From positions 558,001-622,000 of the forward strand of contig NZ_LT703001.1 in NCBI RefSeq assembly GCF_900149705.1: DNA of 64,000 nucleotides, given 5' to 3'. Under the pieces are notes generated by a model, which saw only the letters and a list, made by a program, of their open reading frames with translations, was not told the origin of the DNA and made no database searches. A program made the position numbers and the translations under genes. Origin of the DNA: Sphingorhabdus sp. Alg231-15 (GTDB taxonomy: Bacteria > Pseudomonadota > Alphaproteobacteria > Sphingomonadales > Sphingomonadaceae). Shown here piece by piece: positions 1 to 64,000 of the stretch (position 1 is the stretch's first letter; every line of letters begins with the position of its first letter).

Positions 1-1244
1 TGGCGGCCAAGAAAAGCCTGATAGTTTCGACGGAAATATCTCCGCAATCTAACGATTTTCTAATCACAGATCGCACGCGAGTTAGACAGGTGATCGACAA
101 TTTTGTCAGTAATGCGATTAAATATTCTAGCGATGGGAATATCCATATTGCTGCCAAAACCTTCACCGACCCAACAGGACCTAGCGTCGAATTTGTCGTC
201 TCGGATACTGGCTCTGGTATTTCGAAGGACATCCAAACGCGACTCTTTGATGATTTTGATCGCGGCAATGTTGATAGTGATTTGATAGAGGGCACCGGTT
301 TGGGTTTGTCCATTTGCAAGCGCATTGCAAAAGCCATGGATGGGGAAATCGGGGTTGAGAGCGAGATTGGTAAAGGCAGTAAGTTTTGGATAAAACTGCC
401 AGTTACCATTGGAGATGGGTCGCAAACTGCTGAGGATCGATTGCAAAAACCGAATATCACCGAATTCAATATCGATGATAGAGCGCCAAAACTGCTTGTT
501 GCCGAAGACGTAGAAGCCAATCAAATCGTGCTGGTCTCTTTGTTGGAGAATCTCGGTTGTGAAGCGATAGTAGTCAATGATGGATCAAAGGTGATTGATG
601 CTTTGGACGCAGAAGCCTTTGATGGAATATTCATGGACGTCTGGATGCCAACCAATGGAATGGAGGCTACGAAACAGGTTCGCGCAAACCAAAAGCACAA
701 CATGATTCCCATCTTTGGGGTTACCGCTTTTGCGGCCGATGAAGAGAGGGCAGCGATATTGGCCTCCGGTATGGATGGCGTGATCGCTAAGCCCATAAAT
801 ATCTCCGGATTAACCTACGCATTGGAACAAATATGTGGAACCAAAGGCTCGGTGACCGATGATCATCTGGATGGCTCAGTTCCCGATTTATCCAATCCCG
901 AATATATCGACACTGAAAAGTTCCGAGAACAACTAACTGCCGTTCCTATAGATCGACGGGAGTTGCTGATTGAAGCGGTTGGTGCGGACATCGGGAAATG
1001 GTGCGATAAATTTCAACGCTCCTGGGTCGCTAAAGATCAGGAAGGTGTAAGTGCGGCCCACCATGCGCTTCGGGGTATTTGCAACGGTTTTGGTGCCTAT
1101 TCTCTTTTGGAAAAACTGGAATCAATCCGACAAACTGAATTATTAGGCGACAGCGCTGTGCTTTTGCCGATTGAAAATATTGAACAACGAACAATATCTG
1201 CCCTCCGTCGATCAAGCCAGATGGCCGATCGACGGAGGGATTGA
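1..1244 (+). CDS. Hybrid histidine kinase with receiver and Hpt-like domains (5' end outside window)
   Basis: The reading frame is open from base 3, so the N-terminus (sensor and phospho-acceptor His region) lies outside the window. The visible part begins in a HATPase domain: N-box (RQVIDNFVSNAIKYS), G1 box (DTGSGIS) and G2 box (GTGLGLSIC). A receiver domain follows with an acidic pair (AEDVE) and a phospho-acceptor Asp in FMDVWMP (codon 636-638). The C-terminus resembles an Hpt domain: AHHALRG, candidate phospho-His codon 1062-1064. HATPase-REC-Hpt order implies a multistep phosphorelay. It lies at the edge of the EPS locus and could supply phosphate to the LuxO-like regulator at 12154; that link is inference. 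The kinase assignment is firm, the signal unknown. Confidence 0.9.
   Translation, partial: AAKKSLIVSTEISPQSNDFLITDRTRVRQVIDNFVSNAIKYSSDGNIHIAAKTFTDPTGPSVEFVVSDTGSGISKDIQTRLFDDFDRGNVDSDLIEGTGLGLSICKRIAKAMDGEIGVESEIGKGSKFWIKLPVTIGDGSQTAEDRLQKPNITEFNIDDRAPKLLVAEDVEANQIVLVSLLENLGCEAIVVNDGSKVIDALDAEAFDGIFMDVWMPTNGMEATKQVRANQKHNMIPIFGVTAFAADEERAAILASGMDGVIAKPINISGLTYALEQICGTKGSVTDDHLDGSVPDLSNPEYIDTEKFREQLTAVPIDRRELLIEAVGADIGKWCDKFQRSWVAKDQEGVSAAHHALRGICNGFGAYSLLEKLESIRQTELLGDSAVLLPIENIEQRTISALRRSSQMADRRRD
1201..1239. terminator. Perfect 13-bp inverted repeat at the 3' end of the kinase gene
   Basis: CCCTCCGTCGATC (1201-1213) and GATCGACGGAGGG (1227-1239) are exact reverse complements around a 13-base loop. 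The repeat is inside the last codons of the kinase gene and 20 bases before the stop of the convergent gene. No T-run follows on either strand, so it is not a classical intrinsic terminator; a transcription-blocking or RNA-stabilising hairpin between convergent genes is likely. Confidence 0.55.
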
Positions 1245-1259
1245 AGGAGGGCCCGAGAC

Positions 1260-2720
1260 CTAATAGGCCCCTCTTCCCGATATGACAGCCGGAACTGTCT
1301 GGGTAATAAGTTTGATATCTTTCAGGATCGATTGTTCCTCAAGATATTCCAAATCCATTTCTACTTGCTGTGCAAATGGAATATCGGCTCGACCTGAGAC
1401 CTGCCATGTGCAGGTCAATCCTGGCTTTCCATTTAAGCGACGGCGTTCACGCTGTTCATAACTGAGCACCTCGCAAGGAAGCGCGGGCCGCGGGCCTACA
1501 ACCGACATTTGACCGGTTAGAATATTCAGTATTTGCGGGAGTTCATCCAGCGACGTTCGGCGTATAAATTTTCCAACTTTGGTAATCCGGGGATCATCTT
1601 TCATCTTGAAGCAAACGGAATCGCGATCATTTTGCTCAGTCAATGATGCCTTTCGCTCGTCAGCATTTTTGTACATGGATCGGAATTTCCATATCTTGAA
1701 CGGCTTTCCATCAGCTCCTATTCGGGTTTGTCGGTAGAATGGAGACCCGCGATCCTCCATGGTTATAAATAGACAGATTGCTGCAGCCAACGGGCCCAAA
1801 AGAACAAGTGCTAGCAAAGCAATGGACAAATCCAATGTTCGTTTGGAGGCTGCCGCATATCGCTCGGCATGTCCTCGCGCGACAAAAGCGTGCTTAACGG
1901 CATGAACAATGAACCGAGTGTTACCGATTATATATCGATTGGCTAGTCGGCTTGGTTCCATTGCCAATCGCCACGTCCATTCCATACCCAATTTTCGAAT
2001 AAGAAGCGGCGCCCGCGCAATTTTCCCGGAATAATAGTCGAAGAGGCCGCCTACGCCCAAGATAACAGGTACCTTGATTTGATTGCGATATTTGGCAATC
2101 CATTTTTCCTGCAGTGGAACACCCATTCCGACCAGTAGTATTGAAGCGCCTGAAGCGTTGATCTTCTGGATGATTTCGTCGTCGGTCCCCTTGGCATAGA
2201 AACCATTTTGAGTGCCCGCAAAGCGCAATCCGGAAATTTTGTTCCGCATATTTTTTGCAGCAGTGGATGCTATACCAGGTGCACCACCCAACAGAAAAAT
2301 GGTTTGATTTTTCTGTGCAGCCTGTTCGCATAAATGTGGGAACAGATCTGTACCGTTCAGATTATCTATTTTTCCAGAACCTGAAAGACCGGCGGCCAAC
2401 TTAAGGCCCGATCCATCCGGAAGCAAAATATCTGTTTCCTCAATTATCTTGCTATAATGATCGTCGCGTTGGATTTGATTGACACAATGCGCATTAATAA
2501 AATGAATGATGTTGCGCTCTCCATCAGCCGCTGCATCTACAATATGCGATGCAACTTTGCCCAGATGTCCGTTGGCAAGTGGCAGATTGAATAACGAAGG
2601 CGCTCCGTTCTGATAAAGTCGCGTAGCTAATTCCGTAGCACGTGAACGCCCAATCAAAAGGGGAGAAATTTGTCGACCAAGATTTTGGCGGATGCTTTCT
2701 GCGGATTGATACTGACTCAT
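1260..2720 (-). CDS. Fused GT26 (WecG/TagA/CpsF) glycosyltransferase and initiating sugar-phosphate transferase
   Basis: 486 aa. Residues about 60-265 match the WecG/TagA/CpsF family: LLPDGSGLKLAAGL, LLGGAPGIA, GTQNGFY, and the family's C-terminal signature around GMEWTWRLAMEPSRL. After a linker, residues about 288-486 form a bacterial sugar transferase (WcaJ/ExoY type): one hydrophobic segment (DLSIALLALVLLGPLAAAIC), then KIWKFRSMY, TSLDELPQ, SVVGPRPALP and PGLTCTWQVSGR. The second domain links the first sugar phosphate to undecaprenyl phosphate at the inner membrane; GT26 enzymes usually add the next sugar. One polypeptide may therefore do EPS repeat-unit steps 1 and 2. It is divergent from the flippase operon and preceded by a sigma-54 promoter (2754-2770). 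Confidence 0.92.
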   Translation of the reverse strand: MSQYQSAESIRQNLGRQISPLLIGRSRATELATRLYQNGAPSLFNLPLANGHLGKVASHIVDAAADGERNIIHFINAHCVNQIQRDDHYSKIIEETDILLPDGSGLKLAAGLSGSGKIDNLNGTDLFPHLCEQAAQKNQTIFLLGGAPGIASTAAKNMRNKISGLRFAGTQNGFYAKGTDDEIIQKINASGASILLVGMGVPLQEKWIAKYRNQIKVPVILGVGGLFDYYSGKIARAPLLIRKLGMEWTWRLAMEPSRLANRYIIGNTRFIVHAVKHAFVARGHAERYAAASKRTLDLSIALLALVLLGPLAAAICLFITMEDRGSPFYRQTRIGADGKPFKIWKFRSMYKNADERKASLTEQNDRDSVCFKMKDDPRITKVGKFIRRTSLDELPQILNILTGQMSVVGPRPALPCEVLSYEQRERRRLNGKPGLTCTWQVSGRADIPFAQQVEMDLEYLEEQSILKDIKLITQTVPAVISGRGAY

Positions 2721-2753
2721 AGACTGGCTCCAAATTTGATTTGGATTTCAACC

Positions 2754-2770
2754 CGCATTTCTTGTGCCAG
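2754..2770 (-). promoter_or_regulatory. Sigma-54 promoter of the GT26/sugar transferase gene
   Basis: On the minus strand, CTGGCACAAGAAATGCG has GG-N10-GC spacing and agrees with the TGGCAC-N5-TTGC consensus. Transcription would start near 2743, leaving a leader of about 23 bases. Degenerate TTGCA-N3-TGCAA sites lie about 70-135 bp upstream. Confidence 0.75.
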
Positions 2771-2836
2771 AACCACTTAATCTATATATATCAATTATTT
2801 AATAGGTTACCATTTGATTTTCGTGGCTAGTATCCC

Positions 2837-2889
2837 GCGCAAAACGCAACGATTTTCGCGAAATGCGAGAAACCGAATTCAATATGCAA
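2837..2889. promoter_or_regulatory. Enhancer block of three degenerate TTGCA-N3-TGCAA sites
   Basis: Three spaced palindrome-like elements: GCGCAAAACGCAA (2837-2849), TCGCGAAATGCGA (2856-2868) and ATTCAATATGCAA (2877-2889), starting 19 and 21 bp apart. Each matches 7 or 8 of the 10 arm positions of TTGCA-N3-TGCAA. They sit between two divergent sigma-54 promoters at enhancer-like distances, as do the better-conserved blocks at 11468-11525 and 14559-14589. Weaker matches make this the least certain block. Confidence 0.55.
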
Positions 2890-2954
2890 CAGCTGGAACA
2901 AGGTAGATTTTTCGTTAACCGCGATGATGTCCGGAATCGTGGGGGTTTCGAAAA

Positions 2955-2971
2955 CTGGCACAGCAATTGAA
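2955..2971 (+). promoter_or_regulatory. Sigma-54 promoter of the flippase-glycosyltransferase operon
   Basis: CTGGCACAGCAATTGAA has an excellent -24 element (TGGCAC) and a -12 element TTGA in place of TTGC, with correct spacing. Predicted start is near 2982, about 20 bases before the flippase ATG. The enhancer block at 2837-2889 is 70-125 bp upstream. Confidence 0.65.
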
Positions 2972-3002
2972 CTGAAGTAGCCAAGTCATTTGGAAACCAA
3001 CT

Positions 3003-4268
3003 ATGTCAATTGCCGCATCAATTCACGAGAACTCAACCATACAATCGATTTTGCGTGGGTTATTGGCTTATGGGTCTGCCGAGTTATTGAATCGCTTTGT
3101 CCGGTTGCTTGTTGTTATCATCATTGCTCGTCAACTGGTTCCGGAACTGGTTGGTGTCGCAGCGCTTACCCTCAGCCTATTCGAACTCATCCGCGTCTTG
3201 GCCAATATTGGCGTTGGTCAAAAAATAATTGCCACGGACTCCCAATATCTCGATCAAGTTTGCAATTCTGCTTACCGCGTATTTTGGGTTTGGTGCGCGA
3301 TTGTAGCTGGCATACAGCTTTTTGCGGCAGCGCTGTTGTACGGCTTTTTCGATAATTTGGTTGCTGCGCAAATGCTCGCTGCCTTGTCCGGGGTTTACCT
3401 GTTTATGCCTGGCGGACTGGTGCAATGCTTCCGACTTATGCGTGCAAAAAAACTGCCAACAGTAGCGGCAATTGGCGCAACACAAACGATAGTGGATCAT
3501 TTGATAACTTGCGTATTAATCCTTGCTTGGGCCAATCCATGGGCGATTGTCCTACCCAAATTACTCACAGCTCCACTCTGGCTCATCATGATGCGCCGGG
3601 CCAACGCGTGGAAATACAATCCTGCAAAAGGGTACGCACCCTTGAGTTCGATGCTGCAATTTGGTTCAGCGATTTTGATTGCCGATATCTGGCTCGCATT
3701 ACGTAACAACCTTGATAAGCTCATTATCAGCGCCTTGCTTGGCGTTTCAGCTTTGGGCAGCTACTATTTTGCATTCAACGCTGGCATCGGTATTGTTGGC
3801 GCTCTGGCTGCAGCGTTCGGCACCGTTTTGTATCCACATTTATGTGAGGCAAAGTCGGACGGACGACAAAGAGCAACCCTTGGATTAGCAGTAATTTTGG
3901 GATTTGGGATATTCGGATCCCTGACGCTGGTGCAACTTTTGTTCGCTCCGATTTATGTCCCCATCATTTTTGGGGCACATTGGACACATGCTATTCCTCT
4001 GATCCAAGTCCTTTCGACGGCTGCGATACCGATGATGCTGGGCGCGCTGTTGTCAGCATATCTGCGCGCGAGCCAACGGACCTCACTCGATGCTTGGGTC
4101 GGATCAGCAATCTGTCTTTCGGCGCTGGGGATGATGCTAGTCGGCGCACATTCAAATCTATTTTTGGCAGCGATAGGCTGGGTAGTCGGCACCGCCACGG
4201 TGATCACTGCCTATCTGACCATTTCCGCAATTCAATATTTCACAAAACGGGAGTTTTATCATGAATAG
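3003..4268 (+). CDS. Wzx-like polysaccharide flippase (oligosaccharide flippase family)
   Basis: 421 aa, almost wholly hydrophobic with many predicted membrane helices. The N-terminus (LAYGSAELLNRFVRLLVVIIIARQL) is typical of the MATE/MVF-like polysaccharide flippases, as is the later NNLDKLIISALLGVSALGSYY. It should flip undecaprenyl-linked EPS repeat units across the inner membrane. It is first in a four-gene operon with three glycosyltransferases; its stop overlaps the next ATG by 8 bases. Transcription is predicted from the sigma-54 promoter at 2955. Substrate cannot be deduced. Confidence 0.88.
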   Translation: MSIAASIHENSTIQSILRGLLAYGSAELLNRFVRLLVVIIIARQLVPELVGVAALTLSLFELIRVLANIGVGQKIIATDSQYLDQVCNSAYRVFWVWCAIVAGIQLFAAALLYGFFDNLVAAQMLAALSGVYLFMPGGLVQCFRLMRAKKLPTVAAIGATQTIVDHLITCVLILAWANPWAIVLPKLLTAPLWLIMMRRANAWKYNPAKGYAPLSSMLQFGSAILIADIWLALRNNLDKLIISALLGVSALGSYYFAFNAGIGIVGALAAAFGTVLYPHLCEAKSDGRQRATLGLAVILGFGIFGSLTLVQLLFAPIYVPIIFGAHWTHAIPLIQVLSTAAIPMMLGALLSAYLRASQRTSLDAWVGSAICLSALGMMLVGAHSNLFLAAIGWVVGTATVITAYLTISAIQYFTKREFYHE

Positions 4269-5190
4269 TCCGCATTTCTCTGTCATATTACCGGTCTACA
4301 ATGCCTCCAATCAGATCTTGAAAACCATTAGTTCGGTGTTGAACCAAACAGAACGCGATCTGGAATTGATTTTGATCGACGATGGATCAACCGATGATAG
4401 TCTTGCACTGATGCTGGCTTTCGCTTCGGATGATGAGCGGATCAAACTTGTATCGCAGGAAAACAAGGGTGTATCGGCCTCACGAAACCTTGGCCTTGGT
4501 TTGGCAAGAGGAGCATTGGTAGCTTTCATTGATTCCGACGATCTTTGGGCCAACGACAAATTGGCGGTTCACCGCGAGTTACATCAGCAAAATTCAAAAG
4601 CTGCTGCTAGTTACGCGAAGGTCGCATTCATTGATCAACATGCTTCCAATGGTCGCGATGCCAGGACATTTTCTACTGTCAGATCAGACGCGTTATCGGT
4701 TGATCAGATCATTTCAGAAAATCCGGTATGTACTATGTCCAACCTGGTTGTTCGCAATGACATTATTCGAACCATTGGCAATTTCGAGGCGAAAATGTCT
4801 TATGCGGAGGACCAGGAATGGTTGGCGCGTTTGATTGTTCAAGGCCATGTGGTGGTCGGAATTGATCGGTATCTTGTCGACTATCGGCTGAATCCATTGG
4901 GCCTCTCTGCAGATTTGCCGGCGATGTTTGTTGGTTGGAGACAATTGGCAGATCAATATGCGCAAGCAGATCAGATTTCATCGTCCGAAGCCATTTATTG
5001 TCGCTATTTGTCGCGGCGAGCATTGCGTGCTGGAGCACCAGCGAAAGTTGCTCTGGCTTATGCGCTCCAAGGTATGCGTGCCGATCGCGAATCTTTCCTA
5101 GAAGATCAAAGGCGGGGTTGGTTGACCCTAGTTTCAGCCTTCGCTGCATTCCTCATGCCACGCTCAACACGCGTCCATCTCTTTGCCTAG
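4261..5190 (+). CDS. Family 2 glycosyltransferase
   Basis: 309 aa. The first about 110 residues are a GT-A fold: FSVILPVYNASNQI at the start, LILIDDGSTDDS for nucleotide binding, SASRNLGLGLARG and the metal-binding DSDD of AFIDSDDLW. The C-terminal half is variable and presumably sets acceptor specificity. A cytoplasmic enzyme adding one sugar to the EPS repeat unit. The start overlaps the flippase gene by 8 bases (translational coupling). It is a paralogue of the next gene, with the same fold and layout but clearly diverged. Donor sugar unknown. Confidence 0.9.
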   Translation: MNSPHFSVILPVYNASNQILKTISSVLNQTERDLELILIDDGSTDDSLALMLAFASDDERIKLVSQENKGVSASRNLGLGLARGALVAFIDSDDLWANDKLAVHRELHQQNSKAAASYAKVAFIDQHASNGRDARTFSTVRSDALSVDQIISENPVCTMSNLVVRNDIIRTIGNFEAKMSYAEDQEWLARLIVQGHVVVGIDRYLVDYRLNPLGLSADLPAMFVGWRQLADQYAQADQISSSEAIYCRYLSRRALRAGAPAKVALAYALQGMRADRESFLEDQRRGWLTLVSAFAAFLMPRSTRVHLFA

Positions 5191-5214
5191 AAGTCAGTCA
5201 GAAAGGACTGTCCT

Positions 5215-6207
5215 ATGAATTACCCATCCATTTCAGTTGTTATGCCGGTTCATAATGTTGAAAAATTTGTACCAGCGGCCATTGAATCCGTACTCGCTCA
5301 GACAGTCGAAGACTTCGAACTGATCATTGTTGATGATGGCGGTACAGATAAGAGTATCGAAATTTGTGCATCCTACGATGATCCTCGCATTCGTATTGTG
5401 ACACAATCAAATCGAGGTTTGGCTGGCGCACGAAATACCGGAATATTAGAAGCGCGCAGCGAATATATCGCCTTGCTTGATTCCGATGACACCTGGCACC
5501 CAGAGAAACTCGCTCTCCACAAAATTCACTTGGATAACAATCCGCAAGTTGGCGTGAGCTATAGCGGTTCCCGGCTCATGGATAATGATGGAACTCCTCT
5601 TCGACAGATGCAGCGTCCGAAGTTGGCCAAGGTTAGTGCCAGGGATATAATTTTACGCAATCCCGTCGGGAATGGATCGTCACCGGTTATTCGCAAAACC
5701 GCGCTTCACCAGATCGCTTTCTTCAGTCGTGATGAACCCAATAGAATTTGCTTTTTTGACGAGACATTCAGGCAATCCGAAGACATCGAACTTTGGATCC
5801 GGATGGCTCTAACCAACGGTTTCAAGTTCGAGGGCATTGATGGTCTGCTAACAAATTATCGCATTGGCTCGGGTGGGTTGTCGTCCAACATTGCCGCCCA
5901 ATATGAAAGCTGGAACCGAGTGATTGCAAAGACAAAACAAAACGCGCCGGAATTTGTTGAACAGATCGAGAATGAAGCACGTGCTTATCAGCTGCGATAT
6001 TTGGCCCGCCGCGCTGTCCAGATGGGAGATGGCGCATTTGCGCTAAGCTTATTGAAGGATTCTGCCAAAAAATCATCGGCGCCTCTAGTAAAGGAACCGA
6101 TCAGGTCAGTTTTAACATTCCTCGCGGCAACAACCGCACGGTATTTGCCATCCAATATGGTTGTAAAACTTGCCCATTCATGGACCGGTGGAAAGGTATT
6201 GGCATGA
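5215..6207 (+). CDS. Family 2 glycosyltransferase
   Basis: 330 aa. GT-A motifs in order: ISVVMPVHNVEKF, LIIVDDGGTDKS, LAGARNTGILEARS and LLDSDDTWHPEK (the DxD metal site). It follows the first GT2 gene by 24 bases and has a ribosome-binding site (AGAAAGGA) upstream. A probable paralogue of that gene, likely adding another residue of the repeat unit. Its stop overlaps the next start in an ATGA arrangement. Donor and acceptor sugars are not inferable. Confidence 0.9.
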   Translation: MNYPSISVVMPVHNVEKFVPAAIESVLAQTVEDFELIIVDDGGTDKSIEICASYDDPRIRIVTQSNRGLAGARNTGILEARSEYIALLDSDDTWHPEKLALHKIHLDNNPQVGVSYSGSRLMDNDGTPLRQMQRPKLAKVSARDIILRNPVGNGSSPVIRKTALHQIAFFSRDEPNRICFFDETFRQSEDIELWIRMALTNGFKFEGIDGLLTNYRIGSGGLSSNIAAQYESWNRVIAKTKQNAPEFVEQIENEARAYQLRYLARRAVQMGDGAFALSLLKDSAKKSSAPLVKEPIRSVLTFLAATTARYLPSNMVVKLAHSWTGGKVLA

Positions 6208-7232
6208 AAGATAAAACGCAGATCGTCCATTTGCTCGATGACGTCGCCCTTGGCGGTGTGACTAAGAATCTCGAACTGTTTCAACATCCCGCCTTCGGTC
6301 ACCGGTTCAAAACGATCGTCGAAGAAGCACACCCTGTTTGGAGTATTGCACCGCAATTTCCTGATGCTGGAGCAATTGTTGTACACTTTTCGATAAGCTG
6401 GAATACCCTGCCCTTTTTGTATTCCTTGGCGTCGCGGAACAGTTCTGCGCAATTGATATTGGTTCACCACAGCTATTCGAGGGAGTGGGAACAGCTTCAA
6501 GTACCAGATCCGACCCGTTTTCGTTCCATGCTAAAACTAGCACATAAGATTTTTGATCAAGTCATTTGTGTTTCCAATGAGCAAGCATTGTGGTTCGCCG
6601 AAGCAACTGGACTCAAGTCTTCAAAACGGCAAGTCATTTACCCTTGGAGCGAAATGAACAATCTCGTGAATATCGCCCAGCCTCATTTTTCACAACATAA
6701 CCCCATCACTATTGGTGCTTACGGTCGATTTGTCCGCGAAAAGGGCTTTGACAGATTAATCGAAGCGGTAAACAAATTGGGCGCACAGAATGACATAAAG
6801 CTCAAGATTGGTGGGTTTGGTCCAGAAGAAGCCGAACTGAGACGGTTAGCCGCCGGTAACGCTAACATTTCCTTTTATGGCAAAGTAACCGACATTGATC
6901 ACTATTTGGAACAGTGCGATATCATTGCGGTGCCTTCACGATTTGAGGCTTATGGCTTGGTAGCTACAGAAGCGCGTTGTGCCGCTCGGCCAATTTTGGT
7001 TTCTAATGTTGGCGGATTGCCTGAACAAATTGGAGAAGCCGGTATCTCTGTCGATTTTGACGATATGGAAGCTATTGGCCGAATGCTGCGCAATATCAGA
7101 CATTTGCCGTTGGTGAACATGTCTGTGGCGGCTCGCGAAAACTGTCTGCGAGTAACCGAACAACGAGTTGCAGATTGGATTGAAGTATTCGAAGCGCTGT
7201 TGGGGAATGAATGCCTAGAGGCCGCTGCTTAA
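6204..7232 (+). CDS. Family 4 (GT-B) glycosyltransferase
   Basis: 342 aa from the ATG at 6204, which overlaps the previous stop (ATGA); an in-frame upstream ATG at 6180 lies inside the previous gene and is less likely. The C-terminal half has GT4 features: IGAYGRFVREKGFDRLIEA, LKIGGFGPEEAELRRLA, the E-x7-E region in PSRFEAYGLVATEARC, and PILVSNVGGLPEQI. The N-terminal domain is variable. Last gene of the flippase operon, ahead of a strong hairpin at 7266. Confidence 0.9.
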   Translation: MKDKTQIVHLLDDVALGGVTKNLELFQHPAFGHRFKTIVEEAHPVWSIAPQFPDAGAIVVHFSISWNTLPFLYSLASRNSSAQLILVHHSYSREWEQLQVPDPTRFRSMLKLAHKIFDQVICVSNEQALWFAEATGLKSSKRQVIYPWSEMNNLVNIAQPHFSQHNPITIGAYGRFVREKGFDRLIEAVNKLGAQNDIKLKIGGFGPEEAELRRLAAGNANISFYGKVTDIDHYLEQCDIIAVPSRFEAYGLVATEARCAARPILVSNVGGLPEQIGEAGISVDFDDMEAIGRMLRNIRHLPLVNMSVAARENCLRVTEQRVADWIEVFEALLGNECLEAAA

Positions 7233-7265
7233 CGTAATCACAATATTTTGAGTTGGGACCAGCCA

Positions 7266-7292
7266 GTGGCCCTCGTCCAAGACGGGGGCCAC
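7266..7292. terminator. Hairpin terminator between convergent EPS operons
   Basis: GTGGCCCTCGTC and GACGGGGGCCAC form a 12-bp stem (one G-U pair) with a CAA loop. It lies 33 bases after the last gene of the rightward operon. T-rich sequence after it is only moderate. The rest of 7293-7493 shows no convincing gene. Confidence 0.6.
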
Positions 7293-7493
7293 ATTTGCTT
7301 GTGCTCAACCTAGTTTTGGAAAGCAATCGGTATATCAACGATAGCAAGTTAGGCCGAAACCTCATTGCGTGACTTTCTTCGCGATAGCGATAAGCGAGCT
7401 CTCTCGGCGGTTATGCCTCATTTATATCAGAGACTATCCTGCATCGCGATCTACATGTCGGTCAGTTGCTGTGGCAAGCTTTGAAGCCCTTGC

Positions 7494-8798
7494 TTACCTG
7501 CTTACGTTCGGGCCTGTTGTAGACTCGTCGCTTATATCGGTGCGTGATTGCAGTGCTTTTCCCAATAGGACCAGCGCTGGCCAATAGAGATAAGCAAGCG
7601 ATTCCAAATTTTCGCCAAAGCTGTACATTGTTAGCAACGCGACAATAGCAAACCCGATGCAGCCTACTGAAGATACCAAAGCTTTGCGAAACAAGTTTGT
7701 AGCGCTGGTGATCATTGGCACAGCTAAGGCGATCAAACCCAGTATGCCCTTCACAAATAAAAGCCCGTACCAACTATGGTGACTGCCTATCGACATATAT
7801 TCGACAAGATGTGGGCCGCGTTCAACAATTCCGTGTCCGAACCAGTAAGCCTCAGCTTCCCATCTTTCTAGGGCGATACGGCCTAATGTTTCTCTTACAC
7901 GGGTGGAGCCGGCACGGGCACTTGAAAATTCGGATTGCGCGGCACTGAATGCCTCAAGTATGTCGATTGCAAACCAACCGAAGATCAGAACGATTGGGAG
8001 CGCTAGAAACCATATCGCCGGCATCGTGACTTGTTTAAATAAAAATGGTATTGGACCAATGAGTAGCAATCCCACGAGAGCCAGGCGAGATTGTGACATT
8101 AGAATGATTGCCAAGGCACCGGCTACACCCCAGCTTTTCCACGTACGATCCTTTTCCTGAAGTGCGCATAAAAAGTAGACCAGGCCAATCATTCCGGCTG
8201 CTGGTGACCAAGGTGCGAAGAACTGCCATCGCGGTATCCCAGACCCTGGTTCAAGTGTATATAGGATGGTGGCAAAATATTCTGATCCCGAACCACCTAC
8301 AATTTTCAAAGGTGACACCCACAAAGTTTCCGGAAGCCCAACCAGGGGGGCGGCAATAAAAATTGGAAGGAGAAAAATGGTATATTTTGCTGAACGGCAA
8401 ATCGCTCGGTAAACAATTTTTGCCCTGATCGGCAAAACTGCACCAGCGAAAATGAACAAGGCGATCAACATCCAGCCTTTTGCCCATCCGATTGATGACT
8501 TAGCCATAGTAGCCATACCCAAGCTAAAGTTTAAATGGCCAACAACGAGAATGACCAACATTAAACCCATGGAGGCCAGCCACAATTGAACGGAAAAATT
8601 GGGAACCGCTAATCGCTTGGTTTCAGGGAGAGCCGGTGCAATAAAGTAAAAATAAATTGCCTGAAATGCCAGCGCGCACCCCAATATTGGTCCGACAATA
8701 TAGAGTCCACCCAACAACCATAACAGCCATGTGGCTACTATGGTGAAGTAGACTAAACGTTCGGAGCTATTTTGCGGATTATGGTCTGTCTGAACCAT
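7494..8798 (-). CDS. Wzy/O-antigen ligase-like polysaccharide polymerase
   Basis: About 434 aa from the ATG at 8798, preceded by AGGG; an upstream ATG at 8828 is possible. The gene overlaps the preceding one by 46 bases in a tightly coupled operon. The protein is hydrophobic with about ten or more membrane segments and a large periplasmic loop in the second half (around RVRETLGRIALERWEAE and GPHLVEYMSIGSHHSWYG), the pattern of the Wzy_C/O-antigen ligase family. With a flippase and chain-length protein nearby, polymerisation of flipped repeat units is the likely role. Ligase and polymerase cannot be separated by sequence alone. Confidence 0.82.
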   Translation of the reverse strand: MVQTDHNPQNSSERLVYFTIVATWLLWLLGGLYIVGPILGCALAFQAIYFYFIAPALPETKRLAVPNFSVQLWLASMGLMLVILVVGHLNFSLGMATMAKSSIGWAKGWMLIALFIFAGAVLPIRAKIVYRAICRSAKYTIFLLPIFIAAPLVGLPETLWVSPLKIVGGSGSEYFATILYTLEPGSGIPRWQFFAPWSPAAGMIGLVYFLCALQEKDRTWKSWGVAGALAIILMSQSRLALVGLLLIGPIPFLFKQVTMPAIWFLALPIVLIFGWFAIDILEAFSAAQSEFSSARAGSTRVRETLGRIALERWEAEAYWFGHGIVERGPHLVEYMSIGSHHSWYGLLFVKGILGLIALAVPMITSATNLFRKALVSSVGCIGFAIVALLTMYSFGENLESLAYLYWPALVLLGKALQSRTDISDESTTGPNVSR

Positions 8799-10150
8799 AG
8801 CAGCCCTAAAGCAACAAGGATGATGCATGTGCCCGCCAGAGCACCAGCGAATGCAAGCAACAATGATGGACTGGAAGATTTTTGTGGAACCGAAGGTTGC
8901 TCCAGCGTTTGTACCAGCGGATAGGATGCAAAAGGATCTTGTTTGTTCGTATCGATGCGAGCCAGTGCAGACGAAAAGACCGCTTCCGCAACACGGTGAT
9001 CGCGAACCAGATCCGCGAGAACGGACGCTTGTTTTACCAATTCGCCGCTTTTAGCAGATTGGTTTGCAATGTCTTTGCGGATCACCGCTAGACTTGCCCG
9101 TGCACCAGCACTTTGCGAATTGGCTATCACCATGTTTTGCATCAAATTGGATCGGCCGTCTGCAACAGCAATGTCAACATTTCTCATAATTGCACGTGCG
9201 CTAAGGCCTGTTACCGACTGGCCGCGCTTTACCAAAGCTGCCTTTAGTTGATCTCTTTCCGTAACGACCTGTACAAGAGCACCATGATTTTCCCCTAGTG
9301 TGGCACCCTTTTCATGAGCTGAGACTTCCAGTTTCGCAAAACGATCCGCAAGCTGCTGAAAAACCGGATCTGATCGCAATCGCATTGCAGAGTTTGCTCC
9401 GTCGACGTCTTTACCGAGAATGGATGAAAACCTCTGCGATTCAGCAGACTTCTGCTTCACGGCCAGGCGTGCTTCCCGTTCCTGCTGACGCAGCGAATCC
9501 ATATTCGCTATGCGGGTGTTAAACTGGTCCAGCGAAACGAGCCCGGTTGTCGCCTGAAAGTCGAGCAATGCTTGTTGGGTTGAACGAACTTTCTTCTCCA
9601 ATTGAACAAGGTTTCTAACATCAGACCGCTCTCGCGTTTCTGCTTCATTTTTGCGCAGTCCGTCGAGTTGTTCTAAAAAACTTTCCTTTAAAGCAATCGC
9701 ACGCTTGTGCGCTTCTTTGCTATTTCGCCCTACAATTTCAACCTGGATTAAATTTGTCTGGTCGATCAATTTTACAACGGGAACCGGGAACCGGTCGGCA
9801 TGATCACCCGATTTTTCAGCACTTTCACGCAACGTAATATCGGTCATGAGGAGGCGTTTATAGTTTTCAGTCGGGCTAATGGTTGAGCTTGAAAACGCAG
9901 AAGAGACGGACGACTGTGCTTGCCCGATGCTTTCGACATTTAGTGAGCTGCCAGCACCTGAACCAGGAAGGATCAGGGTGAATTTGCTACGGTATTGTTC
10001 CGGCGCTAACACAAGGTAAACCATCGTGATCAGCCAGATCACCGCGATCCAAATTGCCGCAATATGCAGATAGCGTTTTTGTCGTCTCAGCAGCGGGCGG
10101 CGGCGCTTAAATTTCAGCCACAACCGCTCGGGCAGACCGGGTCTCTCCAT
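8753..10150 (-). CDS. Polysaccharide co-polymerase (Wzz/GumC-like chain-length protein), no kinase domain
   Basis: About 465 aa from ATG 10150 (AGGA just upstream); a TTG at 10171 overlapping the previous stop would add 7 residues. One membrane segment near the N-terminus (LHIAAIWIAVIWLITMVYLV), a long periplasmic part with coiled-coil segments (around residues 180-290), and a second membrane segment near the C-terminus (LLLAFAGALAGTCIILVALG). This is the polysaccharide co-polymerase layout. The chain ends soon after the second helix, so the cytoplasmic tyrosine-kinase domain of Wzc is absent. It should control EPS chain length and bridge to the outer-membrane exporter encoded upstream. Confidence 0.85.
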   Translation of the reverse strand: MERPGLPERLWLKFKRRRPLLRRQKRYLHIAAIWIAVIWLITMVYLVLAPEQYRSKFTLILPGSGAGSSLNVESIGQAQSSVSSAFSSSTISPTENYKRLLMTDITLRESAEKSGDHADRFPVPVVKLIDQTNLIQVEIVGRNSKEAHKRAIALKESFLEQLDGLRKNEAETRERSDVRNLVQLEKKVRSTQQALLDFQATTGLVSLDQFNTRIANMDSLRQQEREARLAVKQKSAESQRFSSILGKDVDGANSAMRLRSDPVFQQLADRFAKLEVSAHEKGATLGENHGALVQVVTERDQLKAALVKRGQSVTGLSARAIMRNVDIAVADGRSNLMQNMVIANSQSAGARASLAVIRKDIANQSAKSGELVKQASVLADLVRDHRVAEAVFSSALARIDTNKQDPFASYPLVQTLEQPSVPQKSSSPSLLLAFAGALAGTCIILVALGLLWFRQTIIRKIAPNV

Positions 10151-10167
10151 TGTATCCTGCTTCACGA

Positions 10168-11352
10168 TCAATCTACATTTTTCAGGAGAAAATATGGGGA
10201 AGCTGTCTCGCCAACCAGGCTGATGACATCCCTTACGTTCATGGCAAAACTATCATAGCAGGCAAGACTGTCTCCTGGCATCAAATAGGGATCTCTCTGA
10301 TCACGATTGTCCTGACGAACAAGCTTCTCCACGGAACGCTGGATCACGACCGACTGGCCATTAATTGGGTTTCGCGACATCAATACCACTTTGCGGGCCG
10401 CATTCATCGCCGATCCCCCTACACAGTTTGCTGATACCATCGCCTGAGACAGCCGGGTTCCATAAGGAAGACTGGTTGTTTCCCTTCCGATAGAGGAAGA
10501 GGCATTGCTGGCTGCCGGACGAGAAAGATTGGACATGAACACGCGAATACCAGGCGCGGTTACTCGTGACGGTTTCACCAATTCACTTTGAAAACAATTT
10601 GTCGATCCCACGATAATACGATCATTCGAAGAGAGAGAAATATCGTCAATAAGATCTCCATCAATAGCACCGGTTAAATCCACACGGGACCAACTATTTC
10701 CACTGACGACATAGACAGCCGACAGATCCGCATCCGGTCGAACGCCGCCTGCCGCTCGGATTGCGGCCGTTAGTGACCGGGTGATATTGCGATCTCCAGA
10801 ATTGTTATTGTCGAGATGAACGCCCCTTAATTCTGCCGAGCGTTGGCCGACCCGCACCATCCCCGGTTGGAACACCGCGCCATTAACGGCGACGCTAACC
10901 CCACCCAATTCCAGAAGCTGCAATCGAACGCTTCCACGAAGTCCGCGGATAAGGCCGTTTGCCACAAGAGTGCGAGAAATGGTTTGCTCGGCTTCGACAA
11001 TCGATAGACCAACCAAACTAATGGAATGTCGACCATCAAGCGTAACTGATCCATTGCCAGCCAAAACATATATTCTTGAAAGGCTCTCTTCATCACCAGC
11101 AATTTTGAGTTGAATCCGGTCACCAGATGAAAGCAGATCTGGTTTTCGGATCAGCACTTCCGATGCTATTTGTCTATGCGGCAATGACGATGAAGGCAGA
11201 GCTCCGCTAATGCAGCGAGGCGCCGAATTGCTATGCTCGACCTGTTGTTGGGGAGCATATTGGCTAGTATCCAGGTTGGCAGGGCGCTCCATCGTGGCGC
11301 AACCGCCTGCAAGCGCAGCGCAAAAGCCAATAACCATCGTTTTTCTGAACAT
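10168..11352 (-). CDS. Wza-like polysaccharide export lipoprotein
   Basis: 394 aa from ATG 11352; a longer frame to 11427 would include the sigma-54 promoter and is rejected. A lipoprotein signal (MVIGFCAALAGGC) gives an acylated Cys near residue 18. A polysaccharide export domain starts at DLLSSGDRIQLKIAG, followed by SLBB-type segments (VNGAVFQPGMVRVG). It should form the outer-membrane channel for the EPS. First gene of the leftward operon with the co-polymerase and polymerase genes. The start of the co-polymerase gene overlaps or abuts its stop. Confidence 0.9.
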   Translation of the reverse strand: MFRKTMVIGFCAALAGGCATMERPANLDTSQYAPQQQVEHSNSAPRCISGALPSSSLPHRQIASEVLIRKPDLLSSGDRIQLKIAGDEESLSRIYVLAGNGSVTLDGRHSISLVGLSIVEAEQTISRTLVANGLIRGLRGSVRLQLLELGGVSVAVNGAVFQPGMVRVGQRSAELRGVHLDNNNSGDRNITRSLTAAIRAAGGVRPDADLSAVYVVSGNSWSRVDLTGAIDGDLIDDISLSSNDRIIVGSTNCFQSELVKPSRVTAPGIRVFMSNLSRPAASNASSSIGRETTSLPYGTRLSQAMVSANCVGGSAMNAARKVVLMSRNPINGQSVVIQRSVEKLVRQDNRDQRDPYLMPGDSLACYDSFAMNVRDVISLVGETASPYFLLKNVD

Positions 11353-11387
11353 GATACACCTGAAATTGTTAAACTCAGGATTGAAAG

Positions 11388-11404
11388 TGCAATGGGCGTG
11401 CCAA
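11388..11404 (-). promoter_or_regulatory. Sigma-54 promoter of the EPS export operon
   Basis: On the minus strand TTGGCACGCCCATTGCA is an essentially perfect -24/-12 promoter (GG-N10-GC). Predicted start near 11376, about 24 bases before the export gene ATG. Three TTGCA-N3-TGCAA sites lie 70-130 bp upstream. Confidence 0.88.
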
Positions 11405-11467
11405 CGGCTCAAATCCGCTAGACACAAAGGTTAATCCTCATTGGTCGATCAAAATTTTTGCAAATTT

Positions 11468-11525
11468 TTGCAATTTGCAAAGACTTTTGTCGCATATTGC
11501 AAATAACCTACATTGCAAAATGCAA
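11468..11525. promoter_or_regulatory. Shared enhancer block: three TTGCA-N3-TGCAA palindromes
   Basis: TTGCAATTTGCAA (11468-11480), TCGCATATTGCAA (11490-11502) and TTGCAAAATGCAA (11513-11525); starts are 22 and 23 bp apart, about two helical turns. Two are perfect in both arms, one has a single mismatch. The form equals the site described for LuxO (TTGCA-WWW-TGCAA). The block sits between divergent sigma-54 promoters at 11388-11404 and 11565-11581 at distances usual for enhancer-bound activators. The likely binder is the LuxO-like protein encoded at 12154. Confidence 0.85.
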
Positions 11526-11564
11526 ATATTTGATAGAAAATCGCTAAATTCTGCCATTCGCATA

Positions 11565-11581
11565 TTGGCATAGTTGATGCT
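11565..11581 (+). promoter_or_regulatory. Sigma-54 promoter of the H-NOX/response-regulator operon
   Basis: TTGGCATAGTTGATGCT has correct GG-N10-GC spacing, with TTGGCA at -24 and ATGC at -12. Predicted start near 11593. It overlaps possible start codons at 11574 and 11577, which favours the ATG at 11619 as the true start. The regulator would activate its own operon. Confidence 0.78.
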
Positions 11582-11618
11582 TGGTGAGGGAAGAGACAAA
11601 CAATATGGGAAAGCAAAA

Positions 11619-12149
11619 ATGAAAGGCATAATTTTTACCGAACTGGTCCGGTTCATGGAGAAGGTGAAATCGGCAGATTTTGCTGATGCAGTTATTTCTG
11701 GATCAGAATTGCCCAATGATGGCGCATTTACATCTGTTGGTAATTATCCTTCAGAATATGCTTTGAATATGGTTGCGGAAGCCTCGGCACAATCAGGTAT
11801 TGAAGCCGCTGAACTTTGCCGTCTTTATGGGAAATATCTCTACGGCCGTTTCACTATATTATATCCGCATATCATGGAGTCCTATCGCACAGCGGAATCG
11901 CTTTTAACCCATGTTGGAAGTCACATTCACAACGAAGTCTGCATTCTTTATCCCGACGCCCAACCGCCGCAGATCACGGCGCAAGAATCCGCTGAAAAAA
12001 CCATAATTTCTTATCAATCCCATCGGCCCATGGCTGCAATCGCCCAGGGCCTCGTTCAAGGGTGTATGGAACATTATGATGATCGCCGTGCTCTAGAGTG
12101 GAGCATAAGCGAGGATGGCAAGTCGGCAACATTTACAATTACGGGATAA
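11619..12149 (+). CDS. H-NOX haem-based nitric oxide sensor
   Basis: 176 aa from ATG 11619. A full-length stand-alone H-NOX (HNOB) domain: N-terminal MKGIIFTELVRFME; the proximal haem ligand His104 in IHNEVCILYPDA; and the haem-propionate motif Y132-x-S134-x-R136 (YQSHR). These positions match numbering in characterised H-NOX proteins (His102-104, Tyr131/Ser133/Arg135). No Tyr is seen near residue 140, where O2-binding forms have a distal Tyr, so NO selectivity is expected by family knowledge. Cytoplasmic. The gene is 4 bases before the LuxO-like regulator gene. Stand-alone H-NOX proteins usually control a kinase or cyclic-di-GMP enzyme in trans; the kinase at 1-1244 is a candidate. Confidence 0.93.
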   Translation: MKGIIFTELVRFMEKVKSADFADAVISGSELPNDGAFTSVGNYPSEYALNMVAEASAQSGIEAAELCRLYGKYLYGRFTILYPHIMESYRTAESLLTHVGSHIHNEVCILYPDAQPPQITAQESAEKTIISYQSHRPMAAIAQGLVQGCMEHYDDRRALEWSISEDGKSATFTITG

Positions 12150-12153
12150 TCAA

Positions 12154-13587
12154 ATGGCCAATCATAAGATATTGATAATTGAAGATATTGCTTCGCTTTC
12201 CATGGCCTATGCTGGTCATTTGGAGTCAGCCGGATTTGAAAGCATCATTGTCGACAATTTGGCCGATGCCAATTCTCAGTTGCAAGAAAACGGAACTCAA
12301 TTTTCTGCCGTGTTGCTCGACTTACAACTGCCTGATGGCAATGGGCTGGATTGGCTTGCGCAGAATCCTGATATTGTTCAGGACATACCAATTATCGTTG
12401 CAACAGCTGATGGATCAATAAACCGCGCAATTGATGCCATGCGACTGGGCGCTTACGATTTCATGGTCAAACCACTGGCGCCAGGTCGTCTGGTCACTGT
12501 GACAAAGGGTGCGGCCGAAACGAAACGAGAGGCTAAGCCCACTGCCGCTCAACATTCTAACGAAAATACCAATAATGACGCGTTAGGCGGATTCATTGGC
12601 GCCAGTCAGCCTATGCAATCAATTTACAACCAAATTAGGAATGTAGCCAAATCAAAAGCTACAATTTTCATCACGGGAGAGAGCGGCACCGGCAAAGAGG
12701 TTTGCGCTGATGCCATCCACAAATCAGGACCCCGCGCCAAGAAACCATTTGTTGCGATTAACTGCGGTGCAATTCCGGAAGACCTTCTTGAATCCGAGCT
12801 GTTTGGCCATTTAAAAGGATCATTTACCGGAGCGATCTCGGATCGCGTCGGCGCTGTTCAGGCTGCCCATGGCGGTACATTGTTCCTCGATGAGATATGC
12901 GAAATGGAGCTGAAGCTTCAGGTGAAATTACTGCGGTTTTTACAGACTGGAACGGTTCAGCGCGTCGGTGCGACTAAGGCAGAAAATGTGGATGTTCGGA
13001 TCATCTGCGCAACCAACCGCACCCCTTCCGTCGAAGTACAGCACGGGCGATTTCGCGAAGATCTTTATTACCGATTGGCCGTTGTTCCAATTCATTTACC
13101 AGCACTTAGAGAAAGAGGTAATGACATTACACTATTGGCAAATCGCTTTCTTGATCGGTTTGCGAACGAAGAAGGCAAAAGTTTTTCACCGCTTAATGTT
13201 CAACTTGCTCAAAAATTCGAACAGCATTCCTGGCCAGGCAATGTGCGTGAGTTGCAAAATTTAATGCGCCGTGCGGCAGTGATGTTTGCTGGTCCAGAAC
13301 TAGATGAAACTATTGTCTCAGAATTCACTGCTGCTTCTCCGCAAGTGCAATCTATCAATTTGCAGGATCAAAATACCGAGATCCCGTCAAATCAATTTTC
13401 CGCGAATCAGGGAATTGATCAGTTCGACAATATGACACTCGATCAAGTGGAGCGATTGTTAGTCGACCGCGCAGTACAAAATTGTGGGGGCAGCCTGACT
13501 AAAGCCGCGAAAAAACTGGGTGTAAGTCCATCGACTCTGTATCGAAAAAAGGAAAAATGGGCCTCCAGCTTGGCGGCTGATTGCTGA
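12154..13587 (+). CDS. LuxO-like sigma-54-dependent response regulator
   Basis: 477 aa from ATG 12154; an in-frame ATG at 12115 lies inside the H-NOX gene. Receiver domain (residues 1-120) with acidic pair E10/D11, phospho-acceptor D56 and K106. AAA+ domain (about 146-375): Walker A GESGTGKE (175-182), sigma-54 contact loop GSFTGA (222-227, usually GAFTGA), Walker B region FLDEICEM and RFREDLYYRL. A Fis-type helix-turn-helix at the C-terminus ends VSPSTLYRKKEKW. As I recall Vibrio LuxO, the AAA+ and HTH segments are closely alike, including LDE-I/L-CEM and SPST-x-YRKK. It probably binds the TTGCA-N3-TGCAA blocks and activates the EPS promoters and its own operon. Confidence 0.93.
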   Translation: MANHKILIIEDIASLSMAYAGHLESAGFESIIVDNLADANSQLQENGTQFSAVLLDLQLPDGNGLDWLAQNPDIVQDIPIIVATADGSINRAIDAMRLGAYDFMVKPLAPGRLVTVTKGAAETKREAKPTAAQHSNENTNNDALGGFIGASQPMQSIYNQIRNVAKSKATIFITGESGTGKEVCADAIHKSGPRAKKPFVAINCGAIPEDLLESELFGHLKGSFTGAISDRVGAVQAAHGGTLFLDEICEMELKLQVKLLRFLQTGTVQRVGATKAENVDVRIICATNRTPSVEVQHGRFREDLYYRLAVVPIHLPALRERGNDITLLANRFLDRFANEEGKSFSPLNVQLAQKFEQHSWPGNVRELQNLMRRAAVMFAGPELDETIVSEFTAASPQVQSINLQDQNTEIPSNQFSANQGIDQFDNMTLDQVERLLVDRAVQNCGGSLTKAAKKLGVSPSTLYRKKEKWASSLAADC

Positions 13588-13621
13588 CATTATTTGGCTA
13601 ACTCATTACTGACAAATAATG

Positions 13622-13646
13622 ACAGCAAGGCAAAACACTTTGCTGT
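13622..13646. terminator. Hairpin between the regulator and PAP2 genes
   Basis: ACAGCAAGG and CTTTGCTGT pair over 9 bp (one G-U) around a 7-base loop, followed by moderately T-rich sequence. It lies 34 bases after the regulator stop, between convergent genes. A weak intrinsic terminator. Confidence 0.5.
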
Positions 13647-13676
13647 GGTTGTTACTCTTTCAAGCTTCCGATATGC

Positions 13677-14387
13677 TCAGATAAATTTCAACAATTGCGC
13701 AAATGCACGCACATCTTCCAACATTGTTGCGACTTGATACAAAAACAAGAAAAACACCGGATAGAACCACGCAGGGTGTAAATAGGACCAGTGAATTCCC
13801 CATTGCATCGGTTTAGAATTTTGGAATAATTTGATGCCCGCTACAGCAAATAGGAAGCCAATAGCTGCCCCAACCAATATGTCGCTGGCGTAATGCAACC
13901 CAAGATAGATACGCGGAAAAGCGATAAAAATAGTGCAATAAACAAAAGCAAAAATTCCTAGCCTCCGCGATACCATGTATATGGCGCCCACTATCGCGAA
14001 AAATAGGATAGCGTGATCGCTTGGAAACGAGCTGCTGCTCATCATGTCTGAACTGAGTAGTTGCAGGCGTTCGGGCACCTGCAGGTCGAATGCCTCTTCT
14101 AGGAAAGGCCGCAGTCTATAATCTGTGATACGAGACAAAATCAGGGCGAATGTCTCCGCAAAAACGCTGGCCACAAGAGCTGCCATGATAGCAGCTCTGT
14201 TTTGAAACTGGGTCTTGCTTTCGGCTATCCAAAACTGGCCAGGTTTAGCGATCCAAATATAAAGTAGAATTGCTACCAGCGCCCCGCCCTTAACAAGGTG
14301 GCTTGCGGAAATGGTAAGAACGGCTTCGTCTAGCAATTCAAAGCTGCCCAGCAGCTCTCCGAACCATAATTTAATAGTCTGATCCAA
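13677..14387 (-). CDS. PAP2-family membrane phosphatase (undecaprenyl-pyrophosphate phosphatase-like)
   Basis: 236 aa, about six membrane helices. PAP2 signature motifs in order: an Arg-rich first motif ending RLRPF (around residue 93), SSFPSDHA with the catalytic-site His, and RIYLGLHYASDILVGAAIG. The family removes phosphate from lipid phosphates or pyrophosphates at the membrane. In this regulon the natural role would be recycling the undecaprenyl carrier released by EPS polymerisation, but a lipid phosphatase role is possible. The gene has its own sigma-54 promoter (14469-14485), shared in style with the EPS operons. Confidence 0.88.
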   Translation of the reverse strand: MDQTIKLWFGELLGSFELLDEAVLTISASHLVKGGALVAILLYIWIAKPGQFWIAESKTQFQNRAAIMAALVASVFAETFALILSRITDYRLRPFLEEAFDLQVPERLQLLSSDMMSSSSFPSDHAILFFAIVGAIYMVSRRLGIFAFVYCTIFIAFPRIYLGLHYASDILVGAAIGFLFAVAGIKLFQNSKPMQWGIHWSYLHPAWFYPVFFLFLYQVATMLEDVRAFAQLLKFI

Positions 14388-14468
14388 TTGGGACTCCCAT
14401 CTTAGCTTACAGCATCAATCATAGTCTCCTTGGATTGGAAGACGTTGACCGATAGTGGTGACTGGAGA

Positions 14469-14485
14469 GGCAATGCTCATGCCAA
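14469..14485 (-). promoter_or_regulatory. Sigma-54 promoter of the PAP2 gene
   Basis: Minus-strand TTGGCATGAGCATTGCC fits the -24/-12 consensus with exact GG-N10-GC spacing. Predicted start near 14457, giving a leader of about 70 bases. Confidence 0.82.
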
Positions 14486-14558
14486 TTAGAAAAGTGTACT
14501 TTCTCAGTAGTTTAAAAAAGGAACAGAATTGAATAAATTCAGATTGCAATAAATTATG

Positions 14559-14589
14559 TTGCATTTTGCAAATAAAATGCACTTTGCAA
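14559..14589. promoter_or_regulatory. Shared enhancer block: two TTGCA-N3-TGCAA palindromes
   Basis: TTGCATTTTGCAA (14559-14571, perfect arms) and ATGCACTTTGCAA (14577-14589, one mismatch), starts 18 bp apart. A left half-site TTGCA occurs at 14544. The block lies about 75-120 bp from the sigma-54 promoter on either side, as at 11468-11525. Confidence 0.8.
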
Positions 14590-14655
14590 GTAATCGTTTA
14601 ATGGTTAATTATATGATCACAATATAAACATCTGATATATTATAATATATAGTTT

Positions 14656-14672
14656 ATGGCATATAGATTGCT
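14656..14672 (+). promoter_or_regulatory. Sigma-54 promoter of the small unknown gene
   Basis: ATGGCATATAGATTGCT has TGGCA at -24, TTGCT at -12 and GG-N10-GC spacing. Predicted start near 14683, about 48 bases before the ATG at 14731. Confidence 0.75.
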
Positions 14673-14730
14673 GATTACGATATCAGATCGTGAGATCTAG
14701 AATTTAACTCGCAGATATCGGAAGACAGCT

Positions 14731-15030
14731 ATGCCAGACTCTTGCTTTTATTCACAATCCAACATTGTTCAGCAAATTAGTGCCATAAAACGGTACAAAT
14801 ATACAATCGATCCAGATGCATTGGATCAAATTAGAGTAGAAAAAAAGCGAACCGGAGTGGGAACATCAAAACTCATTCGTTCGAACTTTCATATTTGCCC
14901 CCCGGAATTATCTGCAGAGATGATCGATAATTGGCTGTCTGGAAGAACCAGAAAGGCATATTGGGAACACGCAAATTGGGTTCTGGAACGATATTCTGCT
15001 TTGCCCACTTTATGCCCCATAACGGCTTGA
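14731..15030 (+). CDS. Small unknown protein, possible DNA-binding/adaptor member of the EPS regulon
   Basis: 99 aa; not assigned to a named family. Basic central part (IRVEKKRTGVGTSKLIRS) followed by LSAEMIDNWLSGRTRKA, a pattern resembling XRE-like helix-turn-helix proteins in which the last helix pairs with DNA. No signal peptide or membrane segment. The start ATG 14731 is supported by the upstream sigma-54 promoter. Transcribed divergently from the PAP2 gene off the same enhancer block, so it is probably co-regulated with EPS. It might be a regulator or antagonist; function is not established. Confidence 0.65.
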   Translation: MPDSCFYSQSNIVQQISAIKRYKYTIDPDALDQIRVEKKRTGVGTSKLIRSNFHICPPELSAEMIDNWLSGRTRKAYWEHANWVLERYSALPTLCPITA

Positions 15031-15070
15031 GCAGTCCTTGACCAAGGTTGCTTAAGCAACCGGCGTCAAA

Positions 15071-15096
15071 TGTCCGCCTTGCATCTAAGGTGGACA
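15071..15096. terminator. Hairpin terminator downstream of topA
   Basis: TGTCCGCCTT and AAGGTGGACA form a 10-bp stem (one G-U) with a 6-base loop; read on the minus strand it is 27 bases after the topA stop and followed by ATTTG. A second palindrome, GGTTGCTTAAGCAACC (15046-15061), is next to it. Confidence 0.55.
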
Positions 15097-15122
15097 TTCA
15101 CGCTCAACAAGAAGACCTGCCC

Positions 15123-17693
15123 CTACTCCGCCTTGGCCTTCGCGGTTTTTTTAGCTGTCGGCTTCTTCTTCGCAGCTGGCTTCTTCTTAGCCGCTGCTTT
15201 CTTTTTAGGAGCTGCCTTTTTCTTGCGTTTCTTGGCTGGCCCCTTAGCGGCACGATCGTCAATCAACTGCGCCGCTTCTTCAAGGGTTAACTGATCTTTG
15301 TCGACTGTCTTGGGCAACGACGCATTGGTGGTGCCATCTGTGACATACGGCCCATAGCGACCATCCATCAGCTTGATTTCTTCCTCAGTGCGAGGATGTT
15401 TACCCATGATCTTCAGCGGCTCAGCGCCCCTGCGCCCGCCTTTACCGTTTTTCGCTGCGTCTGCGAGCTTGGCAACCGCTGCATTCATACCGATTTCAAA
15501 CACTTCCATGGTGTTTTCAAGCCGCGCGGATTTGCCGTCATGGCTCAAATAAGGGCCATAGCGGCCAATTTGTGCGTTGACCTCTTTACCGGTTTCCGGA
15601 TGCATGCCAACTTCGCGCGGCAGGGAAAGCAGTTTTAGCGCCCATTCCAGGCCAAAATCTTCTGCCGGGACATCTTTGGGAATGGAAGACCGTTTGGCTT
15701 CTTTCCCCTCGCCACGCTGGACATAGGGACCGAAACGACCGACCATCTTGGTTATTTTCTCATCCGTATCGGGATCGACGCCCAGATCCTGAGGGCCTTC
15801 ATCCTCATCGGCATTTGCACCGCCACCTTGGGCAAAGCGGCGTGTATACTTGCAATCGGGATAGTTGGAACAAGCTACAAAAGCCCCAAATCGTCCACCT
15901 CGCAGCGCCAGCTTGCCTTCATTGCAGCGCGGACACAGGCGCGGATCGCTTCCGTCCTCTTTTTCCGGGAACAGATAGGGTTCAAGGAATTTGTCGAGTT
16001 CCGCTGTAACTTCGGATGGCAGCTTTTCCATAACTTCCGCGGTCTTCGGCTTGAAATCATGCCAGAAAGCTTCGAGAATCTTCTGCCATTCCGCACGGCC
16101 ACCGCTGACTTCATCGAGCTCGTCCTCAAGCTCTGCGGTATATTCATAAGCGACATAACGTTGGAAAAACCTCTCCAGAAAACCTGTTAAGAGCCGGCCA
16201 CTTTCCTCTGCAAAGAAACGGTTTCCTTCGGTCCGAACATAGGCACGATCTTTCAACGTCTTGATGATCGATGCATAGGTGGAAGGACGGCCTATGCCGA
16301 GTTCTTCCATCTTCTTGACCAGACTTGCTTCGCTGTAACGCGGCGGAGGTTGCGTAAAATGTTGATTGGCTTCAACCGATTTCTTCGCCGGGCTGTCCCC
16401 TTTGGACATGGCAGGCAATAAACCGCCATTCTCGTCCTTGCTGTCGTCGCGCCCTTCTTCATAAAGCGCCATAAATCCGGGGAATTTCACGACCTGACCC
16501 GTGGCACGTAGGCCAGTTTGGCCGGTGCCATCCAGCATGTCGATGGTCGTGCGTTCGAGACGTGCGGCTGCCATCTGACTGGCCATCGCGCGTTTCAGGA
16601 TCAGGCTGTATAACTTGGCGTGATCGCCGCTGCCCACCGTGTCCCGTGTAAAGCTGGTTGGCCGGATGGCTTCATGGGCCTCCTGCGCATTTTTCGCCTT
16701 CGATTTGTAGATACGCGGCTTGTCGGGGACATAGCTGGCGTCATAGCGATCAGAAATCGCCTTGCGTGCCGCAGAAATGGCGCTGTCATCCATCTGCACG
16801 CCATCGGTACGCATATAGGTAATCGCGCCATCTTCATAAAGCTGCTGGGCAATCCGCATCGTGTGACTGGCCGAATAACCGAGTTTACGCGCCGCTTCCT
16901 GCTGCAAGGTCGAGGTTGTAAATGGTGGTGGTGGATTGCGGGTCAGCGGTTTGGTTTCAACCGTCTCAATGGTGAACAGGCCATTCTCAACTGCCGTCTT
17001 GGCAACCGTTGCCTCTGCCTCGTTCGACAAATCCATCTTGCCGAGCTTTTTACCCTGATGGATGGTGAGCCGCGCTTCAAAAGCCTGACCGCCCTGCTCC
17101 ATCTGAGATGTGATCGACCAATATTCCTGCGGATTAAAAACTTCAATTTCACGCTCGCGCTCGACAATCAGACGCAAGGCCACGGATTGCACACGGCCAG
17201 CGGATTTGGCACCAGGCAATTTGCGCCACAGTACCGGCGACAATGTAAAGCCAACGAGATAGTCTAGCGCGCGCCGGGCGCGATAAGCGTCGATCAGGTC
17301 ATCATCCAGCGTCCGCGGATGAGCCATCGCATCGGTCACCGCCGCTTTGGTAATCGCGTTAAACGTGACACGATCGACTTTTTCAGGCAGCGCCTTTTTC
17401 TTCTTCAAAACCTCGAGCACGTGCCAGCTAATCGCTTCCCCTTCCCGGTCAGGGTCAGTCGCGAGAACGAGGCGCGTCGCCTTTTTGGACTCGTCGGTAA
17501 TGGCTTTCAGTTGCTTCGTCTTATCCGAATAAGGCTGCCAGACCATCGAGAAACCATCATCGGGATCAACCGAACCATCTTTGGGCGGCAAGTCGCGGAT
17601 ATGGCCATAGGAAGCCAGTACCTTGAAATCCGAACCCAGATATTTTTCGATTGTTTTCGCTTTGGCGGGTGACTCAACGATTACTAATTGCAT
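15123..17693 (-). CDS. topA: DNA topoisomerase I
   Basis: 856 aa. Type IA topoisomerase that relaxes negative supercoils. TOPRIM at the N-terminus (VIVESPAKAKTIEKYLG; DPDREGEAISWH), then the central domain with the active-site Tyr in GAITYMRTDGVQ. C-terminal part: one four-Cys zinc ribbon (CPRCNEGKL to CSNYPDC) and repeated TopA C-terminal modules (GRYGPYLSHDG, DGRYGPYVTDG). It ends in a Lys/Ala/Pro-rich tail of about 45 residues, histone H1-like, common in alphaproteobacterial TopA and likely DNA-binding. Followed leftward by a hairpin; dprA lies upstream on the same strand. Confidence 0.98.
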   Translation of the reverse strand: MQLVIVESPAKAKTIEKYLGSDFKVLASYGHIRDLPPKDGSVDPDDGFSMVWQPYSDKTKQLKAITDESKKATRLVLATDPDREGEAISWHVLEVLKKKKALPEKVDRVTFNAITKAAVTDAMAHPRTLDDDLIDAYRARRALDYLVGFTLSPVLWRKLPGAKSAGRVQSVALRLIVEREREIEVFNPQEYWSITSQMEQGGQAFEARLTIHQGKKLGKMDLSNEAEATVAKTAVENGLFTIETVETKPLTRNPPPPFTTSTLQQEAARKLGYSASHTMRIAQQLYEDGAITYMRTDGVQMDDSAISAARKAISDRYDASYVPDKPRIYKSKAKNAQEAHEAIRPTSFTRDTVGSGDHAKLYSLILKRAMASQMAAARLERTTIDMLDGTGQTGLRATGQVVKFPGFMALYEEGRDDSKDENGGLLPAMSKGDSPAKKSVEANQHFTQPPPRYSEASLVKKMEELGIGRPSTYASIIKTLKDRAYVRTEGNRFFAEESGRLLTGFLERFFQRYVAYEYTAELEDELDEVSGGRAEWQKILEAFWHDFKPKTAEVMEKLPSEVTAELDKFLEPYLFPEKEDGSDPRLCPRCNEGKLALRGGRFGAFVACSNYPDCKYTRRFAQGGGANADEDEGPQDLGVDPDTDEKITKMVGRFGPYVQRGEGKEAKRSSIPKDVPAEDFGLEWALKLLSLPREVGMHPETGKEVNAQIGRYGPYLSHDGKSARLENTMEVFEIGMNAAVAKLADAAKNGKGGRRGAEPLKIMGKHPRTEEEIKLMDGRYGPYVTDGTTNASLPKTVDKDQLTLEEAAQLIDDRAAKGPAKKRKKKAAPKKKAAAKKKPAAKKKPTAKKTAKAKAE

Positions 17694-17804
17694 ATTTTCC
17701 GTTTTTCATTTGTCTCACGTATACGCGCGAGGCTGTTGCACAAGTTAGACGTTCGTCAAGCCCTTGATCGACGAAAATGCCGTTTAGCCGAATTTCGCAG
17801 GATT

Positions 17805-18917
17805 TCAACTAGGCAAACTTACGCGCGCGCCAGCATGCCGAGTCAATCGGCCAGCAAGTTCCAATTCCAACAGGGCCATTTGCACTGATGCCGCCGAAAG
17901 TTCCGATTGCCGAACAAGCTCATCGACGGAAACGGGTGTCATGCCGAGCAGCGCGATAAGCGTGTGCCGTTCCTTGTCGTTAATATCTGCTGCTGATGAC
18001 CTTTGCAGCTTTGTTGCATGATCCGATGTTTCCAAACGATCACCAGGGATATCCGTTCCGGCTGCGCGATCATCAAAATGGCTGATCAACTCGATCACAT
18101 CGTCGACCGATTGTATCAGAGTCGCACCATCGCGGATCAGTCCATTACAGCCATTGGATCGCGGATCGAGCGGAGAACCTGGAACGGCCATGACATGACG
18201 TCCGGTCTCAGCCGCCAGTCGGGCGGTGATCAGGGATCCCGATTTTGGCGCTGCTTCGACCACAACGGTTCCGCACGACACACCCGCGATGATCCGGTTA
18301 CGATAGGGAAAATGGCGGGCCTTGGGTTCGGTACCGGGCGGTTGTTCCGCTAACAGCAGGCCATCCCGCGCAATCTGCTGCTGCAACTGCTCATTTTCAG
18401 GCGGATAATGAATGTCGATTCCTCCCGCAATGACGGCGACCGCAGACCGCGCAACCGAGCCCTGATGGGCCGCAGTATCAATGCCCCGAGCAAGACCGGA
18501 CACAACTGAAATACCTTCGCTTATCAGGCCATTGGCTAAATCCCTGGCAAAGCGGCAGGCTGCAGCCGATGCGTTACGGGCACCAACAATGGCAATCATG
18601 GGTTTTTTGAAAAGCGAGAGATTGCCGCGGTAGATTATCGCCGGTGGTGCGTTGCTAAGTTCCGCCAGCAGATAAGGATAATCCGCATCACCGAGGAACA
18701 GATAGCGAGCACCGAGCTTTTCAACCGCGTGCATTTCTTCCTCGATGTTGGTTTTATCCGCTAGACGCGGTGCCCTGCTTCCACCACGCGATGCTAGTTC
18801 CGGTATCATCTCCAGAGCATTGCTGGCCGAGCCAAAGCGGCGGATGAGCTGCCTATAGCTTACCGGGCCGATATTGGCGGATCGAATCAGCCTCAGCCGA
18901 TCAAATTTGTCTTCCAT
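17805..18917 (-). CDS. dprA: DNA-processing protein DprA
   Basis: 370 aa. Loads RecA on incoming single-stranded DNA during transformation. An N-terminal helical (SAM-like) region, then the Rossmann-like DprA core: IAIVGARNASAAACRFARDL, VVSGLARGIDTAAHQG, AVIAGGIDIHYPPEN, FPYRNRIIAG and SGSLITARLAAE. A C-terminal winged-helix (DML1-like) segment follows from about residue 310. Length is normal. It lies between plsY and topA, a common alphaproteobacterial order. Confidence 0.97.
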   Translation of the reverse strand: MEDKFDRLRLIRSANIGPVSYRQLIRRFGSASNALEMIPELASRGGSRAPRLADKTNIEEEMHAVEKLGARYLFLGDADYPYLLAELSNAPPAIIYRGNLSLFKKPMIAIVGARNASAAACRFARDLANGLISEGISVVSGLARGIDTAAHQGSVARSAVAVIAGGIDIHYPPENEQLQQQIARDGLLLAEQPPGTEPKARHFPYRNRIIAGVSCGTVVVEAAPKSGSLITARLAAETGRHVMAVPGSPLDPRSNGCNGLIRDGATLIQSVDDVIELISHFDDRAAGTDIPGDRLETSDHATKLQRSSAADINDKERHTLIALLGMTPVSVDELVRQSELSAASVQMALLELELAGRLTRHAGARVSLPS

Positions 18918-18946
18918 GCTGTATACCGTTTAACGGTTGGGGGAAT

Positions 18947-19540
18947 TCAGGAGGCTCCGACTTTGGGCTCTTCGCCCGCCATCAGCCGCTCAATATTAGC
19001 GCGGTGTTTCCAGATTACAAGCAATGCAAAACCGATAAACATTGGTATCCATGAATAGAGTCCAACTATAACTGCCGTAACAGGCACTGAAAGCGCCGCA
19101 AGCATGCCGCTAACCGATGAGTATCTCAAGATTAGCAGGCCGCCGAGCCAGGTAACTGCAAACACTATACCCAGCACCGGAGCTAGTGCGGCAACGATAC
19201 CCAACAGAGTGGCAACCCCTTTGCCGCCCTTGAACTTCAGCCAGACCGGATATAGATGGCCCAAAAACGCACCCATGCCCGCCAGCACGCCCAATCCGTC
19301 AAAAACACTCGCCGCGACCAGCACCGCAACAGCCCCTTTGCCAACATCCAGTAACAGGGTCAGCGCGGCAATAGCCTTGTTGCCGGTTCTCAAAACATTG
19401 GTCGCACCAATATTTCCCGACCCGATATCCCGCAAATCCCCGCCGCCCGTTAACCGTGTTAACAACAGGCCAAACGGTATTGCTCCCAGCATATAGCCGA
19501 CGAAAACAGCCAAAATTGGTTCAATCCACATGGATTGCAT
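18947..19540 (-). CDS. plsY: Glycerol-3-phosphate acyltransferase PlsY
   Basis: 197 aa from ATG 19540, preceded by AAAGGGGA; a longer frame to 19627 adds an atypical N-terminus. Multi-pass inner-membrane enzyme that transfers acyl from acyl-phosphate to glycerol-3-phosphate, the first step of phospholipid synthesis. Conserved loops: DLRDIGSGNIGATNVLRT and GHLYPVWLKFKGGKGVAT. It precedes dprA by 29 bases, likely one operon. Confidence 0.96.
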   Translation of the reverse strand: MQSMWIEPILAVFVGYMLGAIPFGLLLTRLTGGGDLRDIGSGNIGATNVLRTGNKAIAALTLLLDVGKGAVAVLVAASVFDGLGVLAGMGAFLGHLYPVWLKFKGGKGVATLLGIVAALAPVLGIVFAVTWLGGLLILRYSSVSGMLAALSVPVTAVIVGLYSWIPMFIGFALLVIWKHRANIERLMAGEEPKVGAS

Positions 19541-19687
19541 CTTATCAAATCCCCTTTGATTTCCGGGAGCTATCTGTAAGAAAGCAATTGAGCAAGGCTT
19601 TTGCGTTGTAAAAACAGGTAAGTTCAATTGGTTGTAGGATCAGCTGAGACAGTTGATGCCTTGTGTTAACCGTGCTTAAGGGACGTG

Positions 19688-20497
19688 ATGAAAGCCGAAC
19701 AAGCAACAACAGCACCACTATTGTTTTTTGATACGGGTATCGGGGGACTCTCCATATTGCGGGAGTCGCAAAAACTGATGCCCACCGCGCCAGTTATTTA
19801 CGCTGCGGATTATGCTGGCATGCCCTACGGAATGAAATCAGAAGAAGAGCTTTCCACCCGCATTCCGTTACTTTTAGGGCGCCTCGTCGAGCGCTATAAA
19901 CCGCAATTGGTAACAATTGCCTGCAATACCGCATCAACAATAGCGCTGGATGTGGTCCGGTCCGTGCTGGATATTCCGGTCGTCGGCACTGTGCCGGCGA
20001 TAAAGCCTGCCAGCCAGATGACGAAGACCGGCGTCATTGGCCTTCTCGGCACGAAGGCCACGATCCGGCAACCCTATGTTGACCGATTGGCAGCAGAGTT
20101 CGCACCAGATAAAAAAATTCTGAGGTTTGGCGCACCAGACCTTGTCTACGCTGCCGAAGCCAGATTACGCGATGAGGTGCCGGACCCCAAAATCATATCC
20201 AGAGCGGTTTCCGGCCTTACTGACCAGGAATATGGCGATCAAATTGACACCGTGATATTGGCCTGTACGCATTTCCCATTGGTGCAAGAAGAGTTGCAAA
20301 AATCTTTTGTTAGAGACATTCAATTTATTGATGGGTCAAATGGGATTGCGAGACGGATTGCCGATCTTACCCAGCACGTAATATGGCCAAAATCACCGAA
20401 AAACGGGGTTTTTGTGACAACAGGCACCGTCGAGCAGCTATCCTCTTATCAATCAGCGCTGAAGACATTTGGGTTGACCACATTGGAAGCATTGTAA
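19688..20497 (+). CDS. murI: Glutamate racemase
   Basis: 269 aa from ATG 19688, with AAGGGA upstream; a GTG directly before it is also in frame. Makes D-glutamate for peptidoglycan. The N-terminal motif is FFDTGIGGLSIL (D15; the usual Ser is Thr), and the two catalytic Cys lie in ACNTAST and ACTHFPLV. Length is normal. Divergent from plsY; about 108 bases before hemA. Confidence 0.96.
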   Translation: MKAEQATTAPLLFFDTGIGGLSILRESQKLMPTAPVIYAADYAGMPYGMKSEEELSTRIPLLLGRLVERYKPQLVTIACNTASTIALDVVRSVLDIPVVGTVPAIKPASQMTKTGVIGLLGTKATIRQPYVDRLAAEFAPDKKILRFGAPDLVYAAEARLRDEVPDPKIISRAVSGLTDQEYGDQIDTVILACTHFPLVQEELQKSFVRDIQFIDGSNGIARRIADLTQHVIWPKSPKNGVFVTTGTVEQLSSYQSALKTFGLTTLEAL

Positions 20498-20605
20498 GTG
20501 TAGCGCTTATTGCGAGTGGTTCGCGCTGGAAATTAGGAAAAAAGGTCGTTAATGGCCATTTCATAGGATCGCTTGGTAAGAATATGGAACAGGGAATAGT
20601 CTAAA

Positions 20606-21820
20606 GTGGATTACGACAAGGTTTTTTCTCAAGCGATTGACCGTCTTCACAGCGAAGGTCGCTATCGGGTTTTTATCGATATTTTGCGGAATAAAGGAAC
20701 TTTTCCTAACGCGCGCTGTTTCGCCCATCATAATGGACCAAAGCCGGTAACCGTCTGGTGTTCCAACGATTATCTTGCGATGGGGCAGCATCCTGATGTG
20801 ATCGCTGCCATGGAAGAGGCGTTGCATGACGTAGGCGCAGGCTCTGGTGGCACGCGAAATATTGGCGGCAACACCCATTATCATGTCGAACTTGAAAACG
20901 AACTGGCAGACTTGCACGGCAAATCTGGGGCTTTGCTTTTCACCTCCGGCTATGTTTCAAATGAAGCCACGCTATCGACACTTACCAAGATACTACCCGG
21001 CTGCATCATTTTCTCCGATGAATTGAATCATGCTTCAATGATTGCGGGTATCAAAAATAGCGGATGCGAAAAACGCATCTTTCGGCACAATGATCTTGAA
21101 CATCTTGAAGAATTGCTTGCCGCAGAAGATTCTGACACACCTAAATTGATCGCTTTCGAGAGCATTTACTCCATGGATGGGGATGTGGCCCCTTTGCACG
21201 ATATTTGCGATCTAGCAGACAAATATAACGCCCTCACCTATTGCGATGAAGTGCATGCCGTAGGGATGTACGGCACTCATGGCGGCGGCATTTCTGAACG
21301 GGATGGTGCCGCGGATCGTATCACGATCATTGAAGGAACACTGGCTAAGGCCGTTGGAGTGATGGGGGGTTATATTACCGCCGATCAAAAGATCATCGAC
21401 GTCATCAGGTCTTATGCACCCGGTTTTATCTTTACCACCAGCCTGTCCCCTGTCCTTGTCGCTGGTGCACTGGCAAGTGTGCGCCACCTCAAAAAATCCA
21501 ATGCTGAAAGAGAAGGCCAGCAAGCCGCCGCGCAGACATTGAAAGACATGTTCTCCGACGCCGGGCTCCCGGTGATGGGTTCAACCACTCATATCGTGCC
21601 ATTACTGGTCGGTGACCCGATCAAAGCGAAGAAAATCAGCGATATTTTACTGGCTGAGTATGGCGTATATGTGCAGCCGATAAACTATCCAACGGTTCCG
21701 CGCGGTCTTGAGCGACTGCGCTTCACCCCTGGTCCGGTTCACACTGAAGAAATGATGGCAGATCTTACAAAGGCCCTGGTTGAAATCTGGAGCCGGATGG
21801 AATTGAAGCTCGCAGCTTAG
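20606..21820 (+). CDS. hemA: 5-aminolevulinate synthase
   Basis: 404 aa, GTG start at 20606 giving the family's usual N-terminus ([20 protein letters not shown]). PLP enzyme joining glycine and succinyl-CoA, first step of haem synthesis in alphaproteobacteria. Motifs: [55 protein letters not shown] and the PLP-Lys248 in [13 protein letters not shown] (usually TLGKAFG). Haem made here would also load the H-NOX sensor, though no direct link is shown. Confidence 0.97.
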
Positions 21821-21860
21821 TCCGGTTTTCCTGGAACTTTTTCCGATTTCGACACTATAG

Positions 21861-22865
21861 ATGGGTATGACCAATGCTGCCCAATGGATAGAACCCCATC
21901 CACATGGTATTTACATCAAACCAGCTGACGCGTGGATAGACCCTTCCAGACCAGTCTCTAGAGCATTGGTTACGCATGGTCACGCTGATCACGCGAGAGG
22001 GGGTCACGAGACAGTTTGGGCGACACCTGAAACTCTGGCCATCATGGGTCTGCGCTATGGCGTCACATCTGGACAGGCCATCTCATATGGTGACGGTTTT
22101 GAGCTTGGTGGAGTACAAATCAGCTACCATTCGGCAGGCCACGTTTTGGGATCCGCCCAGATACTGATGGAATATGCTGGAGAACGGGTCGTTGCTACGG
22201 GAGATTATAAACGCAGAGCTGATCCCACCTGCGCTCCATTTGAAGTGGTGCCCTGCGATGTTTTCATCACGGAAGCGACTTTCGGACTGCCGGTTTTCAG
22301 ACATCCCGATACGGCAAATGAAATAGACAAATTACTTTCTGCGAGAACGGCCAATCCTGATCGCTGTATTCTGGTTGGCGCTTATGCCTTGGGAAAAGCG
22401 CAACGGGTGATTGGTGAATTACGAAAGACAGGTTATCGGCATCCAATTTTTCTGCATGGCGCTCTGGAGAAAATGTGCCATCTTTACCAAACATTGGGTG
22501 TCGATTTGGGCGATATCCGATCCGTTATGGATACCAAAAAGGATGATATGCGCGGCGCAATTATATTGGCGCCGCCTTCGGCTCTGAATGATCGCTGGAG
22601 CAGAAGGCTGCCAGATCCCCTCACCGCAATGGCTTCTGGATGGATGCGCGTTCGTCAACGAGCGCGACAGCGCAACGTCGAACTTCCGCTGATCATGTCC
22701 GATCATGCAGATTGGGATGAGCTAACCCAGACGATAAAGGATGTCGCTCCGTCGGAAACTTGGGTGACACATGGAAGAGAGGACGCGCTCGTACGTTGGT
22801 GTGAGCTGAATCAGATGAAGGCCAGAGCATTGGAAATGGTTGGTCGCGAAGAGGAGGATGATTAA
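21861..22865 (+). CDS. Ligase-associated DNA exonuclease (metallo-beta-lactamase fold)
   Basis: 334 aa. Metallo-beta-lactamase fold nuclease of the CPSF/SNM1-like type: metal ligands in VTHGHADHARGG, a second His in SYHSAGHVLGSAQI, ATGDYKRRADP, and a late MSDHADWDEL. This family is usually encoded with an ATP-dependent ligase, an Lhr-type helicase and a phosphoesterase as a DNA-repair set. Here the ligase start is 3 bases downstream, but helicase and phosphoesterase genes are not adjacent. An alternative start is ATG 21867. Confidence 0.92.
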   Translation: MGMTNAAQWIEPHPHGIYIKPADAWIDPSRPVSRALVTHGHADHARGGHETVWATPETLAIMGLRYGVTSGQAISYGDGFELGGVQISYHSAGHVLGSAQILMEYAGERVVATGDYKRRADPTCAPFEVVPCDVFITEATFGLPVFRHPDTANEIDKLLSARTANPDRCILVGAYALGKAQRVIGELRKTGYRHPIFLHGALEKMCHLYQTLGVDLGDIRSVMDTKKDDMRGAIILAPPSALNDRWSRRLPDPLTAMASGWMRVRQRARQRNVELPLIMSDHADWDELTQTIKDVAPSETWVTHGREDALVRWCELNQMKARALEMVGREEEDD

Positions 22866-22868
22866 GCA

Positions 22869-24443
22869 ATGCACGCATTTTCAGATCTTCTCGATAGCCT
22901 GATTTACACCCGGTCCCGCAATGGCAAATTACGTCTGATCAGTGACTATCTAAAACAAGCATCTGATCCTGATCGTGGGTGGGTCTTGGCAGCATTGACC
23001 GGTGATCTTGATTTTCCCAATGTGAAAGCATCGGCTATGCGAAACATGGCGATGGAGCGCGTTGACGAAGCACTATTTAAGTTAAGCCGGGATTTTGTTG
23101 GTGATACCGCAGAAACCATTGCGCTGATCTGGCCTGATATCAAAAATGTTGAAGCCGTTGACACGCCCTCAATTGGACAAATTGTCGACGAGCTGACTGC
23201 TGTTAGTCGATCCGATGCTCCAAAACTGCTTTCAAATTTCATGGATCGCATGACGACGAATGAGCGATACGCGCTTCTGAAATTCGCCACTGGTGGAATG
23301 CGGGTAGGTGTTTCAGCACGCTTGGCGAAAACTGCTCTTGGCCAGGCGTTTGATCTGGCTGTAGAGGATATTGAGGAGGTTTGGCATGCTCTGACCCCGC
23401 CCTATTCTGAGCTTTTCGCTTGGGGGGAAGGAAAAGCTGAACGACCAGATTTGGAAGGCGTCGCGTTTTTCCGACCGTTCATGCTAGCGCATCCGTTGGA
23501 AGATAAAATAGTTGATATGTCGGACTATGCTGCCGAATGGAAATGGGATGGCATTCGCATTCAGATAGCCGGAACCGGTCACGAAACGAAACTCTTCAGC
23601 CGTGGTGGAGATGACATTACGGCAGCCTTTCCCGACATCGCAAACGCCTTTCAATCAACCGGTGTTGTTGATGGGGAGCTTTTGGTTAGAGGTGAATTTC
23701 AAGGTGGCGAGGCGGCAAGTTTTAACGCGTTGCAGCAAAGATTAGGGCGCAAGAAAGTCTCTGCGAAGATGTTGAATGACTATCCGGCGTTCGTTAGGCT
23801 TTATGATATTCTCTTCAATGGGGACACAGACCTTAGAGAGCAAAGCTGGACATATCGTCGAAAAGAATTGGAAAAGTTCGTTCCGCTCTTGGATGTTGAG
23901 CGATTTGATATTTCATCGATTTTGGAAGCGCGCGACTTTAATCATCTGACCAAAATGAGAGATGGTACACGTGACGCTGCCATAGAAGGCGTGATGCTCA
24001 AACGTCGAGACAGCGCCTATTTGTCAGGCCGAAAAACAGGTCTCTGGTACAAGTGGAAACGCGATCCGTTGGTTGCTGATTGTGTAATGATGTATGCACA
24101 ACGCGGATCAGGCAAAAGATCGTCTTTCTATTCCGATTATACCTTCGGCTGTTGGACGGAAGACGGCGAGCTTTATCCCGTCGGAAAAGCCTATTCCGGA
24201 TTTACCAATGAAGAACTAAAAATGCTGGACCGCTTCGTACGTAAGAACACAGTAAATCGCTTTGGACCGGTTCGCGAAGTTGAAAAGACAATGGTACTGG
24301 AGGTCGCTTTCGACTCCATCCACCAAAGCAAGCGCCACAAGTCTGGCCTGGCCATGCGGTTTCCGCGAATATCAAGGATCAGAACGGACAAACCCGCCGC
24401 AGAAGCCGACCAGGTTGCTACTCTGAAAAGGATGGTTACATGA
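22869..24443 (+). CDS. ATP-dependent DNA ligase (exonuclease-associated type)
   Basis: 524 aa. N-terminal all-helical DNA-binding domain (residues 1-200), nucleotidyltransferase domain with the adenylated Lys225 in EWKWDGIRIQ, DGELL (motif III-like), EGVMLKRRDSAY and LWYKWKRDP (motifs IV-V), then an OB-fold domain ending near RFPRISRIRTDKP. It seals DNA nicks and acts with the exonuclease 3 bases upstream. It is distinct from the NAD-dependent LigA. Operon ends at the hairpin 24449-24480. Confidence 0.96.
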   Translation: MHAFSDLLDSLIYTRSRNGKLRLISDYLKQASDPDRGWVLAALTGDLDFPNVKASAMRNMAMERVDEALFKLSRDFVGDTAETIALIWPDIKNVEAVDTPSIGQIVDELTAVSRSDAPKLLSNFMDRMTTNERYALLKFATGGMRVGVSARLAKTALGQAFDLAVEDIEEVWHALTPPYSELFAWGEGKAERPDLEGVAFFRPFMLAHPLEDKIVDMSDYAAEWKWDGIRIQIAGTGHETKLFSRGGDDITAAFPDIANAFQSTGVVDGELLVRGEFQGGEAASFNALQQRLGRKKVSAKMLNDYPAFVRLYDILFNGDTDLREQSWTYRRKELEKFVPLLDVERFDISSILEARDFNHLTKMRDGTRDAAIEGVMLKRRDSAYLSGRKTGLWYKWKRDPLVADCVMMYAQRGSGKRSSFYSDYTFGCWTEDGELYPVGKAYSGFTNEELKMLDRFVRKNTVNRFGPVREVEKTMVLEVAFDSIHQSKRHKSGLAMRFPRISRIRTDKPAAEADQVATLKRMVT

Positions 24444-24448
24444 TAGAA

Positions 24449-24480
24449 ATGGCCCGCAGAGCTAAAGTTCTGCGGGCCAT
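24449..24480. terminator. Bidirectional intrinsic terminator
   Basis: ATGGCCCGCAGA and TCTGCGGGCCAT form a perfect 12-bp stem with an 8-base loop, between the convergent ligase and fasciclin genes. Confidence 0.8.
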
Positions 24481-24502
24481 AGGGGATTGAGATATTTGGA
24501 AG

Positions 24503-25054
24503 TTAAGGCATCACAACCGTATCAATGGCATGGATGACACCATTAGATTGGTTTACATCGGCCATGACTACTTTTGACATACCGCCTTTCGCATCGGTCA
24601 GAGTCAGCGAACCATCGCTACCCATTGATGCTTTTAGAATTCCGCCCTGTACGGTCGGAATGGAAGCCACGCCATCAGGCGCTTTCTTGATCAAGCCTAT
24701 GACATCCTTGGCTTTGAAGCGGCCAGAGACAACATGGTAGGTCAAGATCGAAGTTAAAGTCGCTTTGTTTTCCGGTTTAACGAGGGTTTCAACTGTTCCT
24801 GCGGGGAGCTTTGCGAAGGCCGAGTTAAGCGGCGCGAATACGGTGAACGGGCCATCGCTTGACAATGTGGTAACCAGATCAGCGGCCGTGATAGCGGCCA
24901 CCAGAGTAGAAAAGTCATCGGTGCTGGCGGCTTTCTCAACGACATTCTGTGAGGACATTTCCGCGTGGTGCTTAGCATAAGCACTGCCGCCGCTTACCAA
25001 TGCGAGCGAACCGATTAATGCTATTGCGACTTTGGAAAAACGAATATTCTTCAT
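24503..25054 (-). CDS. Secreted fasciclin-domain protein
   Basis: 183 aa. A signal peptide (cleavage likely after GGSAYA) followed by one FAS1 domain: FTVFAPLNSAFAKLP, LTSILTYHVVSGRF and the final H2-like motif NGVIHAIDTVVMP. FAS1 domains mediate adhesion or carbohydrate binding; the exact partner is unknown. The gene follows the anti-sigma and sigma genes on the same strand, a pairing known for SigK-type ECF systems, so it is likely a target of that sigma factor. Its leader carries a repeat that could pair with the ribosome-binding site. Confidence 0.93.
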   Translation of the reverse strand: MKNIRFSKVAIALIGSLALVSGGSAYAKHHAEMSSQNVVEKAASTDDFSTLVAAITAADLVTTLSSDGPFTVFAPLNSAFAKLPAGTVETLVKPENKATLTSILTYHVVSGRFKAKDVIGLIKKAPDGVASIPTVQGGILKASMGSDGSLTLTDAKGGMSKVVMADVNQSNGVIHAIDTVVMP

Positions 25055-25058
25055 GGGG

Positions 25059-25105
25059 GTAACTCCTAAAAATTCATATCCGAAGATGGATATGCCAGGA
25101 GTTAC
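25059..25105 (-). promoter_or_regulatory. Nested inverted repeat in the fasciclin leader
   Basis: Outer arms GTAACTCC/GGAGTTAC (25059-25066 and 25098-25105) and inner arms CATATCC/GGATATG (25075-25081 and 25088-25094). On the minus strand one outer arm contains the fasciclin ribosome-binding site (AGGAG, just before CCCCC-ATG). If transcription starts upstream, the hairpin would hide that site. The outer upstream arm also overlaps a candidate ECF -10, which is an alternative explanation. Confidence 0.55.
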
Positions 25106-25128
25106 GGGTTGACTTTCCCAACGGATGC
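25101..25128 (-). promoter_or_regulatory. Candidate ECF sigma promoter for the fasciclin gene
   Basis: Minus-strand GCATCC (25128-25123), a 16-base spacer, then CGTAAC (25106-25101), just upstream of the fasciclin gene and downstream of the anti-sigma stop. Spacing and GC-rich -35/-10 style fit ECF promoters. Assignment to the neighbouring SigK-like factor is inference. Confidence 0.4.
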
Positions 25129-25136
25129 AAAAAAGT

Positions 25137-25838
25137 TCAGATAATTGTTATTTTGCCGGTAGCTACTGGTTCACCGGTGGGTTTGGCATGGGGTATTTCA
25201 GAGGGAGGTTCCATTGAAAGTTGCAATGTGGCCGCGGAGTTGATCAGTTTGCGGTGGTCGCTGGGGACAGTCATGGCGCTGATGCCGTCGCGGCCGATTT
25301 GGCCCAGGGAGCGGGGCACGCCGTCTTTGCCGACAACCCACAGTTCCGGGGCAGTTTCGGTTTCTGGCATGCCGTTTACATCGACCCGCATTTCGGCAGT
25401 TTCGGGGTTGTATGATACGGCGAGAACGAGGCCTTCAATGTTGCCGGTTAGTTGCGCAACCGCTACAGATTGGGGCTCGGAAGTTGGCGCAAAGGGGCCT
25501 GGACCGACAATGAGTGCGAGCGCCAGACAGGCGGCCAGTGCGCCCGAGACAATCGCTCCGGTGCGCCAGCGTTTCATCTGAACCACATCGCCACCTGACG
25601 ATCCGTTATCCAGACGATCTTCTATACTCGCCCAGACAGACGCCGCTGGCTCCGCGTCCTTAAATTCCTGAAACAATGGATCGACCCGTTGATTCCAATC
25701 ATCAACATATTGCGCAAACTTCGGATCGGACAATTGCTTCCGAAGCGCCACGGCCTTCTCATCACCATCGAGCAGCCCTAGCACCAATTCAGCAGCCAGC
25801 GCTTCATCATCTTTCTGAGGCTCCGTTTCTTCAACCAT
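25137..25838 (-). CDS. Anti-sigma factor, RskA/anti-sigma-K family
   Basis: 233 aa. A cytosolic N-terminal segment (about 1-85) that should bind the sigma factor, one membrane helix (AIVSGALAACLALALIVGP, near residues 93-111), and a periplasmic RskA-like domain with PELWVVGKDGVPRSLGQI. It holds the ECF sigma inactive at the membrane. It overlaps the sigma gene by 8 bases, so the two proteins are translationally coupled. No zinc-binding HxxxCxxC motif is seen at the N-terminus. Confidence 0.93.
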   Translation of the reverse strand: MVEETEPQKDDEALAAELVLGLLDGDEKAVALRKQLSDPKFAQYVDDWNQRVDPLFQEFKDAEPAASVWASIEDRLDNGSSGGDVVQMKRWRTGAIVSGALAACLALALIVGPGPFAPTSEPQSVAVAQLTGNIEGLVLAVSYNPETAEMRVDVNGMPETETAPELWVVGKDGVPRSLGQIGRDGISAMTVPSDHRKLINSAATLQLSMEPPSEIPHAKPTGEPVATGKITII

Positions 25839-26400
25839 CGTCCATGCAATCCTTCAGGCGCTTCAATCCCCGGCGAACCCAGCTTTTGACCGTCCCCAGA
25901 GGCGTATCCAGTTTCTGCGCCAACTCGTTATAACTATGCCCTTCAAAGAAAGCCGTACGGATAACATTACGCTGCCGTGCTTCCAGACTATCGAGGCATT
26001 TGTTCAAAATATCCGAACCTTCCTGTTTTTCCAGCCTCTCCAATGCACTTTGCTCATCCGCCGCCATATCCTTTATGGCGTCCTCCGAAACCATAACCCT
26101 GGTACCGCCTGATCGTTTCCGGTCAATCGCGGTGTTGCGGGCTATCGTCGCCAGCCAGGTTATCGGACTGGCCCGCTGTGCATCAAACCGCCCGGCATTA
26201 CGCCAGACTTTAACATAAGCGTCCTGCAGCGCATCTTCCGATGCTTGGCGATCATTTAAGATACGAAGGCAAACGCCAAAAAGTTTCGCCGATGTGAGAT
26301 TATATATATCTTGAAACGCCTGACGGTCACCACCGGCGGCCTGACCGATCAAGGCAGATAGTTGTGCGCGAGCGCGATCTGTTTCATTGGATTGGGGCAT
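25831..26400 (-). CDS. ECF sigma factor, SigK-like
   Basis: 189 aa. Sigma region 2 (FQDIYNLTSAKLFGVC to TWLATIARNTAIDRKR) and region 4 (LEARQRNVIRTAFFEGHSY to GTVKSWVRRGLKRLKDC) are both complete; region 3 is absent as in all ECF factors. Followed by its anti-sigma gene (8-base overlap) and the fasciclin gene. Typical stimulus for related sets is envelope or oxidative stress; none can be read here. Confidence 0.94.
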   Translation of the reverse strand: MPQSNETDRARAQLSALIGQAAGGDRQAFQDIYNLTSAKLFGVCLRILNDRQASEDALQDAYVKVWRNAGRFDAQRASPITWLATIARNTAIDRKRSGGTRVMVSEDAIKDMAADEQSALERLEKQEGSDILNKCLDSLEARQRNVIRTAFFEGHSYNELAQKLDTPLGTVKSWVRRGLKRLKDCMDDG

Positions 26401-26438
26401 ATTCTCCGTCGCAGAGACTATGACAATCTACCAAAGTT

Positions 26439-27419
26439 TCAAGCACCTATTATCCGGGCAAACCGTTCCGGATCGACATTGCCCCCCGAAATTGTAATCG
26501 CGGTTCGGTCGGTTACAGGAGCCTTACCTGACAAAATTGCAGCCAAAGCAACCGCTCCACCCGGTTCGACAACCAGACGCAACTTTTTAAACGCAACCCG
26601 CATCGCGTGATGCACTTCCGCCTTGGTCACAAACACAGCATTGGCGTTACGCGCCTTCAAAACATCAAAGGTCAGCGGTGAAACCAAAAGCGTCTGCAGG
26701 GCATCACATTCTGTGGGCGGCGGATTTTCCTGCACTGGCACGATTCTGCCGCCTTCCAGTGACCGTTTCATGTCATCCCAACCCTCTGGCTCGACCACTG
26801 TGAGATCAGCCTCGGGATTGACTAGTGAAATGCCGGAAGCCAGCCCGCCGCCGCCACAGCAGGCCACCAGGTGATCGGGCGGCCCACCCGCCTGCGCAAT
26901 CATCTGTTCCCGAATTTCGACACCAGTGCTGCCCTGCCCTTCAATAATCCACGGATCATCAAAGCTGGGAACCACAACCGCGCCACTTTCGCCGGCCATT
27001 TCTGCCGCCAGTTCTTCCCGGGAATCAGCAAGACGATCATAGGTGATCACCTCTGCGCCCAGCTTCTTTGTATTCTCCAGCTTCGCCAGCGGTGCATCGG
27101 CAGGCATGATGATGGTCGCCCTGACCCCAAGGCGATGCGCTGCCCAGGCCACGCCCTGCGCATGATTACCGCTGGAAAAGGCCACCACGCCGCACTTGCG
27201 TTGCTCTTCACTGAGATCGGTCAGACGGTGCCAGCCACCGCGTATCTTGAAGGCCCCGATAGGTTGCAGGCTTTCCGCCTTGCACCAGATAGTCTTGCCG
27301 TCGACAGTCAAAGGCAATAGCGGCGTTTTGGGAAGAATATCGGCAACTTTTCCAGCGGCCCGTTCAACCCCCGCTGCACTTGGTTTGCGGGTCGGGTCCA
27401 AAAGTAATTGCTCTGTCAT
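26439..27419 (-). CDS. PLP-dependent threonine/serine dehydratase family protein
   Basis: 326 aa, fold-type II PLP enzyme. The PLP-binding Lys is in PIGAFKIRGG, the Asn loop is SSGNHAQG, and the glycine-rich phosphate loop is ACCGGGGLASGISL. There is no C-terminal ACT regulatory domain, so it resembles catabolic threonine dehydratase or serine racemase/dehydratase rather than IlvA. Substrate is uncertain. It is upstream of the sigma genes on the same strand and divergent from the polyamine genes. Confidence 0.9.
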   Translation of the reverse strand: MTEQLLLDPTRKPSAAGVERAAGKVADILPKTPLLPLTVDGKTIWCKAESLQPIGAFKIRGGWHRLTDLSEEQRKCGVVAFSSGNHAQGVAWAAHRLGVRATIIMPADAPLAKLENTKKLGAEVITYDRLADSREELAAEMAGESGAVVVPSFDDPWIIEGQGSTGVEIREQMIAQAGGPPDHLVACCGGGGLASGISLVNPEADLTVVEPEGWDDMKRSLEGGRIVPVQENPPPTECDALQTLLVSPLTFDVLKARNANAVFVTKAEVHHAMRVAFKKLRLVVEPGGAVALAAILSGKAPVTDRTAITISGGNVDPERFARIIGA

Positions 27420-27472
27420 GGCGTCCTTCTATATGCGGTTAAACGATTCCTCTAGCGAAATGAGTGGATAAT

Positions 27473-28690
27473 ATGAGCAAGCTTCTGGTGATTGGTGCAG
27501 GCGGTGTCAGTTCGGTCGCCGTGCACAAGATGGCGCAGCTGATAGCGGCAAATACAGGTCCGTTTTCAGAGATATTTCTGGCCAGTCGCACGCTGTCCAA
27601 ATGTGAAGCCATTGCCGCGTCCGTGAAAGAACGCACTGGCGTGGCTATCGAAACTGCACAAATTGATGCTGATGACGTGCCCGCCATGTCCGCGCTTATC
27701 GAAAAGGTACAGCCTGCCTTGGTCGTCAATCTGGCACTGCCTTATCAGGATTTGCCGATCATGGACGCATGCCTCGCGACAAAGACCGACTATCTCGACA
27801 CCGCCAATTACGAACCGCGCGATGAAGCCAAGTTCGAATATAAATGGCAATGGGATTATCAGGATCGTTTCAAGGATGCCGGTATCATGGCGTTGCTAGG
27901 GTCGGGCTTTGACCCCGGCGTAACCTCCATATTCACTTCATGGCTCAAGAAGCACCATTTCGATCGGATCGACACGGTCGACATATTGGATTGCAATGGC
28001 GGTGATCATGGCCAGCATTTCGCTACCAACTTCAATCCCGAAATCAATATCCGCGAAGTGACCGCTCCTGCCCGTCATTGGCAAAATGGCGAATGGGTTG
28101 AGACCCCTGCCCTGTCACATAAGCAGGAATTTGATTTTGAGGCTGTCGGCCCGAAAAACATGTATCTGATGTATCATGAGGAGATTGAATCCCTCAAAAC
28201 CCACATTCCCGAAATCAAACGAATCCGGTTCTGGATGACCTTTGGCGATGCCTATCTCACCCATCTTGAAGTGTTGCAGAATGTCGGCATGACCCGGATT
28301 GATCCGGTAATCTATGAAGGCCGTGAAATCATTCCGCTGCAATTCCTGAAAGCGGTCCTGCCTGAACCGGCCAGCCTTGGTGAAACAACCAAAGGCAATA
28401 CCAATATCGGGGTGATTGCGACGGGCGAAAAAGACGGCGTCCAGAAAACGCTCTATGTCAAAAATATCTGCAGCCACGAAGCGGCGTTTGAAGAAACTGG
28501 CAATCAGGGTGTGAGCTACACCACTGGCGTACCGGCGATGATCGGCTCAGCTCTGATGCTATCCGGCAAATGGGCCGGTGATGGTGTCTTCAATATGGAA
28601 GAATTTGATCCTGATCCGTTTATGGAAATGCTGAACGAGCATGGCTTGCCATGGACGCTGGAAGAGCTCGACGGGCCTTTAGCGTTTTAA
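27473..28690 (+). CDS. Carboxynorspermidine/carboxyspermidine dehydrogenase (saccharopine dehydrogenase family)
   Basis: 405 aa from ATG 27473; a GTG at 27464 is also in frame. Rossmann NAD(P) site at the start (KLLVIGAGGVSSVAVHKMAQL), then conserved LALPYQDLPIMDACL and LGSGFDPGVTSIFTSW. This enzyme condenses a diamine with aspartate semialdehyde to the carboxy-polyamine. The stop abuts the ATG of the decarboxylase gene, so they form an operon. Its role, rather than lysine metabolism, is set by that partner. Confidence 0.92.
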   Translation: MSKLLVIGAGGVSSVAVHKMAQLIAANTGPFSEIFLASRTLSKCEAIAASVKERTGVAIETAQIDADDVPAMSALIEKVQPALVVNLALPYQDLPIMDACLATKTDYLDTANYEPRDEAKFEYKWQWDYQDRFKDAGIMALLGSGFDPGVTSIFTSWLKKHHFDRIDTVDILDCNGGDHGQHFATNFNPEINIREVTAPARHWQNGEWVETPALSHKQEFDFEAVGPKNMYLMYHEEIESLKTHIPEIKRIRFWMTFGDAYLTHLEVLQNVGMTRIDPVIYEGREIIPLQFLKAVLPEPASLGETTKGNTNIGVIATGEKDGVQKTLYVKNICSHEAAFEETGNQGVSYTTGVPAMIGSALMLSGKWAGDGVFNMEEFDPDPFMEMLNEHGLPWTLEELDGPLAF

Positions 28691-29854
28691 ATGGAAACCA
28701 AAGCAGGCGATCCCGGCGCATTTGCGCATTTTGATCTGAAGCGGGTCCCCTCTCCTGCCTTTGTGGTGGATGAAACTGCGGTTCGTCGGAACCTTGAAAT
28801 ATTAGCCGATATAAAGGCGCGATCCGGTGCTAAAGTCCTGCTTGCACTCAAAGCGTTTTCCATGTGGTCCCTTGCACCGTTGATAGATCAATATCTTGAC
28901 GGCTTTTGTGCATCGGGACTTTGGGAAGCGAAGCTGGCCAAAGAGCAATTTAATGGTTCTATCAGCACTTATTCCCCGGCCTATAAAGCTGATGATCTTG
29001 CCGAGATTGCTACCCTGTCCGATCATGTCACTTTCAACAATCCGGCGCAGATTGAAAGATGGAAAAGTGAAGCCGATTTAGGTCTCGATGACTGCGGCAT
29101 TGGTCTGCGCTTAAATCCTGAAATTGCGCTGGGTGAAACACCAAAATATGACCCCAGCCAGCAGCATAGCCGATTGGGTTTTCCGGTTTCACAGCTAGAA
29201 CCCGGTCATTTCAATGCTATTTCCGGTGTGCATTTTCATAATCTGTGTGAACAGAATTTCGATGCCTTGGAGCAAACTTGGGCCAAGATCGAACCGCAAA
29301 TCGCGCCCCATTTCGACAAGCTCAAATGGATCAATCTGGGCGGCGGTCATCATATCACGCGGGATGATTATGATCGTGAGGCACTGGTACAATTCCTTTC
29401 CGACCTCAAGGCCAAATCAGGCTGCGATATCTATCTTGAACCGGGCGAAGCGGTTGCTCTTGATGCCGGGATATTGGTTGGTGAGATACTGGATGTATTC
29501 GACAACGATATGCCAATCGGTATCACTGACATATCCGCTACCTGTCATATGCCCGATGTCATCGAAGCGCCTTATCGTCCCGCCATGCTGAACGAGCGCG
29601 AGGACGGAAATACAATAAGGCTGGGCGGACCGAGTTGTCTCGCTGGCGATATTATCGGCGACTATCAGCTACCGGAGCCTGCGGATATTGGTCAGAGGAT
29701 CGCATTTCTCGATCAGGCCCATTATTCGATGGTCAAGACCAACACTTTTAATGGGGTACCGCTGCCCTCCATCTGGCTGTGGAACAGCGAAACCGATGAA
29801 TTGCGTTGCGTGAAGCAGTTTGACTGGACCGAGTTTCGGGATCGGCTGAGCTAA
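28691..29854 (+). CDS. nspC: Carboxynorspermidine decarboxylase
   Basis: 387 aa, alanine-racemase-fold PLP decarboxylase. PLP-Lys region VLLALKAFSMWSL, SGVHFHNLCEQ, INLGGGHHITR and LEPGEAVALDAG; near the C-terminus GPSCLAGDIIGDY carries the active-site Cys. It removes the carboxyl group made by the preceding dehydrogenase, giving spermidine or norspermidine. The start follows the preceding stop with no gap. Norspermidine or spermidine can affect biofilm in other bacteria, but no link to the EPS locus is shown. Confidence 0.93.
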   Translation: METKAGDPGAFAHFDLKRVPSPAFVVDETAVRRNLEILADIKARSGAKVLLALKAFSMWSLAPLIDQYLDGFCASGLWEAKLAKEQFNGSISTYSPAYKADDLAEIATLSDHVTFNNPAQIERWKSEADLGLDDCGIGLRLNPEIALGETPKYDPSQQHSRLGFPVSQLEPGHFNAISGVHFHNLCEQNFDALEQTWAKIEPQIAPHFDKLKWINLGGGHHITRDDYDREALVQFLSDLKAKSGCDIYLEPGEAVALDAGILVGEILDVFDNDMPIGITDISATCHMPDVIEAPYRPAMLNEREDGNTIRLGGPSCLAGDIIGDYQLPEPADIGQRIAFLDQAHYSMVKTNTFNGVPLPSIWLWNSETDELRCVKQFDWTEFRDRLS

Positions 29855-30027
29855 TTTCCAGCATAAATTGCTGCATCGCAATAAATCTCCGCATTTGTGC
29901 CATATTTATCAGCCATAGGCACTTTACAGATTGCCAAAGCGGCCATATAGCCGCCTCCGCTGCCCCATGGCACTTGTGATTCCGCAAGGCAGCTCAATCG
30001 ATCTTAAAATCTAGGGGGTCCCTTGAG

Positions 30028-31227
30028 TTGCACAATTTCCATGATGCGCAGGAGCTGACGAAGGCTCTTTGCCCCGACATTCCAGTATTACTGAACCGCC
30101 CGCACGCTGCGCGGCGCGCGGCGCGTTACTTTGTCGAGCAATTTCCCGGCAAGTCGCTTTACGCCGTTAAGGCAAACCCCTCGCCTGCCCTTTTGCGGTT
30201 GTTGTTCAGTGAAGGCGTGACCCATTATGATGTCGCGTCAATTGAAGAGGTGCGCCTGGTTCACAGCACGCTGCCCGAAGCGATTTTGTGCTTCATGCAT
30301 CCAATCAAGTCCGAAGCGGTAATCCGCGAAGCCTATCATGATCACGGTGTACGAGTGTTCTCGCTCGATTCCATCGAAGAGCTTGATAAGATTGAGCGAG
30401 CGACCAATGGCGCAGAAGATTTGACGCTTTTTGTGCGGATCAAAGTTGCATCAGAATTTGCGCAGATCAGCCTCGCATCCAAATTTGGCATTGATGTTGA
30501 TGATTCCGCCATTCTCTTGCAGCGCGCGCGTCAGGCTGCTGACCAGTTCGGCATATGTTTCCACGTCGGCAGTCAGGCAATGACTCCGCTTGCCTATGTC
30601 CATGCACTGGAACGCGTTCGGACTGCGATTGTTGAGGCGTCTGTCACCGTGGACATTGTCAATGTCGGGGGCGGTTTTCCATCCATCTATCCCGACATGG
30701 CCCCGCCATCGCTCAATCACTATTTCAGCGCGATTGACCGGACGTTTGAAGATTTGCCAATCAGCTATTCCGCGGAACTCTGGTGTGAGCCGGGTCGCGC
30801 GCTGGCAGCGGAATATAATTCACTTATCGTCAAGGTCGAACAACGCCGCGGCGACGAGTTGTACATCAACGATGGTGCATATGGCACATTGTTTGATGCC
30901 GCGCATATTGGCTGGCGCTTTCCGGTGCAGTTGCTTGGCGAAGGAGCAAACGAAGCGGCATTGACCGAATATAGTTTCTATGGCCCCACCTGCGACGATA
31001 TGGATCATATGGCCGGACCATTTGTGCTGCCCGAAGACGTGAAAGCGGGCGATTATATCGAGATCGGTATGCTGGGCGCTTATGGATCGGCGATGCGGAC
31101 CAAGTTTAACGGTTATGGATCGATCGATGATTATGATGTCGCGGATGAACCCATGTCCAGCGTCTATGTCGGCGATAATCTCGATCGGACTGATCATGAA
31201 AATGTGGTGTCTTTCCCCGGCGCATAG
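30028..31227 (+). CDS. Ornithine/lysine-type decarboxylase (alanine-racemase fold)
   Basis: 399 aa. PLP-Lys region KSLYAVKANPSPALLR, HVGSQ, VNVGGGFPSIYPD, WCEPGRAL and the active-site Cys in FYGPTCDDMDHM. This is the eukaryote-like ornithine decarboxylase group found in alphaproteobacteria, which makes putrescine from ornithine. The frame has only a TTG (30028) at the expected N-terminus, with CTAGGGGG upstream, so a rare start is proposed. It would supply diamine to the two preceding polyamine genes, 173 bases upstream. The gap 29855-30027 shows nothing else. Confidence 0.9.
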   Translation: MHNFHDAQELTKALCPDIPVLLNRPHAARRAARYFVEQFPGKSLYAVKANPSPALLRLLFSEGVTHYDVASIEEVRLVHSTLPEAILCFMHPIKSEAVIREAYHDHGVRVFSLDSIEELDKIERATNGAEDLTLFVRIKVASEFAQISLASKFGIDVDDSAILLQRARQAADQFGICFHVGSQAMTPLAYVHALERVRTAIVEASVTVDIVNVGGGFPSIYPDMAPPSLNHYFSAIDRTFEDLPISYSAELWCEPGRALAAEYNSLIVKVEQRRGDELYINDGAYGTLFDAAHIGWRFPVQLLGEGANEAALTEYSFYGPTCDDMDHMAGPFVLPEDVKAGDYIEIGMLGAYGSAMRTKFNGYGSIDDYDVADEPMSSVYVGDNLDRTDHENVVSFPGA

Positions 31228-31297
31228 CGACCGTTTAAGTTGCGTTTGACAATTTACAATATGTGACGCAGGTTCCGCCCATATTTGGGAGGATATC

Positions 31298-31726
31298 ATG
31301 AGCACTGCAATTTTGGCGCCAGCGGCCCTGCTGGTCATCTGGTCAATCATCATGCTGTTCTGGATGGCCGGCACGCGGCTTCCTGCGGCCAAGAAAATGG
31401 GATTGGATATAACCGCGAAGCCCGGTGGGCGCGGGCCTGACATCGATCCCAACATGCCCGACAAAGTCGCATGGAAGTCCCACAATTACACCCATTTGAT
31501 GGAGCAACCGACTCTATTTTACGCCACCGTCATCATCCTGGCGATCGCCGAGGCAGGAACCGGGATCAACCTGTGGCTGGCATGGGCTTATGTTTTGCTG
31601 CGGATTGCTCACAGCATCTGGCAGGCGACGGTCAATCTCGTCAATGTTCGCTTTTTGCTGTTCGTGGCATCGACCATCTGTCTGCTGATCATGGCTATGA
31701 ATGCGTTTTTCACGACTTTTGTTTGA
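31298..31726 (+). CDS. MAPEG family membrane protein
   Basis: 142 aa, four predicted membrane helices. Family features: a polar loop with WKSHNYTHLMEQPTLFYA and WAYVLLRIAHSIWQ. MAPEG proteins include glutathione-dependent enzymes; a catalytic function here is not proven. The next gene is a close tandem paralogue, 30 bases downstream. A GGGAGG ribosome-binding site precedes the ATG. Confidence 0.88.
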   Translation: MSTAILAPAALLVIWSIIMLFWMAGTRLPAAKKMGLDITAKPGGRGPDIDPNMPDKVAWKSHNYTHLMEQPTLFYATVIILAIAEAGTGINLWLAWAYVLLRIAHSIWQATVNLVNVRFLLFVASTICLLIMAMNAFFTTFV

Positions 31727-31756
31727 TTTTTATCTGATTTTTTTGGGGGAATAATA

Positions 31757-32191
31757 ATGGAAAATAGTCCTATCTTACAGCCGGTTGTGGCGCTCATATT
31801 GTGGACGATGCTGATATGGCTGTGGATGTATGCCACGCGTCTACCAGCGATGAGCAAGGCGAAGGTTGATCCCGACAAACTGAGCCGCGAATCCACCGCT
31901 GGTGGTCTGGACGCCCTGCTGCCACCGGAAGTGCAGTGGAAGGCGCATAATTATAATCACCTGCTCACCGAACCGACACTATTCTATGCTGTGTGTATCG
32001 TGTTGGCGATTGTCGGACAAGGAGACGGTCTGAACCTGACCATCGCATGGGCTTATGTTGGTTTGCGCGTCGTGCACAGCCTGATCCAGACGACCGTGAA
32101 CAAGATCTTGTACCGCTTTTTGGTGTTTGCATTGTCCAGCCTGTGTATTATCGCTCTGGCCATCCACGCAGCGCTTGCGGTGTTCCACTAA
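31757..32191 (+). CDS. MAPEG family membrane protein (tandem paralogue)
   Basis: 144 aa, four predicted helices. Aligns with the previous gene throughout: WKAHNYNHLLTEPTLFYAV and IAWAYVGLRVVHSLIQTTVN match its equivalents. The start is preceded by GGGGGAA. Likely a local duplication in the same operon, upstream of the nitrilase by 18 bases. Confidence 0.88.
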   Translation: MENSPILQPVVALILWTMLIWLWMYATRLPAMSKAKVDPDKLSRESTAGGLDALLPPEVQWKAHNYNHLLTEPTLFYAVCIVLAIVGQGDGLNLTIAWAYVGLRVVHSLIQTTVNKILYRFLVFALSSLCIIALAIHAALAVFH

Positions 32192-32209
32192 CCAGAAACG
32201 GTCCATGCC

Positions 32210-33169
32210 ATGCCCAACCTTTTGAATGTCGCAATAGTCCAGGCGGCACCGATCCCCCTGTGCATCGACAAGGGCATCGAACAGGCGGTCAGTCTTAGCC
32301 GTGAGGCCAGCGACCAGGGCGCGCGGATGATTGGCTTTGGCGAGACATTTCTGGGCGGCTATCCGATCTGGCTCGACGAGGCACCGGGGGCTGCGTTGTG
32401 GGACCATCCGGGCAGCAAGGCCTTGCACCGTATCCTCATGGATCAGGCGATCGTCGAGAATGACCCGCGACTGGAGCCGCTGCAAGAGTTGGCCGATGCG
32501 AAGAAGCTCTGCATTTCCATCGGCGTGCATGAACGGTTGCGCTCTAGCCTTTACAATAACCAGATGCTGTTCCGTCCGGACATGCCGGTGCTAAACCATC
32601 GCAAGCTGGTCCCGACCCATGGCGAGCGCCTGATCTGGAACCGTGGTGACGGCTCGACCATTGATGTGCATCAGGCGGACTGGGGCCGCGCGGGGAACCT
32701 GATTTGCTGGGAGCACTGGATGCCGCTCGCCCGCGCCGCGATGCATAACTTGCGCGAAGACGTCCATGTCGCCGCCTGGCCGACGGTAAGAGAAACCTAT
32801 CAGATTGCCTCGCGCCATTATGCCTTTGAAGGCGGATGCCATGTGCTGGCGGCAGGCACATTGCTGCACCGGGATGACTTGCTCGAAGGCCTGAAACAGG
32901 CCGGCGGTAATGCTGAAGCAGAAGCACTGTTCAATGAAATTCCGGATACGCAGCTACAATTTGGGCAAAGCATCATTGTCGCGCCCGATGCGACTGTCCT
33001 GGCAGAAGCGGGCGAACAGGACATGATCCTGACCGCTGAGATCGACCTTGATGCCGGTAAAGAGGCAAAGGCTGCGCTGGATGTTGACGGTCATTACTCC
33101 AGAGCGGACGTGTTTGACCTGACGGTTGATACGCGGTCAAAGGCCGGCGTGAACTGGTCCGAAGACTAG
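32210..33169 (+). CDS. Nitrilase (carbon-nitrogen hydrolase superfamily)
   Basis: 319 aa. The catalytic triad is visible: E45 (IGFGETFLGGYP), K132 (NHRKLVPTHGER) and C166 (LICWEHWMPLARAAM). The CWEH form and LGGYP are typical of true nitrilases, which turn nitriles into acids and ammonia, rather than of amidases or ureidopropionases. Cytoplasmic, normally oligomeric. It follows the tandem MAPEG genes and is convergent with the RNA methyltransferase gene. Natural substrate unknown. Confidence 0.92.
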   Translation: MPNLLNVAIVQAAPIPLCIDKGIEQAVSLSREASDQGARMIGFGETFLGGYPIWLDEAPGAALWDHPGSKALHRILMDQAIVENDPRLEPLQELADAKKLCISIGVHERLRSSLYNNQMLFRPDMPVLNHRKLVPTHGERLIWNRGDGSTIDVHQADWGRAGNLICWEHWMPLARAAMHNLREDVHVAAWPTVRETYQIASRHYAFEGGCHVLAAGTLLHRDDLLEGLKQAGGNAEAEALFNEIPDTQLQFGQSIIVAPDATVLAEAGEQDMILTAEIDLDAGKEAKAALDVDGHYSRADVFDLTVDTRSKAGVNWSED

Positions 33170-33179
33170 AATATCTCGT

Positions 33180-34391
33180 CTATGCCTTGGTAAAGCTGGA
33201 TACCAGCTCCACATGCGTCGACCATAGAAACTGACCCACAGGCCAAAGCGAATCCAGCTTATACCCCGCATCACAAAGTTGCTTCGCATCGCGCGCAAAG
33301 CTTGCGGGATTGCAACTGATGTAGCAAATCTTCGGCACATCCGATTGCGCGATCTGGGCGATCTGATCGCGGGCACCGGCACGGGGAGGATCTAGTATCA
33401 CCGCTCCAAATCGGTTCAATTCCTCCGGACTAAGCGGACGCCGGAACAGATCACGATGCTCCGTGAATATCTGGCGACCGGACAGGTTCGCCGCCATTTT
33501 CAACGCGCCAATTGCGTCACGAGAACCTTCAGCGGCATAGACCTTGTGACTGTCACCAAGTGCAAATGTGAACGTGCCCAGACCAGCAAACAGATCCGCG
33601 ACCAATTTTGTATCACCGATGGTTTCCAGCATAGCAGCGACCAATGCGGCTTTACCGTCACCAGTGGGTTGCAGGAAGCTGTTATGCGGCAAGGCTACCG
33701 CAATGCCGTTAAATGTTACAGTAACCGGCTCCGGTTCCCACTGGGTTTCGGGACCATAACCATTATCGACGGAAAGTCGGGCCAGATTGTTGGCCTGCGC
33801 AAAGGCCGCCAGTGCCTCGCGTTGCTCCAGGCTTTCTGGCTCATAATTTTTGATACAAAGATCGACACCCTGGTCGGACAGGCTCATCTCGACATTCATG
33901 TCATGCTTGCGCCGCGCCACCGATTTCAAAAAACTGCGCAATGGACCAATCACGGCAAAAAGCTCAGGCCGCATGATTTCGCACTGCTTGAGGTCAACAA
34001 TCCGGTGACTACCCGCGCCGCTAAACCCGAGCTTGAAGCTCTTACCCATCATCGCTGCTCGTAAACTGGCTCTAATTCGACTGTGCGGTTTCGATATCTG
34101 CGGCGGATGCAGTATTCCTGCACTAAGCCCCTGCCCCTCCAGCGCATAAGCGACACGATCAATCACAAACTGCGCATAACTCTCGTCATCCAGCTGTTGC
34201 AGGCTACACCCACCGCATTCCTTGAAATGCTGGCAAGGCGGATCGACGTGATGCGGTCCTTTTATCAGGCCACCTTCCTCGTTCAGCCGATCAAACGGTG
34301 CCGAAAAGGCGACGTGGCGGCCATCAGCGGTGACACCGTCGCCTTTGGCCGCGACACGTAAGATAAGATTGGAATCGGTTTCAGTGCTCAT
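33180..34391 (-). CDS. TrmA/RlmC/RlmD-family RNA (uracil-5)-methyltransferase
   Basis: 403 aa from ATG 34391, which overlaps the preceding stop as ATGA; a GTG 6 bases earlier is less likely. N-terminal TRAM-like region, then iron-sulfur cysteines (CQHFKECGGC plus a later Cys), a Rossmann SAM site (LVADLFAGLGTFTFAL), ILDPPRAGARDQI and the catalytic Cys motif ISCNPASFARD. It methylates uridine in rRNA or tRNA; the exact position cannot be told. The operon partner is the NAD(P)HX repair gene. Confidence 0.93.
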   Translation of the reverse strand: MSTETDSNLILRVAAKGDGVTADGRHVAFSAPFDRLNEEGGLIKGPHHVDPPCQHFKECGGCSLQQLDDESYAQFVIDRVAYALEGQGLSAGILHPPQISKPHSRIRASLRAAMMGKSFKLGFSGAGSHRIVDLKQCEIMRPELFAVIGPLRSFLKSVARRKHDMNVEMSLSDQGVDLCIKNYEPESLEQREALAAFAQANNLARLSVDNGYGPETQWEPEPVTVTFNGIAVALPHNSFLQPTGDGKAALVAAMLETIGDTKLVADLFAGLGTFTFALGDSHKVYAAEGSRDAIGALKMAANLSGRQIFTEHRDLFRRPLSPEELNRFGAVILDPPRAGARDQIAQIAQSDVPKICYISCNPASFARDAKQLCDAGYKLDSLWPVGQFLWSTHVELVSSFTKA

Positions 34392-35797
34392 AGGCACTCT
34401 TGTAGCGCTTTCGGGATATGATCAATCAGTATCTCCGGCGAAAAGGCAGGTCCGGCTAGTTTAGCCGCGCGGCTGTGTAACCATTGCCCCTGCTTTGCTG
34501 CCAGAAAAACATCTTTCTCGTTCGCAAAGCGGGCGGCGATCATACCCACCAGAACATCGCCTGTTCCCGCAGTGGAAAGCCAGCTTGATGATGCAGGTGC
34601 CAAAGCCGCGGTGCCTTCGGGATCAGCGATCACGCTATTATTGCCTTTGTGAACAACAACGGCACCGCTTTCGCTGGCCAATATTCTCGTAAGGTCGATT
34701 TTCGATCCTTTGTCGTTTTCAGACAATGCCGCAAATTCACCGGCATGTGGGGTCATAATGACTGGTGCTGATCGGTCTTTCAAACGGTTGAGATCTGTTT
34801 TCCCTAAAAGGATCAAAGCATCGGCATCGAGCAAAACCGGCTTGTCGATATCCAAAACCAGATCCAGCAGCCTTTCCGCATGGCTATCACGGCCAAGCCC
34901 GGGCCCGATCACAATGATCGCGATCCTGTCATCGGACAATTGCCCTTGGAGCTGCGCTCCATTCTCATGAGGTTCGACAACAATACTATGGTTGGGCGAC
35001 GAAAAACCGGTTTCCGCAAATATCTTCACATAACCTGCTCCTGAGCGCTGCGCGGCCAAGCCAGATAATTTGGCCGCTCCCGGCATGCTGCCAGCGACAA
35101 CAGCAACCAGTCCTCTTGTATATTTATGGTCGTCTGTCTTGGGCGGCTCTATTGTGGGTCGCGCCAGTAATTGGACCGCCGAAGCGGCATCTACGCCAAT
35201 GTCGACCCCGGCCAAGCCTCCCATTAGTCCACAAGCTGGTGCAAGATAGTGCGCTGGTTTGAACGCTCCTAGCGCAATAGTCAGGTCATATCGGGACACC
35301 GGATTAAGTATCGCCCCGGTATCGGTTTCAATACCGCTGGGAAGATCAATCGCTACCCGTCGCTCGGCTTCGTTGAACAGACGTTGGTGGTGATCCAATA
35401 AGGTGCCACTCACAGGTCGGGTCAATCCAGTTCCGAACAGGCAATCGATAAATTGTTTTGCTGGTCGCGCATCGTCCAAGGCAAATGTTTGTCCCTGCCA
35501 CAGAGATTTTGCATTTTTCGCCGCATTCGTCGTAGGTTCGCCGCTCGCTGCTATGGCAACATCCGTCTCTTTTTCCAACAACGCCTGGGCGATGACATAT
35601 CCATCGCCGCCATTATTCCCGGGACCGCATAGTATCAATGTTGGGCAATGCGGTGCCGCGCGCCAGATGTAATCAGCCGCACCGGTTCCCGCCCTGTGCA
35701 TCAACTCGATCACCGATGTTCCATTATCTATCAAGCGCTGCTCAGCTGCCTGCATCTGTGCAGCTGTCAGGATATGCCCATGATTGAGCACGGCCAC
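34388..35797 (-). CDS. nnr: Bifunctional NAD(P)H-hydrate epimerase/dehydratase
   Basis: 469 aa. Repairs damaged NAD(P)HX. N-terminal YjeF epimerase domain (about 1-210): CGPGNNGGDGYVIAQAL, DCLFGTGLTRPVSG, AIDLPSGIETDTG. C-terminal ADP-dependent dehydratase domain: VAVVAGSMPGAAKLSGLAA, VIVIGPGLGRDSHAE, MTPHAGEFAAL and STAGTGDVLVGMIAA. Both halves look intact. Coupled to the RNA methyltransferase by a 4-base overlap and 2 bases from the lipoprotein gene. Confidence 0.96.
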   Translation of the reverse strand: MAVLNHGHILTAAQMQAAEQRLIDNGTSVIELMHRAGTGAADYIWRAAPHCPTLILCGPGNNGGDGYVIAQALLEKETDVAIAASGEPTTNAAKNAKSLWQGQTFALDDARPAKQFIDCLFGTGLTRPVSGTLLDHHQRLFNEAERRVAIDLPSGIETDTGAILNPVSRYDLTIALGAFKPAHYLAPACGLMGGLAGVDIGVDAASAVQLLARPTIEPPKTDDHKYTRGLVAVVAGSMPGAAKLSGLAAQRSGAGYVKIFAETGFSSPNHSIVVEPHENGAQLQGQLSDDRIAIIVIGPGLGRDSHAERLLDLVLDIDKPVLLDADALILLGKTDLNRLKDRSAPVIMTPHAGEFAALSENDKGSKIDLTRILASESGAVVVHKGNNSVIADPEGTAALAPASSSWLSTAGTGDVLVGMIAARFANEKDVFLAAKQGQWLHSRAAKLAGPAFSPEILIDHIPKALQECL

Positions 35798-35799
35798 TA

Positions 35800-36240
35800 C
35801 TAGTTACCAGCTTGTGGTGCCGGTCCATCCGCTTGATTGGCGGCATCGGCCGTATCTGCCGTCTTCATGCGCGCAGACATAAGATATTTGTCAGAACCCA
35901 CGCTCACCAAAATCCTGTCATCTTCGACAATTTCGATTCTGGCTTTCTCCGAACCATCCGCAGCTTCCAGTCCGCGACCGTCGGTGAGGACATTAAACCG
36001 ACGAAAGCCCCCATCGGGATGCCGGACGATCAGGGTCACACCATTTTCCCCAGACAGACGTTCAGTTTGGCAACCACTCGAAAAACTAGTGTCGCCATTA
36101 ATCGCACATTCGATCCTGCCATCATCAGCAGCTTGCGCTACTGCACTATCCTCTGCCTCTGCCAGGATGCTGTTGTCCGGTTTTCCGCATGCTGAAACCA
36201 GCAAAATGACTGCAAAACTGCTAAATATCCGCGTAGACAT
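35800..36240 (-). CDS. Small lipoprotein of unknown function
   Basis: 146 aa from ATG 36240; the frame extends to 36336 but those residues are overlap with ilvD. Lipoprotein signal with a lipobox at LLVSAC. The mature part has two Cys (IECAINGD and SSGCQTERL) and a segment [19 protein letters not shown], with no recognised domain. It lies between ilvD and nnr, overlapping ilvD by 20 bases. Conserved hypothetical at best. Confidence 0.75.
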
Positions 36241-37942
36241 GTTTTTCTGCTTTCGCTCCGGGATGGGTGACTGCACCCTTATAGGCCGGACCCACATTTT
36301 GAGCATAGCGCCATAATGCACCTGCCCCATAATCATTCACATGGGGAGTATATTGTGAACGGCGCTCTTCCAGTGTTTTTTCGTCAACTTCGAGATCGAT
36401 TGTACCGACCTCCGCATCGATATTGATGATGTCACCTTCTTCTACCAAGCCAATTGGACCGCCATCGGCCGCTTCCGGACCGACATGACCGATACAAAAG
36501 CCCCGCGTCGCACCTGAAAAACGGCCATCGGTGATGAGGGCTACTTTTTCGCCCATGCCCTGACCATAGAGCGCCGCCGTTGTGGCGAGCATCTCTCGCA
36601 TGCCCGGACCGCCTTTCGGGCCTTCGTTGCGAATAATAATCACAGAACCTTCCTTGATTTCGCGTTTTTCAACCGCGCTAAAGGCATCTTCTTCACATTC
36701 GAATATCTGTGCAGGGCCGCGAAATTGCAGGCGTGCCATTCCGGCAACCTTCACGATTGCACCTTCTGGTGCCAACGAACCTTTCAAGCCAACCACACCG
36801 CCTGTTTCGGTAATTGCATTCTTCACATCATATATGACCTTCTGGTCGCTATTCCATGTAATCTCGTCGATATTCTCGCCCAATGTTTTGCCAGTTACTG
36901 TGATGCAATCACCGTTTAACAGATCATTGTCCATCATGGTTTTCATCAGCATATAGACACCGCCAGCATTGTGCATATCTCTCGCGACATATTTGCCGCC
37001 CGGCTTCAGATCCGCCAAATAAGGCGTTGATTTGAAGGCTTCTGCGACATCAAACAGATCAAAATCAATACCCGCCTCGCTTGCCATGGCTGGAAGGTGG
37101 AGCGCTGCATTGGTTGATCCGCCTGTGGCTGCGACAATACGGGCCGCATTCACAAAGGCCTCTCTGGTGCAGATATCACGCGGACGGAGATTGCGTTCGA
37201 TCAGGTCCATAACCTGACGTCCTGCTGCCACCGCCATATCATCACGGCTCTCATAGGGTGCCGGCGCCATATTGCTATTGGGCAATGACAATCCGATCGC
37301 TTCGGCGACGCAGGCCATCGTGTTGGCCGTAAACTGGCCACCACAGGCACCATGTCCGGGACAGGCGACCTTTTCGAGTTCAATCAATTCCTGTAACGGG
37401 CAGTTTCCGGCACTGTGCTGGCCGACCGCTTCAAAAACATCGACAACCGTGACGTCTTCATTGTGGAAACGACCTGGCAGAATAGAGCCGCCGTAAACGA
37501 AGATAGACGGCACGTTGAGGCGCAGCATTGCCATCATCATTCCGGGCAGACTTTTGTCACAGCCCGCATAACCAATAACCGCATCATAACAATGACCGCG
37601 CACGCTGACTTCGACAGAATCCGCTATCACCTCCCGCGACACGAGCGAGGATTTCATTCCCTGATGTCCCATGGCAATGCCATCGGTCACGGTGATCGTA
37701 TTGAAACGGCGAGGCGTGCCGCCTGCTTCGATAACACCTTCTCGCGCCATATCGGCTTGGGAATCCAGTAAGGTATTGCAAGGCGCGCTATCATTACCTG
37801 CCGACGCAATACCGACAAAGGGTTTGGCGATATCTTCCTCTGTCATGCCCATGGCATAATAATAGCTGCGCTGCGGTGCGCGTTCGGGGCCGACGCTGAC
37901 ATGACGGCTTGGTAGGTTGGATTTATCGAACGTCCGAGTCAT
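36221..37942 (-). CDS. ilvD: Dihydroxy-acid dehydratase
   Basis: 573 aa. Branched-chain amino acid synthesis. Iron-sulfur cysteines in [23 protein letters not shown] and [12 protein letters not shown]; later [12 protein letters not shown] and [15 protein letters not shown]. Length and motifs are normal. Its C-terminal end overlaps the downstream lipoprotein gene. Confidence 0.98.
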
Positions 37943-38002
37943 TTATTGGTCCTGCAAAAGAGGGAGCTATATATGCCGATCCTCCTTCCAAAACTGTGGC
38001 CT

Positions 38003-38731
38003 TCACGCAAGCCCTGTTCGTATTTTCTCACACATTCGTAACACTATTTCGGCAAAACGGCGCTGACCGGTTTCGTCCGTAACCAGATCCTGTCGGATTT
38101 CGATTTCAGTATAGGCTTTACCGATATCCTCCGCCTGACTTTTCATCGTCGCATGAAGGTCTTTGCCGGAATAGGGCTGCTGATCGCCAACCACCAAATC
38201 CTCTTGTTCAAGGTGCTGGATTGCCAGACGCGAAGCGGTTTCATATTCATTATACAATACGCCGATCTCCCACGGCCTTTTCTCCTCCGCCCCGTTTGTC
38301 CGCAATTGCGGCGTGAAACTGTGCAGAAACAGTACCAGCGCGGGATCCATATCTTGGATCAATTCCGCAACCCTCCCATGATAGGGATGAAAAAATCGAT
38401 CAAGGCGCGCGTCCCTCTGTATACCAGTGATGGCATTACCGGTTAACACCACGCCGTCACTTTGCTGCGGGATCACTCCGGGTTCATCGGAAAAGCGATT
38501 AAGATCCACAACCAGGCGTGAAACAGTCCCCAATATCGCAAGATAACCGCGTGACTCGGACATATAGCGGGCAATATTGGCTACTCCGATATCATAGGCA
38601 ATATGCTGCTCCAGCAATTCAGGAGCGATGCCAAGTTCGATATCGGACGGCACATGATTGGAGGCATGATCAACCACGATCAGCACGCCCCGGTCTTGCG
38701 GAATGCCAAGAATTTCGAAAGCATCTGTCAT
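38003..38731 (-). CDS. N-formylglutamate amidohydrolase family protein
   Basis: 242 aa from ATG 38731, overlapping the ispE stop by 4 bases (ATGA); an upstream ATG at 38755 is within ispE. Motifs: VLIVVDHASNHVPSDI, AYDIGVANIARYMSE, VVDLNRFSDEPGVIP and YHGRVAELI. The HutG-like/FGase family cleaves N-formyl-L-glutamate; in this context, without hut genes, the substrate is uncertain. Confidence 0.9.
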   Translation of the reverse strand: MTDAFEILGIPQDRGVLIVVDHASNHVPSDIELGIAPELLEQHIAYDIGVANIARYMSESRGYLAILGTVSRLVVDLNRFSDEPGVIPQQSDGVVLTGNAITGIQRDARLDRFFHPYHGRVAELIQDMDPALVLFLHSFTPQLRTNGAEEKRPWEIGVLYNEYETASRLAIQHLEQEDLVVGDQQPYSGKDLHATMKSQAEDIGKAYTEIEIRQDLVTDETGQRRFAEIVLRMCEKIRTGLA

Positions 38732-39582
38732 TTCAATCCCCCAATCATGGTCCAAGCATCTGGCATGGCCAGCTTGACATCTTGCTCGGCCGCGGCGGCC
38801 TCTTCTGCTGTTTCATAAAGCGCGAAACAGGTCGCACCGGATCCTGACATTCGCGCCACAATCGGATCAGTTTGGTCCAGCTCGATCAAAATATCACCGA
38901 TGAGCGGAGCAAGCCGTTCTGCCGGTTCTTGCAAGTCGTTGCGGCCGAATAAAGCCATATCCTTGACATCCCCCCCCTGAAGCGCACCACGATCAATGCC
39001 ATCCCAATCCGCGAAGACCGCTGCGGTCGAGACGGGAATGCGGGGATTTATTAGCAATGCATGATGGCTTTTCAGCGCTCTGTTTTCGATGGGCAGCAGA
39101 TGCTGTCCGATGCCTTTTCCGACGCAGGTCTCGCTGAGAACACATGCGGGAACATCGGCTCCGAGCGGCTCTGACAGGGCGGCCAATTGTGATATCGATA
39201 ACTCGGTATTCCAGAAGCGATTAAGCAAACGCAGGGTTGCCGCAGCATCAGCGGAACCACCGCCAATGCCGGACGCGACCGGCAGACGCTTGTCCAGGAT
39301 GATATCGGCGCCACTTGCTTGATCGGAATGTGATGCCAGCAGCCTTGCCGCATCCAGCACCAGATTATCGGTATTGCTCAAACCTTCTGCACAGGGTCCG
39401 ATTATCGAAAGACTAATCCCCTTCCCCGGCTTTACGGAGACGACATCACCGCAATCGACAAAGGCAAAAACCGTTTCCAGCTCATGATAACCATTGGGTA
39501 GTTTTCGCCGGACATGCAGCGCAAGATTTATCTTCGCGCAGGCAACTTCGCTATCCGCCGATTTCAAATCTTTTGCTGCCAT
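38728..39582 (-). CDS. ispE: 4-diphosphocytidyl-2-C-methyl-D-erythritol kinase
   Basis: 284 aa from ATG 39582; the frame continues to 39678 but the family start is at VACAKINLALHV. GHMP kinase of the MEP isoprenoid pathway: substrate loop KINLALHVRRKLPNGYHEL, ATP loop PVASGIGGGSADAAATLR and C-terminal ARMSGSGATCFALY. The ATG shares its A with the TPR gene stop (TGATG). Confidence 0.96.
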   Translation of the reverse strand: MAAKDLKSADSEVACAKINLALHVRRKLPNGYHELETVFAFVDCGDVVSVKPGKGISLSIIGPCAEGLSNTDNLVLDAARLLASHSDQASGADIILDKRLPVASGIGGGSADAAATLRLLNRFWNTELSISQLAALSEPLGADVPACVLSETCVGKGIGQHLLPIENRALKSHHALLINPRIPVSTAAVFADWDGIDRGALQGGDVKDMALFGRNDLQEPAERLAPLIGDILIELDQTDPIVARMSGSGATCFALYETAEEAAAAEQDVKLAMPDAWTMIGGLK

Positions 39583-41267
39583 CAGGGCGAAACAAGGTCC
39601 GCTTGCAGTCCCAGATCGATTTTTTCGGCAAGCCGCTTCATGTCTTCTGCATCGGCAAATAATTTTGCCGATTTCCAAGCATAGCGCGCTTCATATTTGC
39701 GGCCAACCGTCCAATAGGCATCCCCAAGATGCTCATTGATAGTCGGGTCCTGTGGTTCCCCTGCCCGCGCCCGCTCCAGATATCCAACGGCCTTTTCATG
39801 CTCGCCCGTAATAAAATAGGCCCATCCGAGCGAATCCGTGATCGCCGGTGAAGACGAGCGCATCTTATGCGCCTTCCTGATCGCCTCAATCGCAAATTCG
39901 GTATTTTCACGGCGCTCCAGCTGTGCATAGCCCAGATAGTTCAAAATTGTCGCCGAATTAGGCTGCAATTCATTCGCTTTTTCGAGGGATTCCAGACCTG
40001 CAGGCCAAAGCCCGGCCTGTTCTTGCGCGCTGCCCAGCGAAAGCCAGTAACTGGCCAGCAAATCGCTCGAAAAATTGCGTTTTTCCGCTAGCGCAATAGC
40101 GTGTTTAAAAGACTCAGCAGCCGCTTCATTGTCTCCGCTGACTTGCAAAAGCTGTCCCGACAATATCCGCAATTCAGGTGCTTCCGGGTCCTTTTCTATT
40201 ACGTCGTTCAATCTGATCTTGGCGGCATCATAGTCTTCATCATCGACATATCCTGCAATCTCTCTGCTGATCGCAAGCAACGCATATACGCTATCCCGCG
40301 TGATGTATTTCAGCTTCTTGCGCGCAGCAGCGTTATTCTGGCTGTTTCCATAGGCCTCACCGAGGATTAGATGCCCATAATCGCTGTCAGGGAAAACACG
40401 CGCAGCGGCTTGTGCACCGACTAGACCAAGAAAATAGGCGCGTTGGGATCCTAAATCCGATGCCATTCTTTGCAGCAGGAAACCTGCGCCGACCTGCGCA
40501 TCAACCTTTTGCGCCAGTTTTCGAGCATTGCCGGCTTGAATATCGCGCACCATCTTTGCTTCAGGACCCGTACGCTCGCGATCCAGTATCTTCAGCGCCT
40601 GTTCTTCGTCTTTCTTAGCAAGAAAGTGCCGAGCAGCGATTATCCGAATAGGCGCCATACGCACTTCATTCTGATCGACCAGAGCATCAATTAACTGCAT
40701 GACATCGGCGTCATGGCCACGCGCTAATGCATGCAATATCAGCTGTTCCTGATGATAATAGGAAGCGGTGCTGTCTTTCTTTGCTACTGCAAGATCGGCC
40801 AGCGGACTTTGTCCTGCCGCCGTGGCGAGCCACGCATTGAGCAGAGGTGACAAAAAACCGAAATTCCCGAGCGCTTCCAGCTCAACAGTGGCCTGTCCCG
40901 CAGCCTTGAAATCATCTCGCGCAAACGCATCGGCGAACAGCAACAAAGGCATTTCAGCATCGACCTGACCGCGCAAATCTAGTGTGCGAACGGCCTTGAT
41001 CGCGAGATCAAAATCCCCAACTTCAATGGCCTTTACATAGGCCTTGCTGGCCAGCAGCAGATTATCGGGCTGTTCCTTTAGCGATTCAGCATAAATGGCA
41101 GCAGCGGCAGGCCTATCCGACGATTCCGTCAGTCTCGCTTCGACATACCGGTTCAGCGCATTGGTACCATCACTGCGCTTGGCAAATGCCGGACTGCTGA
41201 CCAGAACGGCGATCAAAACGCCGCCGAAACCTATCTTACATATTGGGGTAATTGGGACCTCCACCAC
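39582..41267 (-). CDS. Tetratricopeptide repeat protein, exported
   Basis: 561 aa from a GTG at 41267 (41264 is also GTG); no in-frame ATG gives a signal peptide, and the frame to 41582 overlaps the ETF-QO gene. Signal-like segment ICKIGFGGVLIAVLVSSPAFA. TPR-like helical repeats occupy most of the rest, clearest near the C-terminus (LESLEKANELQPNSATILNY, AIEAIRKAHKMRSSSPAITD and AVGYLERARAGEPQDPTINE). No enzyme domain. Probably periplasmic scaffolding. Upstream of and coupled to ispE. Confidence 0.82.
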   Translation of the reverse strand: MVEVPITPICKIGFGGVLIAVLVSSPAFAKRSDGTNALNRYVEARLTESSDRPAAAAIYAESLKEQPDNLLLASKAYVKAIEVGDFDLAIKAVRTLDLRGQVDAEMPLLLFADAFARDDFKAAGQATVELEALGNFGFLSPLLNAWLATAAGQSPLADLAVAKKDSTASYYHQEQLILHALARGHDADVMQLIDALVDQNEVRMAPIRIIAARHFLAKKDEEQALKILDRERTGPEAKMVRDIQAGNARKLAQKVDAQVGAGFLLQRMASDLGSQRAYFLGLVGAQAAARVFPDSDYGHLILGEAYGNSQNNAAARKKLKYITRDSVYALLAISREIAGYVDDEDYDAAKIRLNDVIEKDPEAPELRILSGQLLQVSGDNEAAAESFKHAIALAEKRNFSSDLLASYWLSLGSAQEQAGLWPAGLESLEKANELQPNSATILNYLGYAQLERRENTEFAIEAIRKAHKMRSSSPAITDSLGWAYFITGEHEKAVGYLERARAGEPQDPTINEHLGDAYWTVGRKYEARYAWKSAKLFADAEDMKRLAEKIDLGLQADLVSP

Positions 41268-42891
41268 CTTCCGGGACAACCCAGTTAATATTCTGGTTCG
41301 GGTCTTTGATATCACAAGTTTTGCAATGGACGCAATTTTGCGCATTGATCTGGAATTTCGGATTGCCGTCTTCATCCTCGACAAACTCATAAACTCCTGC
41401 CGGACAATAACGCTGAGATGGGCCTGCAAATACCGGCAAGTTAACATCCACCGGCATGGCTGCATCTTTGAGTTGCAGGTGAACCGGTTGATCTTCCTCA
41501 TGATTGGTATTGGACAGGAACACCGAAGACAGTCGATCAAAGCTGATAACACCATCGGGTTTCGGATATTCAATGGGTTCACAATGTTCTGCCCGCTTCA
41601 GGCGCGTATGATCCGGATGATGCTTCATTGTGAACGGCATTTTGATTTTGAAATTTTCCGCCCACATATTGATACCGGCAATGATCGACCCCAGGAAGTC
41701 GCCATATTTTTCAGCTGCTGGCAGCACGTTACGAACCACGCGCAGCTCTTCGCGAACCCAGCTATTTTCATATGCGGTGCCATAAGCGGCCAATTCATCG
41801 CTCTGCCGATCCGCCACAATGGCTTCAAATGCCGCCTCAGCCGCCATCATACCGGTTTTCATGGCGGTATGCGTTCCCTTGATCCGCGGAACATTCACAA
41901 AACCGGCGGAACAACCGATCAGAGCGCCGCCTGGGAAAAACAGTTTGGGCACGGATTGGAACCCGCCATCGTTGATGGCACGAGCGCCATAGGAAATACG
42001 CTTGCCGCCTTCCAGAATCTTGCGGATTTCGGGATGTTGTTTCCACCGCTGCATTTCTTCAAATGGCGACAAATAAGGGTTCTCATAGTTAAGCCAGGTG
42101 ACGAAACCGAGCGCCACTTGATTGTCAGCCTGATGATAGAGAAATCCGCCACCATTGGCACCCGAAGTAAGCGGCCAGCCCTGACTATGAATGACTCTTC
42201 CAGGGACATGCTTTTCAGGCTCGATATCCCAAAGTTCCTTGATCCCCAGACCATAGATCTGTGGTTCGCTGTCTTTCTCCAACGCAAATTTCTCTTTAAG
42301 TATCTTTGTGAGGTGTCCGCGCACACCCTCTGCAAAGAAAGTATATTTTGCATGAAGTTCGAGACCCGGCTGATAATCAGGCTTGTGGCTGCCATCGCGC
42401 GCCACGCCCATATCACCGGTTGCAACACCTTTGACCGAGCCATCATCATTGTAAAGAATTTCAGCAGCGGCAAAGCCTGGAAAGATTTCAACTCCCATAT
42501 TCTCGGCACGCTCACCCAACCAGCGGCATAGATTTCCAAGAGAACCGGTATAGGTTCCCTTATTATGCATGAACGGCGGCGTCATGATGTGAGGAATTGA
42601 ATATTTCTTATTCTTGGTCAGCACCCAGTGTTGATTGTCGGTGACGGGAACCGCCGCCATGGGACAGTCTTCTTCACGCCAGTTGGGCAAAAGTTCATCA
42701 AGTGCTTTGGGATCCACAACCGCGCCCGATAATATATGCGCGCCAATTTCCGAGCCTTTTTCCAGAATACACACGGAGAGATCTTTGCCGGCTTCGTCTG
42801 CCAATTGTTTGAATCGGATAGCCGCGCTTAGTCCTGCTGGCCCGCCACCAACAATGACCACGTCATAAGGCATAGATTCTCGTTCACTCAT
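41236..42891 (-). CDS. Electron transfer flavoprotein-ubiquinone oxidoreductase
   Basis: 551 aa from ATG 42891; 93 further bases are in frame but do not match the family. FAD-binding motif at the start (YDVVIVGGGPAGLSAAIRFK), long membrane-attached body, and the C-terminal 4Fe-4S cluster Cys set (QNCVHCKTCDIKDP plus RYCPAGVYEF). It passes electrons from ETF (beta-oxidation, amino-acid oxidation) to ubiquinone. Divergent from the UDG-like gene. Ends in VPEGGGGPNYPNM, as is usual. Confidence 0.97.
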   Translation of the reverse strand: MSERESMPYDVVIVGGGPAGLSAAIRFKQLADEAGKDLSVCILEKGSEIGAHILSGAVVDPKALDELLPNWREEDCPMAAVPVTDNQHWVLTKNKKYSIPHIMTPPFMHNKGTYTGSLGNLCRWLGERAENMGVEIFPGFAAAEILYNDDGSVKGVATGDMGVARDGSHKPDYQPGLELHAKYTFFAEGVRGHLTKILKEKFALEKDSEPQIYGLGIKELWDIEPEKHVPGRVIHSQGWPLTSGANGGGFLYHQADNQVALGFVTWLNYENPYLSPFEEMQRWKQHPEIRKILEGGKRISYGARAINDGGFQSVPKLFFPGGALIGCSAGFVNVPRIKGTHTAMKTGMMAAEAAFEAIVADRQSDELAAYGTAYENSWVREELRVVRNVLPAAEKYGDFLGSIIAGINMWAENFKIKMPFTMKHHPDHTRLKRAEHCEPIEYPKPDGVISFDRLSSVFLSNTNHEEDQPVHLQLKDAAMPVDVNLPVFAGPSQRYCPAGVYEFVEDEDGNPKFQINAQNCVHCKTCDIKDPNQNINWVVPEGGGGPNYPNM

Positions 42892-43019
42892 CGCATTTTT
42901 CCTGTATTCAACTCGATAATAATTTCTTACATTCGTCCTACCGCAAACTGCAACCCTTTGGACAGAAACATGCTTGCCCGCCAATTGACCAACTCGTCAA
43001 CTCATGACTCTATGCATAG

Positions 43020-43808
43020 ATGAATTTTTCTGCACCTGCACATCCTGAAAACACGTCTTCGCGGCAGATAGAAAGCCTTCGCGACTGGTGGAGCCTAGCG
43101 GGTGTTGACTTGCACTATAACAGCAATCCAGCGTCGCTTCTTGCAGAGACGGCACCAGCAGCGAAGCCTAGCGAACCAATACCAGTCGACAAGGCTGCCC
43201 CTACGGAAAGCAAGCCGCAGCCCACAATCAATGCCACTGAACGCCGGAATTTCAATACAGATTACCCCGAAAATCACGACAAGTTCCTTGCCTTGTTATC
43301 AATGCCGGAAAATCTGGTTGAGACCCAATGGTCGAGCAGTCTTGTTCTACCCGCCGGCGTGATTGAGCCAGAAATAATGACCATTGTCGGAATGCCGGAG
43401 CAAAGCGGTTTGGCGCAAAATTCTCTCTATTCCGAAAAAAGTGCCGCATTATTGGCCAACATGTTGAAAGCAATCGGCTGCGATTCGCAAAATACCTATT
43501 CCGCATCCATCTCGCTGGCGCGGTCCTATGATGGCCGGATTGATCCCGAATATCATGATCTGCTCACGAAAAGGATGACTCATCAGATCGAACTGGTCCA
43601 ACCAAAGAGAATCATATTCTTTGGTGACACGCCCTCTCAGCTGTTTTTCAACGAAAATTTGCTTGCGGCGCGTAAAAATAAACAATTTGTTAACCATATT
43701 TCATCCAAAACAGAGGCGATCGCGACCTTTCATCCGCGGATTTTAGTCGAAAGACCGGAATTCAAGGCGGAGGCGTGGAAAGATTTGCAATTGCTGACAA
43801 GGATTTAG
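43020..43808 (+). CDS. Uracil-DNA glycosylase superfamily protein, degenerate active site
   Basis: 262 aa. The C-terminal 165 residues follow the UDG superfamily: IMTIVGMPEQSG, LLANMLKAIGC, QIELVQPKRIIFFGDTPSQL, IATFHPRILVERPEFKAEAWKDL. The first motif, usually GEAPG with a catalytic Asp or Glu nearby, reads GMPEQSG. The four Cys of iron-sulfur family-4 enzymes are not present. The N-terminal 95 residues are Pro/Ala-rich and low-complexity. Divergent from ETF-QO and just before the lytic transglycosylase. Enzyme activity is doubtful. Confidence 0.8.
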   Translation: MNFSAPAHPENTSSRQIESLRDWWSLAGVDLHYNSNPASLLAETAPAAKPSEPIPVDKAAPTESKPQPTINATERRNFNTDYPENHDKFLALLSMPENLVETQWSSSLVLPAGVIEPEIMTIVGMPEQSGLAQNSLYSEKSAALLANMLKAIGCDSQNTYSASISLARSYDGRIDPEYHDLLTKRMTHQIELVQPKRIIFFGDTPSQLFFNENLLAARKNKQFVNHISSKTEAIATFHPRILVERPEFKAEAWKDLQLLTRI

Positions 43809-43813
43809 GCGTA

Positions 43814-45577
43814 GTGAAAAAACAGTTTCCGGCAACATTGAAAATTGCCCTCACATCTGCTCTCGTATCTCTTCCACTCTCTCCTGTGATAGCGCAGGAT
43901 GGTGGGGCGGTTTTGTTCAAAAGCTCTTCTGTAGCAAAGGATATTCCTTCGCAATTGAAGCGCAAACAGTCAGAACATTACCGGGCACTTTTTAAAGCGA
44001 TGGGCGGTAACCAATGGGATACCGCTAAAAATCTGATCGACAATGCGCCAAACGGGCCATTGAAATCCATTGCAAAAGCTGAATATTTTCTAGCGGCCAA
44101 TTCTCCTCGCGCCGAACTGGGGCCATTGCTTGTCCTCGTCGGTGAAGCCCCCCATATTCCGCAAGCTGCTCAGCTCGGACGACTGGCAAAGAAACGCGGC
44201 GCGCAACTGCTTCCCGATTTGCCGCAACGTCGCAGCCTTTCTTATGTTCCAGGACTACCGATCCGCAAAAAGCCGAATGCCATAAAGTCAGACAGCGCGG
44301 CAAATGCCATTCGCGGTCGTATCCTGGCCTTCATCAAGAATGACAGCCCGCAATCAGCGGAAGCCCTTCTTTTTGAAGCAAATGACATCTTGTCATCTGA
44401 AGCCCGCACCGAACTCGAACAGCGGATTGCATGGTCCTATTATATCGAAAATGATGACAGTTCTGCACAGCGCATGGCGCAAAAAGCTCAAAAAGGCAGT
44501 GGTCCTTGGGTGGTTCATGCTGATTGGGTCGCAGGACTTTCCTCGTGGCGGCTAAATGACTGCCAAACAGCCAGCGCGGCCTTTGATAACGTGGGCCGTC
44601 GTGCGGCCAATTCGGACTTGCAGGCTGCTGGCCTTTATTGGGGGGCACGCTCTGATATTGTTTGTGGTCAGCCGCAAAAAGCGCAAGGCAAGCTACAAAC
44701 CGCGGCCAAGCGTAGTGACAGCTTTTATGGCCTTCTTTCAGCACAAACCTTGGGCATGGATATTGCAAAGTCAAAATCCAGTGCCGGTTTTGCGAAAGGT
44801 GATTGGAAAGCATTGAAACGGCATGACAATGTCAAATCAGCCATTGCTCTAGTCGAAATCGGTGAAGAAGGTCTTGCCGACGAAGTATTGCGGCATCAGG
44901 CCCGGATCGGCAATTCCAGCGACCATGCTGCTCTGCTGAAACTCGCGCGTGAATTGAACTTGCCGCGGACACAATTGTGGCTGGCGCATCACGCGCCTCG
45001 CGGGTTTAAACCTGATGCTCAATCGCGTTTTCCTGCACCGAAATGGAAACCCGATGGCGGGTGGCGCGTGGATCCTGCCTTGGTCTATGCACATACTCTG
45101 CAGGAATCAGCCTTTCGTAGCAAAGCTGTAAGTCCAGCTAATGCGATCGGTCTGATGCAAGTGCGTCCCGGAACCGCTGGCGATATCGCACGCGCCAATG
45201 GAAAAAGATTTGAGAAAACCCAGCTGTTCAAGCCATCAACCAATCTTGAATATGGGCAATCCTATCTCGAATATCTGAGCGAATCCTCGATCACCGGCGG
45301 CAAACTGCCGAAGGTCGCTGCGGCCTATAATGCTGGCCCCGGTTCAGTTCAGCGCTGGAACAATGAAATTCGGGATAATGGCGATCCGCTACTATACATG
45401 GAGAGCATTCCCTACGTCGAAACACGCGGCTATGTTTCGATCATCATGCGGAACTATTGGATGTATGAAAAGCAAGCGGGCATCGATTCAGCAAGCCTGC
45501 GCAGCATGGCCCAGAACAAATGGCCTAGCTTCCCCAAAAAACCGGGCAAAAACAAAACCCGCTTTACCGCCCGCTAA
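43814..45577 (+). CDS. slt: Soluble lytic murein transglycosylase
   Basis: 587 aa from GTG 43814; a GTG at 43775 lies in the UDG-like gene. Signal peptide (LKIALTSALVSLPLSPVIAQ). A long helical superhelix domain (to about residue 400) and a C-terminal SLT domain: catalytic E431 in HTLQESAFRSKAVS, AIGLMQVRPGTAGDIA and AAYNAGPGSVQRWN. It cleaves peptidoglycan in the periplasm. Tail is basic. Followed by a hairpin at 45590. Confidence 0.94.
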   Translation: MKKQFPATLKIALTSALVSLPLSPVIAQDGGAVLFKSSSVAKDIPSQLKRKQSEHYRALFKAMGGNQWDTAKNLIDNAPNGPLKSIAKAEYFLAANSPRAELGPLLVLVGEAPHIPQAAQLGRLAKKRGAQLLPDLPQRRSLSYVPGLPIRKKPNAIKSDSAANAIRGRILAFIKNDSPQSAEALLFEANDILSSEARTELEQRIAWSYYIENDDSSAQRMAQKAQKGSGPWVVHADWVAGLSSWRLNDCQTASAAFDNVGRRAANSDLQAAGLYWGARSDIVCGQPQKAQGKLQTAAKRSDSFYGLLSAQTLGMDIAKSKSSAGFAKGDWKALKRHDNVKSAIALVEIGEEGLADEVLRHQARIGNSSDHAALLKLARELNLPRTQLWLAHHAPRGFKPDAQSRFPAPKWKPDGGWRVDPALVYAHTLQESAFRSKAVSPANAIGLMQVRPGTAGDIARANGKRFEKTQLFKPSTNLEYGQSYLEYLSESSITGGKLPKVAAAYNAGPGSVQRWNNEIRDNGDPLLYMESIPYVETRGYVSIIMRNYWMYEKQAGIDSASLRSMAQNKWPSFPKKPGKNKTRFTAR

Positions 45578-45589
45578 GCTTGGAAAAAT

Positions 45590-45615
45590 CCGGATGAGCC
45601 AACAGGCCCATCCGG
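45590..45615. terminator. Bidirectional terminator between slt and ahcY
   Basis: CCGGATG and CATCCGG pair as the outer 7-bp stem, with an inner GCC/GGC around an AACA loop; TATTCTATT follows on the plus strand. Confidence 0.7.
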
Positions 45616-45622
45616 TATTCTA

Positions 45623-47035
45623 TTAGTAACGATAGTGATCAGGCTTGAACGGGCCTTCTGGTGTCACACCGATATACTCGGCCTGTTCCTGAGACAATTT
45701 CGTCAACTGCACGCCCAATTTCGCGAGGTGCAGCTCAGCCACTTTCTCATCGAGATGCTTGGGCAGGACGTATACGTCATTCTTATACTGCTCAGGGCGC
45801 AGCCACAGTTCGATCTGGGCCATGACCTGGTTCGTAAAGCTGGCTGACATCACGAAGCTCGGGTGACCGGTTGCACAACCCAGGTTGACCAAACGTCCTT
45901 GCGCCAGAATGATGAGCTTCTTGCCATCAGGAAATTCAACTTCATCGACCTGCGGCTTGATTTCGTTCCATTTCATGTTCTGCAGGCCAGCAATCTGAAT
46001 TTCGCTGTCGAAGTGGCCGATATTGCAAACAATCGCACGGTCTTTCATGTCACGCATATGGTCGACGGTGATAACGTCTTTGTTGCCGGTTGCAGTCACA
46101 AAGATATCAGCGCGTTTGGTTGCTTCTTCCATGGTGACAACTTCATAGCCTTCCATCGAAGCCTGCAGAGCACAGATAGGATCGACTTCGGTCACGATGA
46201 CCCGCGCACCGCCATTGCGGAGCGAGTCAGCAGAACCTTTACCAACATCGCCAAAGCCGGCGACACAGGCGACTTTACCGGCCAGCATAACGTCAGTGGC
46301 ACGGCGAACGGCATCGACGAGCGACTCTTTACAGCCGTAAAGGTTATCGAATTTCGATTTCGTCACACTGTCATTCACGTTGATCGCCGGGAAAGGCAAT
46401 TTGCCCTGCTTGGCAAGATCATAGAGGCGGTGAACACCGGTGGTGGTTTCTTCCGAAACGCCTTTGATGGTCTCGACTGTTTTTGTGAGATAACCCGGGC
46501 GCTCAGCCAGAAAACGTTTCAGTGTAGCAATGAAGACTTCTTCTTCTTCATTGTCTGGCGTGAACAGCTCTTCACCAGCTTCAACACGCGCGCCCCAAAG
46601 TGCGAACATGGTTGCGTCGCCGCCGTCATCGAGAATCAGATTGCAGGTTTCTTCAGGTCCCCAGTCGAAGATACGCTCTACATAAGACCAATATTCTTCG
46701 AGGGTTTCGCCTTTGATGGCAAATACAGGTGTTCCGCCAGCAGCAATTGCAGCGGCCGCATGATCCTGTGTTGAATAGATGTTGCAAGAAGCCCAACGAA
46801 CCGTCGCGCCGAGAGCCAGAAGCGTTTCAATCAACACCGCGGTTTGAATGGTCATGTGCAGTGAACCGGTAATCCGGGCACCTTTCAAAGGTTGCTCGGC
46901 ACCAAATTCCTCACGCAGAGCCATCAGGCCCGGCATTTCAGTTTCGGCAATCTCAATTTCCTTACGTCCGAAATCGGCGAGAGAAATATCCTTGATCACA
47001 TAGTCCTGGTTCGCTGTATCTGCTGCGGTAGCCAC
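45623..47035 (-). CDS. ahcY: Adenosylhomocysteinase
   Basis: 470 aa from a GTG at 47035; AAGGAGA is 6-7 bases upstream of that GTG but only one base from the in-frame ATG at 47041, so GTG is favoured. Hydrolyses S-adenosylhomocysteine in the methyl cycle. Motifs: [48 protein letters not shown] (NAD site), [11 protein letters not shown] and NIGHFDSEI; the C-terminus FKPDHYRY is typical. It carries the extra loop usual in alphaproteobacterial AhcY. A perfect 26-bp palindrome lies about 90-110 bp upstream. Confidence 0.97.
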
Positions 47036-47121
47036 AATCATTCTCCTTGAAAGACGAATTGCCGCACCGGAAATCCCGGGCGGCAGTTTCATCATTCCTT
47101 AGCTTCATGCGGCTTTGGAAG

Positions 47122-47147
47122 CAAATATAAAGATGTCTTTATATTTG
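47122..47147. promoter_or_regulatory. Perfect palindrome upstream of ahcY, likely operator
   Basis: CAAATATAAAGA-TG-TCTTTATATTTG: 12-bp arms with a 2-bp centre, in the only gap between ahcY and the next gene. It resembles the operators described for ArsR-family SAH/SAM-responsive repressors (SahR/SamR) of methionine-cycle genes in Proteobacteria. The regulator is not in the window. Alternatively it is a terminator for the 47159 gene. Confidence 0.6.
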
Positions 47148-47158
47148 TAATTTAGTTA

Positions 47159-47656
47159 TCAATTTTCGGTCGATGCTATAATAATCCCACAGCGTCCGCC
47201 TGGCAGGTTCGGTGTCAAACCATGAAATTGCGAGATATTGACCAGCGATGTAATATTGCTGTCGGTATCTGCTGCTGAATTTGCCAGGTCTTTCATCGCC
47301 TTGCATTCGGACAAATCACCGGAGCCGGCACCATATTTATTGGCCAGGGACACAGCATAGCGATCATAATGCTTGATCGCCTGTCTCTTGTTCCGTCCTT
47401 GGGCGAAATGTCCGCGTAATATTCCGTTACCAAGTTTCAAAAGCGGCTTTTTGTCGCGCACGAAGCGATTATAATGTGGCAAGACGTCATGCTCCGATTT
47501 CGCACAACGCAGCGCGGCAACCATTAAACGAGACTGCAAATCCCGAACATGAGCGGCATCTACCGCTGCCGGCGCCCAGCAAGCCGCTTGCGCCGATCCT
47601 GCCAATGTTACGCTTCCGATTATGCCGACCAGCATCAGCTTCTTTAATTTAGACAT
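47159..47656 (-). CDS. Secreted protein of unknown function with conserved cysteines
   Basis: 165 aa. Clear signal peptide (MSKLKKLMLVGIIGSVTLAGSAQA). The mature protein is helical, with four Cys (AACWAP, ALRCAKS, LSECKAM and GGRCGII), suggesting two disulfides. No domain recognised. Followed downstream on the same strand by the ahcY gene and its palindrome. Real gene by signal peptide and clean start; function unknown. Confidence 0.72.
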   Translation of the reverse strand: MSKLKKLMLVGIIGSVTLAGSAQAACWAPAAVDAAHVRDLQSRLMVAALRCAKSEHDVLPHYNRFVRDKKPLLKLGNGILRGHFAQGRNKRQAIKHYDRYAVSLANKYGAGSGDLSECKAMKDLANSAADTDSNITSLVNISQFHGLTPNLPGGRCGIIIASTEN

Positions 47657-47794
47657 TCCCCATAATCCCCTATTCCCATTGAGGACTACAAATCTGTTCT
47701 TTCTGGCTTAGAGAATTTCTAAAGGCATTGGTTAAGCGATATTCAGCATCCAAGTAACGAATTTCACTGGATAAACATCATCTGCGCCGGATTT

Positions 47795-48355
47795 TCACGC
47801 GCTCCCAAACTGCCCGGATAGCTTATTGGGATCGATTCCCTGAGACTGCCAGGCCATTTCCCACTTGTCTTTCGCACGGGTCTCGTAAAGCCATTCCGCT
47901 TCCCCCGGAGTGACCGACCATCCATTCTGGGTCAATTCATGCTCCAGTTGCCCTGCTCCCCAACCAGAATAACCCAGCGCGGCGATCCATTTTTTTGGAC
48001 CACGATCCTTAGCGATGGCGCCCAAAATATCGAGTGAGCTACTCAATCCCCAGCGATCGCCGACTTGCAAAGTGTCTGAAAGGTTGAAATCGAGGCTGTG
48101 AAGAATGAAACCGCGATGCACCTCAACAGGTCCGCCAACAAAGACGTTACGATCGTCGAGCTCGTCGGGTTCAATGTCAAACTGCTCCAATATCCCATGA
48201 AAGCTGATATCGGTCGATATCTCGCCAATATTTATCCCGAGCGCACCATGTTCATCATGAGAACAGATAGCGATGATCGATCGAGAAAATCGCGGATCAG
48301 CCATACCCGGCGTTGCCAGCAGAAACTGGCCGGAGAAATAAACAGCATCTTCCAT
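47795..48355 (-). CDS. YqgE/AlgH family protein
   Basis: 186 aa from ATG 48355 (MEDAVYFSGQFLLATPGM), the family's normal start; an extension to 48391 is unsupported. Conserved: HDEHGALGINIG, VFVGGPVEVHRGFILH, and LGYSGWGAGQLEHEL, the UPF0301 signature. Function unknown; AlgH has been linked to alginate regulation in Pseudomonas. The 138 bases downstream (47657-47794) show nothing. Confidence 0.92.
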   Translation of the reverse strand: MEDAVYFSGQFLLATPGMADPRFSRSIIAICSHDEHGALGINIGEISTDISFHGILEQFDIEPDELDDRNVFVGGPVEVHRGFILHSLDFNLSDTLQVGDRWGLSSSLDILGAIAKDRGPKKWIAALGYSGWGAGQLEHELTQNGWSVTPGEAEWLYETRAKDKWEMAWQSQGIDPNKLSGQFGSA

Positions 48356-48505
48356 AGTCACAGCATAAGTCACTTGCGATGTTCTGCCCATGGTAAATTC
48401 GATAAACGGAGCATTATCATTCCACTGCTTGCAATTTCATGATGCTGTCACCACAAATGGATAGGACTCGCAGACTCTCTGCCGAAACATAAAAGGAACG
48501 ATAAT

Positions 48506-48982
48506 ATGATCAACAAAGGCGACAAAATTCCAGAAGTAAACTTGGTCAAAGCAACCGAAAATGGCCCGGAGCAGGTCAGCTCCTCCGATTATTTCGCAGG
48601 CAAAAAAGTCGCATTATTCTCTGTTCCCGGTGCTTATACGCCAACCTGTTCGGCCAAGCATCTGCCGGGTTATGTTGAAAAAGCCGCTGAACTGAAAGCC
48701 AAAGGCGTCGATGAAATTGCCTGTACCGCGGTCAATGATGCGTTCGTTCTTGGCGCCTGGAACAAGGATGCGGGATCGGAAGACGTCACCATGCTTGCCG
48801 ATGGCAATGGCGATTTTGCCAAAGCCGTTGGCCTTGAGATGGACGGTTCCGGCTTTGGTCTGGGTACCCGTGGTCAGCGCTTCTCCATGATCGTCAATGA
48901 CGGCGTGGTTGAAGAATTGAATGTCGAAGCACCGGGTGACTTTAGAGTCAGTGCTGCAGACTACATGCTCGACCAGCTTTAA
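48506..48982 (+). CDS. Peroxiredoxin (Prx5/glutaredoxin-dependent type)
   Basis: 158 aa, thioredoxin fold. The peroxidatic Cys48 is in GAYTPTCSAKHLPGYV, with the family's DAFVLGAWNKDAG and RGQRFSMIVNDGVVEELNVE. It reduces hydrogen and alkyl peroxides in the cytoplasm. No clear second (resolving) Cys of the 2-Cys AhpC type is present. Followed by a strong terminator. Confidence 0.95.
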   Translation: MINKGDKIPEVNLVKATENGPEQVSSSDYFAGKKVALFSVPGAYTPTCSAKHLPGYVEKAAELKAKGVDEIACTAVNDAFVLGAWNKDAGSEDVTMLADGNGDFAKAVGLEMDGSGFGLGTRGQRFSMIVNDGVVEELNVEAPGDFRVSAADYMLDQL

Positions 48983-48999
48983 CGCGACTCACATTATTG

Positions 49000-49038
49000 A
49001 AAAAACCGGCGGGAGCACAGATTTCCCGCCGGTTTTTT
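49000..49038. terminator. Strong intrinsic terminator after the peroxiredoxin gene
   Basis: AACCGGCGGGA and TCCCGCCGGTT form a long stem (15 bp counting flanking A/T pairs), followed by six T residues. It probably serves both convergent genes. Confidence 0.9.
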
Positions 49039-49042
49039 ATGT

Positions 49043-50881
49043 CTACCATCCGCAGGATTTGCCTTTATTCTCTTCTTTCAGCCAATCCATCAGCGGTTCA
49101 AAATAGCTGATCATTGCGGAGCCATCCATTTCACGGGTGCCGGTAAAGGCTTCCAAAGCGTCTGGCCAAGGCTTTGATGCGCCGAGTTCCAGCATTGCGT
49201 TGAGCTTCGCACCCACTTCCTCGTTGCCATAGAAAGAGCAGCGGTGCAGCGGTCCTTTCCAACCGGCGGCATCGCAAGCCGCTTTGTAGAATTGGAACTG
49301 CAGGATGCGCGCCAAGAAATAGCGCGAATAAGGCGTGTTACCTGGAATATGATATTTCGCGCCCGGATCGAACGCGTCTGCTGGACGATCAACCGGCGGC
49401 GTAATGCCTTGATATCGCCGTTTCAGGTCATGCCATGCCTGCGTATATTCTGCGGGCTTTATGTCACCGGAGAAAACCTGCCAACGCCATTTGTCGACCA
49501 ATAATCCAAAGGGAAGGAATGCGACCTTGTCCATCGCCTGACGCAAGAGCAGGCCCACATCCTTATCCGCGCTCGGCACCTTGTCCGCATCCAGCAAGCC
49601 GACCTGCACCAGATATTCCGGTGTGATCGATAGCGCGATCATGTCACCAATGGCTTCATGGAAACCGTCATTGGCACCGTCGAGATGCAGATAACTCTGC
49701 TTGTTATAAGCGCGTTGATAATAGTTGTGACCCAGTTCATGATGGATAGTGACAAAATCATCGCCATTGACCTTGATACACATTTTGATCCGGATATCCT
49801 CAACATTGTCGATATCCCAAGCGCTTGCATGGCATACCACGTCGCGGTCTGCTGGCTTGGTAAATTGGGACCTTGTATAGAAGGTGTCAGGCAGCGGATC
49901 AAAACCAAGGGATGAGAAGAACCCCTCACCTGCTTTGACCATTTTCATCGCGTCATAGCCCTTAGATGTAAGCAATTCCGTGGTATCGAAACCAATGTCA
50001 CCTGCCCCCTCTGGAGCGACGATTTCATAGATATTACCCCATTCCTGCGCCCACATATTACCAAGCAGATCTGCGCGGATTGGTCCGGTTTTCGCTTGAA
50101 CATCATCGCCATATTTCGCGTTGAGCTTGTCCCGCGTATAACAATGTAGTTCGTCATAAAGCGGCTTCACCTGACTCCACAGCTTGTCGGTCAACTTGGC
50201 AAAATCATCAGCCGGCATGTCATAGCCGGAGCGCCACATCGCACCGACATCGGCAAAGCCGAGCTCTTTTGCTCCTTCATTGGCGATCTCAACCATGCGG
50301 GCATAGTCATCCTTCATCGGCGCGCCGACATTGCTGTGCCAGCTTGCCCACATTTCGGATAGCTCATCCGGATTGCGATTGGTGCCCATCGCGGCTTCGA
50401 TATCGGAACCGTTAATTTCCTTGCCGTTCAAGGTCCCCTTACCCTTACCATAGGCGGAGTTCAGCTTGGTCGCGATTGTGTTCAGTTCCGTTGCAGCGCC
50501 GTCGGTGGTTGGGGCAGGAAGCACAATACCGCCGCGCAGCTTGTTGAGTTTGCGGGTGGTCACTGCATCAAGACCCTGAACATCGTTATATTTCGCAGCA
50601 TCGATCGCGGCCTGAACCGACATGGTCGTTCCCTCAGCACCGACCTTAGCCGCCAAGGCATCTGTATCCTCAGTGATATAGGTTGCGTTAATCCAGTAAA
50701 TCCGGCCCGCGTCGACCGAGAAATCAAACATCTTTTTCTCGGTTTCCTCAACGAATTTCTTCGCATCATCGGCGGTTGGATTGGCTTTGTCCTTCATCCC
50801 GCCTTCTTCGTGATGTTTTGCATGGACGGGCGCGCTGACGGCAATAGCGGCCAGGGCAATGATCGAAGCGGCAGTTTTCAT
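49043..50881 (-). CDS. M2-family metallopeptidase (ACE-like peptidyl dipeptidase)
   Basis: 612 aa. Signal peptide (MKTAASIIALAAIAVSAPVHA), then a single M2 catalytic domain: zinc site HHELGHNYY (HEXXH) with the downstream Glu in GFHEAIGDMIAL, and ARILQFQFYKAAC. Bacterial relatives of angiotensin-converting enzyme release dipeptides from C-termini; physiological substrate unknown. Exported to the periplasm. Ends next to the peroxiredoxin terminator. Confidence 0.94.
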   Translation of the reverse strand: MKTAASIIALAAIAVSAPVHAKHHEEGGMKDKANPTADDAKKFVEETEKKMFDFSVDAGRIYWINATYITEDTDALAAKVGAEGTTMSVQAAIDAAKYNDVQGLDAVTTRKLNKLRGGIVLPAPTTDGAATELNTIATKLNSAYGKGKGTLNGKEINGSDIEAAMGTNRNPDELSEMWASWHSNVGAPMKDDYARMVEIANEGAKELGFADVGAMWRSGYDMPADDFAKLTDKLWSQVKPLYDELHCYTRDKLNAKYGDDVQAKTGPIRADLLGNMWAQEWGNIYEIVAPEGAGDIGFDTTELLTSKGYDAMKMVKAGEGFFSSLGFDPLPDTFYTRSQFTKPADRDVVCHASAWDIDNVEDIRIKMCIKVNGDDFVTIHHELGHNYYQRAYNKQSYLHLDGANDGFHEAIGDMIALSITPEYLVQVGLLDADKVPSADKDVGLLLRQAMDKVAFLPFGLLVDKWRWQVFSGDIKPAEYTQAWHDLKRRYQGITPPVDRPADAFDPGAKYHIPGNTPYSRYFLARILQFQFYKAACDAAGWKGPLHRCSFYGNEEVGAKLNAMLELGASKPWPDALEAFTGTREMDGSAMISYFEPLMDWLKEENKGKSCGW

Positions 50882-50935
50882 GGCTAATCCTCTGTGTTTT
50901 ATTTTGGTATGAATTGAAACTTTCTTACGAAATCG

Positions 50936-51463
50936 TCAAGCGCGTCGTTCGCGGTGTCGCCAGATCAGCGCCACAATCATGCCGACGGTTCCGATGATCC
51001 ATGTCGCGATTTTGGGCGGCCGTGCAAAAGCGGCGATGCTGGCAAGGGTATCGCTTCCCTTGGCCTGCAATAATTGTGTGATCTGACTCAGCGTCTCGAC
51101 ATAGTCGAACAGCCCGAACAGAAAATAGGTGAGCACCATGAACAGGCCCAGCTTCTTAAGGGATGGAGATTGCGCCTCCTGCCAGACCAGTCGCCCGCCC
51201 AATATCCCGCCAATGGTATAAAGACCGATGAACACAAGATCACCAATCATTGACCATTTGGCATGGTCCATCTTTCCTGCCTCTGCCCAGCTCAGCTGAA
51301 TGGCATCAACCCGCTCGGCCGTCGCCGCGCTTTGATGATCCAATATTCCGGCAGGGGCTGTATCTGTGATTAACGGACCACCGGTCACCACGACAACGAG
51401 GAACACAGCAATGCCGCCCAGCCAGAAAATCCAGAAATTGCGCCAATTTATATATCCCGGCAT
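50936..51463 (-). CDS. Membrane protein of unknown function
   Basis: 175 aa with about four predicted membrane helices: one at the start (FWIFWLGGIAVFLVVVVTG), two in the middle and one at the end (IATWIIGTVGMIVALIW). No family recognised. It is 3 bases after the hydrolase stop, last gene of a tight four-gene operon. Confidence 0.72.
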   Translation of the reverse strand: MPGYINWRNFWIFWLGGIAVFLVVVVTGGPLITDTAPAGILDHQSAATAERVDAIQLSWAEAGKMDHAKWSMIGDLVFIGLYTIGGILGGRLVWQEAQSPSLKKLGLFMVLTYFLFGLFDYVETLSQITQLLQAKGSDTLASIAAFARPPKIATWIIGTVGMIVALIWRHRERRA

Positions 51464-51466
51464 CGT

Positions 51467-52243
51467 TCATTCACTCCCTAATTGATCCGTGCTCAAAAAC
51501 CGCAACATCTCTTGCGCCATTTCCGGCTTTGTTACGCTGCTCATATGCGTGCCCGGTACTGCGACATGATGCCCATGCGGCAATAAATCAGCCAGCGCCT
51601 CAGGGTCGCCATTGTCGCGATCCTCTGATCCGCAAAGCACTAGCGTCGGTGTCGTGATTGTCTCTATGGCGTCCGGCTGCATATCCGAGAATGCCTTTAA
51701 CAAGTGCCCTGCGGCGACCGTATCGACTTTCTGGCTTTTCATGAACTGGATTGCTATCCAGTGCGGATCACCCCGTTTCGCGGTATCGCGAAGCTCAATC
51801 GCTTTCAGAAAAAACCCCTGACGCCGATCCCAACCTGCCAGACCTTCGAGCCCCATGCCTGCAAGAATCGCTTTACCAGGCGTAATTTCACTGGTGAGCA
51901 ATTTCGCGGTCGTTCGAGCCCCGAGTGAAAAACCGCCCAGATCATAATCCGGCAGATCGAGATAATCGATCAACGCCAATGCGTCCTTGATCAGCACATC
52001 CTGCGGATAGGCTTCAGCTTCATGCGGAGCCTCGCTTTGTCCATGCGCGCGCAGGTCGGGCATGATCACCCGGAAACCCGCGTCCGCCAGGTGTTGAGCA
52101 TGGCCGAACTTGATCCAGTTGGTTTCCGCGTTGGAGAAAAGCCCGTGGAGCAGAATGACAGCGCGCCCCTTTCCCGCTTCATGTATCTTCAGTGTCACGC
52201 CGTCAAAGGACGAGAAATCCCAGCTCTTTACATCCACAATCAT
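51467..52243 (-). CDS. Alpha/beta hydrolase
   Basis: 258 aa. Classic triad in order: oxyanion region VILLHGLFSNA, nucleophile Ser in GGFSLGART, Asp in LCGSEDRDNGD and His in VPGTHMSSV. Also MPDLRAHGQSEAP. A soluble esterase/hydrolase of unknown substrate. Its ATG overlaps the upstream GFA gene stop by 4 bases. Confidence 0.9.
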   Translation of the reverse strand: MIVDVKSWDFSSFDGVTLKIHEAGKGRAVILLHGLFSNAETNWIKFGHAQHLADAGFRVIMPDLRAHGQSEAPHEAEAYPQDVLIKDALALIDYLDLPDYDLGGFSLGARTTAKLLTSEITPGKAILAGMGLEGLAGWDRRQGFFLKAIELRDTAKRGDPHWIAIQFMKSQKVDTVAAGHLLKAFSDMQPDAIETITTPTLVLCGSEDRDNGDPEALADLLPHGHHVAVPGTHMSSVTKPEMAQEMLRFLSTDQLGSE

Positions 52244-52683
52244 TGTCCCAAGTTATTGCGCCAGGCTATTACATCATCTGGCTGAGTTTGATGCTGGTCT
52301 GTTTTCGGATCCAGCGTGATCCCGGTCTGTTTTTTGGAAACCCAGAGATGGCCGACCGGTTCGATATCCGCCGAACCATCCAAAGTGCCGACTTTAAGCG
52401 TGATGGCCGTCGGCGGATTGTTCCCGCTATGCCATAGCCGGGTTCCACAATCCTCGCAGAAATAGTTATATTTTCGCCTTCCACTGTGCGCAGTGGTTTC
52501 AAAAACCTTAGGCAAGCCCGTCACCGTTAAAGCATCATAGGTCAAGGGAATGGACATCGAAAAGGCGCTTGCACTCTGCTTCTTGCATTCGCCACAATGG
52601 CAGGCATAAGCAGGCGGTAACACATCACCGATGGAATAGCGCACAGCGCCGCATTGGCAGCCTCCGACAAGTTTATCGCTCAT
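52240..52683 (-). CDS. GFA family protein
   Basis: 147 aa. Zinc-binding Cys pattern of the glutathione-dependent formaldehyde-activating fold: GGCQCGAVRYS, YACHCGECKKQSASAFS and FCEDCGTRLWHSG. Most family members have no proven link to formaldehyde. Tandem with a second GFA gene; overlaps both neighbours by 4 bases. Confidence 0.88.
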   Translation of the reverse strand: MSDKLVGGCQCGAVRYSIGDVLPPAYACHCGECKKQSASAFSMSIPLTYDALTVTGLPKVFETTAHSGRRKYNYFCEDCGTRLWHSGNNPPTAITLKVGTLDGSADIEPVGHLWVSKKQTGITLDPKTDQHQTQPDDVIAWRNNLGQ

Positions 52684-53129
52684 TCAGGACCAACAAATTG
52701 CAGCCACTCTTCGCTCGACTGTGGCTGCGTTTCAAGAGTTGGTACGCCTTCAGGAATGGCGATCCACGGCTGCTTGCTCGAAACCCAAAAATGCGCTGCG
52801 GGACTGACATTTTTGCTGTTGTCGAGCGTCCCGACGCGGATACTTGCCAGACCCGCTCTTTTATCGTTAGCGGCATAAATGCGGCTCATACATTTCGCGC
52901 AGCCGGCTATGGTACTGATCGCTCCACTAGGCTGTACAAATATGCCTTCATTCAATGCACCTTCGATACTCAAATCTTTGGCCATAATACCCATGTGTAG
53001 GCTGAAAGCACTGCCGGTCCGCCGCTGGCAGTCCGTACAATGGCAAGCATAGGGCCGCATTCTAAACCCGGGTTTAAGCTCGTAGCGAACCTCGCCGCAG
53101 AGACAGCCACCAGTCAGTGTCCCTTCCAT
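52680..53129 (-). CDS. GFA family protein (tandem paralogue)
   Basis: 149 aa from ATG 53129, close to an AAGGAG; a TTG at 53159 is in frame. Cys motifs: TGGCLCGEVRYEL, YACHCTDCQRRTGSAFS and a third pair reading AGCAKCMSRIY. First gene of the operon GFA-GFA-hydrolase-membrane protein. The gap upstream (53160-53312) shows no gene. Confidence 0.87.
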   Translation of the reverse strand: MEGTLTGGCLCGEVRYELKPGFRMRPYACHCTDCQRRTGSAFSLHMGIMAKDLSIEGALNEGIFVQPSGAISTIAGCAKCMSRIYAANDKRAGLASIRVGTLDNSKNVSPAAHFWVSSKQPWIAIPEGVPTLETQPQSSEEWLQFVGPE

Positions 53130-53312
53130 TCCCAGAGTCTCTCCTTTCGTTTCGACCAAATTATGATCCCGAAAATTCTACAAAAGATACGCGAATTGGG
53201 TGCAAAACTCGGTTGAAGTGAATATCGCGCTCGTTGAACCGAGTGGCAACAGAGGATCGTTTTTCCATCTGTTCAAGCTAAGCGCTTTTGATGATGTAGG
53301 AAAGCGCAAATA

Positions 53313-53960
53313 TCAGCGCTTGGCCAAGCCCTTTTGCTCCATCCGCCAGACTGCCAGTTCGATCCTGTCCTGTCCGAAAAACGGCTCGCCGTCGAACACC
53401 AAAGTCGGCACTCCCCAATGGCCTGCGGCTTCTAGTGCGTTCTGGTTCGCAGCAATCTCACTATCGAGAGCTTCGGAATGCGCCTCGGCCTCGGCTTTCA
53501 ACTCGGGCAGATCAAGTCCGGCCCGCGCGGCCGCCTGTTCCAGATGATCGCCTTCATTCCAGCCCTGCACGCCGCCCCAGATTAGGCGGGATACTTCATC
53601 CGCAAATTCCAGCCCCTTGCCGCGCCGCGCCGCCGCCTGCCCCATCCGCGTGAGCAGAAAGATGTGCGGTTGTTCTTCGGCAATCTTGCGGGTCGCGATA
53701 TCCTGCACAATCGGATCGGGATTGGGCGGTGCCATCGGAATATCCATAAACTGGGCCACGCGGAAAATATCACGAAAAGTATAGGCCAGCCAATTGGGAT
53801 GGTTCTTCTCGAAAAAATCAGGTTCGCGGATCGCCAGCGGATAGACAAAGCGCTGATTGATCGCGAGATCATATTTCTGCGTCAGTGCAACATAGCGGCG
53901 GGTTGCGAGATAGCTATAGGGTGATCGGAAGGACCAATATACGTCTGCTTGCAAAGTCAT
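53313..53960 (-). CDS. DsbA-family 2-hydroxychromene-2-carboxylate isomerase-like protein
   Basis: 215 aa from ATG 53960; 24 more bases in frame overlap the region before asd. Thioredoxin-like GST-kappa fold: VYWSFRSPYSYLATRRY at the start, with Ser in place of the CxxC, and WGVPTLVFDGEPFFGQDRI at the end. Family members isomerise aromatic ring-cleavage products using glutathione, but no aromatic pathway genes are adjacent, so the substrate is open. Located just downstream of asd. Confidence 0.88.
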   Translation of the reverse strand: MTLQADVYWSFRSPYSYLATRRYVALTQKYDLAINQRFVYPLAIREPDFFEKNHPNWLAYTFRDIFRVAQFMDIPMAPPNPDPIVQDIATRKIAEEQPHIFLLTRMGQAAARRGKGLEFADEVSRLIWGGVQGWNEGDHLEQAAARAGLDLPELKAEAEAHSEALDSEIAANQNALEAAGHWGVPTLVFDGEPFFGQDRIELAVWRMEQKGLAKR

Positions 53961-53980
53961 GCATCCTTCCTGCGGGAAAT

Positions 53981-55006
53981 TCACCCTTTTTGCAAATGCT
54001 TGCGTCCCAGCAACTCCGCAATCTGCACCGCATTGAGAGCCGCGCCCTTGCGCAGGTTATCGGATACGCACCAGATGATCAGGCCATTGTCCACGGTCGG
54101 GTCTTCGCGCACGCGGCTGATATAGGTAGCGCTGTCGCCTACACATTCGACTGGCGTGGTATAACCTTCGTCCTCGCGCTTATCGACCAGCATGATGCCC
54201 GGTGCCTCGCGGAGAATTTCCTGAGCCTGTTTGGCTGAGAGTTCATTTTCGAACTCGATATGAATCGCTTCGCTATGGCCAACGAAAACCGGTACTCGCA
54301 CGCAGGTTGCGGTCAGCTTGATCTTGGGATCGAGGATTTTCTTGGTCTCGACGACCATTTTCCACTCTTCCTTGGTTGAACCATCGTCGAGGAAGATGTC
54401 GATATGCGGGATCACATTAAACGCGATCTGCTTGGTAAAGACCTGGTTTTCCTTTGGATCACCGACAAATATCGCGCGTGACTGTTCGAACAGTTCATCC
54501 ATGCCGCCTTTGCCGGCGCCGGAAACGGATTGATAGGTCGACACAACAACACGCTTGATCTTCGCGGCGTCATGAAGCGGCTTGAGCGCGACAACCATCT
54601 GCGCGGTTGAGCAATTGGGGTTGGCGATGATATTACGCGCCTTGTAGCCTTCAATCGCATCCGGGTTCACTTCGGGCACGATTAGCGGCACATCCGGATC
54701 CATCCGGTAAAGCGAGCTATTGTCGATCACCACACAGCCAGCGGCAGCAGCCTTGGGCGCATATTCCTTGGTCGGCCCCGACCCGGCGGCGAAAAGCGCC
54801 ATATCCCAACCGGAAAAGTCGAAATGCTCGATATTCTGGACCTTGAGCATCTTGCCGGTATCGCCAATCTCAATCTCTGTTCCCTGTGACCGGGAAGACG
54901 CCACCGCAGCGAGCTCATCAATCGGGAATTCGCGCTCAGAGAGAATGGTCAGCATTTCGCGCCCGACATTCCCGGTCGCACCAACAACTGCAACTTTGTA
55001 ACCCAT
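53981..55006 (-). CDS. asd: Aspartate-semialdehyde dehydrogenase
   Basis: 341 aa. NADP site VAVVGATGNVGREML, active-site Cys in NPNCSTAQMVVALKPL, VSTYQSVSGAGKGGMDEL and RVPVFVGHSEAIHIEF. Makes aspartate semialdehyde for lysine, threonine and methionine, and for the carboxyspermidine route encoded at 27473. Normal length. Followed upstream on the same strand by the rplS operon terminator. Confidence 0.97.
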   Translation of the reverse strand: MGYKVAVVGATGNVGREMLTILSEREFPIDELAAVASSRSQGTEIEIGDTGKMLKVQNIEHFDFSGWDMALFAAGSGPTKEYAPKAAAAGCVVIDNSSLYRMDPDVPLIVPEVNPDAIEGYKARNIIANPNCSTAQMVVALKPLHDAAKIKRVVVSTYQSVSGAGKGGMDELFEQSRAIFVGDPKENQVFTKQIAFNVIPHIDIFLDDGSTKEEWKMVVETKKILDPKIKLTATCVRVPVFVGHSEAIHIEFENELSAKQAQEILREAPGIMLVDKREDEGYTTPVECVGDSATYISRVREDPTVDNGLIIWCVSDNLRKGAALNAVQIAELLGRKHLQKG

Positions 55007-55034
55007 GAAACTTTTCCTGTGCTGAATATGAAAA

Positions 55035-55066
55035 CAGCCGGTTTTCCTTTTGAGGAGAACCGGCTG
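55035..55066 (-). terminator. Intrinsic terminator of the ribosomal/tRNA-modification operon
   Basis: A 14-bp stem (CAGCCGGTTTTCCT with AGGAGAACCGGCTG, one G-U) and 4-base loop. Read on the minus strand it comes soon after the rplS stop and is followed by TTTTC. Confidence 0.8.
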
Positions 55067-55090
55067 CCTGAATTTGTTATGAAGCTTTCT

Positions 55091-55480
55091 TTACTTTGCT
55101 TCAGCGCCTTTGGCTGGCTGGTTCACGCGGCGTTCCGCAATACGGGCCCGTTTACCTGTGCGGCCGCGCAGATAGTAAAGTTTCGCACGACGAACGACAC
55201 CGCGGCGGACCACTGTGATCGATTCGATATTCGGTGAGTAAAGCGGGAACACACGCTCAACGCCTTCGCCGAAAGAAATCTTTCTGACGGTGAAGCTGGA
55301 GCCCATGCCGCGGCTGGTCCGTGCAATGCACACACCTTCAAAATTCTGGGTACGAACGCGCTCGCCTTCAACGACGCGAACACCAATGCGCAGCGTGTCG
55401 CCAGCGCGAAATTCCGGTATTTCTTTAGAGGCTGCAAATGCTTCTACAGCTTCTTTCTCAAGTGTTTGGATCAGGTTCAT
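55091..55480 (-). CDS. rplS: 50S ribosomal protein L19
   Basis: 129 aa from ATG 55480, the family's start ([15 protein letters not shown]); it overlaps the trmD stop as ATGA. Conserved [34 protein letters not shown] and [18 protein letters not shown]. Last gene of the rpsP-rimM-trmD-rplS operon. Confidence 0.97.
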
Positions 55481-56223
55481 GACCGATCTTCCTTTTTCTG
55501 TCCTCGCGCACCAGAGGGCGACTGATCCGGAGCATCCCTGTGATGCTCCCATAAATCGGGCCGCCTTAGCCGTGTATCTTCCTCTGCTTTTCGTTTCCGC
55601 CAAGCAGCTATTTTCGCATGATCCCCCGATCGCAAGACTTCAGGGATGATACGCCCTTCCCATTTCTGAGGCCGGGTAAACTGCGGATATTCCAAAAGTC
55701 CGGTTTCGAAACTTTCATCATCTCCGCTAGAAGACGCGCCCATTACCCCGGGAAGCAGGCGAATGCAAGCGTCTAAAAGCACTAAAGCACCCATTTCTCC
55801 GCCAGAGAGGATATAATCCCCGATCGAGACCTCTTCAATCGGCCGCGCGTCGAAAATCCGCTCGTCAAATCCCTCGAAACGGCCGCAGAGAATGGTGACG
55901 CCGGGACCCGAAGCAATTTCCCGCACACGCGCCTGTTTCAGCGGCTTTCCGCGTGGAGTCATCGCAAGTACGGGTGCATCCGGTTGCTGTTCCAGTGCGT
56001 GATCAACCGCCGACGCCATGACGTCAGCGCGCAATACCATGCCAGCGCCGCCGCCCGCTGGTGTGTCATCAACAGATTTGTGCTTGTCGGTAGCGAAGTC
56101 GCGCATCTGGATGGGATTGCACGACCATTTGCCCTCTTCCAGCGCCCTGCCCGCTAGCGAAGTGCCAAGCGGCCCAGGGAACATTTCCGGGTAAAGGGTC
56201 AGGATTTGAGCGGCAAATGCCAT
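55477..56223 (-). CDS. trmD: tRNA (guanine-N1)-methyltransferase
   Basis: 248 aa from ATG 56223. Methylates G37 of tRNAs. Trefoil-knot SPOUT enzyme: [50 protein letters not shown] and [20 protein letters not shown]. Overlaps rplS by 4 bases; its start coincides with the stop of the small membrane gene upstream. Confidence 0.97.
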
Positions 56224-56513
56224 CACTTTCCCCGTTTCTGCATTTTTTTGGACATAAGCGCTCCGAGGATAAAACCAACGGGAACCAAAATAAGACCCAA
56301 GCCAACTAACAGACTACTCTCCATGTCGGTATGAAAGCTGGTTTCCCGGAACGTGATAATAGCAGCAATCACTGTTGCTATCATGACCACATTCAAACCG
56401 CCTGATAAGAGCCACTGGCTTCGGCCCGATTTGGTGGAGAAGAAGCGCTGAACGAGAGAAGCCGTGAAAATCGACAATATGAAAAGCAGCGCTAAGGCAA
56501 TGATCAATTCCAT
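56223..56513 (-). CDS. Small membrane protein inserted in the rpsP-trmD operon
   Basis: 96 aa with about three membrane helices ([53 protein letters not shown]) and a basic C-terminus. No family recognised. Its last base shares the trmD ATG, so it is translationally coupled to trmD. Not part of the standard operon. Confidence 0.72.
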
Positions 56514-56586
56514 TTGCTGGCCTCCAGTTCCTGAACCGTCAGCCTAGTGCTCGGTATCTCGAAAGCAAAGAAGTGGACATTGTCGG

Positions 56587-56877
56587 TCATTTGTCTTGCC
56601 GCGTCTTCCGAATCTCAAGGATCACAAAAGTCATAATCGAGATCATAAGCGCCATCGCAGCGTATATAATAACCGTCTGCAGAGGGTTTTCATCACCGGC
56701 ACGATCTTCGGAAAAGGCGATCAATGCCATGCCAGGCGTCAGAATAAGCTGTCCTGCAAGTATCGTACTGGCCATGCGCACGAACTGATCGCGTTTTTGA
56801 CTAAGTTTCCAACCGGCTATAGCTGGCAAGGCCGCAACCAAGACGACGATTGCGATAAAGACAATCGGCCCGGTCAC
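56587..56877 (-). CDS. Small membrane protein directly after rimM
   Basis: 96 aa, GTG start at 56877 overlapping the rimM stop (GTGA). About three membrane helices (IVFIAIVVLVAALPAIAG; ILAGQLILTPGMALIAF; TVIIYAAMALMISIMTFVIL) and a charged tail. No family recognised; same length and topology as the next gene, 73 bases away, though sequence similarity is not obvious. Confidence 0.7.
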   Translation of the reverse strand: MTGPIVFIAIVVLVAALPAIAGWKLSQKRDQFVRMASTILAGQLILTPGMALIAFSEDRAGDENPLQTVIIYAAMALMISIMTFVILEIRKTRQDK

Positions 56878-57362
56878 ACTTCCACAAAGTCCGACAGGAC
56901 AATCGCCGGATCGCTTCGCATATCAATCGCACCAACGGGCACCATGAATTTCTTGCCGCTGGCGCGTTCGATTTCGATGACGTCGCCAGCGCCAAATTCA
57001 TAGATGGCGAAGATTTTTCCTAGTTCTTCGCCATTGTCGGAGACACAGCGTAGGCCGATAATGTCGATATGGTAGAATTCGTCGTCGTCAAGCGCAGGCA
57101 GTGACGAACGGGGAACCGATAGTTCCGTGCCGCGCGCAGCCTCTGCTGCGTTGCGGTCTGTAATTTCAGTAAATCGTGCAATCGCACCCATTTTATGGGG
57201 TTTGACGGATTTCAGCGTCAAGGCACCACCATTATAGGCTTTGTGCTGCTTGAGACTGTCTAGAGCCTCGCAAAAAAGTTTGAGCCGGACCTCGCCCGTC
57301 ACCCCGTGCGCGCCGATAATGACGGCGAGAGGGACGGACGTGTCCGGATCAACTTCGGCCAA
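56874..57362 (-). CDS. rimM: Ribosome maturation factor RimM
   Basis: 162 aa. 16S rRNA processing factor. N-terminal RimM domain (VPLAVIIGAHGVTGEVRLK) and C-terminal PRC-barrel (DEFYHIDIIGLRCVSDNGEE to GAGDVIEIERASGKKFMVP). Three bases after rpsP, as usual. Confidence 0.96.
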   Translation of the reverse strand: MAEVDPDTSVPLAVIIGAHGVTGEVRLKLFCEALDSLKQHKAYNGGALTLKSVKPHKMGAIARFTEITDRNAAEAARGTELSVPRSSLPALDDDEFYHIDIIGLRCVSDNGEELGKIFAIYEFGAGDVIEIERASGKKFMVPVGAIDMRSDPAIVLSDFVEV

Positions 57363-57365
57363 GGA

Positions 57366-57923
57366 TTAACCCTCGGACTTTTCTTCGGTAGCTTCTTCAG
57401 CCTTAGCTTCCTCTGCAGGAGCCTCTTCAGCAGGTGCTTCTTCGGCTTTCGCTTCTTCAGCAGGGGCTTCAGCAGCTGCTTCTTCTGCCGCTGGGGCCTC
57501 TTCTGCAGGCGTTTCTGCTGCAGCTTCTTCTGCTGGCGCTTCTTCAGCAGGTGCGGCTGCGGCTTCTTTGGCAGCTTCTTCTGCAGCGGCCGCTTTTTCA
57601 GCTTTCTCTTCAGCGCGCTCGGTTGCTTTTTCGCCCGGCTTCGCTTTGTTCGGGTTGTTCCGCGCTTCGCGCTTCATCAATCCAGCGGCATCAAGGAAAC
57701 GCGAGACGCGATCGGAAGGCTGGGCACCAACGCTCAACCAATGTTTCGCGCGATCAACGTCCAGAACAACACGCTTTTCGTCATCTTTGGCGAGGAGCGG
57801 GTTGTAGCTGCCGATACGTTCGATAAACTTGCCGTCCCGTGGCGCGCGGATGTCCGCAATCACGATTTTGTAATAAGGACGTTTCTTGGAGCCACCACGG
57901 GCCATTCTCATTGCTACTGACAT
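57366..57923 (-). CDS. rpsP: 30S ribosomal protein S16 with long acidic C-terminal extension
   Basis: 185 aa, about twice the usual 80. The first 80 residues are ordinary S16 ([53 protein letters not shown]). After a charged linker (about 80-110), the last 75 residues are Ala/Glu/Pro-rich imperfect repeats such as PAEEA and KAEEA. Extensions occur on alphaproteobacterial S16 but this one is long. Likely solvent-exposed and disordered. First of the operon with rimM. Confidence 0.95.
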
Positions 57924-57966
57924 AATAAACCTTTCTAAAACAATCTAATAAATGGTATTTCTAAAA

Positions 57967-59430
57967 CTATTTATTCTTATTCAATAAATTCGCGAGATCA
58001 GGGGGCAATCCACCGGGAGACATATCCGGCAAGCCGGGCATGCCAGACATGCCGCCATTTTGACCGCCCATGCCAGCACCAGCTGCACCGCCACCACCGC
58101 CAAACATCGACATCAGGCCCTTCATGCCGCCCATTTTCTTGATCTTTTTCATTGCCTTGGACATTTCCTGATGCATTTTCAGGAGCTTGTTCACATCCTG
58201 CACTGTTGTGCCGGAACCCTTGGCCACGCGTACTTTGCGTTTAGCGTTGAGCAAGCCCGGACGGATGCGTTCTTGCTTGGTCATCGACCCGATAATCGCA
58301 TCCATGCGCACCAGAACCTTGTCATCCATTGCTCCGCCCGCCATCGCTGCCTTGGCTTTCTTCATGCCCGGCATCATTGAAGCCAGCGCACCCAAACCAC
58401 CCATTTTGGTCATCTGACGGAGCTGTGAACGTAAGTCATTCAGGTCAAACTGACCCTTGGCCATTTTCTCGGCCAGCGCTTCGGATTCTTCTTTGTCGAC
58501 CGTCGCAGCGGCTTTTTCCACCAAACTGACAACATCGCCCATGCCCAATATGCGCCCAGCAACGCGTTCTGGATGAAATTCCTCCAGCGCGTCAATTTTC
58601 TCGCCAACACCGACAAATTTAATCGGCTTGCCGGTAACCGCCCGCATCGAAAGCGCAGCACCACCGCGGGCATCACCATCCATCCGGGTGAGGATCACAC
58701 CACTGAGATCAACCTGCTCTGAGAAGTTGGATGCCACATTAACTGCATCCTGACCGGTCAGCGCATCGACAACCAGCAAGGTTTCTTGTGGTTTGGAGAC
58801 ATCGGCAACCGCCTTCATCTCGTCCATCAACTGCTGGTCAACGTGCAAGCGACCCGCGGTATCGAGCATTAAAACGTCGAAACCCTGTAATTTTGCCGCC
58901 TGCAATGCGCGCTTGGCAATCTCAACCGGCTGCTGGCCTTCAACAATTGGTAGCGTTGCCGCACTAATCTGCTCGCCCAGTACCGCCAATTGTTCCTGTG
59001 CCGCTGGACGATTGACGTCGAGCGAGGCCATCATGACCTTCTTATTCTCTTTGTCTTTCAAACGTTTGGCGATCTTGGCCGTGGTTGTCGTTTTACCGGA
59101 GCCCTGCAAACCGACCATCATGATGATTGCCGGCGGTGTAACAGCCAGGCTAAGGCCGCTGACTTCAGCACCCAGCATATCTGTCAGACCATCATTGACG
59201 ATTTTTACGACTTGCTGGCCCGGCGTGATCGACTTGAGAACCGATTGGCCAACAGCCTGTTCGGTAACCTTTTCAACGAAATTCTTTACGACGGGCAGCG
59301 CAACATCGGCTTCAAGCAATGCAATCCGCACTTCGCGCATCGCTGCGCGGACGTCTTCCTCTTTCAGTGCACCGCGGCCACGCAGCTTGTCAAAGACGCC
59401 GCCAAGCCGGTCGCTTAACTTGTCAAACAT
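57967..59430 (-). CDS. ffh: Signal recognition particle protein Ffh
   Basis: 487 aa. N domain, then SRP GTPase (G) domain: GLQGSGKTTTTAKIA, LDTAGRLHVDQQLMDE, TRMDGDARGG. Then the Met-rich M domain (from about residue 320) and a Gly/Met-rich C-terminus. Binds signal peptides and targets ribosomes to the receptor FtsY, encoded at 63525. Normal length. The 279-base gap upstream (59431-59709) shows no clear feature. Confidence 0.97.
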   Translation of the reverse strand: MFDKLSDRLGGVFDKLRGRGALKEEDVRAAMREVRIALLEADVALPVVKNFVEKVTEQAVGQSVLKSITPGQQVVKIVNDGLTDMLGAEVSGLSLAVTPPAIIMMVGLQGSGKTTTTAKIAKRLKDKENKKVMMASLDVNRPAAQEQLAVLGEQISAATLPIVEGQQPVEIAKRALQAAKLQGFDVLMLDTAGRLHVDQQLMDEMKAVADVSKPQETLLVVDALTGQDAVNVASNFSEQVDLSGVILTRMDGDARGGAALSMRAVTGKPIKFVGVGEKIDALEEFHPERVAGRILGMGDVVSLVEKAAATVDKEESEALAEKMAKGQFDLNDLRSQLRQMTKMGGLGALASMMPGMKKAKAAMAGGAMDDKVLVRMDAIIGSMTKQERIRPGLLNAKRKVRVAKGSGTTVQDVNKLLKMHQEMSKAMKKIKKMGGMKGLMSMFGGGGGAAGAGMGGQNGGMSGMPGLPDMSPGGLPPDLANLLNKNK

Positions 59431-59709
59431 GGCGTCTTCCTTTCTCTCAAACCGGCTGAAAACAGCCCTAAAACAAACCCAAAACCGGGCAACGCAAAAA
59501 ACGCCGGTGGGCGAAACCTCGCTGACCGACGTGTGAGTTTTTTAACTCGAAACTGAAACCGCAACACAATTTGTGTCGCTATTTGCGATGCCCCTAGTCG
59601 ATCTGGCTCGCTCCTGCAACCCCACACTTTCCTTAATATAAGCAGTCTTAACCAGAAATTGAGGATTATTCTGGCAATAAGCACGCTGAAATATTGTGGG
59701 AAATCCGTC

Positions 59710-61374
59710 ATGGGGCAAAATATGTCGGCTATTAAGAATGTGAAGTCCGTTAACAAGCATGCGATCTCGGCGCGGCGCGATGTCGTGACCAGTGTCATCG
59801 TCATCTTCGCAATCCTGATGTTCGTCGGCACAGGCGGGACCGTCATCAACGAAGCGATTGACTCGCTCTCTGGATATGGCGGCGGTAGCGACAAGATGCT
59901 GGTTTCAGCATTCCTCCTCAATATCGCGCTTATTCTGTTCGGCTGGCGACGTTATCGTGATCTTGCTGCAGAGGTGACTGAACGCGCGGCAGCGGAAGAA
60001 CGTGCGCATTCTCTCGCCGTTACCGATCCCTTGACTGGATTTCTCAATCGCCGGACACTGACCGAAAAAACCACGGACATGATTGCCACAGCGCAGCGCA
60101 AAAACAAGAGTACAGCCTTTTTGATGCTCGATCTGGATAATTTCAAGACTGTTAATGATGTGCATGGCCATAGCGCCGGTGACATTGTCCTGAAAGAAGT
60201 TGCTTCACGGATCGCAGAGGTTATTCCCCCGAATAATCTGTTGGCAAGGCTGGGCGGTGATGAATTTGCGTGCGCCTTTATTTTCGATCCGGATCAGCCG
60301 GAAATGGTTGATAGAATTGCCGATGATCTGATTGACAGTATCGCCATGCCCATTGTCGAAAATAGCAATCACCTCGTGGTGACGACGTCTATCGGGATGT
60401 CGCGCTTTGACTTTGAATCGGAGGGCGTCGATGTTCTGATGCGCCGCGCCGATATCGCGATGTACAGTGCCAAGAAACAGGGACGCAATCGTTTCTGCTG
60501 GTTTGATGTGTCGATGGAACAGGAACTGCAAACGCGTAACACGATTGAATCGGGTATGCGCAAGGGCATTCCGAATGATGAATTCGTGCCTTATTATGAA
60601 CAGCAGATCGACCTGGCGACCGGCAAGTTGACCGGATTTGAGATGCTTGCGCGTTGGGATTCACCAACCCAGGGGCTTGTTTCTCCAGAAATATTCATCC
60701 CGATTGCCGAAGAAACCGGCATGATCGGCGATCTCTCCATGAGCGTCATGCGTCAGGCCTTTGAAGATGCCAAGCATTGGGATTCTAGCCTGACAATTTC
60801 AGTGAACATTTCACCGGTACAGCTGCTAGACCCATGGCTTGCGCAGAAAATCGTCAAGCTGCTGGTTGAGACCGGTTTTCCACCAAATCGGCTTGAGATC
60901 GAAATTACCGAAAGCTCGTTGTTTGAGAATCTCAGCCTCGCGCAATCGATTGTTGGCAGTCTCAAAAACCAGGGAATCCGCATTGCGCTGGATGACTTTG
61001 GTACCGGGTATAGTTCACTCGCCCACTTGCGCGCCCTGCCCTTTGATCGGATCAAAATTGACCGCAGTTTCGTGACCTCCATCCTCGAAAACCCGGAAAG
61101 CGCAGCCATCGTCAAGGCCATTACTGGCCTTGGTGAAAGCCTTGGCATGCCGATTACGGCCGAAGGTATCGAAGATAAGGCCATTGAAAATGAATTACGC
61201 AATCTCGGCTGTTCCAAGGGACAAGGCTGGCATTACGGTCGTCCGCTATCGACGGAACAGGCGCGCAAAGTGCTTGGGGAGCGCAATTTGCTGCCCGCGC
61301 AGCCCGCCGGTGTGGCCAAGGACGAGGACGCGGTCGAAGCCCCTGTCGCTCAACCACAGCTTAAAGCAGGATAA
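59710..61374 (+). CDS. GGDEF-EAL cyclic-di-GMP protein
   Basis: 554 aa from ATG 59710; a TTG at 59659 is in frame, and ATG 59722 is also possible. Two membrane helices near the N-terminus (about 27-75), then a GGDEF domain with the active motif intact (RLGGDEFAC, GGDEF at 182-186) and an EAL domain starting EMLARW (EML at 311 instead of EAL). Other EAL residues look intact: EITESSLFEN, DDFGTGYSSLAHL, KIDRSFV and TAEGIED. It may make or degrade cyclic-di-GMP, or both. No PAS or other sensor domain. Confidence 0.93.
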   Translation: MGQNMSAIKNVKSVNKHAISARRDVVTSVIVIFAILMFVGTGGTVINEAIDSLSGYGGGSDKMLVSAFLLNIALILFGWRRYRDLAAEVTERAAAEERAHSLAVTDPLTGFLNRRTLTEKTTDMIATAQRKNKSTAFLMLDLDNFKTVNDVHGHSAGDIVLKEVASRIAEVIPPNNLLARLGGDEFACAFIFDPDQPEMVDRIADDLIDSIAMPIVENSNHLVVTTSIGMSRFDFESEGVDVLMRRADIAMYSAKKQGRNRFCWFDVSMEQELQTRNTIESGMRKGIPNDEFVPYYEQQIDLATGKLTGFEMLARWDSPTQGLVSPEIFIPIAEETGMIGDLSMSVMRQAFEDAKHWDSSLTISVNISPVQLLDPWLAQKIVKLLVETGFPPNRLEIEITESSLFENLSLAQSIVGSLKNQGIRIALDDFGTGYSSLAHLRALPFDRIKIDRSFVTSILENPESAAIVKAITGLGESLGMPITAEGIEDKAIENELRNLGCSKGQGWHYGRPLSTEQARKVLGERNLLPAQPAGVAKDEDAVEAPVAQPQLKAG

Positions 61375-61447
61375 TTACGCTTTGGGCAGGTCAATCGCCT
61401 AATTCTATTGCTGGACTTGCCGCCCTGTCATCCCTAAATCGCCCAAC

Positions 61448-62266
61448 ATGACTATCGGGCGATTTCACAAGATGCATGGATTGGGCAATGACTTTGTCAT
61501 TATCGATGCGCGTGCGTCTGATCTGTCAGACAATTTGACCATGCCACCGGCCAAGGCGACCGCGATCGCCAATCGGCATAGCGGCATTGGTTGCGATCAA
61601 CTCATCATTCTCAAGTCTTCCGACAAGGCTGATGTGCGCATGCAAATCTATAATGCCGATGGCGGAGAAGTCGAAGCCTGTGGCAATGCAACACGATGCG
61701 TTGTGAAGTTGCTAGGCGACGGGACATCGATTGAGACCAGTGGCGGCATGATATCGGGAAATGTCACCGATGAAGGTGCGATTGTCGATATGGGCGAGCC
61801 AAATTTTAACTGGAATGCCATCCCCCTCGCCTATGCGATGGATACGATTCATATGCCGGTAGGTTGGGAAGACTTGCAGGACCCGTCTGCGGTTAATGTC
61901 GGTAATCCACATGTCATATTCTTTGTCGAAAATAGCGAGACAGTGGAACTGGATCGGCTGGGCCCGATGATTGAGGTCGACCCCCTGTTTCCGGAACGGG
62001 TGAATGTCAATGTTGCCCATATAAAAGCTGGCGATATCCATCTGCGTGTCTGGGAGCGCGGCGTTGGTCTGACCCGCGCTTGCGGGACCGGCGCTTGTGC
62101 AACAGCGGTGGCAGCTATCAAGCGCGGGCTGGTCGAAAGTCCGGTCAACGTACATCTGCCTGGCGGTACATTGGTCCTGTCTTGGCAAGATGGTGGTCCG
62201 ATCATGATGCAAGGCCCGACAAGCTATGTCTTTACTGGCGAAGCAAACTGGAACGATTTCGGATGA
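61448..62266 (+). CDS. dapF: Diaminopimelate epimerase
   Basis: 272 aa. Lysine and peptidoglycan precursor enzyme. The two catalytic Cys motifs are EACGNATRCV and RACGTGACATAV; N-terminus FHKMHGLGNDFVIIDA is typical. Its stop overlaps the mtaB start (ATGA), and mtaB in turn overlaps ftsY, so the three form an operon. Confidence 0.97.
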   Translation: MTIGRFHKMHGLGNDFVIIDARASDLSDNLTMPPAKATAIANRHSGIGCDQLIILKSSDKADVRMQIYNADGGEVEACGNATRCVVKLLGDGTSIETSGGMISGNVTDEGAIVDMGEPNFNWNAIPLAYAMDTIHMPVGWEDLQDPSAVNVGNPHVIFFVENSETVELDRLGPMIEVDPLFPERVNVNVAHIKAGDIHLRVWERGVGLTRACGTGACATAVAAIKRGLVESPVNVHLPGGTLVLSWQDGGPIMMQGPTSYVFTGEANWNDFG

Positions 62267-63528
62267 GCGGCCCTGACATTATCGGCATGGGATGCCGCCT
62301 CAATATTGCTGAAAGCGAAGCGATACGGCAAAGCCTTGCTGCATCCAAAGTGAATGCCGACCAGCTGATCATCGTCAATAGTTGCGCGGTTACCAATGAA
62401 GCCGTGCGGCAAACCCGCCAAGCAATACGGCGTGCAAAGCGTGATAATCCGGACAAAAAGGTCGTCGTCACCGGTTGTGCGGCCCAGATTGATCCGGCGA
62501 TGTTTGATGCCATGCCCGAAACATCCGGTGTGGTAGGCAATTTCGACAAATATGATGCGGATAATTTCAAATTCGGCCTAGATACCAACAAACCGGATAT
62601 CCGGGTCTCTGACATTATGCAGGTCAAGGAAACCGCGCCTCATATGGTCAGTGCCTTTGCCGAACGATCCCGCGCCTTTGTCGAAGTACAGAATGGCTGC
62701 GACCATCGCTGCACTTTTTGTATCATTCCTTACGGCCGCGGCAACAGCCGTTCTGTTCCCGCTGGCCAGGTTGTTGAGCAGGTTCAGGCACTTGTCGACA
62801 AAGGTTTTAACGAGGTTGTTCTGACCGGCGTTGACGTGACCAGCTACGGTCCCGACCTGCCGGGCAATCCAAGTCTCGGCCAACTGGTTGAACGGGTTTT
62901 GAAACATGTTCCAGGTCTCAAACGGTTGCGGCTGTCATCCGTCGATGGTGTTGAGATTGACGAGCGGCTGTTTGATATTCTTACTGGTGAGAAACGGATG
63001 ATGCCACATGTGCATCTATCGCTACAGTCGGGCGACAATATGATCCTCAAGCGGATGAAACGCCGCCACAGCCGGGAACAGGCGATTGAACTGGTCGCCC
63101 GTTTGAAGGACAAGCGTCCTGAAATCGCGATTGGTGCAGATATTATAGCCGGCTTTCCGACAGAAACTGACCCGATGTTTACCAATAGTCTGGATATTAT
63201 CGACCAGTGCGATGTCATTCACGGTCACATATTTCCTTACTCACCACGCCAAGGCACGCCAGCAGCAAAGATGCCACAAGTGGACGGCACCGTGATCAAA
63301 CAGCGCGCCAAAGCATTGCGACAAAAAGTGGCTGAGAAGGCGCAGGCTTGGCGTGACAATCTTGTTGGCTCTCGACAACATGTCTTATGTGAGCTCAACG
63401 GCAAGGCCGGCTATGCCGAGAATTTTGCCCATATCAGTTTTGAGGAAACCATGCCAGAAGGCCAGATCATCCCCGTGGAAGTCATTGCGTCGGATGGCCG
63501 GAACCTGATCGGAAGAAAAATCATATGA
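62263..63528 (+). CDS. mtaB: tRNA (N6-threonylcarbamoyladenosine-C2)-methylthiotransferase
   Basis: 421 aa from ATG 62263. Radical SAM enzyme that adds methylthio to t6A37. N-terminal iron-sulfur Cys in [16 protein letters not shown] and VTGCAAQ; radical SAM CxxxCxxC in [19 protein letters not shown]-terminal TRAM-like region. An in-frame extension to 62080 lies inside dapF and is rejected. Overlaps dapF and ftsY by 4 bases each. Confidence 0.95.
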
Positions 63529-64000
63529 GTGAAAAACCGGGGTGGAAGGATCGCCTGTTCGGCGGTTTCAGCAAGACATCGGGCCGCCTGACTGAGAATT
63601 TGACCGGGCTAGTTACCAAGGCCAAGCTTGATGACGCGACACTGGATGAAATCGAAGACGCTTTGATCATCTCTGATCTAGGGCCCGCGACTGCGGCCTC
63701 AATCCGAGAAAAACTCTCCAATGAGCGGTTTGAAAAAGGCCTCAGCGAGCATGCGGTTCGTGAAATAATCCAGTCTGAAATTGCCGAGATATTGGAACCG
63801 GTGGCGGTACCTCTCGAGATTGATGCCTTTCCCCGCCCACAAGTAATTTTGGTTATTGGTGTCAATGGCTCAGGCAAGACCACGACCATCGCCAAGCTGG
63901 CCCATCTGTTTTTGGAGCAGGATTATGGCGTGATGCTGGCCGCTGGCGATACTTTTCGCGCCGCAGCCATCGGACAGCTGAAAGTCTGGGCCGAACGGCT
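63525..64000 (+). CDS. ftsY: Signal recognition particle receptor FtsY (3' end outside window)
   Basis: First 158 residues are visible from ATG 63525, overlapping the mtaB stop. N domain with [20 protein letters not shown], then the start of the SRP GTPase: [20 protein letters not shown] (P-loop) and ADTF-type [11 protein letters not shown]. No acidic A domain is present, as in many alphaproteobacterial FtsY. Partner of Ffh. Confidence 0.95.

Follow-up and report, generated by a model that had tools for sequence, protein, structure and literature searches.

Many sphingomonads carry a gene cassette whose sequence suggests that nitric oxide (NO) could raise or lower exopolysaccharide (EPS) production through a self-contained circuit. 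In the window, by which we mean the whole stretch of 64,000 nucleotides of Sphingorhabdus sp. Alg231-15, examined in full up to about 23 kb and from there on by composition, tRNA and motif scans, the genes of an H-NOX protein and of a LuxO-like sigma-54 response regulator lie beside a Wzx/Wzy-type EPS locus with a hybrid kinase (KIN) at its far end, and sensor, kinase, regulator, operator, promoter and matrix genes are packed into about 17 kb of one chromosome. We think that sigma-54 transcription probably couples NO sensing to EPS synthesis here: H-NOX would gate the kinase, the kinase would phosphorylate the regulator and the regulator would drive the EPS genes and the hnoX operon. The parts, their order and co-occurrence, the predicted promoters and boxes, the phosphorylation residues and rpoN, which is present in this genome, are all read from genome sequences. 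The computations back the neighbourhood, the co-occurrence, the predicted promoters and boxes, the phosphorylation residues and also the tendency of the kinase to stay with H-NOX when the EPS genes are absent or moved.

Genes of the cassette

The EPS genes comprise, on the minus strand, a WecG/TagA glycosyltransferase fused to a Bac_transf sugar-phosphate transferase (1260–2720) and, on the plus strand, a Wzx-type flippase (3003–4268; Pfam Polysacc_synt_3) and three glycosyltransferase genes (4261–7232, individually 4261–5190, 5215–6207 and 6180–7232), whose family was assigned by eye and whose order is kept in relatives. Back on the minus strand lie the genes of a Wzy-like polymerase (7494–8828), which is a good marker of the cassette, a Wzc/EpsF-like chain-length protein (8753–10171) and a Wza-like export protein (10168–11352). 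The preliminary description had recognized flanking EPS genes of these kinds. The transferase and the flippase exceed the Pfam cut-offs, whereas the Wza-like protein stays below cut-off (SLBB_2/Poly_export). Pfam gives no match at E 0.001 for the Wzy-like and Wzc-like proteins; both are named from gene order and hydrophobicity, and Wzc also from weak NCBIfam matches to EpsF. The same description placed a stand-alone H-NOX gene directly before a LuxO-like regulator, and this is borne out: H-NOX (11619–12149, plus strand, 176 aa) scores 98.7 bits against Pfam HNOB, whose cut-off is 25.5, and the regulator (12154–13587, plus strand) starts 4 bases past its stop. H-NOX is probably translated from the ATG at 11619 (MKGIIF), because the alternative TTG at 11574 sits in a predicted promoter.

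The regulator consists of a receiver with phospho-acceptor Asp56, a sigma-54 AAA+ domain, in which the GAFTGA-type loop reads GSFTGA, and a Fis-type HTH (Pfam). LuxO is the best of the 88 NCBIfam models listed for it, with 523.3 bits, but the equivalog cut-off of 800 is missed, and for this reason we call the protein LuxO-like only. LuxO is also the closest solved protein (404.8 bits against 281.7 for the best non-LuxO protein) in a comparison that covers the remaining domains, as the solved LuxO chains stop before the DNA-binding domain.

The proximal haem ligand His104 and the YxSxR motif (Y132, S134, R136) of H-NOX are all present. Among the relatives His104 is found in 39 of 42 proteins, with Asn replacing it in G048, and YxSxR in 41 of 42. 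Position 141, which we equate with the distal Tyr140 of O2-binding H-NOX proteins, is I, V or L in 41/42, with no distal tyrosine there. These residues argue against a reading in which H-NOX responds to redox state, oxygen, haem or zinc rather than to NO, the cassette being an EPS switch for that other signal. We consider it unlikely, even if Cys67 is kept in 37/42 proteins and two further histidines, 98 and 102, in 38/42 and 39/42, and even if the accessible part of PMC8738867 describes redox and zinc effects on the V. cholerae H-NOX as well as H-NOX groups that lack the haem histidine.

Conservation among relatives

The neighbourhood seen by the preliminary description is conserved in related sphingomonads. 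All 22 loci that were fetched on both sides have the order KIN-EPS-H-NOX-regulator, and 10 more have EPS-H-NOX-regulator with the kinase side outside the fetched sequence. Among 397 family genomes, 36 hold both this H-NOX subtype and the regulator, 3 the subtype only, 1 the regulator only and 357 neither; the regulator thus accompanies the subtype in 36 of 39 genomes and is found in 1 of the 358 that lack it, and the association spans 21 genera. Within the genus (32 genomes) a regulator ortholog is found in 6, the same 6 that have H-NOX. The Wzy marker occurs in 32 family genomes, every one with the regulator and 31 with the H-NOX subtype, and none of the 21 family genomes that have only the other H-NOX type contains regulator or Wzy. 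A scan of named genomes gave two relatives only. A chance neighbourhood is rejected by the conserved order, by the co-occurrence and by the conservation of promoters and boxes relative to shuffles given below. Beyond the family, 59 of 289 class genomes have a LuxO-like regulator at E 1e-95 (61 matches, less one in the window's own genome and one in a family member); for 20 such loci with flanks, an H-NOX match was found in 0, a KIN-like match in 6 and an EPS-type gene match in 2.

This strength of association across genera makes it improbable that the regulator controls EPS with H-NOX as a co-transcribed passenger that has no role in EPS control, the least probable of the readings considered here. 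The passenger role would suit the weak correlation of H-NOX divergence with that of the other cassette genes (rho 0.19–0.39), while regulator and EPS gene divergences follow one another (rho 0.65–0.86); such correlations are a rough guide only, because the genes have their species history in common. It would also suit G221, the one genome having regulator and EPS without H-NOX (the 20 kb fetched there gave no KIN either), which still has the EPS genes, the regulator, the box and the sigma-54 element directed to Wza. However, the regulator phosphorylation residues, including Asp56, are intact in 40 of 41 proteins, and the single regulator without Asp56 is that of G221, so that the loss of H-NOX goes there with the loss of the phospho-acceptor.

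The hybrid kinase

The kinase gene encodes 756 aa (G000:C1 556974–559244) and begins 1 kb left of the window, which contains its C-terminal part (3–1244, plus strand) with HisKA, HATPase, receiver and an Hpt-like tail. HisKA, HATPase and receiver exceed the Pfam cut-offs and PAS is sub-threshold. The left-edge kinase with receiver and Hpt that had been proposed earlier stands for the first three domains, whereas the Hpt assignment derives from relatives: Pfam Hpt is found in 15 of 18 aligned C-termini, and the window's own tail gives none at E 0.05. This tail has the motif H-x-L-R-G, with its His invariant across the 18 chosen C-termini, and a profile comparison gives the Hpt-type kinase chain 7c1i with E 7e-10; structure prediction without an alignment was poor (pLDDT 55).

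The kinase is the weakest link of the proposed circuit, and hybrid kinases are common; contexts of the other H-NOX type have KIN-like matches too, in 7 of 17, though shorter ones (25–28% over 167–308 aa). KIN lies 10 kb from H-NOX, and the KIN-like genes are only 24–37% identical in 14 of the 22 full loci, whereas H-NOX and regulator lie closest together. Besides, G122 and G228 have H-NOX and regulator without a KIN-like match, although the G122 contig starts just before. One may then suppose that the target of H-NOX is the regulator itself or some other kinase, that KIN serves another input and that H-NOX and regulator form a two-protein NO switch. We give this a low probability in view of the phosphorylation residues kept by nearly all regulators and of the 10 H-NOX-subtype loci without the standard order, 8 of which have a KIN-like gene or fragments adjoining H-NOX. 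The clearest is G252, where a 45% identical kinase directly precedes H-NOX and the EPS block is shifted to the opposite side; G063 pairs a KIN-like gene with H-NOX and has no regulator. Moreover, the characterised H-NOX proteins tabulated in the available part of PMC8738867 pair with kinases or with DGC/PDE enzymes.

Predicted promoters and operators

The gap between Wza and H-NOX contains predicted sigma-54 elements in both directions with LuxO-type boxes between them (motif scan). Toward Wza there is an exact element, TGGCACGCCCATTGC (11389–11403, minus strand), 37 bp before the ATG, and toward H-NOX an element with 1 mismatch, TGGCATAGTTGATGC (11566–11580, plus strand). The boxes are TTGCAATTTGCAA (11468–11480), exact and with the letters of the V. 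cholerae qrr2/qrr4 sites, TCGCATATTGCAA (11490–11502), with 1 mismatch, and TTGCAAAATGCAA (11513–11525), exact and with the letters of the qrr1 site. Boxes of the LuxO operator consensus TTGCA-N3-TGCAA, which was taken from the accessible part of PMC3352281, are found upstream of a predicted -24/-12 promoter, and the three exact boxes of the window match V. cholerae LuxO ChIP-seq sites letter for letter. In 32 loci this gap holds a sigma-54 element toward H-NOX in 31 (1.70 in shuffles), one toward Wza in 32 (1.49) and a LuxO-type box in 30 (1.65), and the complete set of two divergent elements plus box in 29 (0.01). Predicted -24/-12 elements, each with 1 mismatch, also lie at 2755–2769 (minus strand, toward the WecG/Bac_transf gene) and 2956–2970 (plus strand, toward Wzx); both are found in 30 of 33 such gaps (0.11 in shuffles), and the window's gap has no box at ≤1 mismatch. 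The supposition of the preliminary description that the EPS genes are direct targets agrees with predicted promoters and boxes placed directly before them.

The whole genome has 9 exact boxes, 3 of them in the locus, against 0 for the reversed pattern, and 35 exact sigma-54 elements, 3 in the locus, versus 8 reversed. A wide sigma-54/LuxO-box regulon was considered and rejected: none of the six other exact boxes lies within 400 bp of an exact sigma-54 element, and just two of them have a 1-mismatch element in that range. Of these two, the box at contig position 2938360, between divergent ORFs, is a weak candidate for a further target. A sigma-54 promoter for KIN was likewise rejected, as the 692 bp before it hold a single element, with 2 mismatches, and no box even when up to 2 mismatches are allowed.

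Proposed mechanism and relation to known systems

From these parts we infer haem and NO binding, contact between H-NOX and kinase, phosphotransfer, DNA binding and the sign of the response. H-NOX would take haem and NO and then change the activity of the HK-REC-Hpt kinase encoded at the opposite end of the cassette, whose phosphate would pass to its own receiver, to its own Hpt and to Asp56 of the LuxO-like regulator. The phosphorylated regulator would bind the paired TTGCA-N3-TGCAA boxes between the divergent promoters and activate the RpoN-dependent export/polymerase operon in one direction and its own hnoX-regulator operon in the other; further targets probably include the glycosyltransferase/flippase promoters and PAP2 (see below). 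If KIN behaves like known H-NOX kinases, NO would inhibit it and EPS would fall.

Because the regulator appears to drive the EPS and hnoX-regulator operons from one divergent control region, the control might be switch-like and self-arming: the cassette would be a transferable NO-to-EPS module, and a cell that makes matrix would also make its own NO off-switch. We put this forward tentatively, with less than even confidence. If true, direct control of polysaccharide by LuxO-type regulators through the same 13-bp operator extends beyond the vibrios, so that LuxO may have specialised only later in its quorum sRNA role.

Sphingomonads often form biofilms. In many bacteria NO either disperses biofilm or promotes it, and among the described H-NOX routes several pass through c-di-GMP or quorum sensing, which makes cause and effect difficult to follow (PMC8738867, available part). 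In the cassette, the path from NO to matrix could be traced promoter by promoter, because the parts lie within about 17 kb and recur across genera. The cassette also presents, in Alphaproteobacteria, polysaccharide genes that are directly equipped with an apparent Vibrio-type LuxO operator, and G221 is a natural example of the loss of sensor and phosphorylation site with regulator, operator and EPS retained.

Our literature search found no sphingomonad case of the H-NOX/regulator/EPS arrangement, and to this extent the novelty claimed in the preliminary description stands; the same logic with scattered genes has, however, been published for Vibrio fischeri (PMC12369376). There, according to the accessible parts of PMC12369376 and PMC10162802, the NO sensor HnoX inhibits the hybrid kinase HahK, phosphate flows via an Hpt (SypF/LuxU) to SypG, and SypG is a sigma-54 activator that directly drives the syp polysaccharide locus; in the qrr1 region, SypG sites overlap perfect TTGCAWWWTGCAA LuxO sites. 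The overall logic of HnoX-HahK-SypG-syp is similar, and the sphingomonad cassette is more compact. In V. fischeri hnoX and the kinase gene share an operon, SypF is the meeting point of several kinases and the genes are scattered, whereas in the cassette, which belongs to a different class, hnoX appears to be in an operon with the regulator and adjoins the EPS genes, the kinase seems to have its own Hpt, and sensor and regulator lie behind the regulator's own predicted promoter. The H-NOX/HqsK-LuxU-LuxO system of V. harveyi also combines H-NOX, kinase, Hpt and LuxO with TTGCA-N3-TGCAA sites, but NO enters there the quorum-sensing relay upstream of LuxR (PMC3759921, available part), while the sphingomonad boxes lie directly at protein-coding EPS genes. 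HnoX-HnoK of Shewanella oneidensis and V. cholerae likewise joins H-NOX with a kinase, and in Shewanella the transcription factor HnoC feeds back on the hno regulon; the output of this relay is c-di-GMP turnover (PMC8738867), in contrast to the apparent output of the cassette, EPS transcription. On the polysaccharide side, the Sphingomonas promonan cluster shares sphingomonad Wza, EpsF-type, WecG and Wzx genes (PMC11340318), but it holds tyrosine kinase and AAA genes, none of which is seen in the cassette; the terms 'H-NOX', 'nitric' and 'sigma' do not occur in the searchable part of that paper.

A second control region

The preliminary description mentioned neither sigma-54 promoters and LuxO boxes nor the PAP2 gene and the 99-aa ORF around a second control region. 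The PAP2-family phosphatase (Pfam; 13677–14387, minus strand) and the ORF (14731–15030, plus strand) have this region in common. It contains exact sigma-54 elements toward PAP2, TGGCATGAGCATTGC (14470–14484, minus strand), and toward the ORF, TGGCATATAGATTGC (14657–14671, plus strand), and between them the exact box TTGCATTTTGCAA (14559–14571), with the letters of the V. cholerae qrr3 site, followed by a box with 1 mismatch (14577–14589). PAP2 is a possible second target of the regulator. Searches with the 99-aa ORF against Pfam, NCBIfam, PHROGs and phages gave no match, and an 86% identical counterpart lies at the same place in G029.

Components of the locus

The window (contig positions 558001–622000) lies in a genome of 3.6 Mb that carries rpoN and one H-NOX gene. 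In a scan of named genomes, its closest relatives were Sphingorhabdus sp. 109, a carrier of the cassette whose H-NOX is 76% identical, and an uncultured Sphingomonadaceae bacterium. The H-NOX gene occupies 11619–12149, and 4 bases beyond it begins the gene of a response regulator (12154–13587, forward strand) with receiver, sigma-54 AAA+ and Fis-type HTH domains. Genes of Wza-like, Wzc-like and Wzy-like proteins lie to the left of H-NOX and diverge from it; farther left, on the strand opposite to these, come three glycosyltransferases (GT1–3) and a flippase (Wzx), followed by a WecG/Bac_transf fusion and, at the left end, by a hybrid histidine kinase of 756 aa (KIN) whose gene starts 1 kb outside the window. 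Immediately before KIN there is a gene resembling, by eye, a tandem PilZ protein (L002:10607–11281), and the same is seen in G029.

The H-NOX protein scores 98.7 bits against Pfam (cut-off 25.5), and its nearest solved chain is 6ocv (E 1e-25), with the haem His aligned. Near this ligand, His98 and His102 are kept in 38/42 and 39/42 aligned H-NOX proteins, and might be a mark of this subtype. The preliminary description had called the regulator a LuxO-like sigma-54 protein, and this holds: LuxO is its top NCBIfam model and, among solved proteins, its closest one (404.8 bits, against 281.7 for the best other protein), though the model score of 523.3 bits is under the LuxO cut-off of 800, so that only the name LuxO-like is used. 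The KIN tail contains an H-x-L-R-G motif, the His of which is invariant across 18 selected tails. Pfam Hpt is matched by 15 of these 18 tails, the window's own being unmatched at E 0.05, and a profile built from all 18 finds the histidine kinase chain 7c1i (E 7e-10).

Conservation and co-occurrence

Searches covered 32 genomes of the genus (6 with H-NOX) and 397 of the family (60 with H-NOX), together 417 distinct genomes by handle. The H-NOX proteins form two sets: those of 42 genomes in 21 genera are at least 37% identical to the window's, and the others are at most 32% identical or unmatched. The suggested check for a conserved neighbourhood in related sphingomonads revealed a single gene order, namely KIN-like, WecG/Bac_transf, Wzx, GT1, GT2, GT3, Wzy, Wzc, Wza, H-NOX and regulator, in 22/22 loci fetched on both sides. 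In 10 further loci of the 42 the kinase side lies outside the fetched DNA, the parts are all there but rearranged in two genomes (G252 and G048), and the EPS block is absent or a remnant in 8/42 (G169, G034, G412, G043, G122, G063, G154 and G228). In G154 (L116) and G228 (L123) most EPS genes are missing and those of H-NOX and the regulator appear disrupted or incomplete, as if the cassette were in decay. Four loci (L117, L110, L072 and L062) hold H-NOX, KIN-like kinases and regulator, with no EPS genes in the 19–20 kb fetched.

At the genus level, the six genomes with H-NOX are exactly those that also have the regulator (E 1e-100). Regulator scores in the family split cleanly into a group of 37 genomes with at least 435 bits, the partial gene of G228 below them, and paralogs that reach no more than 326 bits. 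H-NOX subtype and regulator occur together in 36 of the 397 family genomes and neither in 357; three (G063, G154 and G228) have the subtype alone and one (G221) the regulator alone, and Fisher values for this co-occurrence overstate its significance because related genomes are not independent. The Wzy-like marker is present in 32/397 genomes, all 32 with the regulator and 31 with the H-NOX subtype, while regulator and Wzy are both absent from all 21 family genomes with only the other H-NOX type.

Caution is due in assigning KIN in low-identity loci: it is found at 42% identity or more in only 8 of the 22 full loci, the remaining 14 having KIN-like genes at 24–37%. Weaker matches alone prove little, because the surroundings of the other H-NOX type, used as a control, gave them too (7/17 contexts, 25–28% over 167–308 aa). 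Even in loci that lack the EPS block or have it elsewhere, H-NOX is usually still accompanied by a KIN-like gene: it is directly upstream in G252 (45%) and adjoins H-NOX in G048, G043, G169, G034, G412 and G063, with fragments only in G154 and no match in the contexts of G122 (where the contig starts) and G228.

G221 offers a natural test. The phospho-acceptor Asp56 is retained in 40/41 regulators, and the exception is that of G221, with Ala at position 56 and Asp replacing Thr84. This locus (L121 14700–16368) keeps the EPS genes, a LuxO box and a Wza-directed promoter element. H-NOX is missing from the stretch between Wza and the regulator, the whole genome lacks a PF07700 match, and the 20 kb fetched contain no KIN. 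Here the sensor disappeared along with the phosphorylation site, a single case that counts as one event.

Control regions

Consensus sequences were those given in excerpts of PMC3352281, TTGCA-N3-TGCAA for the LuxO site (box) and YTGGCACG-N4-TTGCWNN for sigma-54. Exact boxes number nine genome-wide (reversed pattern, 0), three of them in the locus at 11468, 11513 and 14559; their 13-mers are identical to sequences given for LuxO ChIP-seq peaks in V. cholerae, in that order those of qrr2/qrr4, qrr1 and qrr3 (excerpts of PMC10328515). Spacing between boxes is often about 22 bp. Exact TGGCAYN5TTGC elements number 35, against 8 reversed; three are in the locus, before Wza, a PAP2-family phosphatase gene and a 99-aa ORF, and 1-mismatch elements precede H-NOX, WecG/Bac_transf and Wzx.

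Among 32 Wza to H-NOX regions (median 288 bp), an element toward H-NOX is present in 31, one toward Wza in 32 and a box in 30 (dinucleotide shuffles, 1.70, 1.49 and 1.65; 288-bp tiles of the same contexts, 4.2%, 4.5% and 2.4%). All three motifs concur in 29/32 (shuffles, 0.01) and in 14/5251 background tiles, which include these regions themselves. Among 33 WecG/Bac_transf to Wzx regions, both elements occur in 30 (shuffles, 0.11), a box in 24 (1.52) and all three motifs in 22 (0.00); the window's own has no box at up to one mismatch, and upstream of KIN there is no such sigma-54/box promoter.

A second divergent control region (14388–15030) has two boxes flanked by two exact elements, facing PAP2 and the 99-aa ORF. 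Genus matches to this ORF are strong in G029 and G031 (there outside the cassette) and weak in G002, G010 and G026. Elsewhere in the genome (L127, G000:C1 2938360), an exact box lies between divergent ORFs with a 1-mismatch box 34 bp further and a 1-mismatch sigma-54 element 204 bp away; it may be an extra target of the regulator.

Proposed circuit and its history

From the parts, their order, their co-occurrence and the motifs, we think that the most likely route runs from H-NOX through KIN and the regulator to EPS. In the biochemical steps that we infer, H-NOX would gate KIN, phosphate would pass via receiver and Hpt to the regulator, and the regulator with RpoN would drive the EPS genes along with the hnoX operon to which it belongs. 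If the circuit behaves like those of V. fischeri and Shewanella, in which NO-bound H-NOX inhibits the kinase (excerpts of PMC8738867 and PMC12369376), NO would lower EPS; the sign cannot be assumed, because a low NO concentration raises biofilm in V. harveyi (excerpts of PMC3759921). The nearest known circuit is HnoX-HahK-SypF/LuxU-SypG-syp of V. fischeri (as described in part of PMC12369376), where SypG sites overlap LuxO sites (part of PMC10162802). Among open-licence papers, no report was found of such an H-NOX/EPS/LuxO-like locus in sphingomonads.

LuxO-like regulators occur in 59/289 genomes of Alphaproteobacteria outside the family, and H-NOX was near them in 0/20 loci examined there, so the H-NOX and EPS arrangement looks confined to this family, as far as sampled. 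The cassette of G031, from the same genus, is only 53–57% identical to the window's (H-NOX, regulator and Wzy), while that of G095, from another genus, reaches 73% for H-NOX, 68% for the regulator and 59% for Wzy. Because G095 is closer than G031 and only 6/32 genomes of the genus have the cassette, its history suggests transfer or repeated loss.
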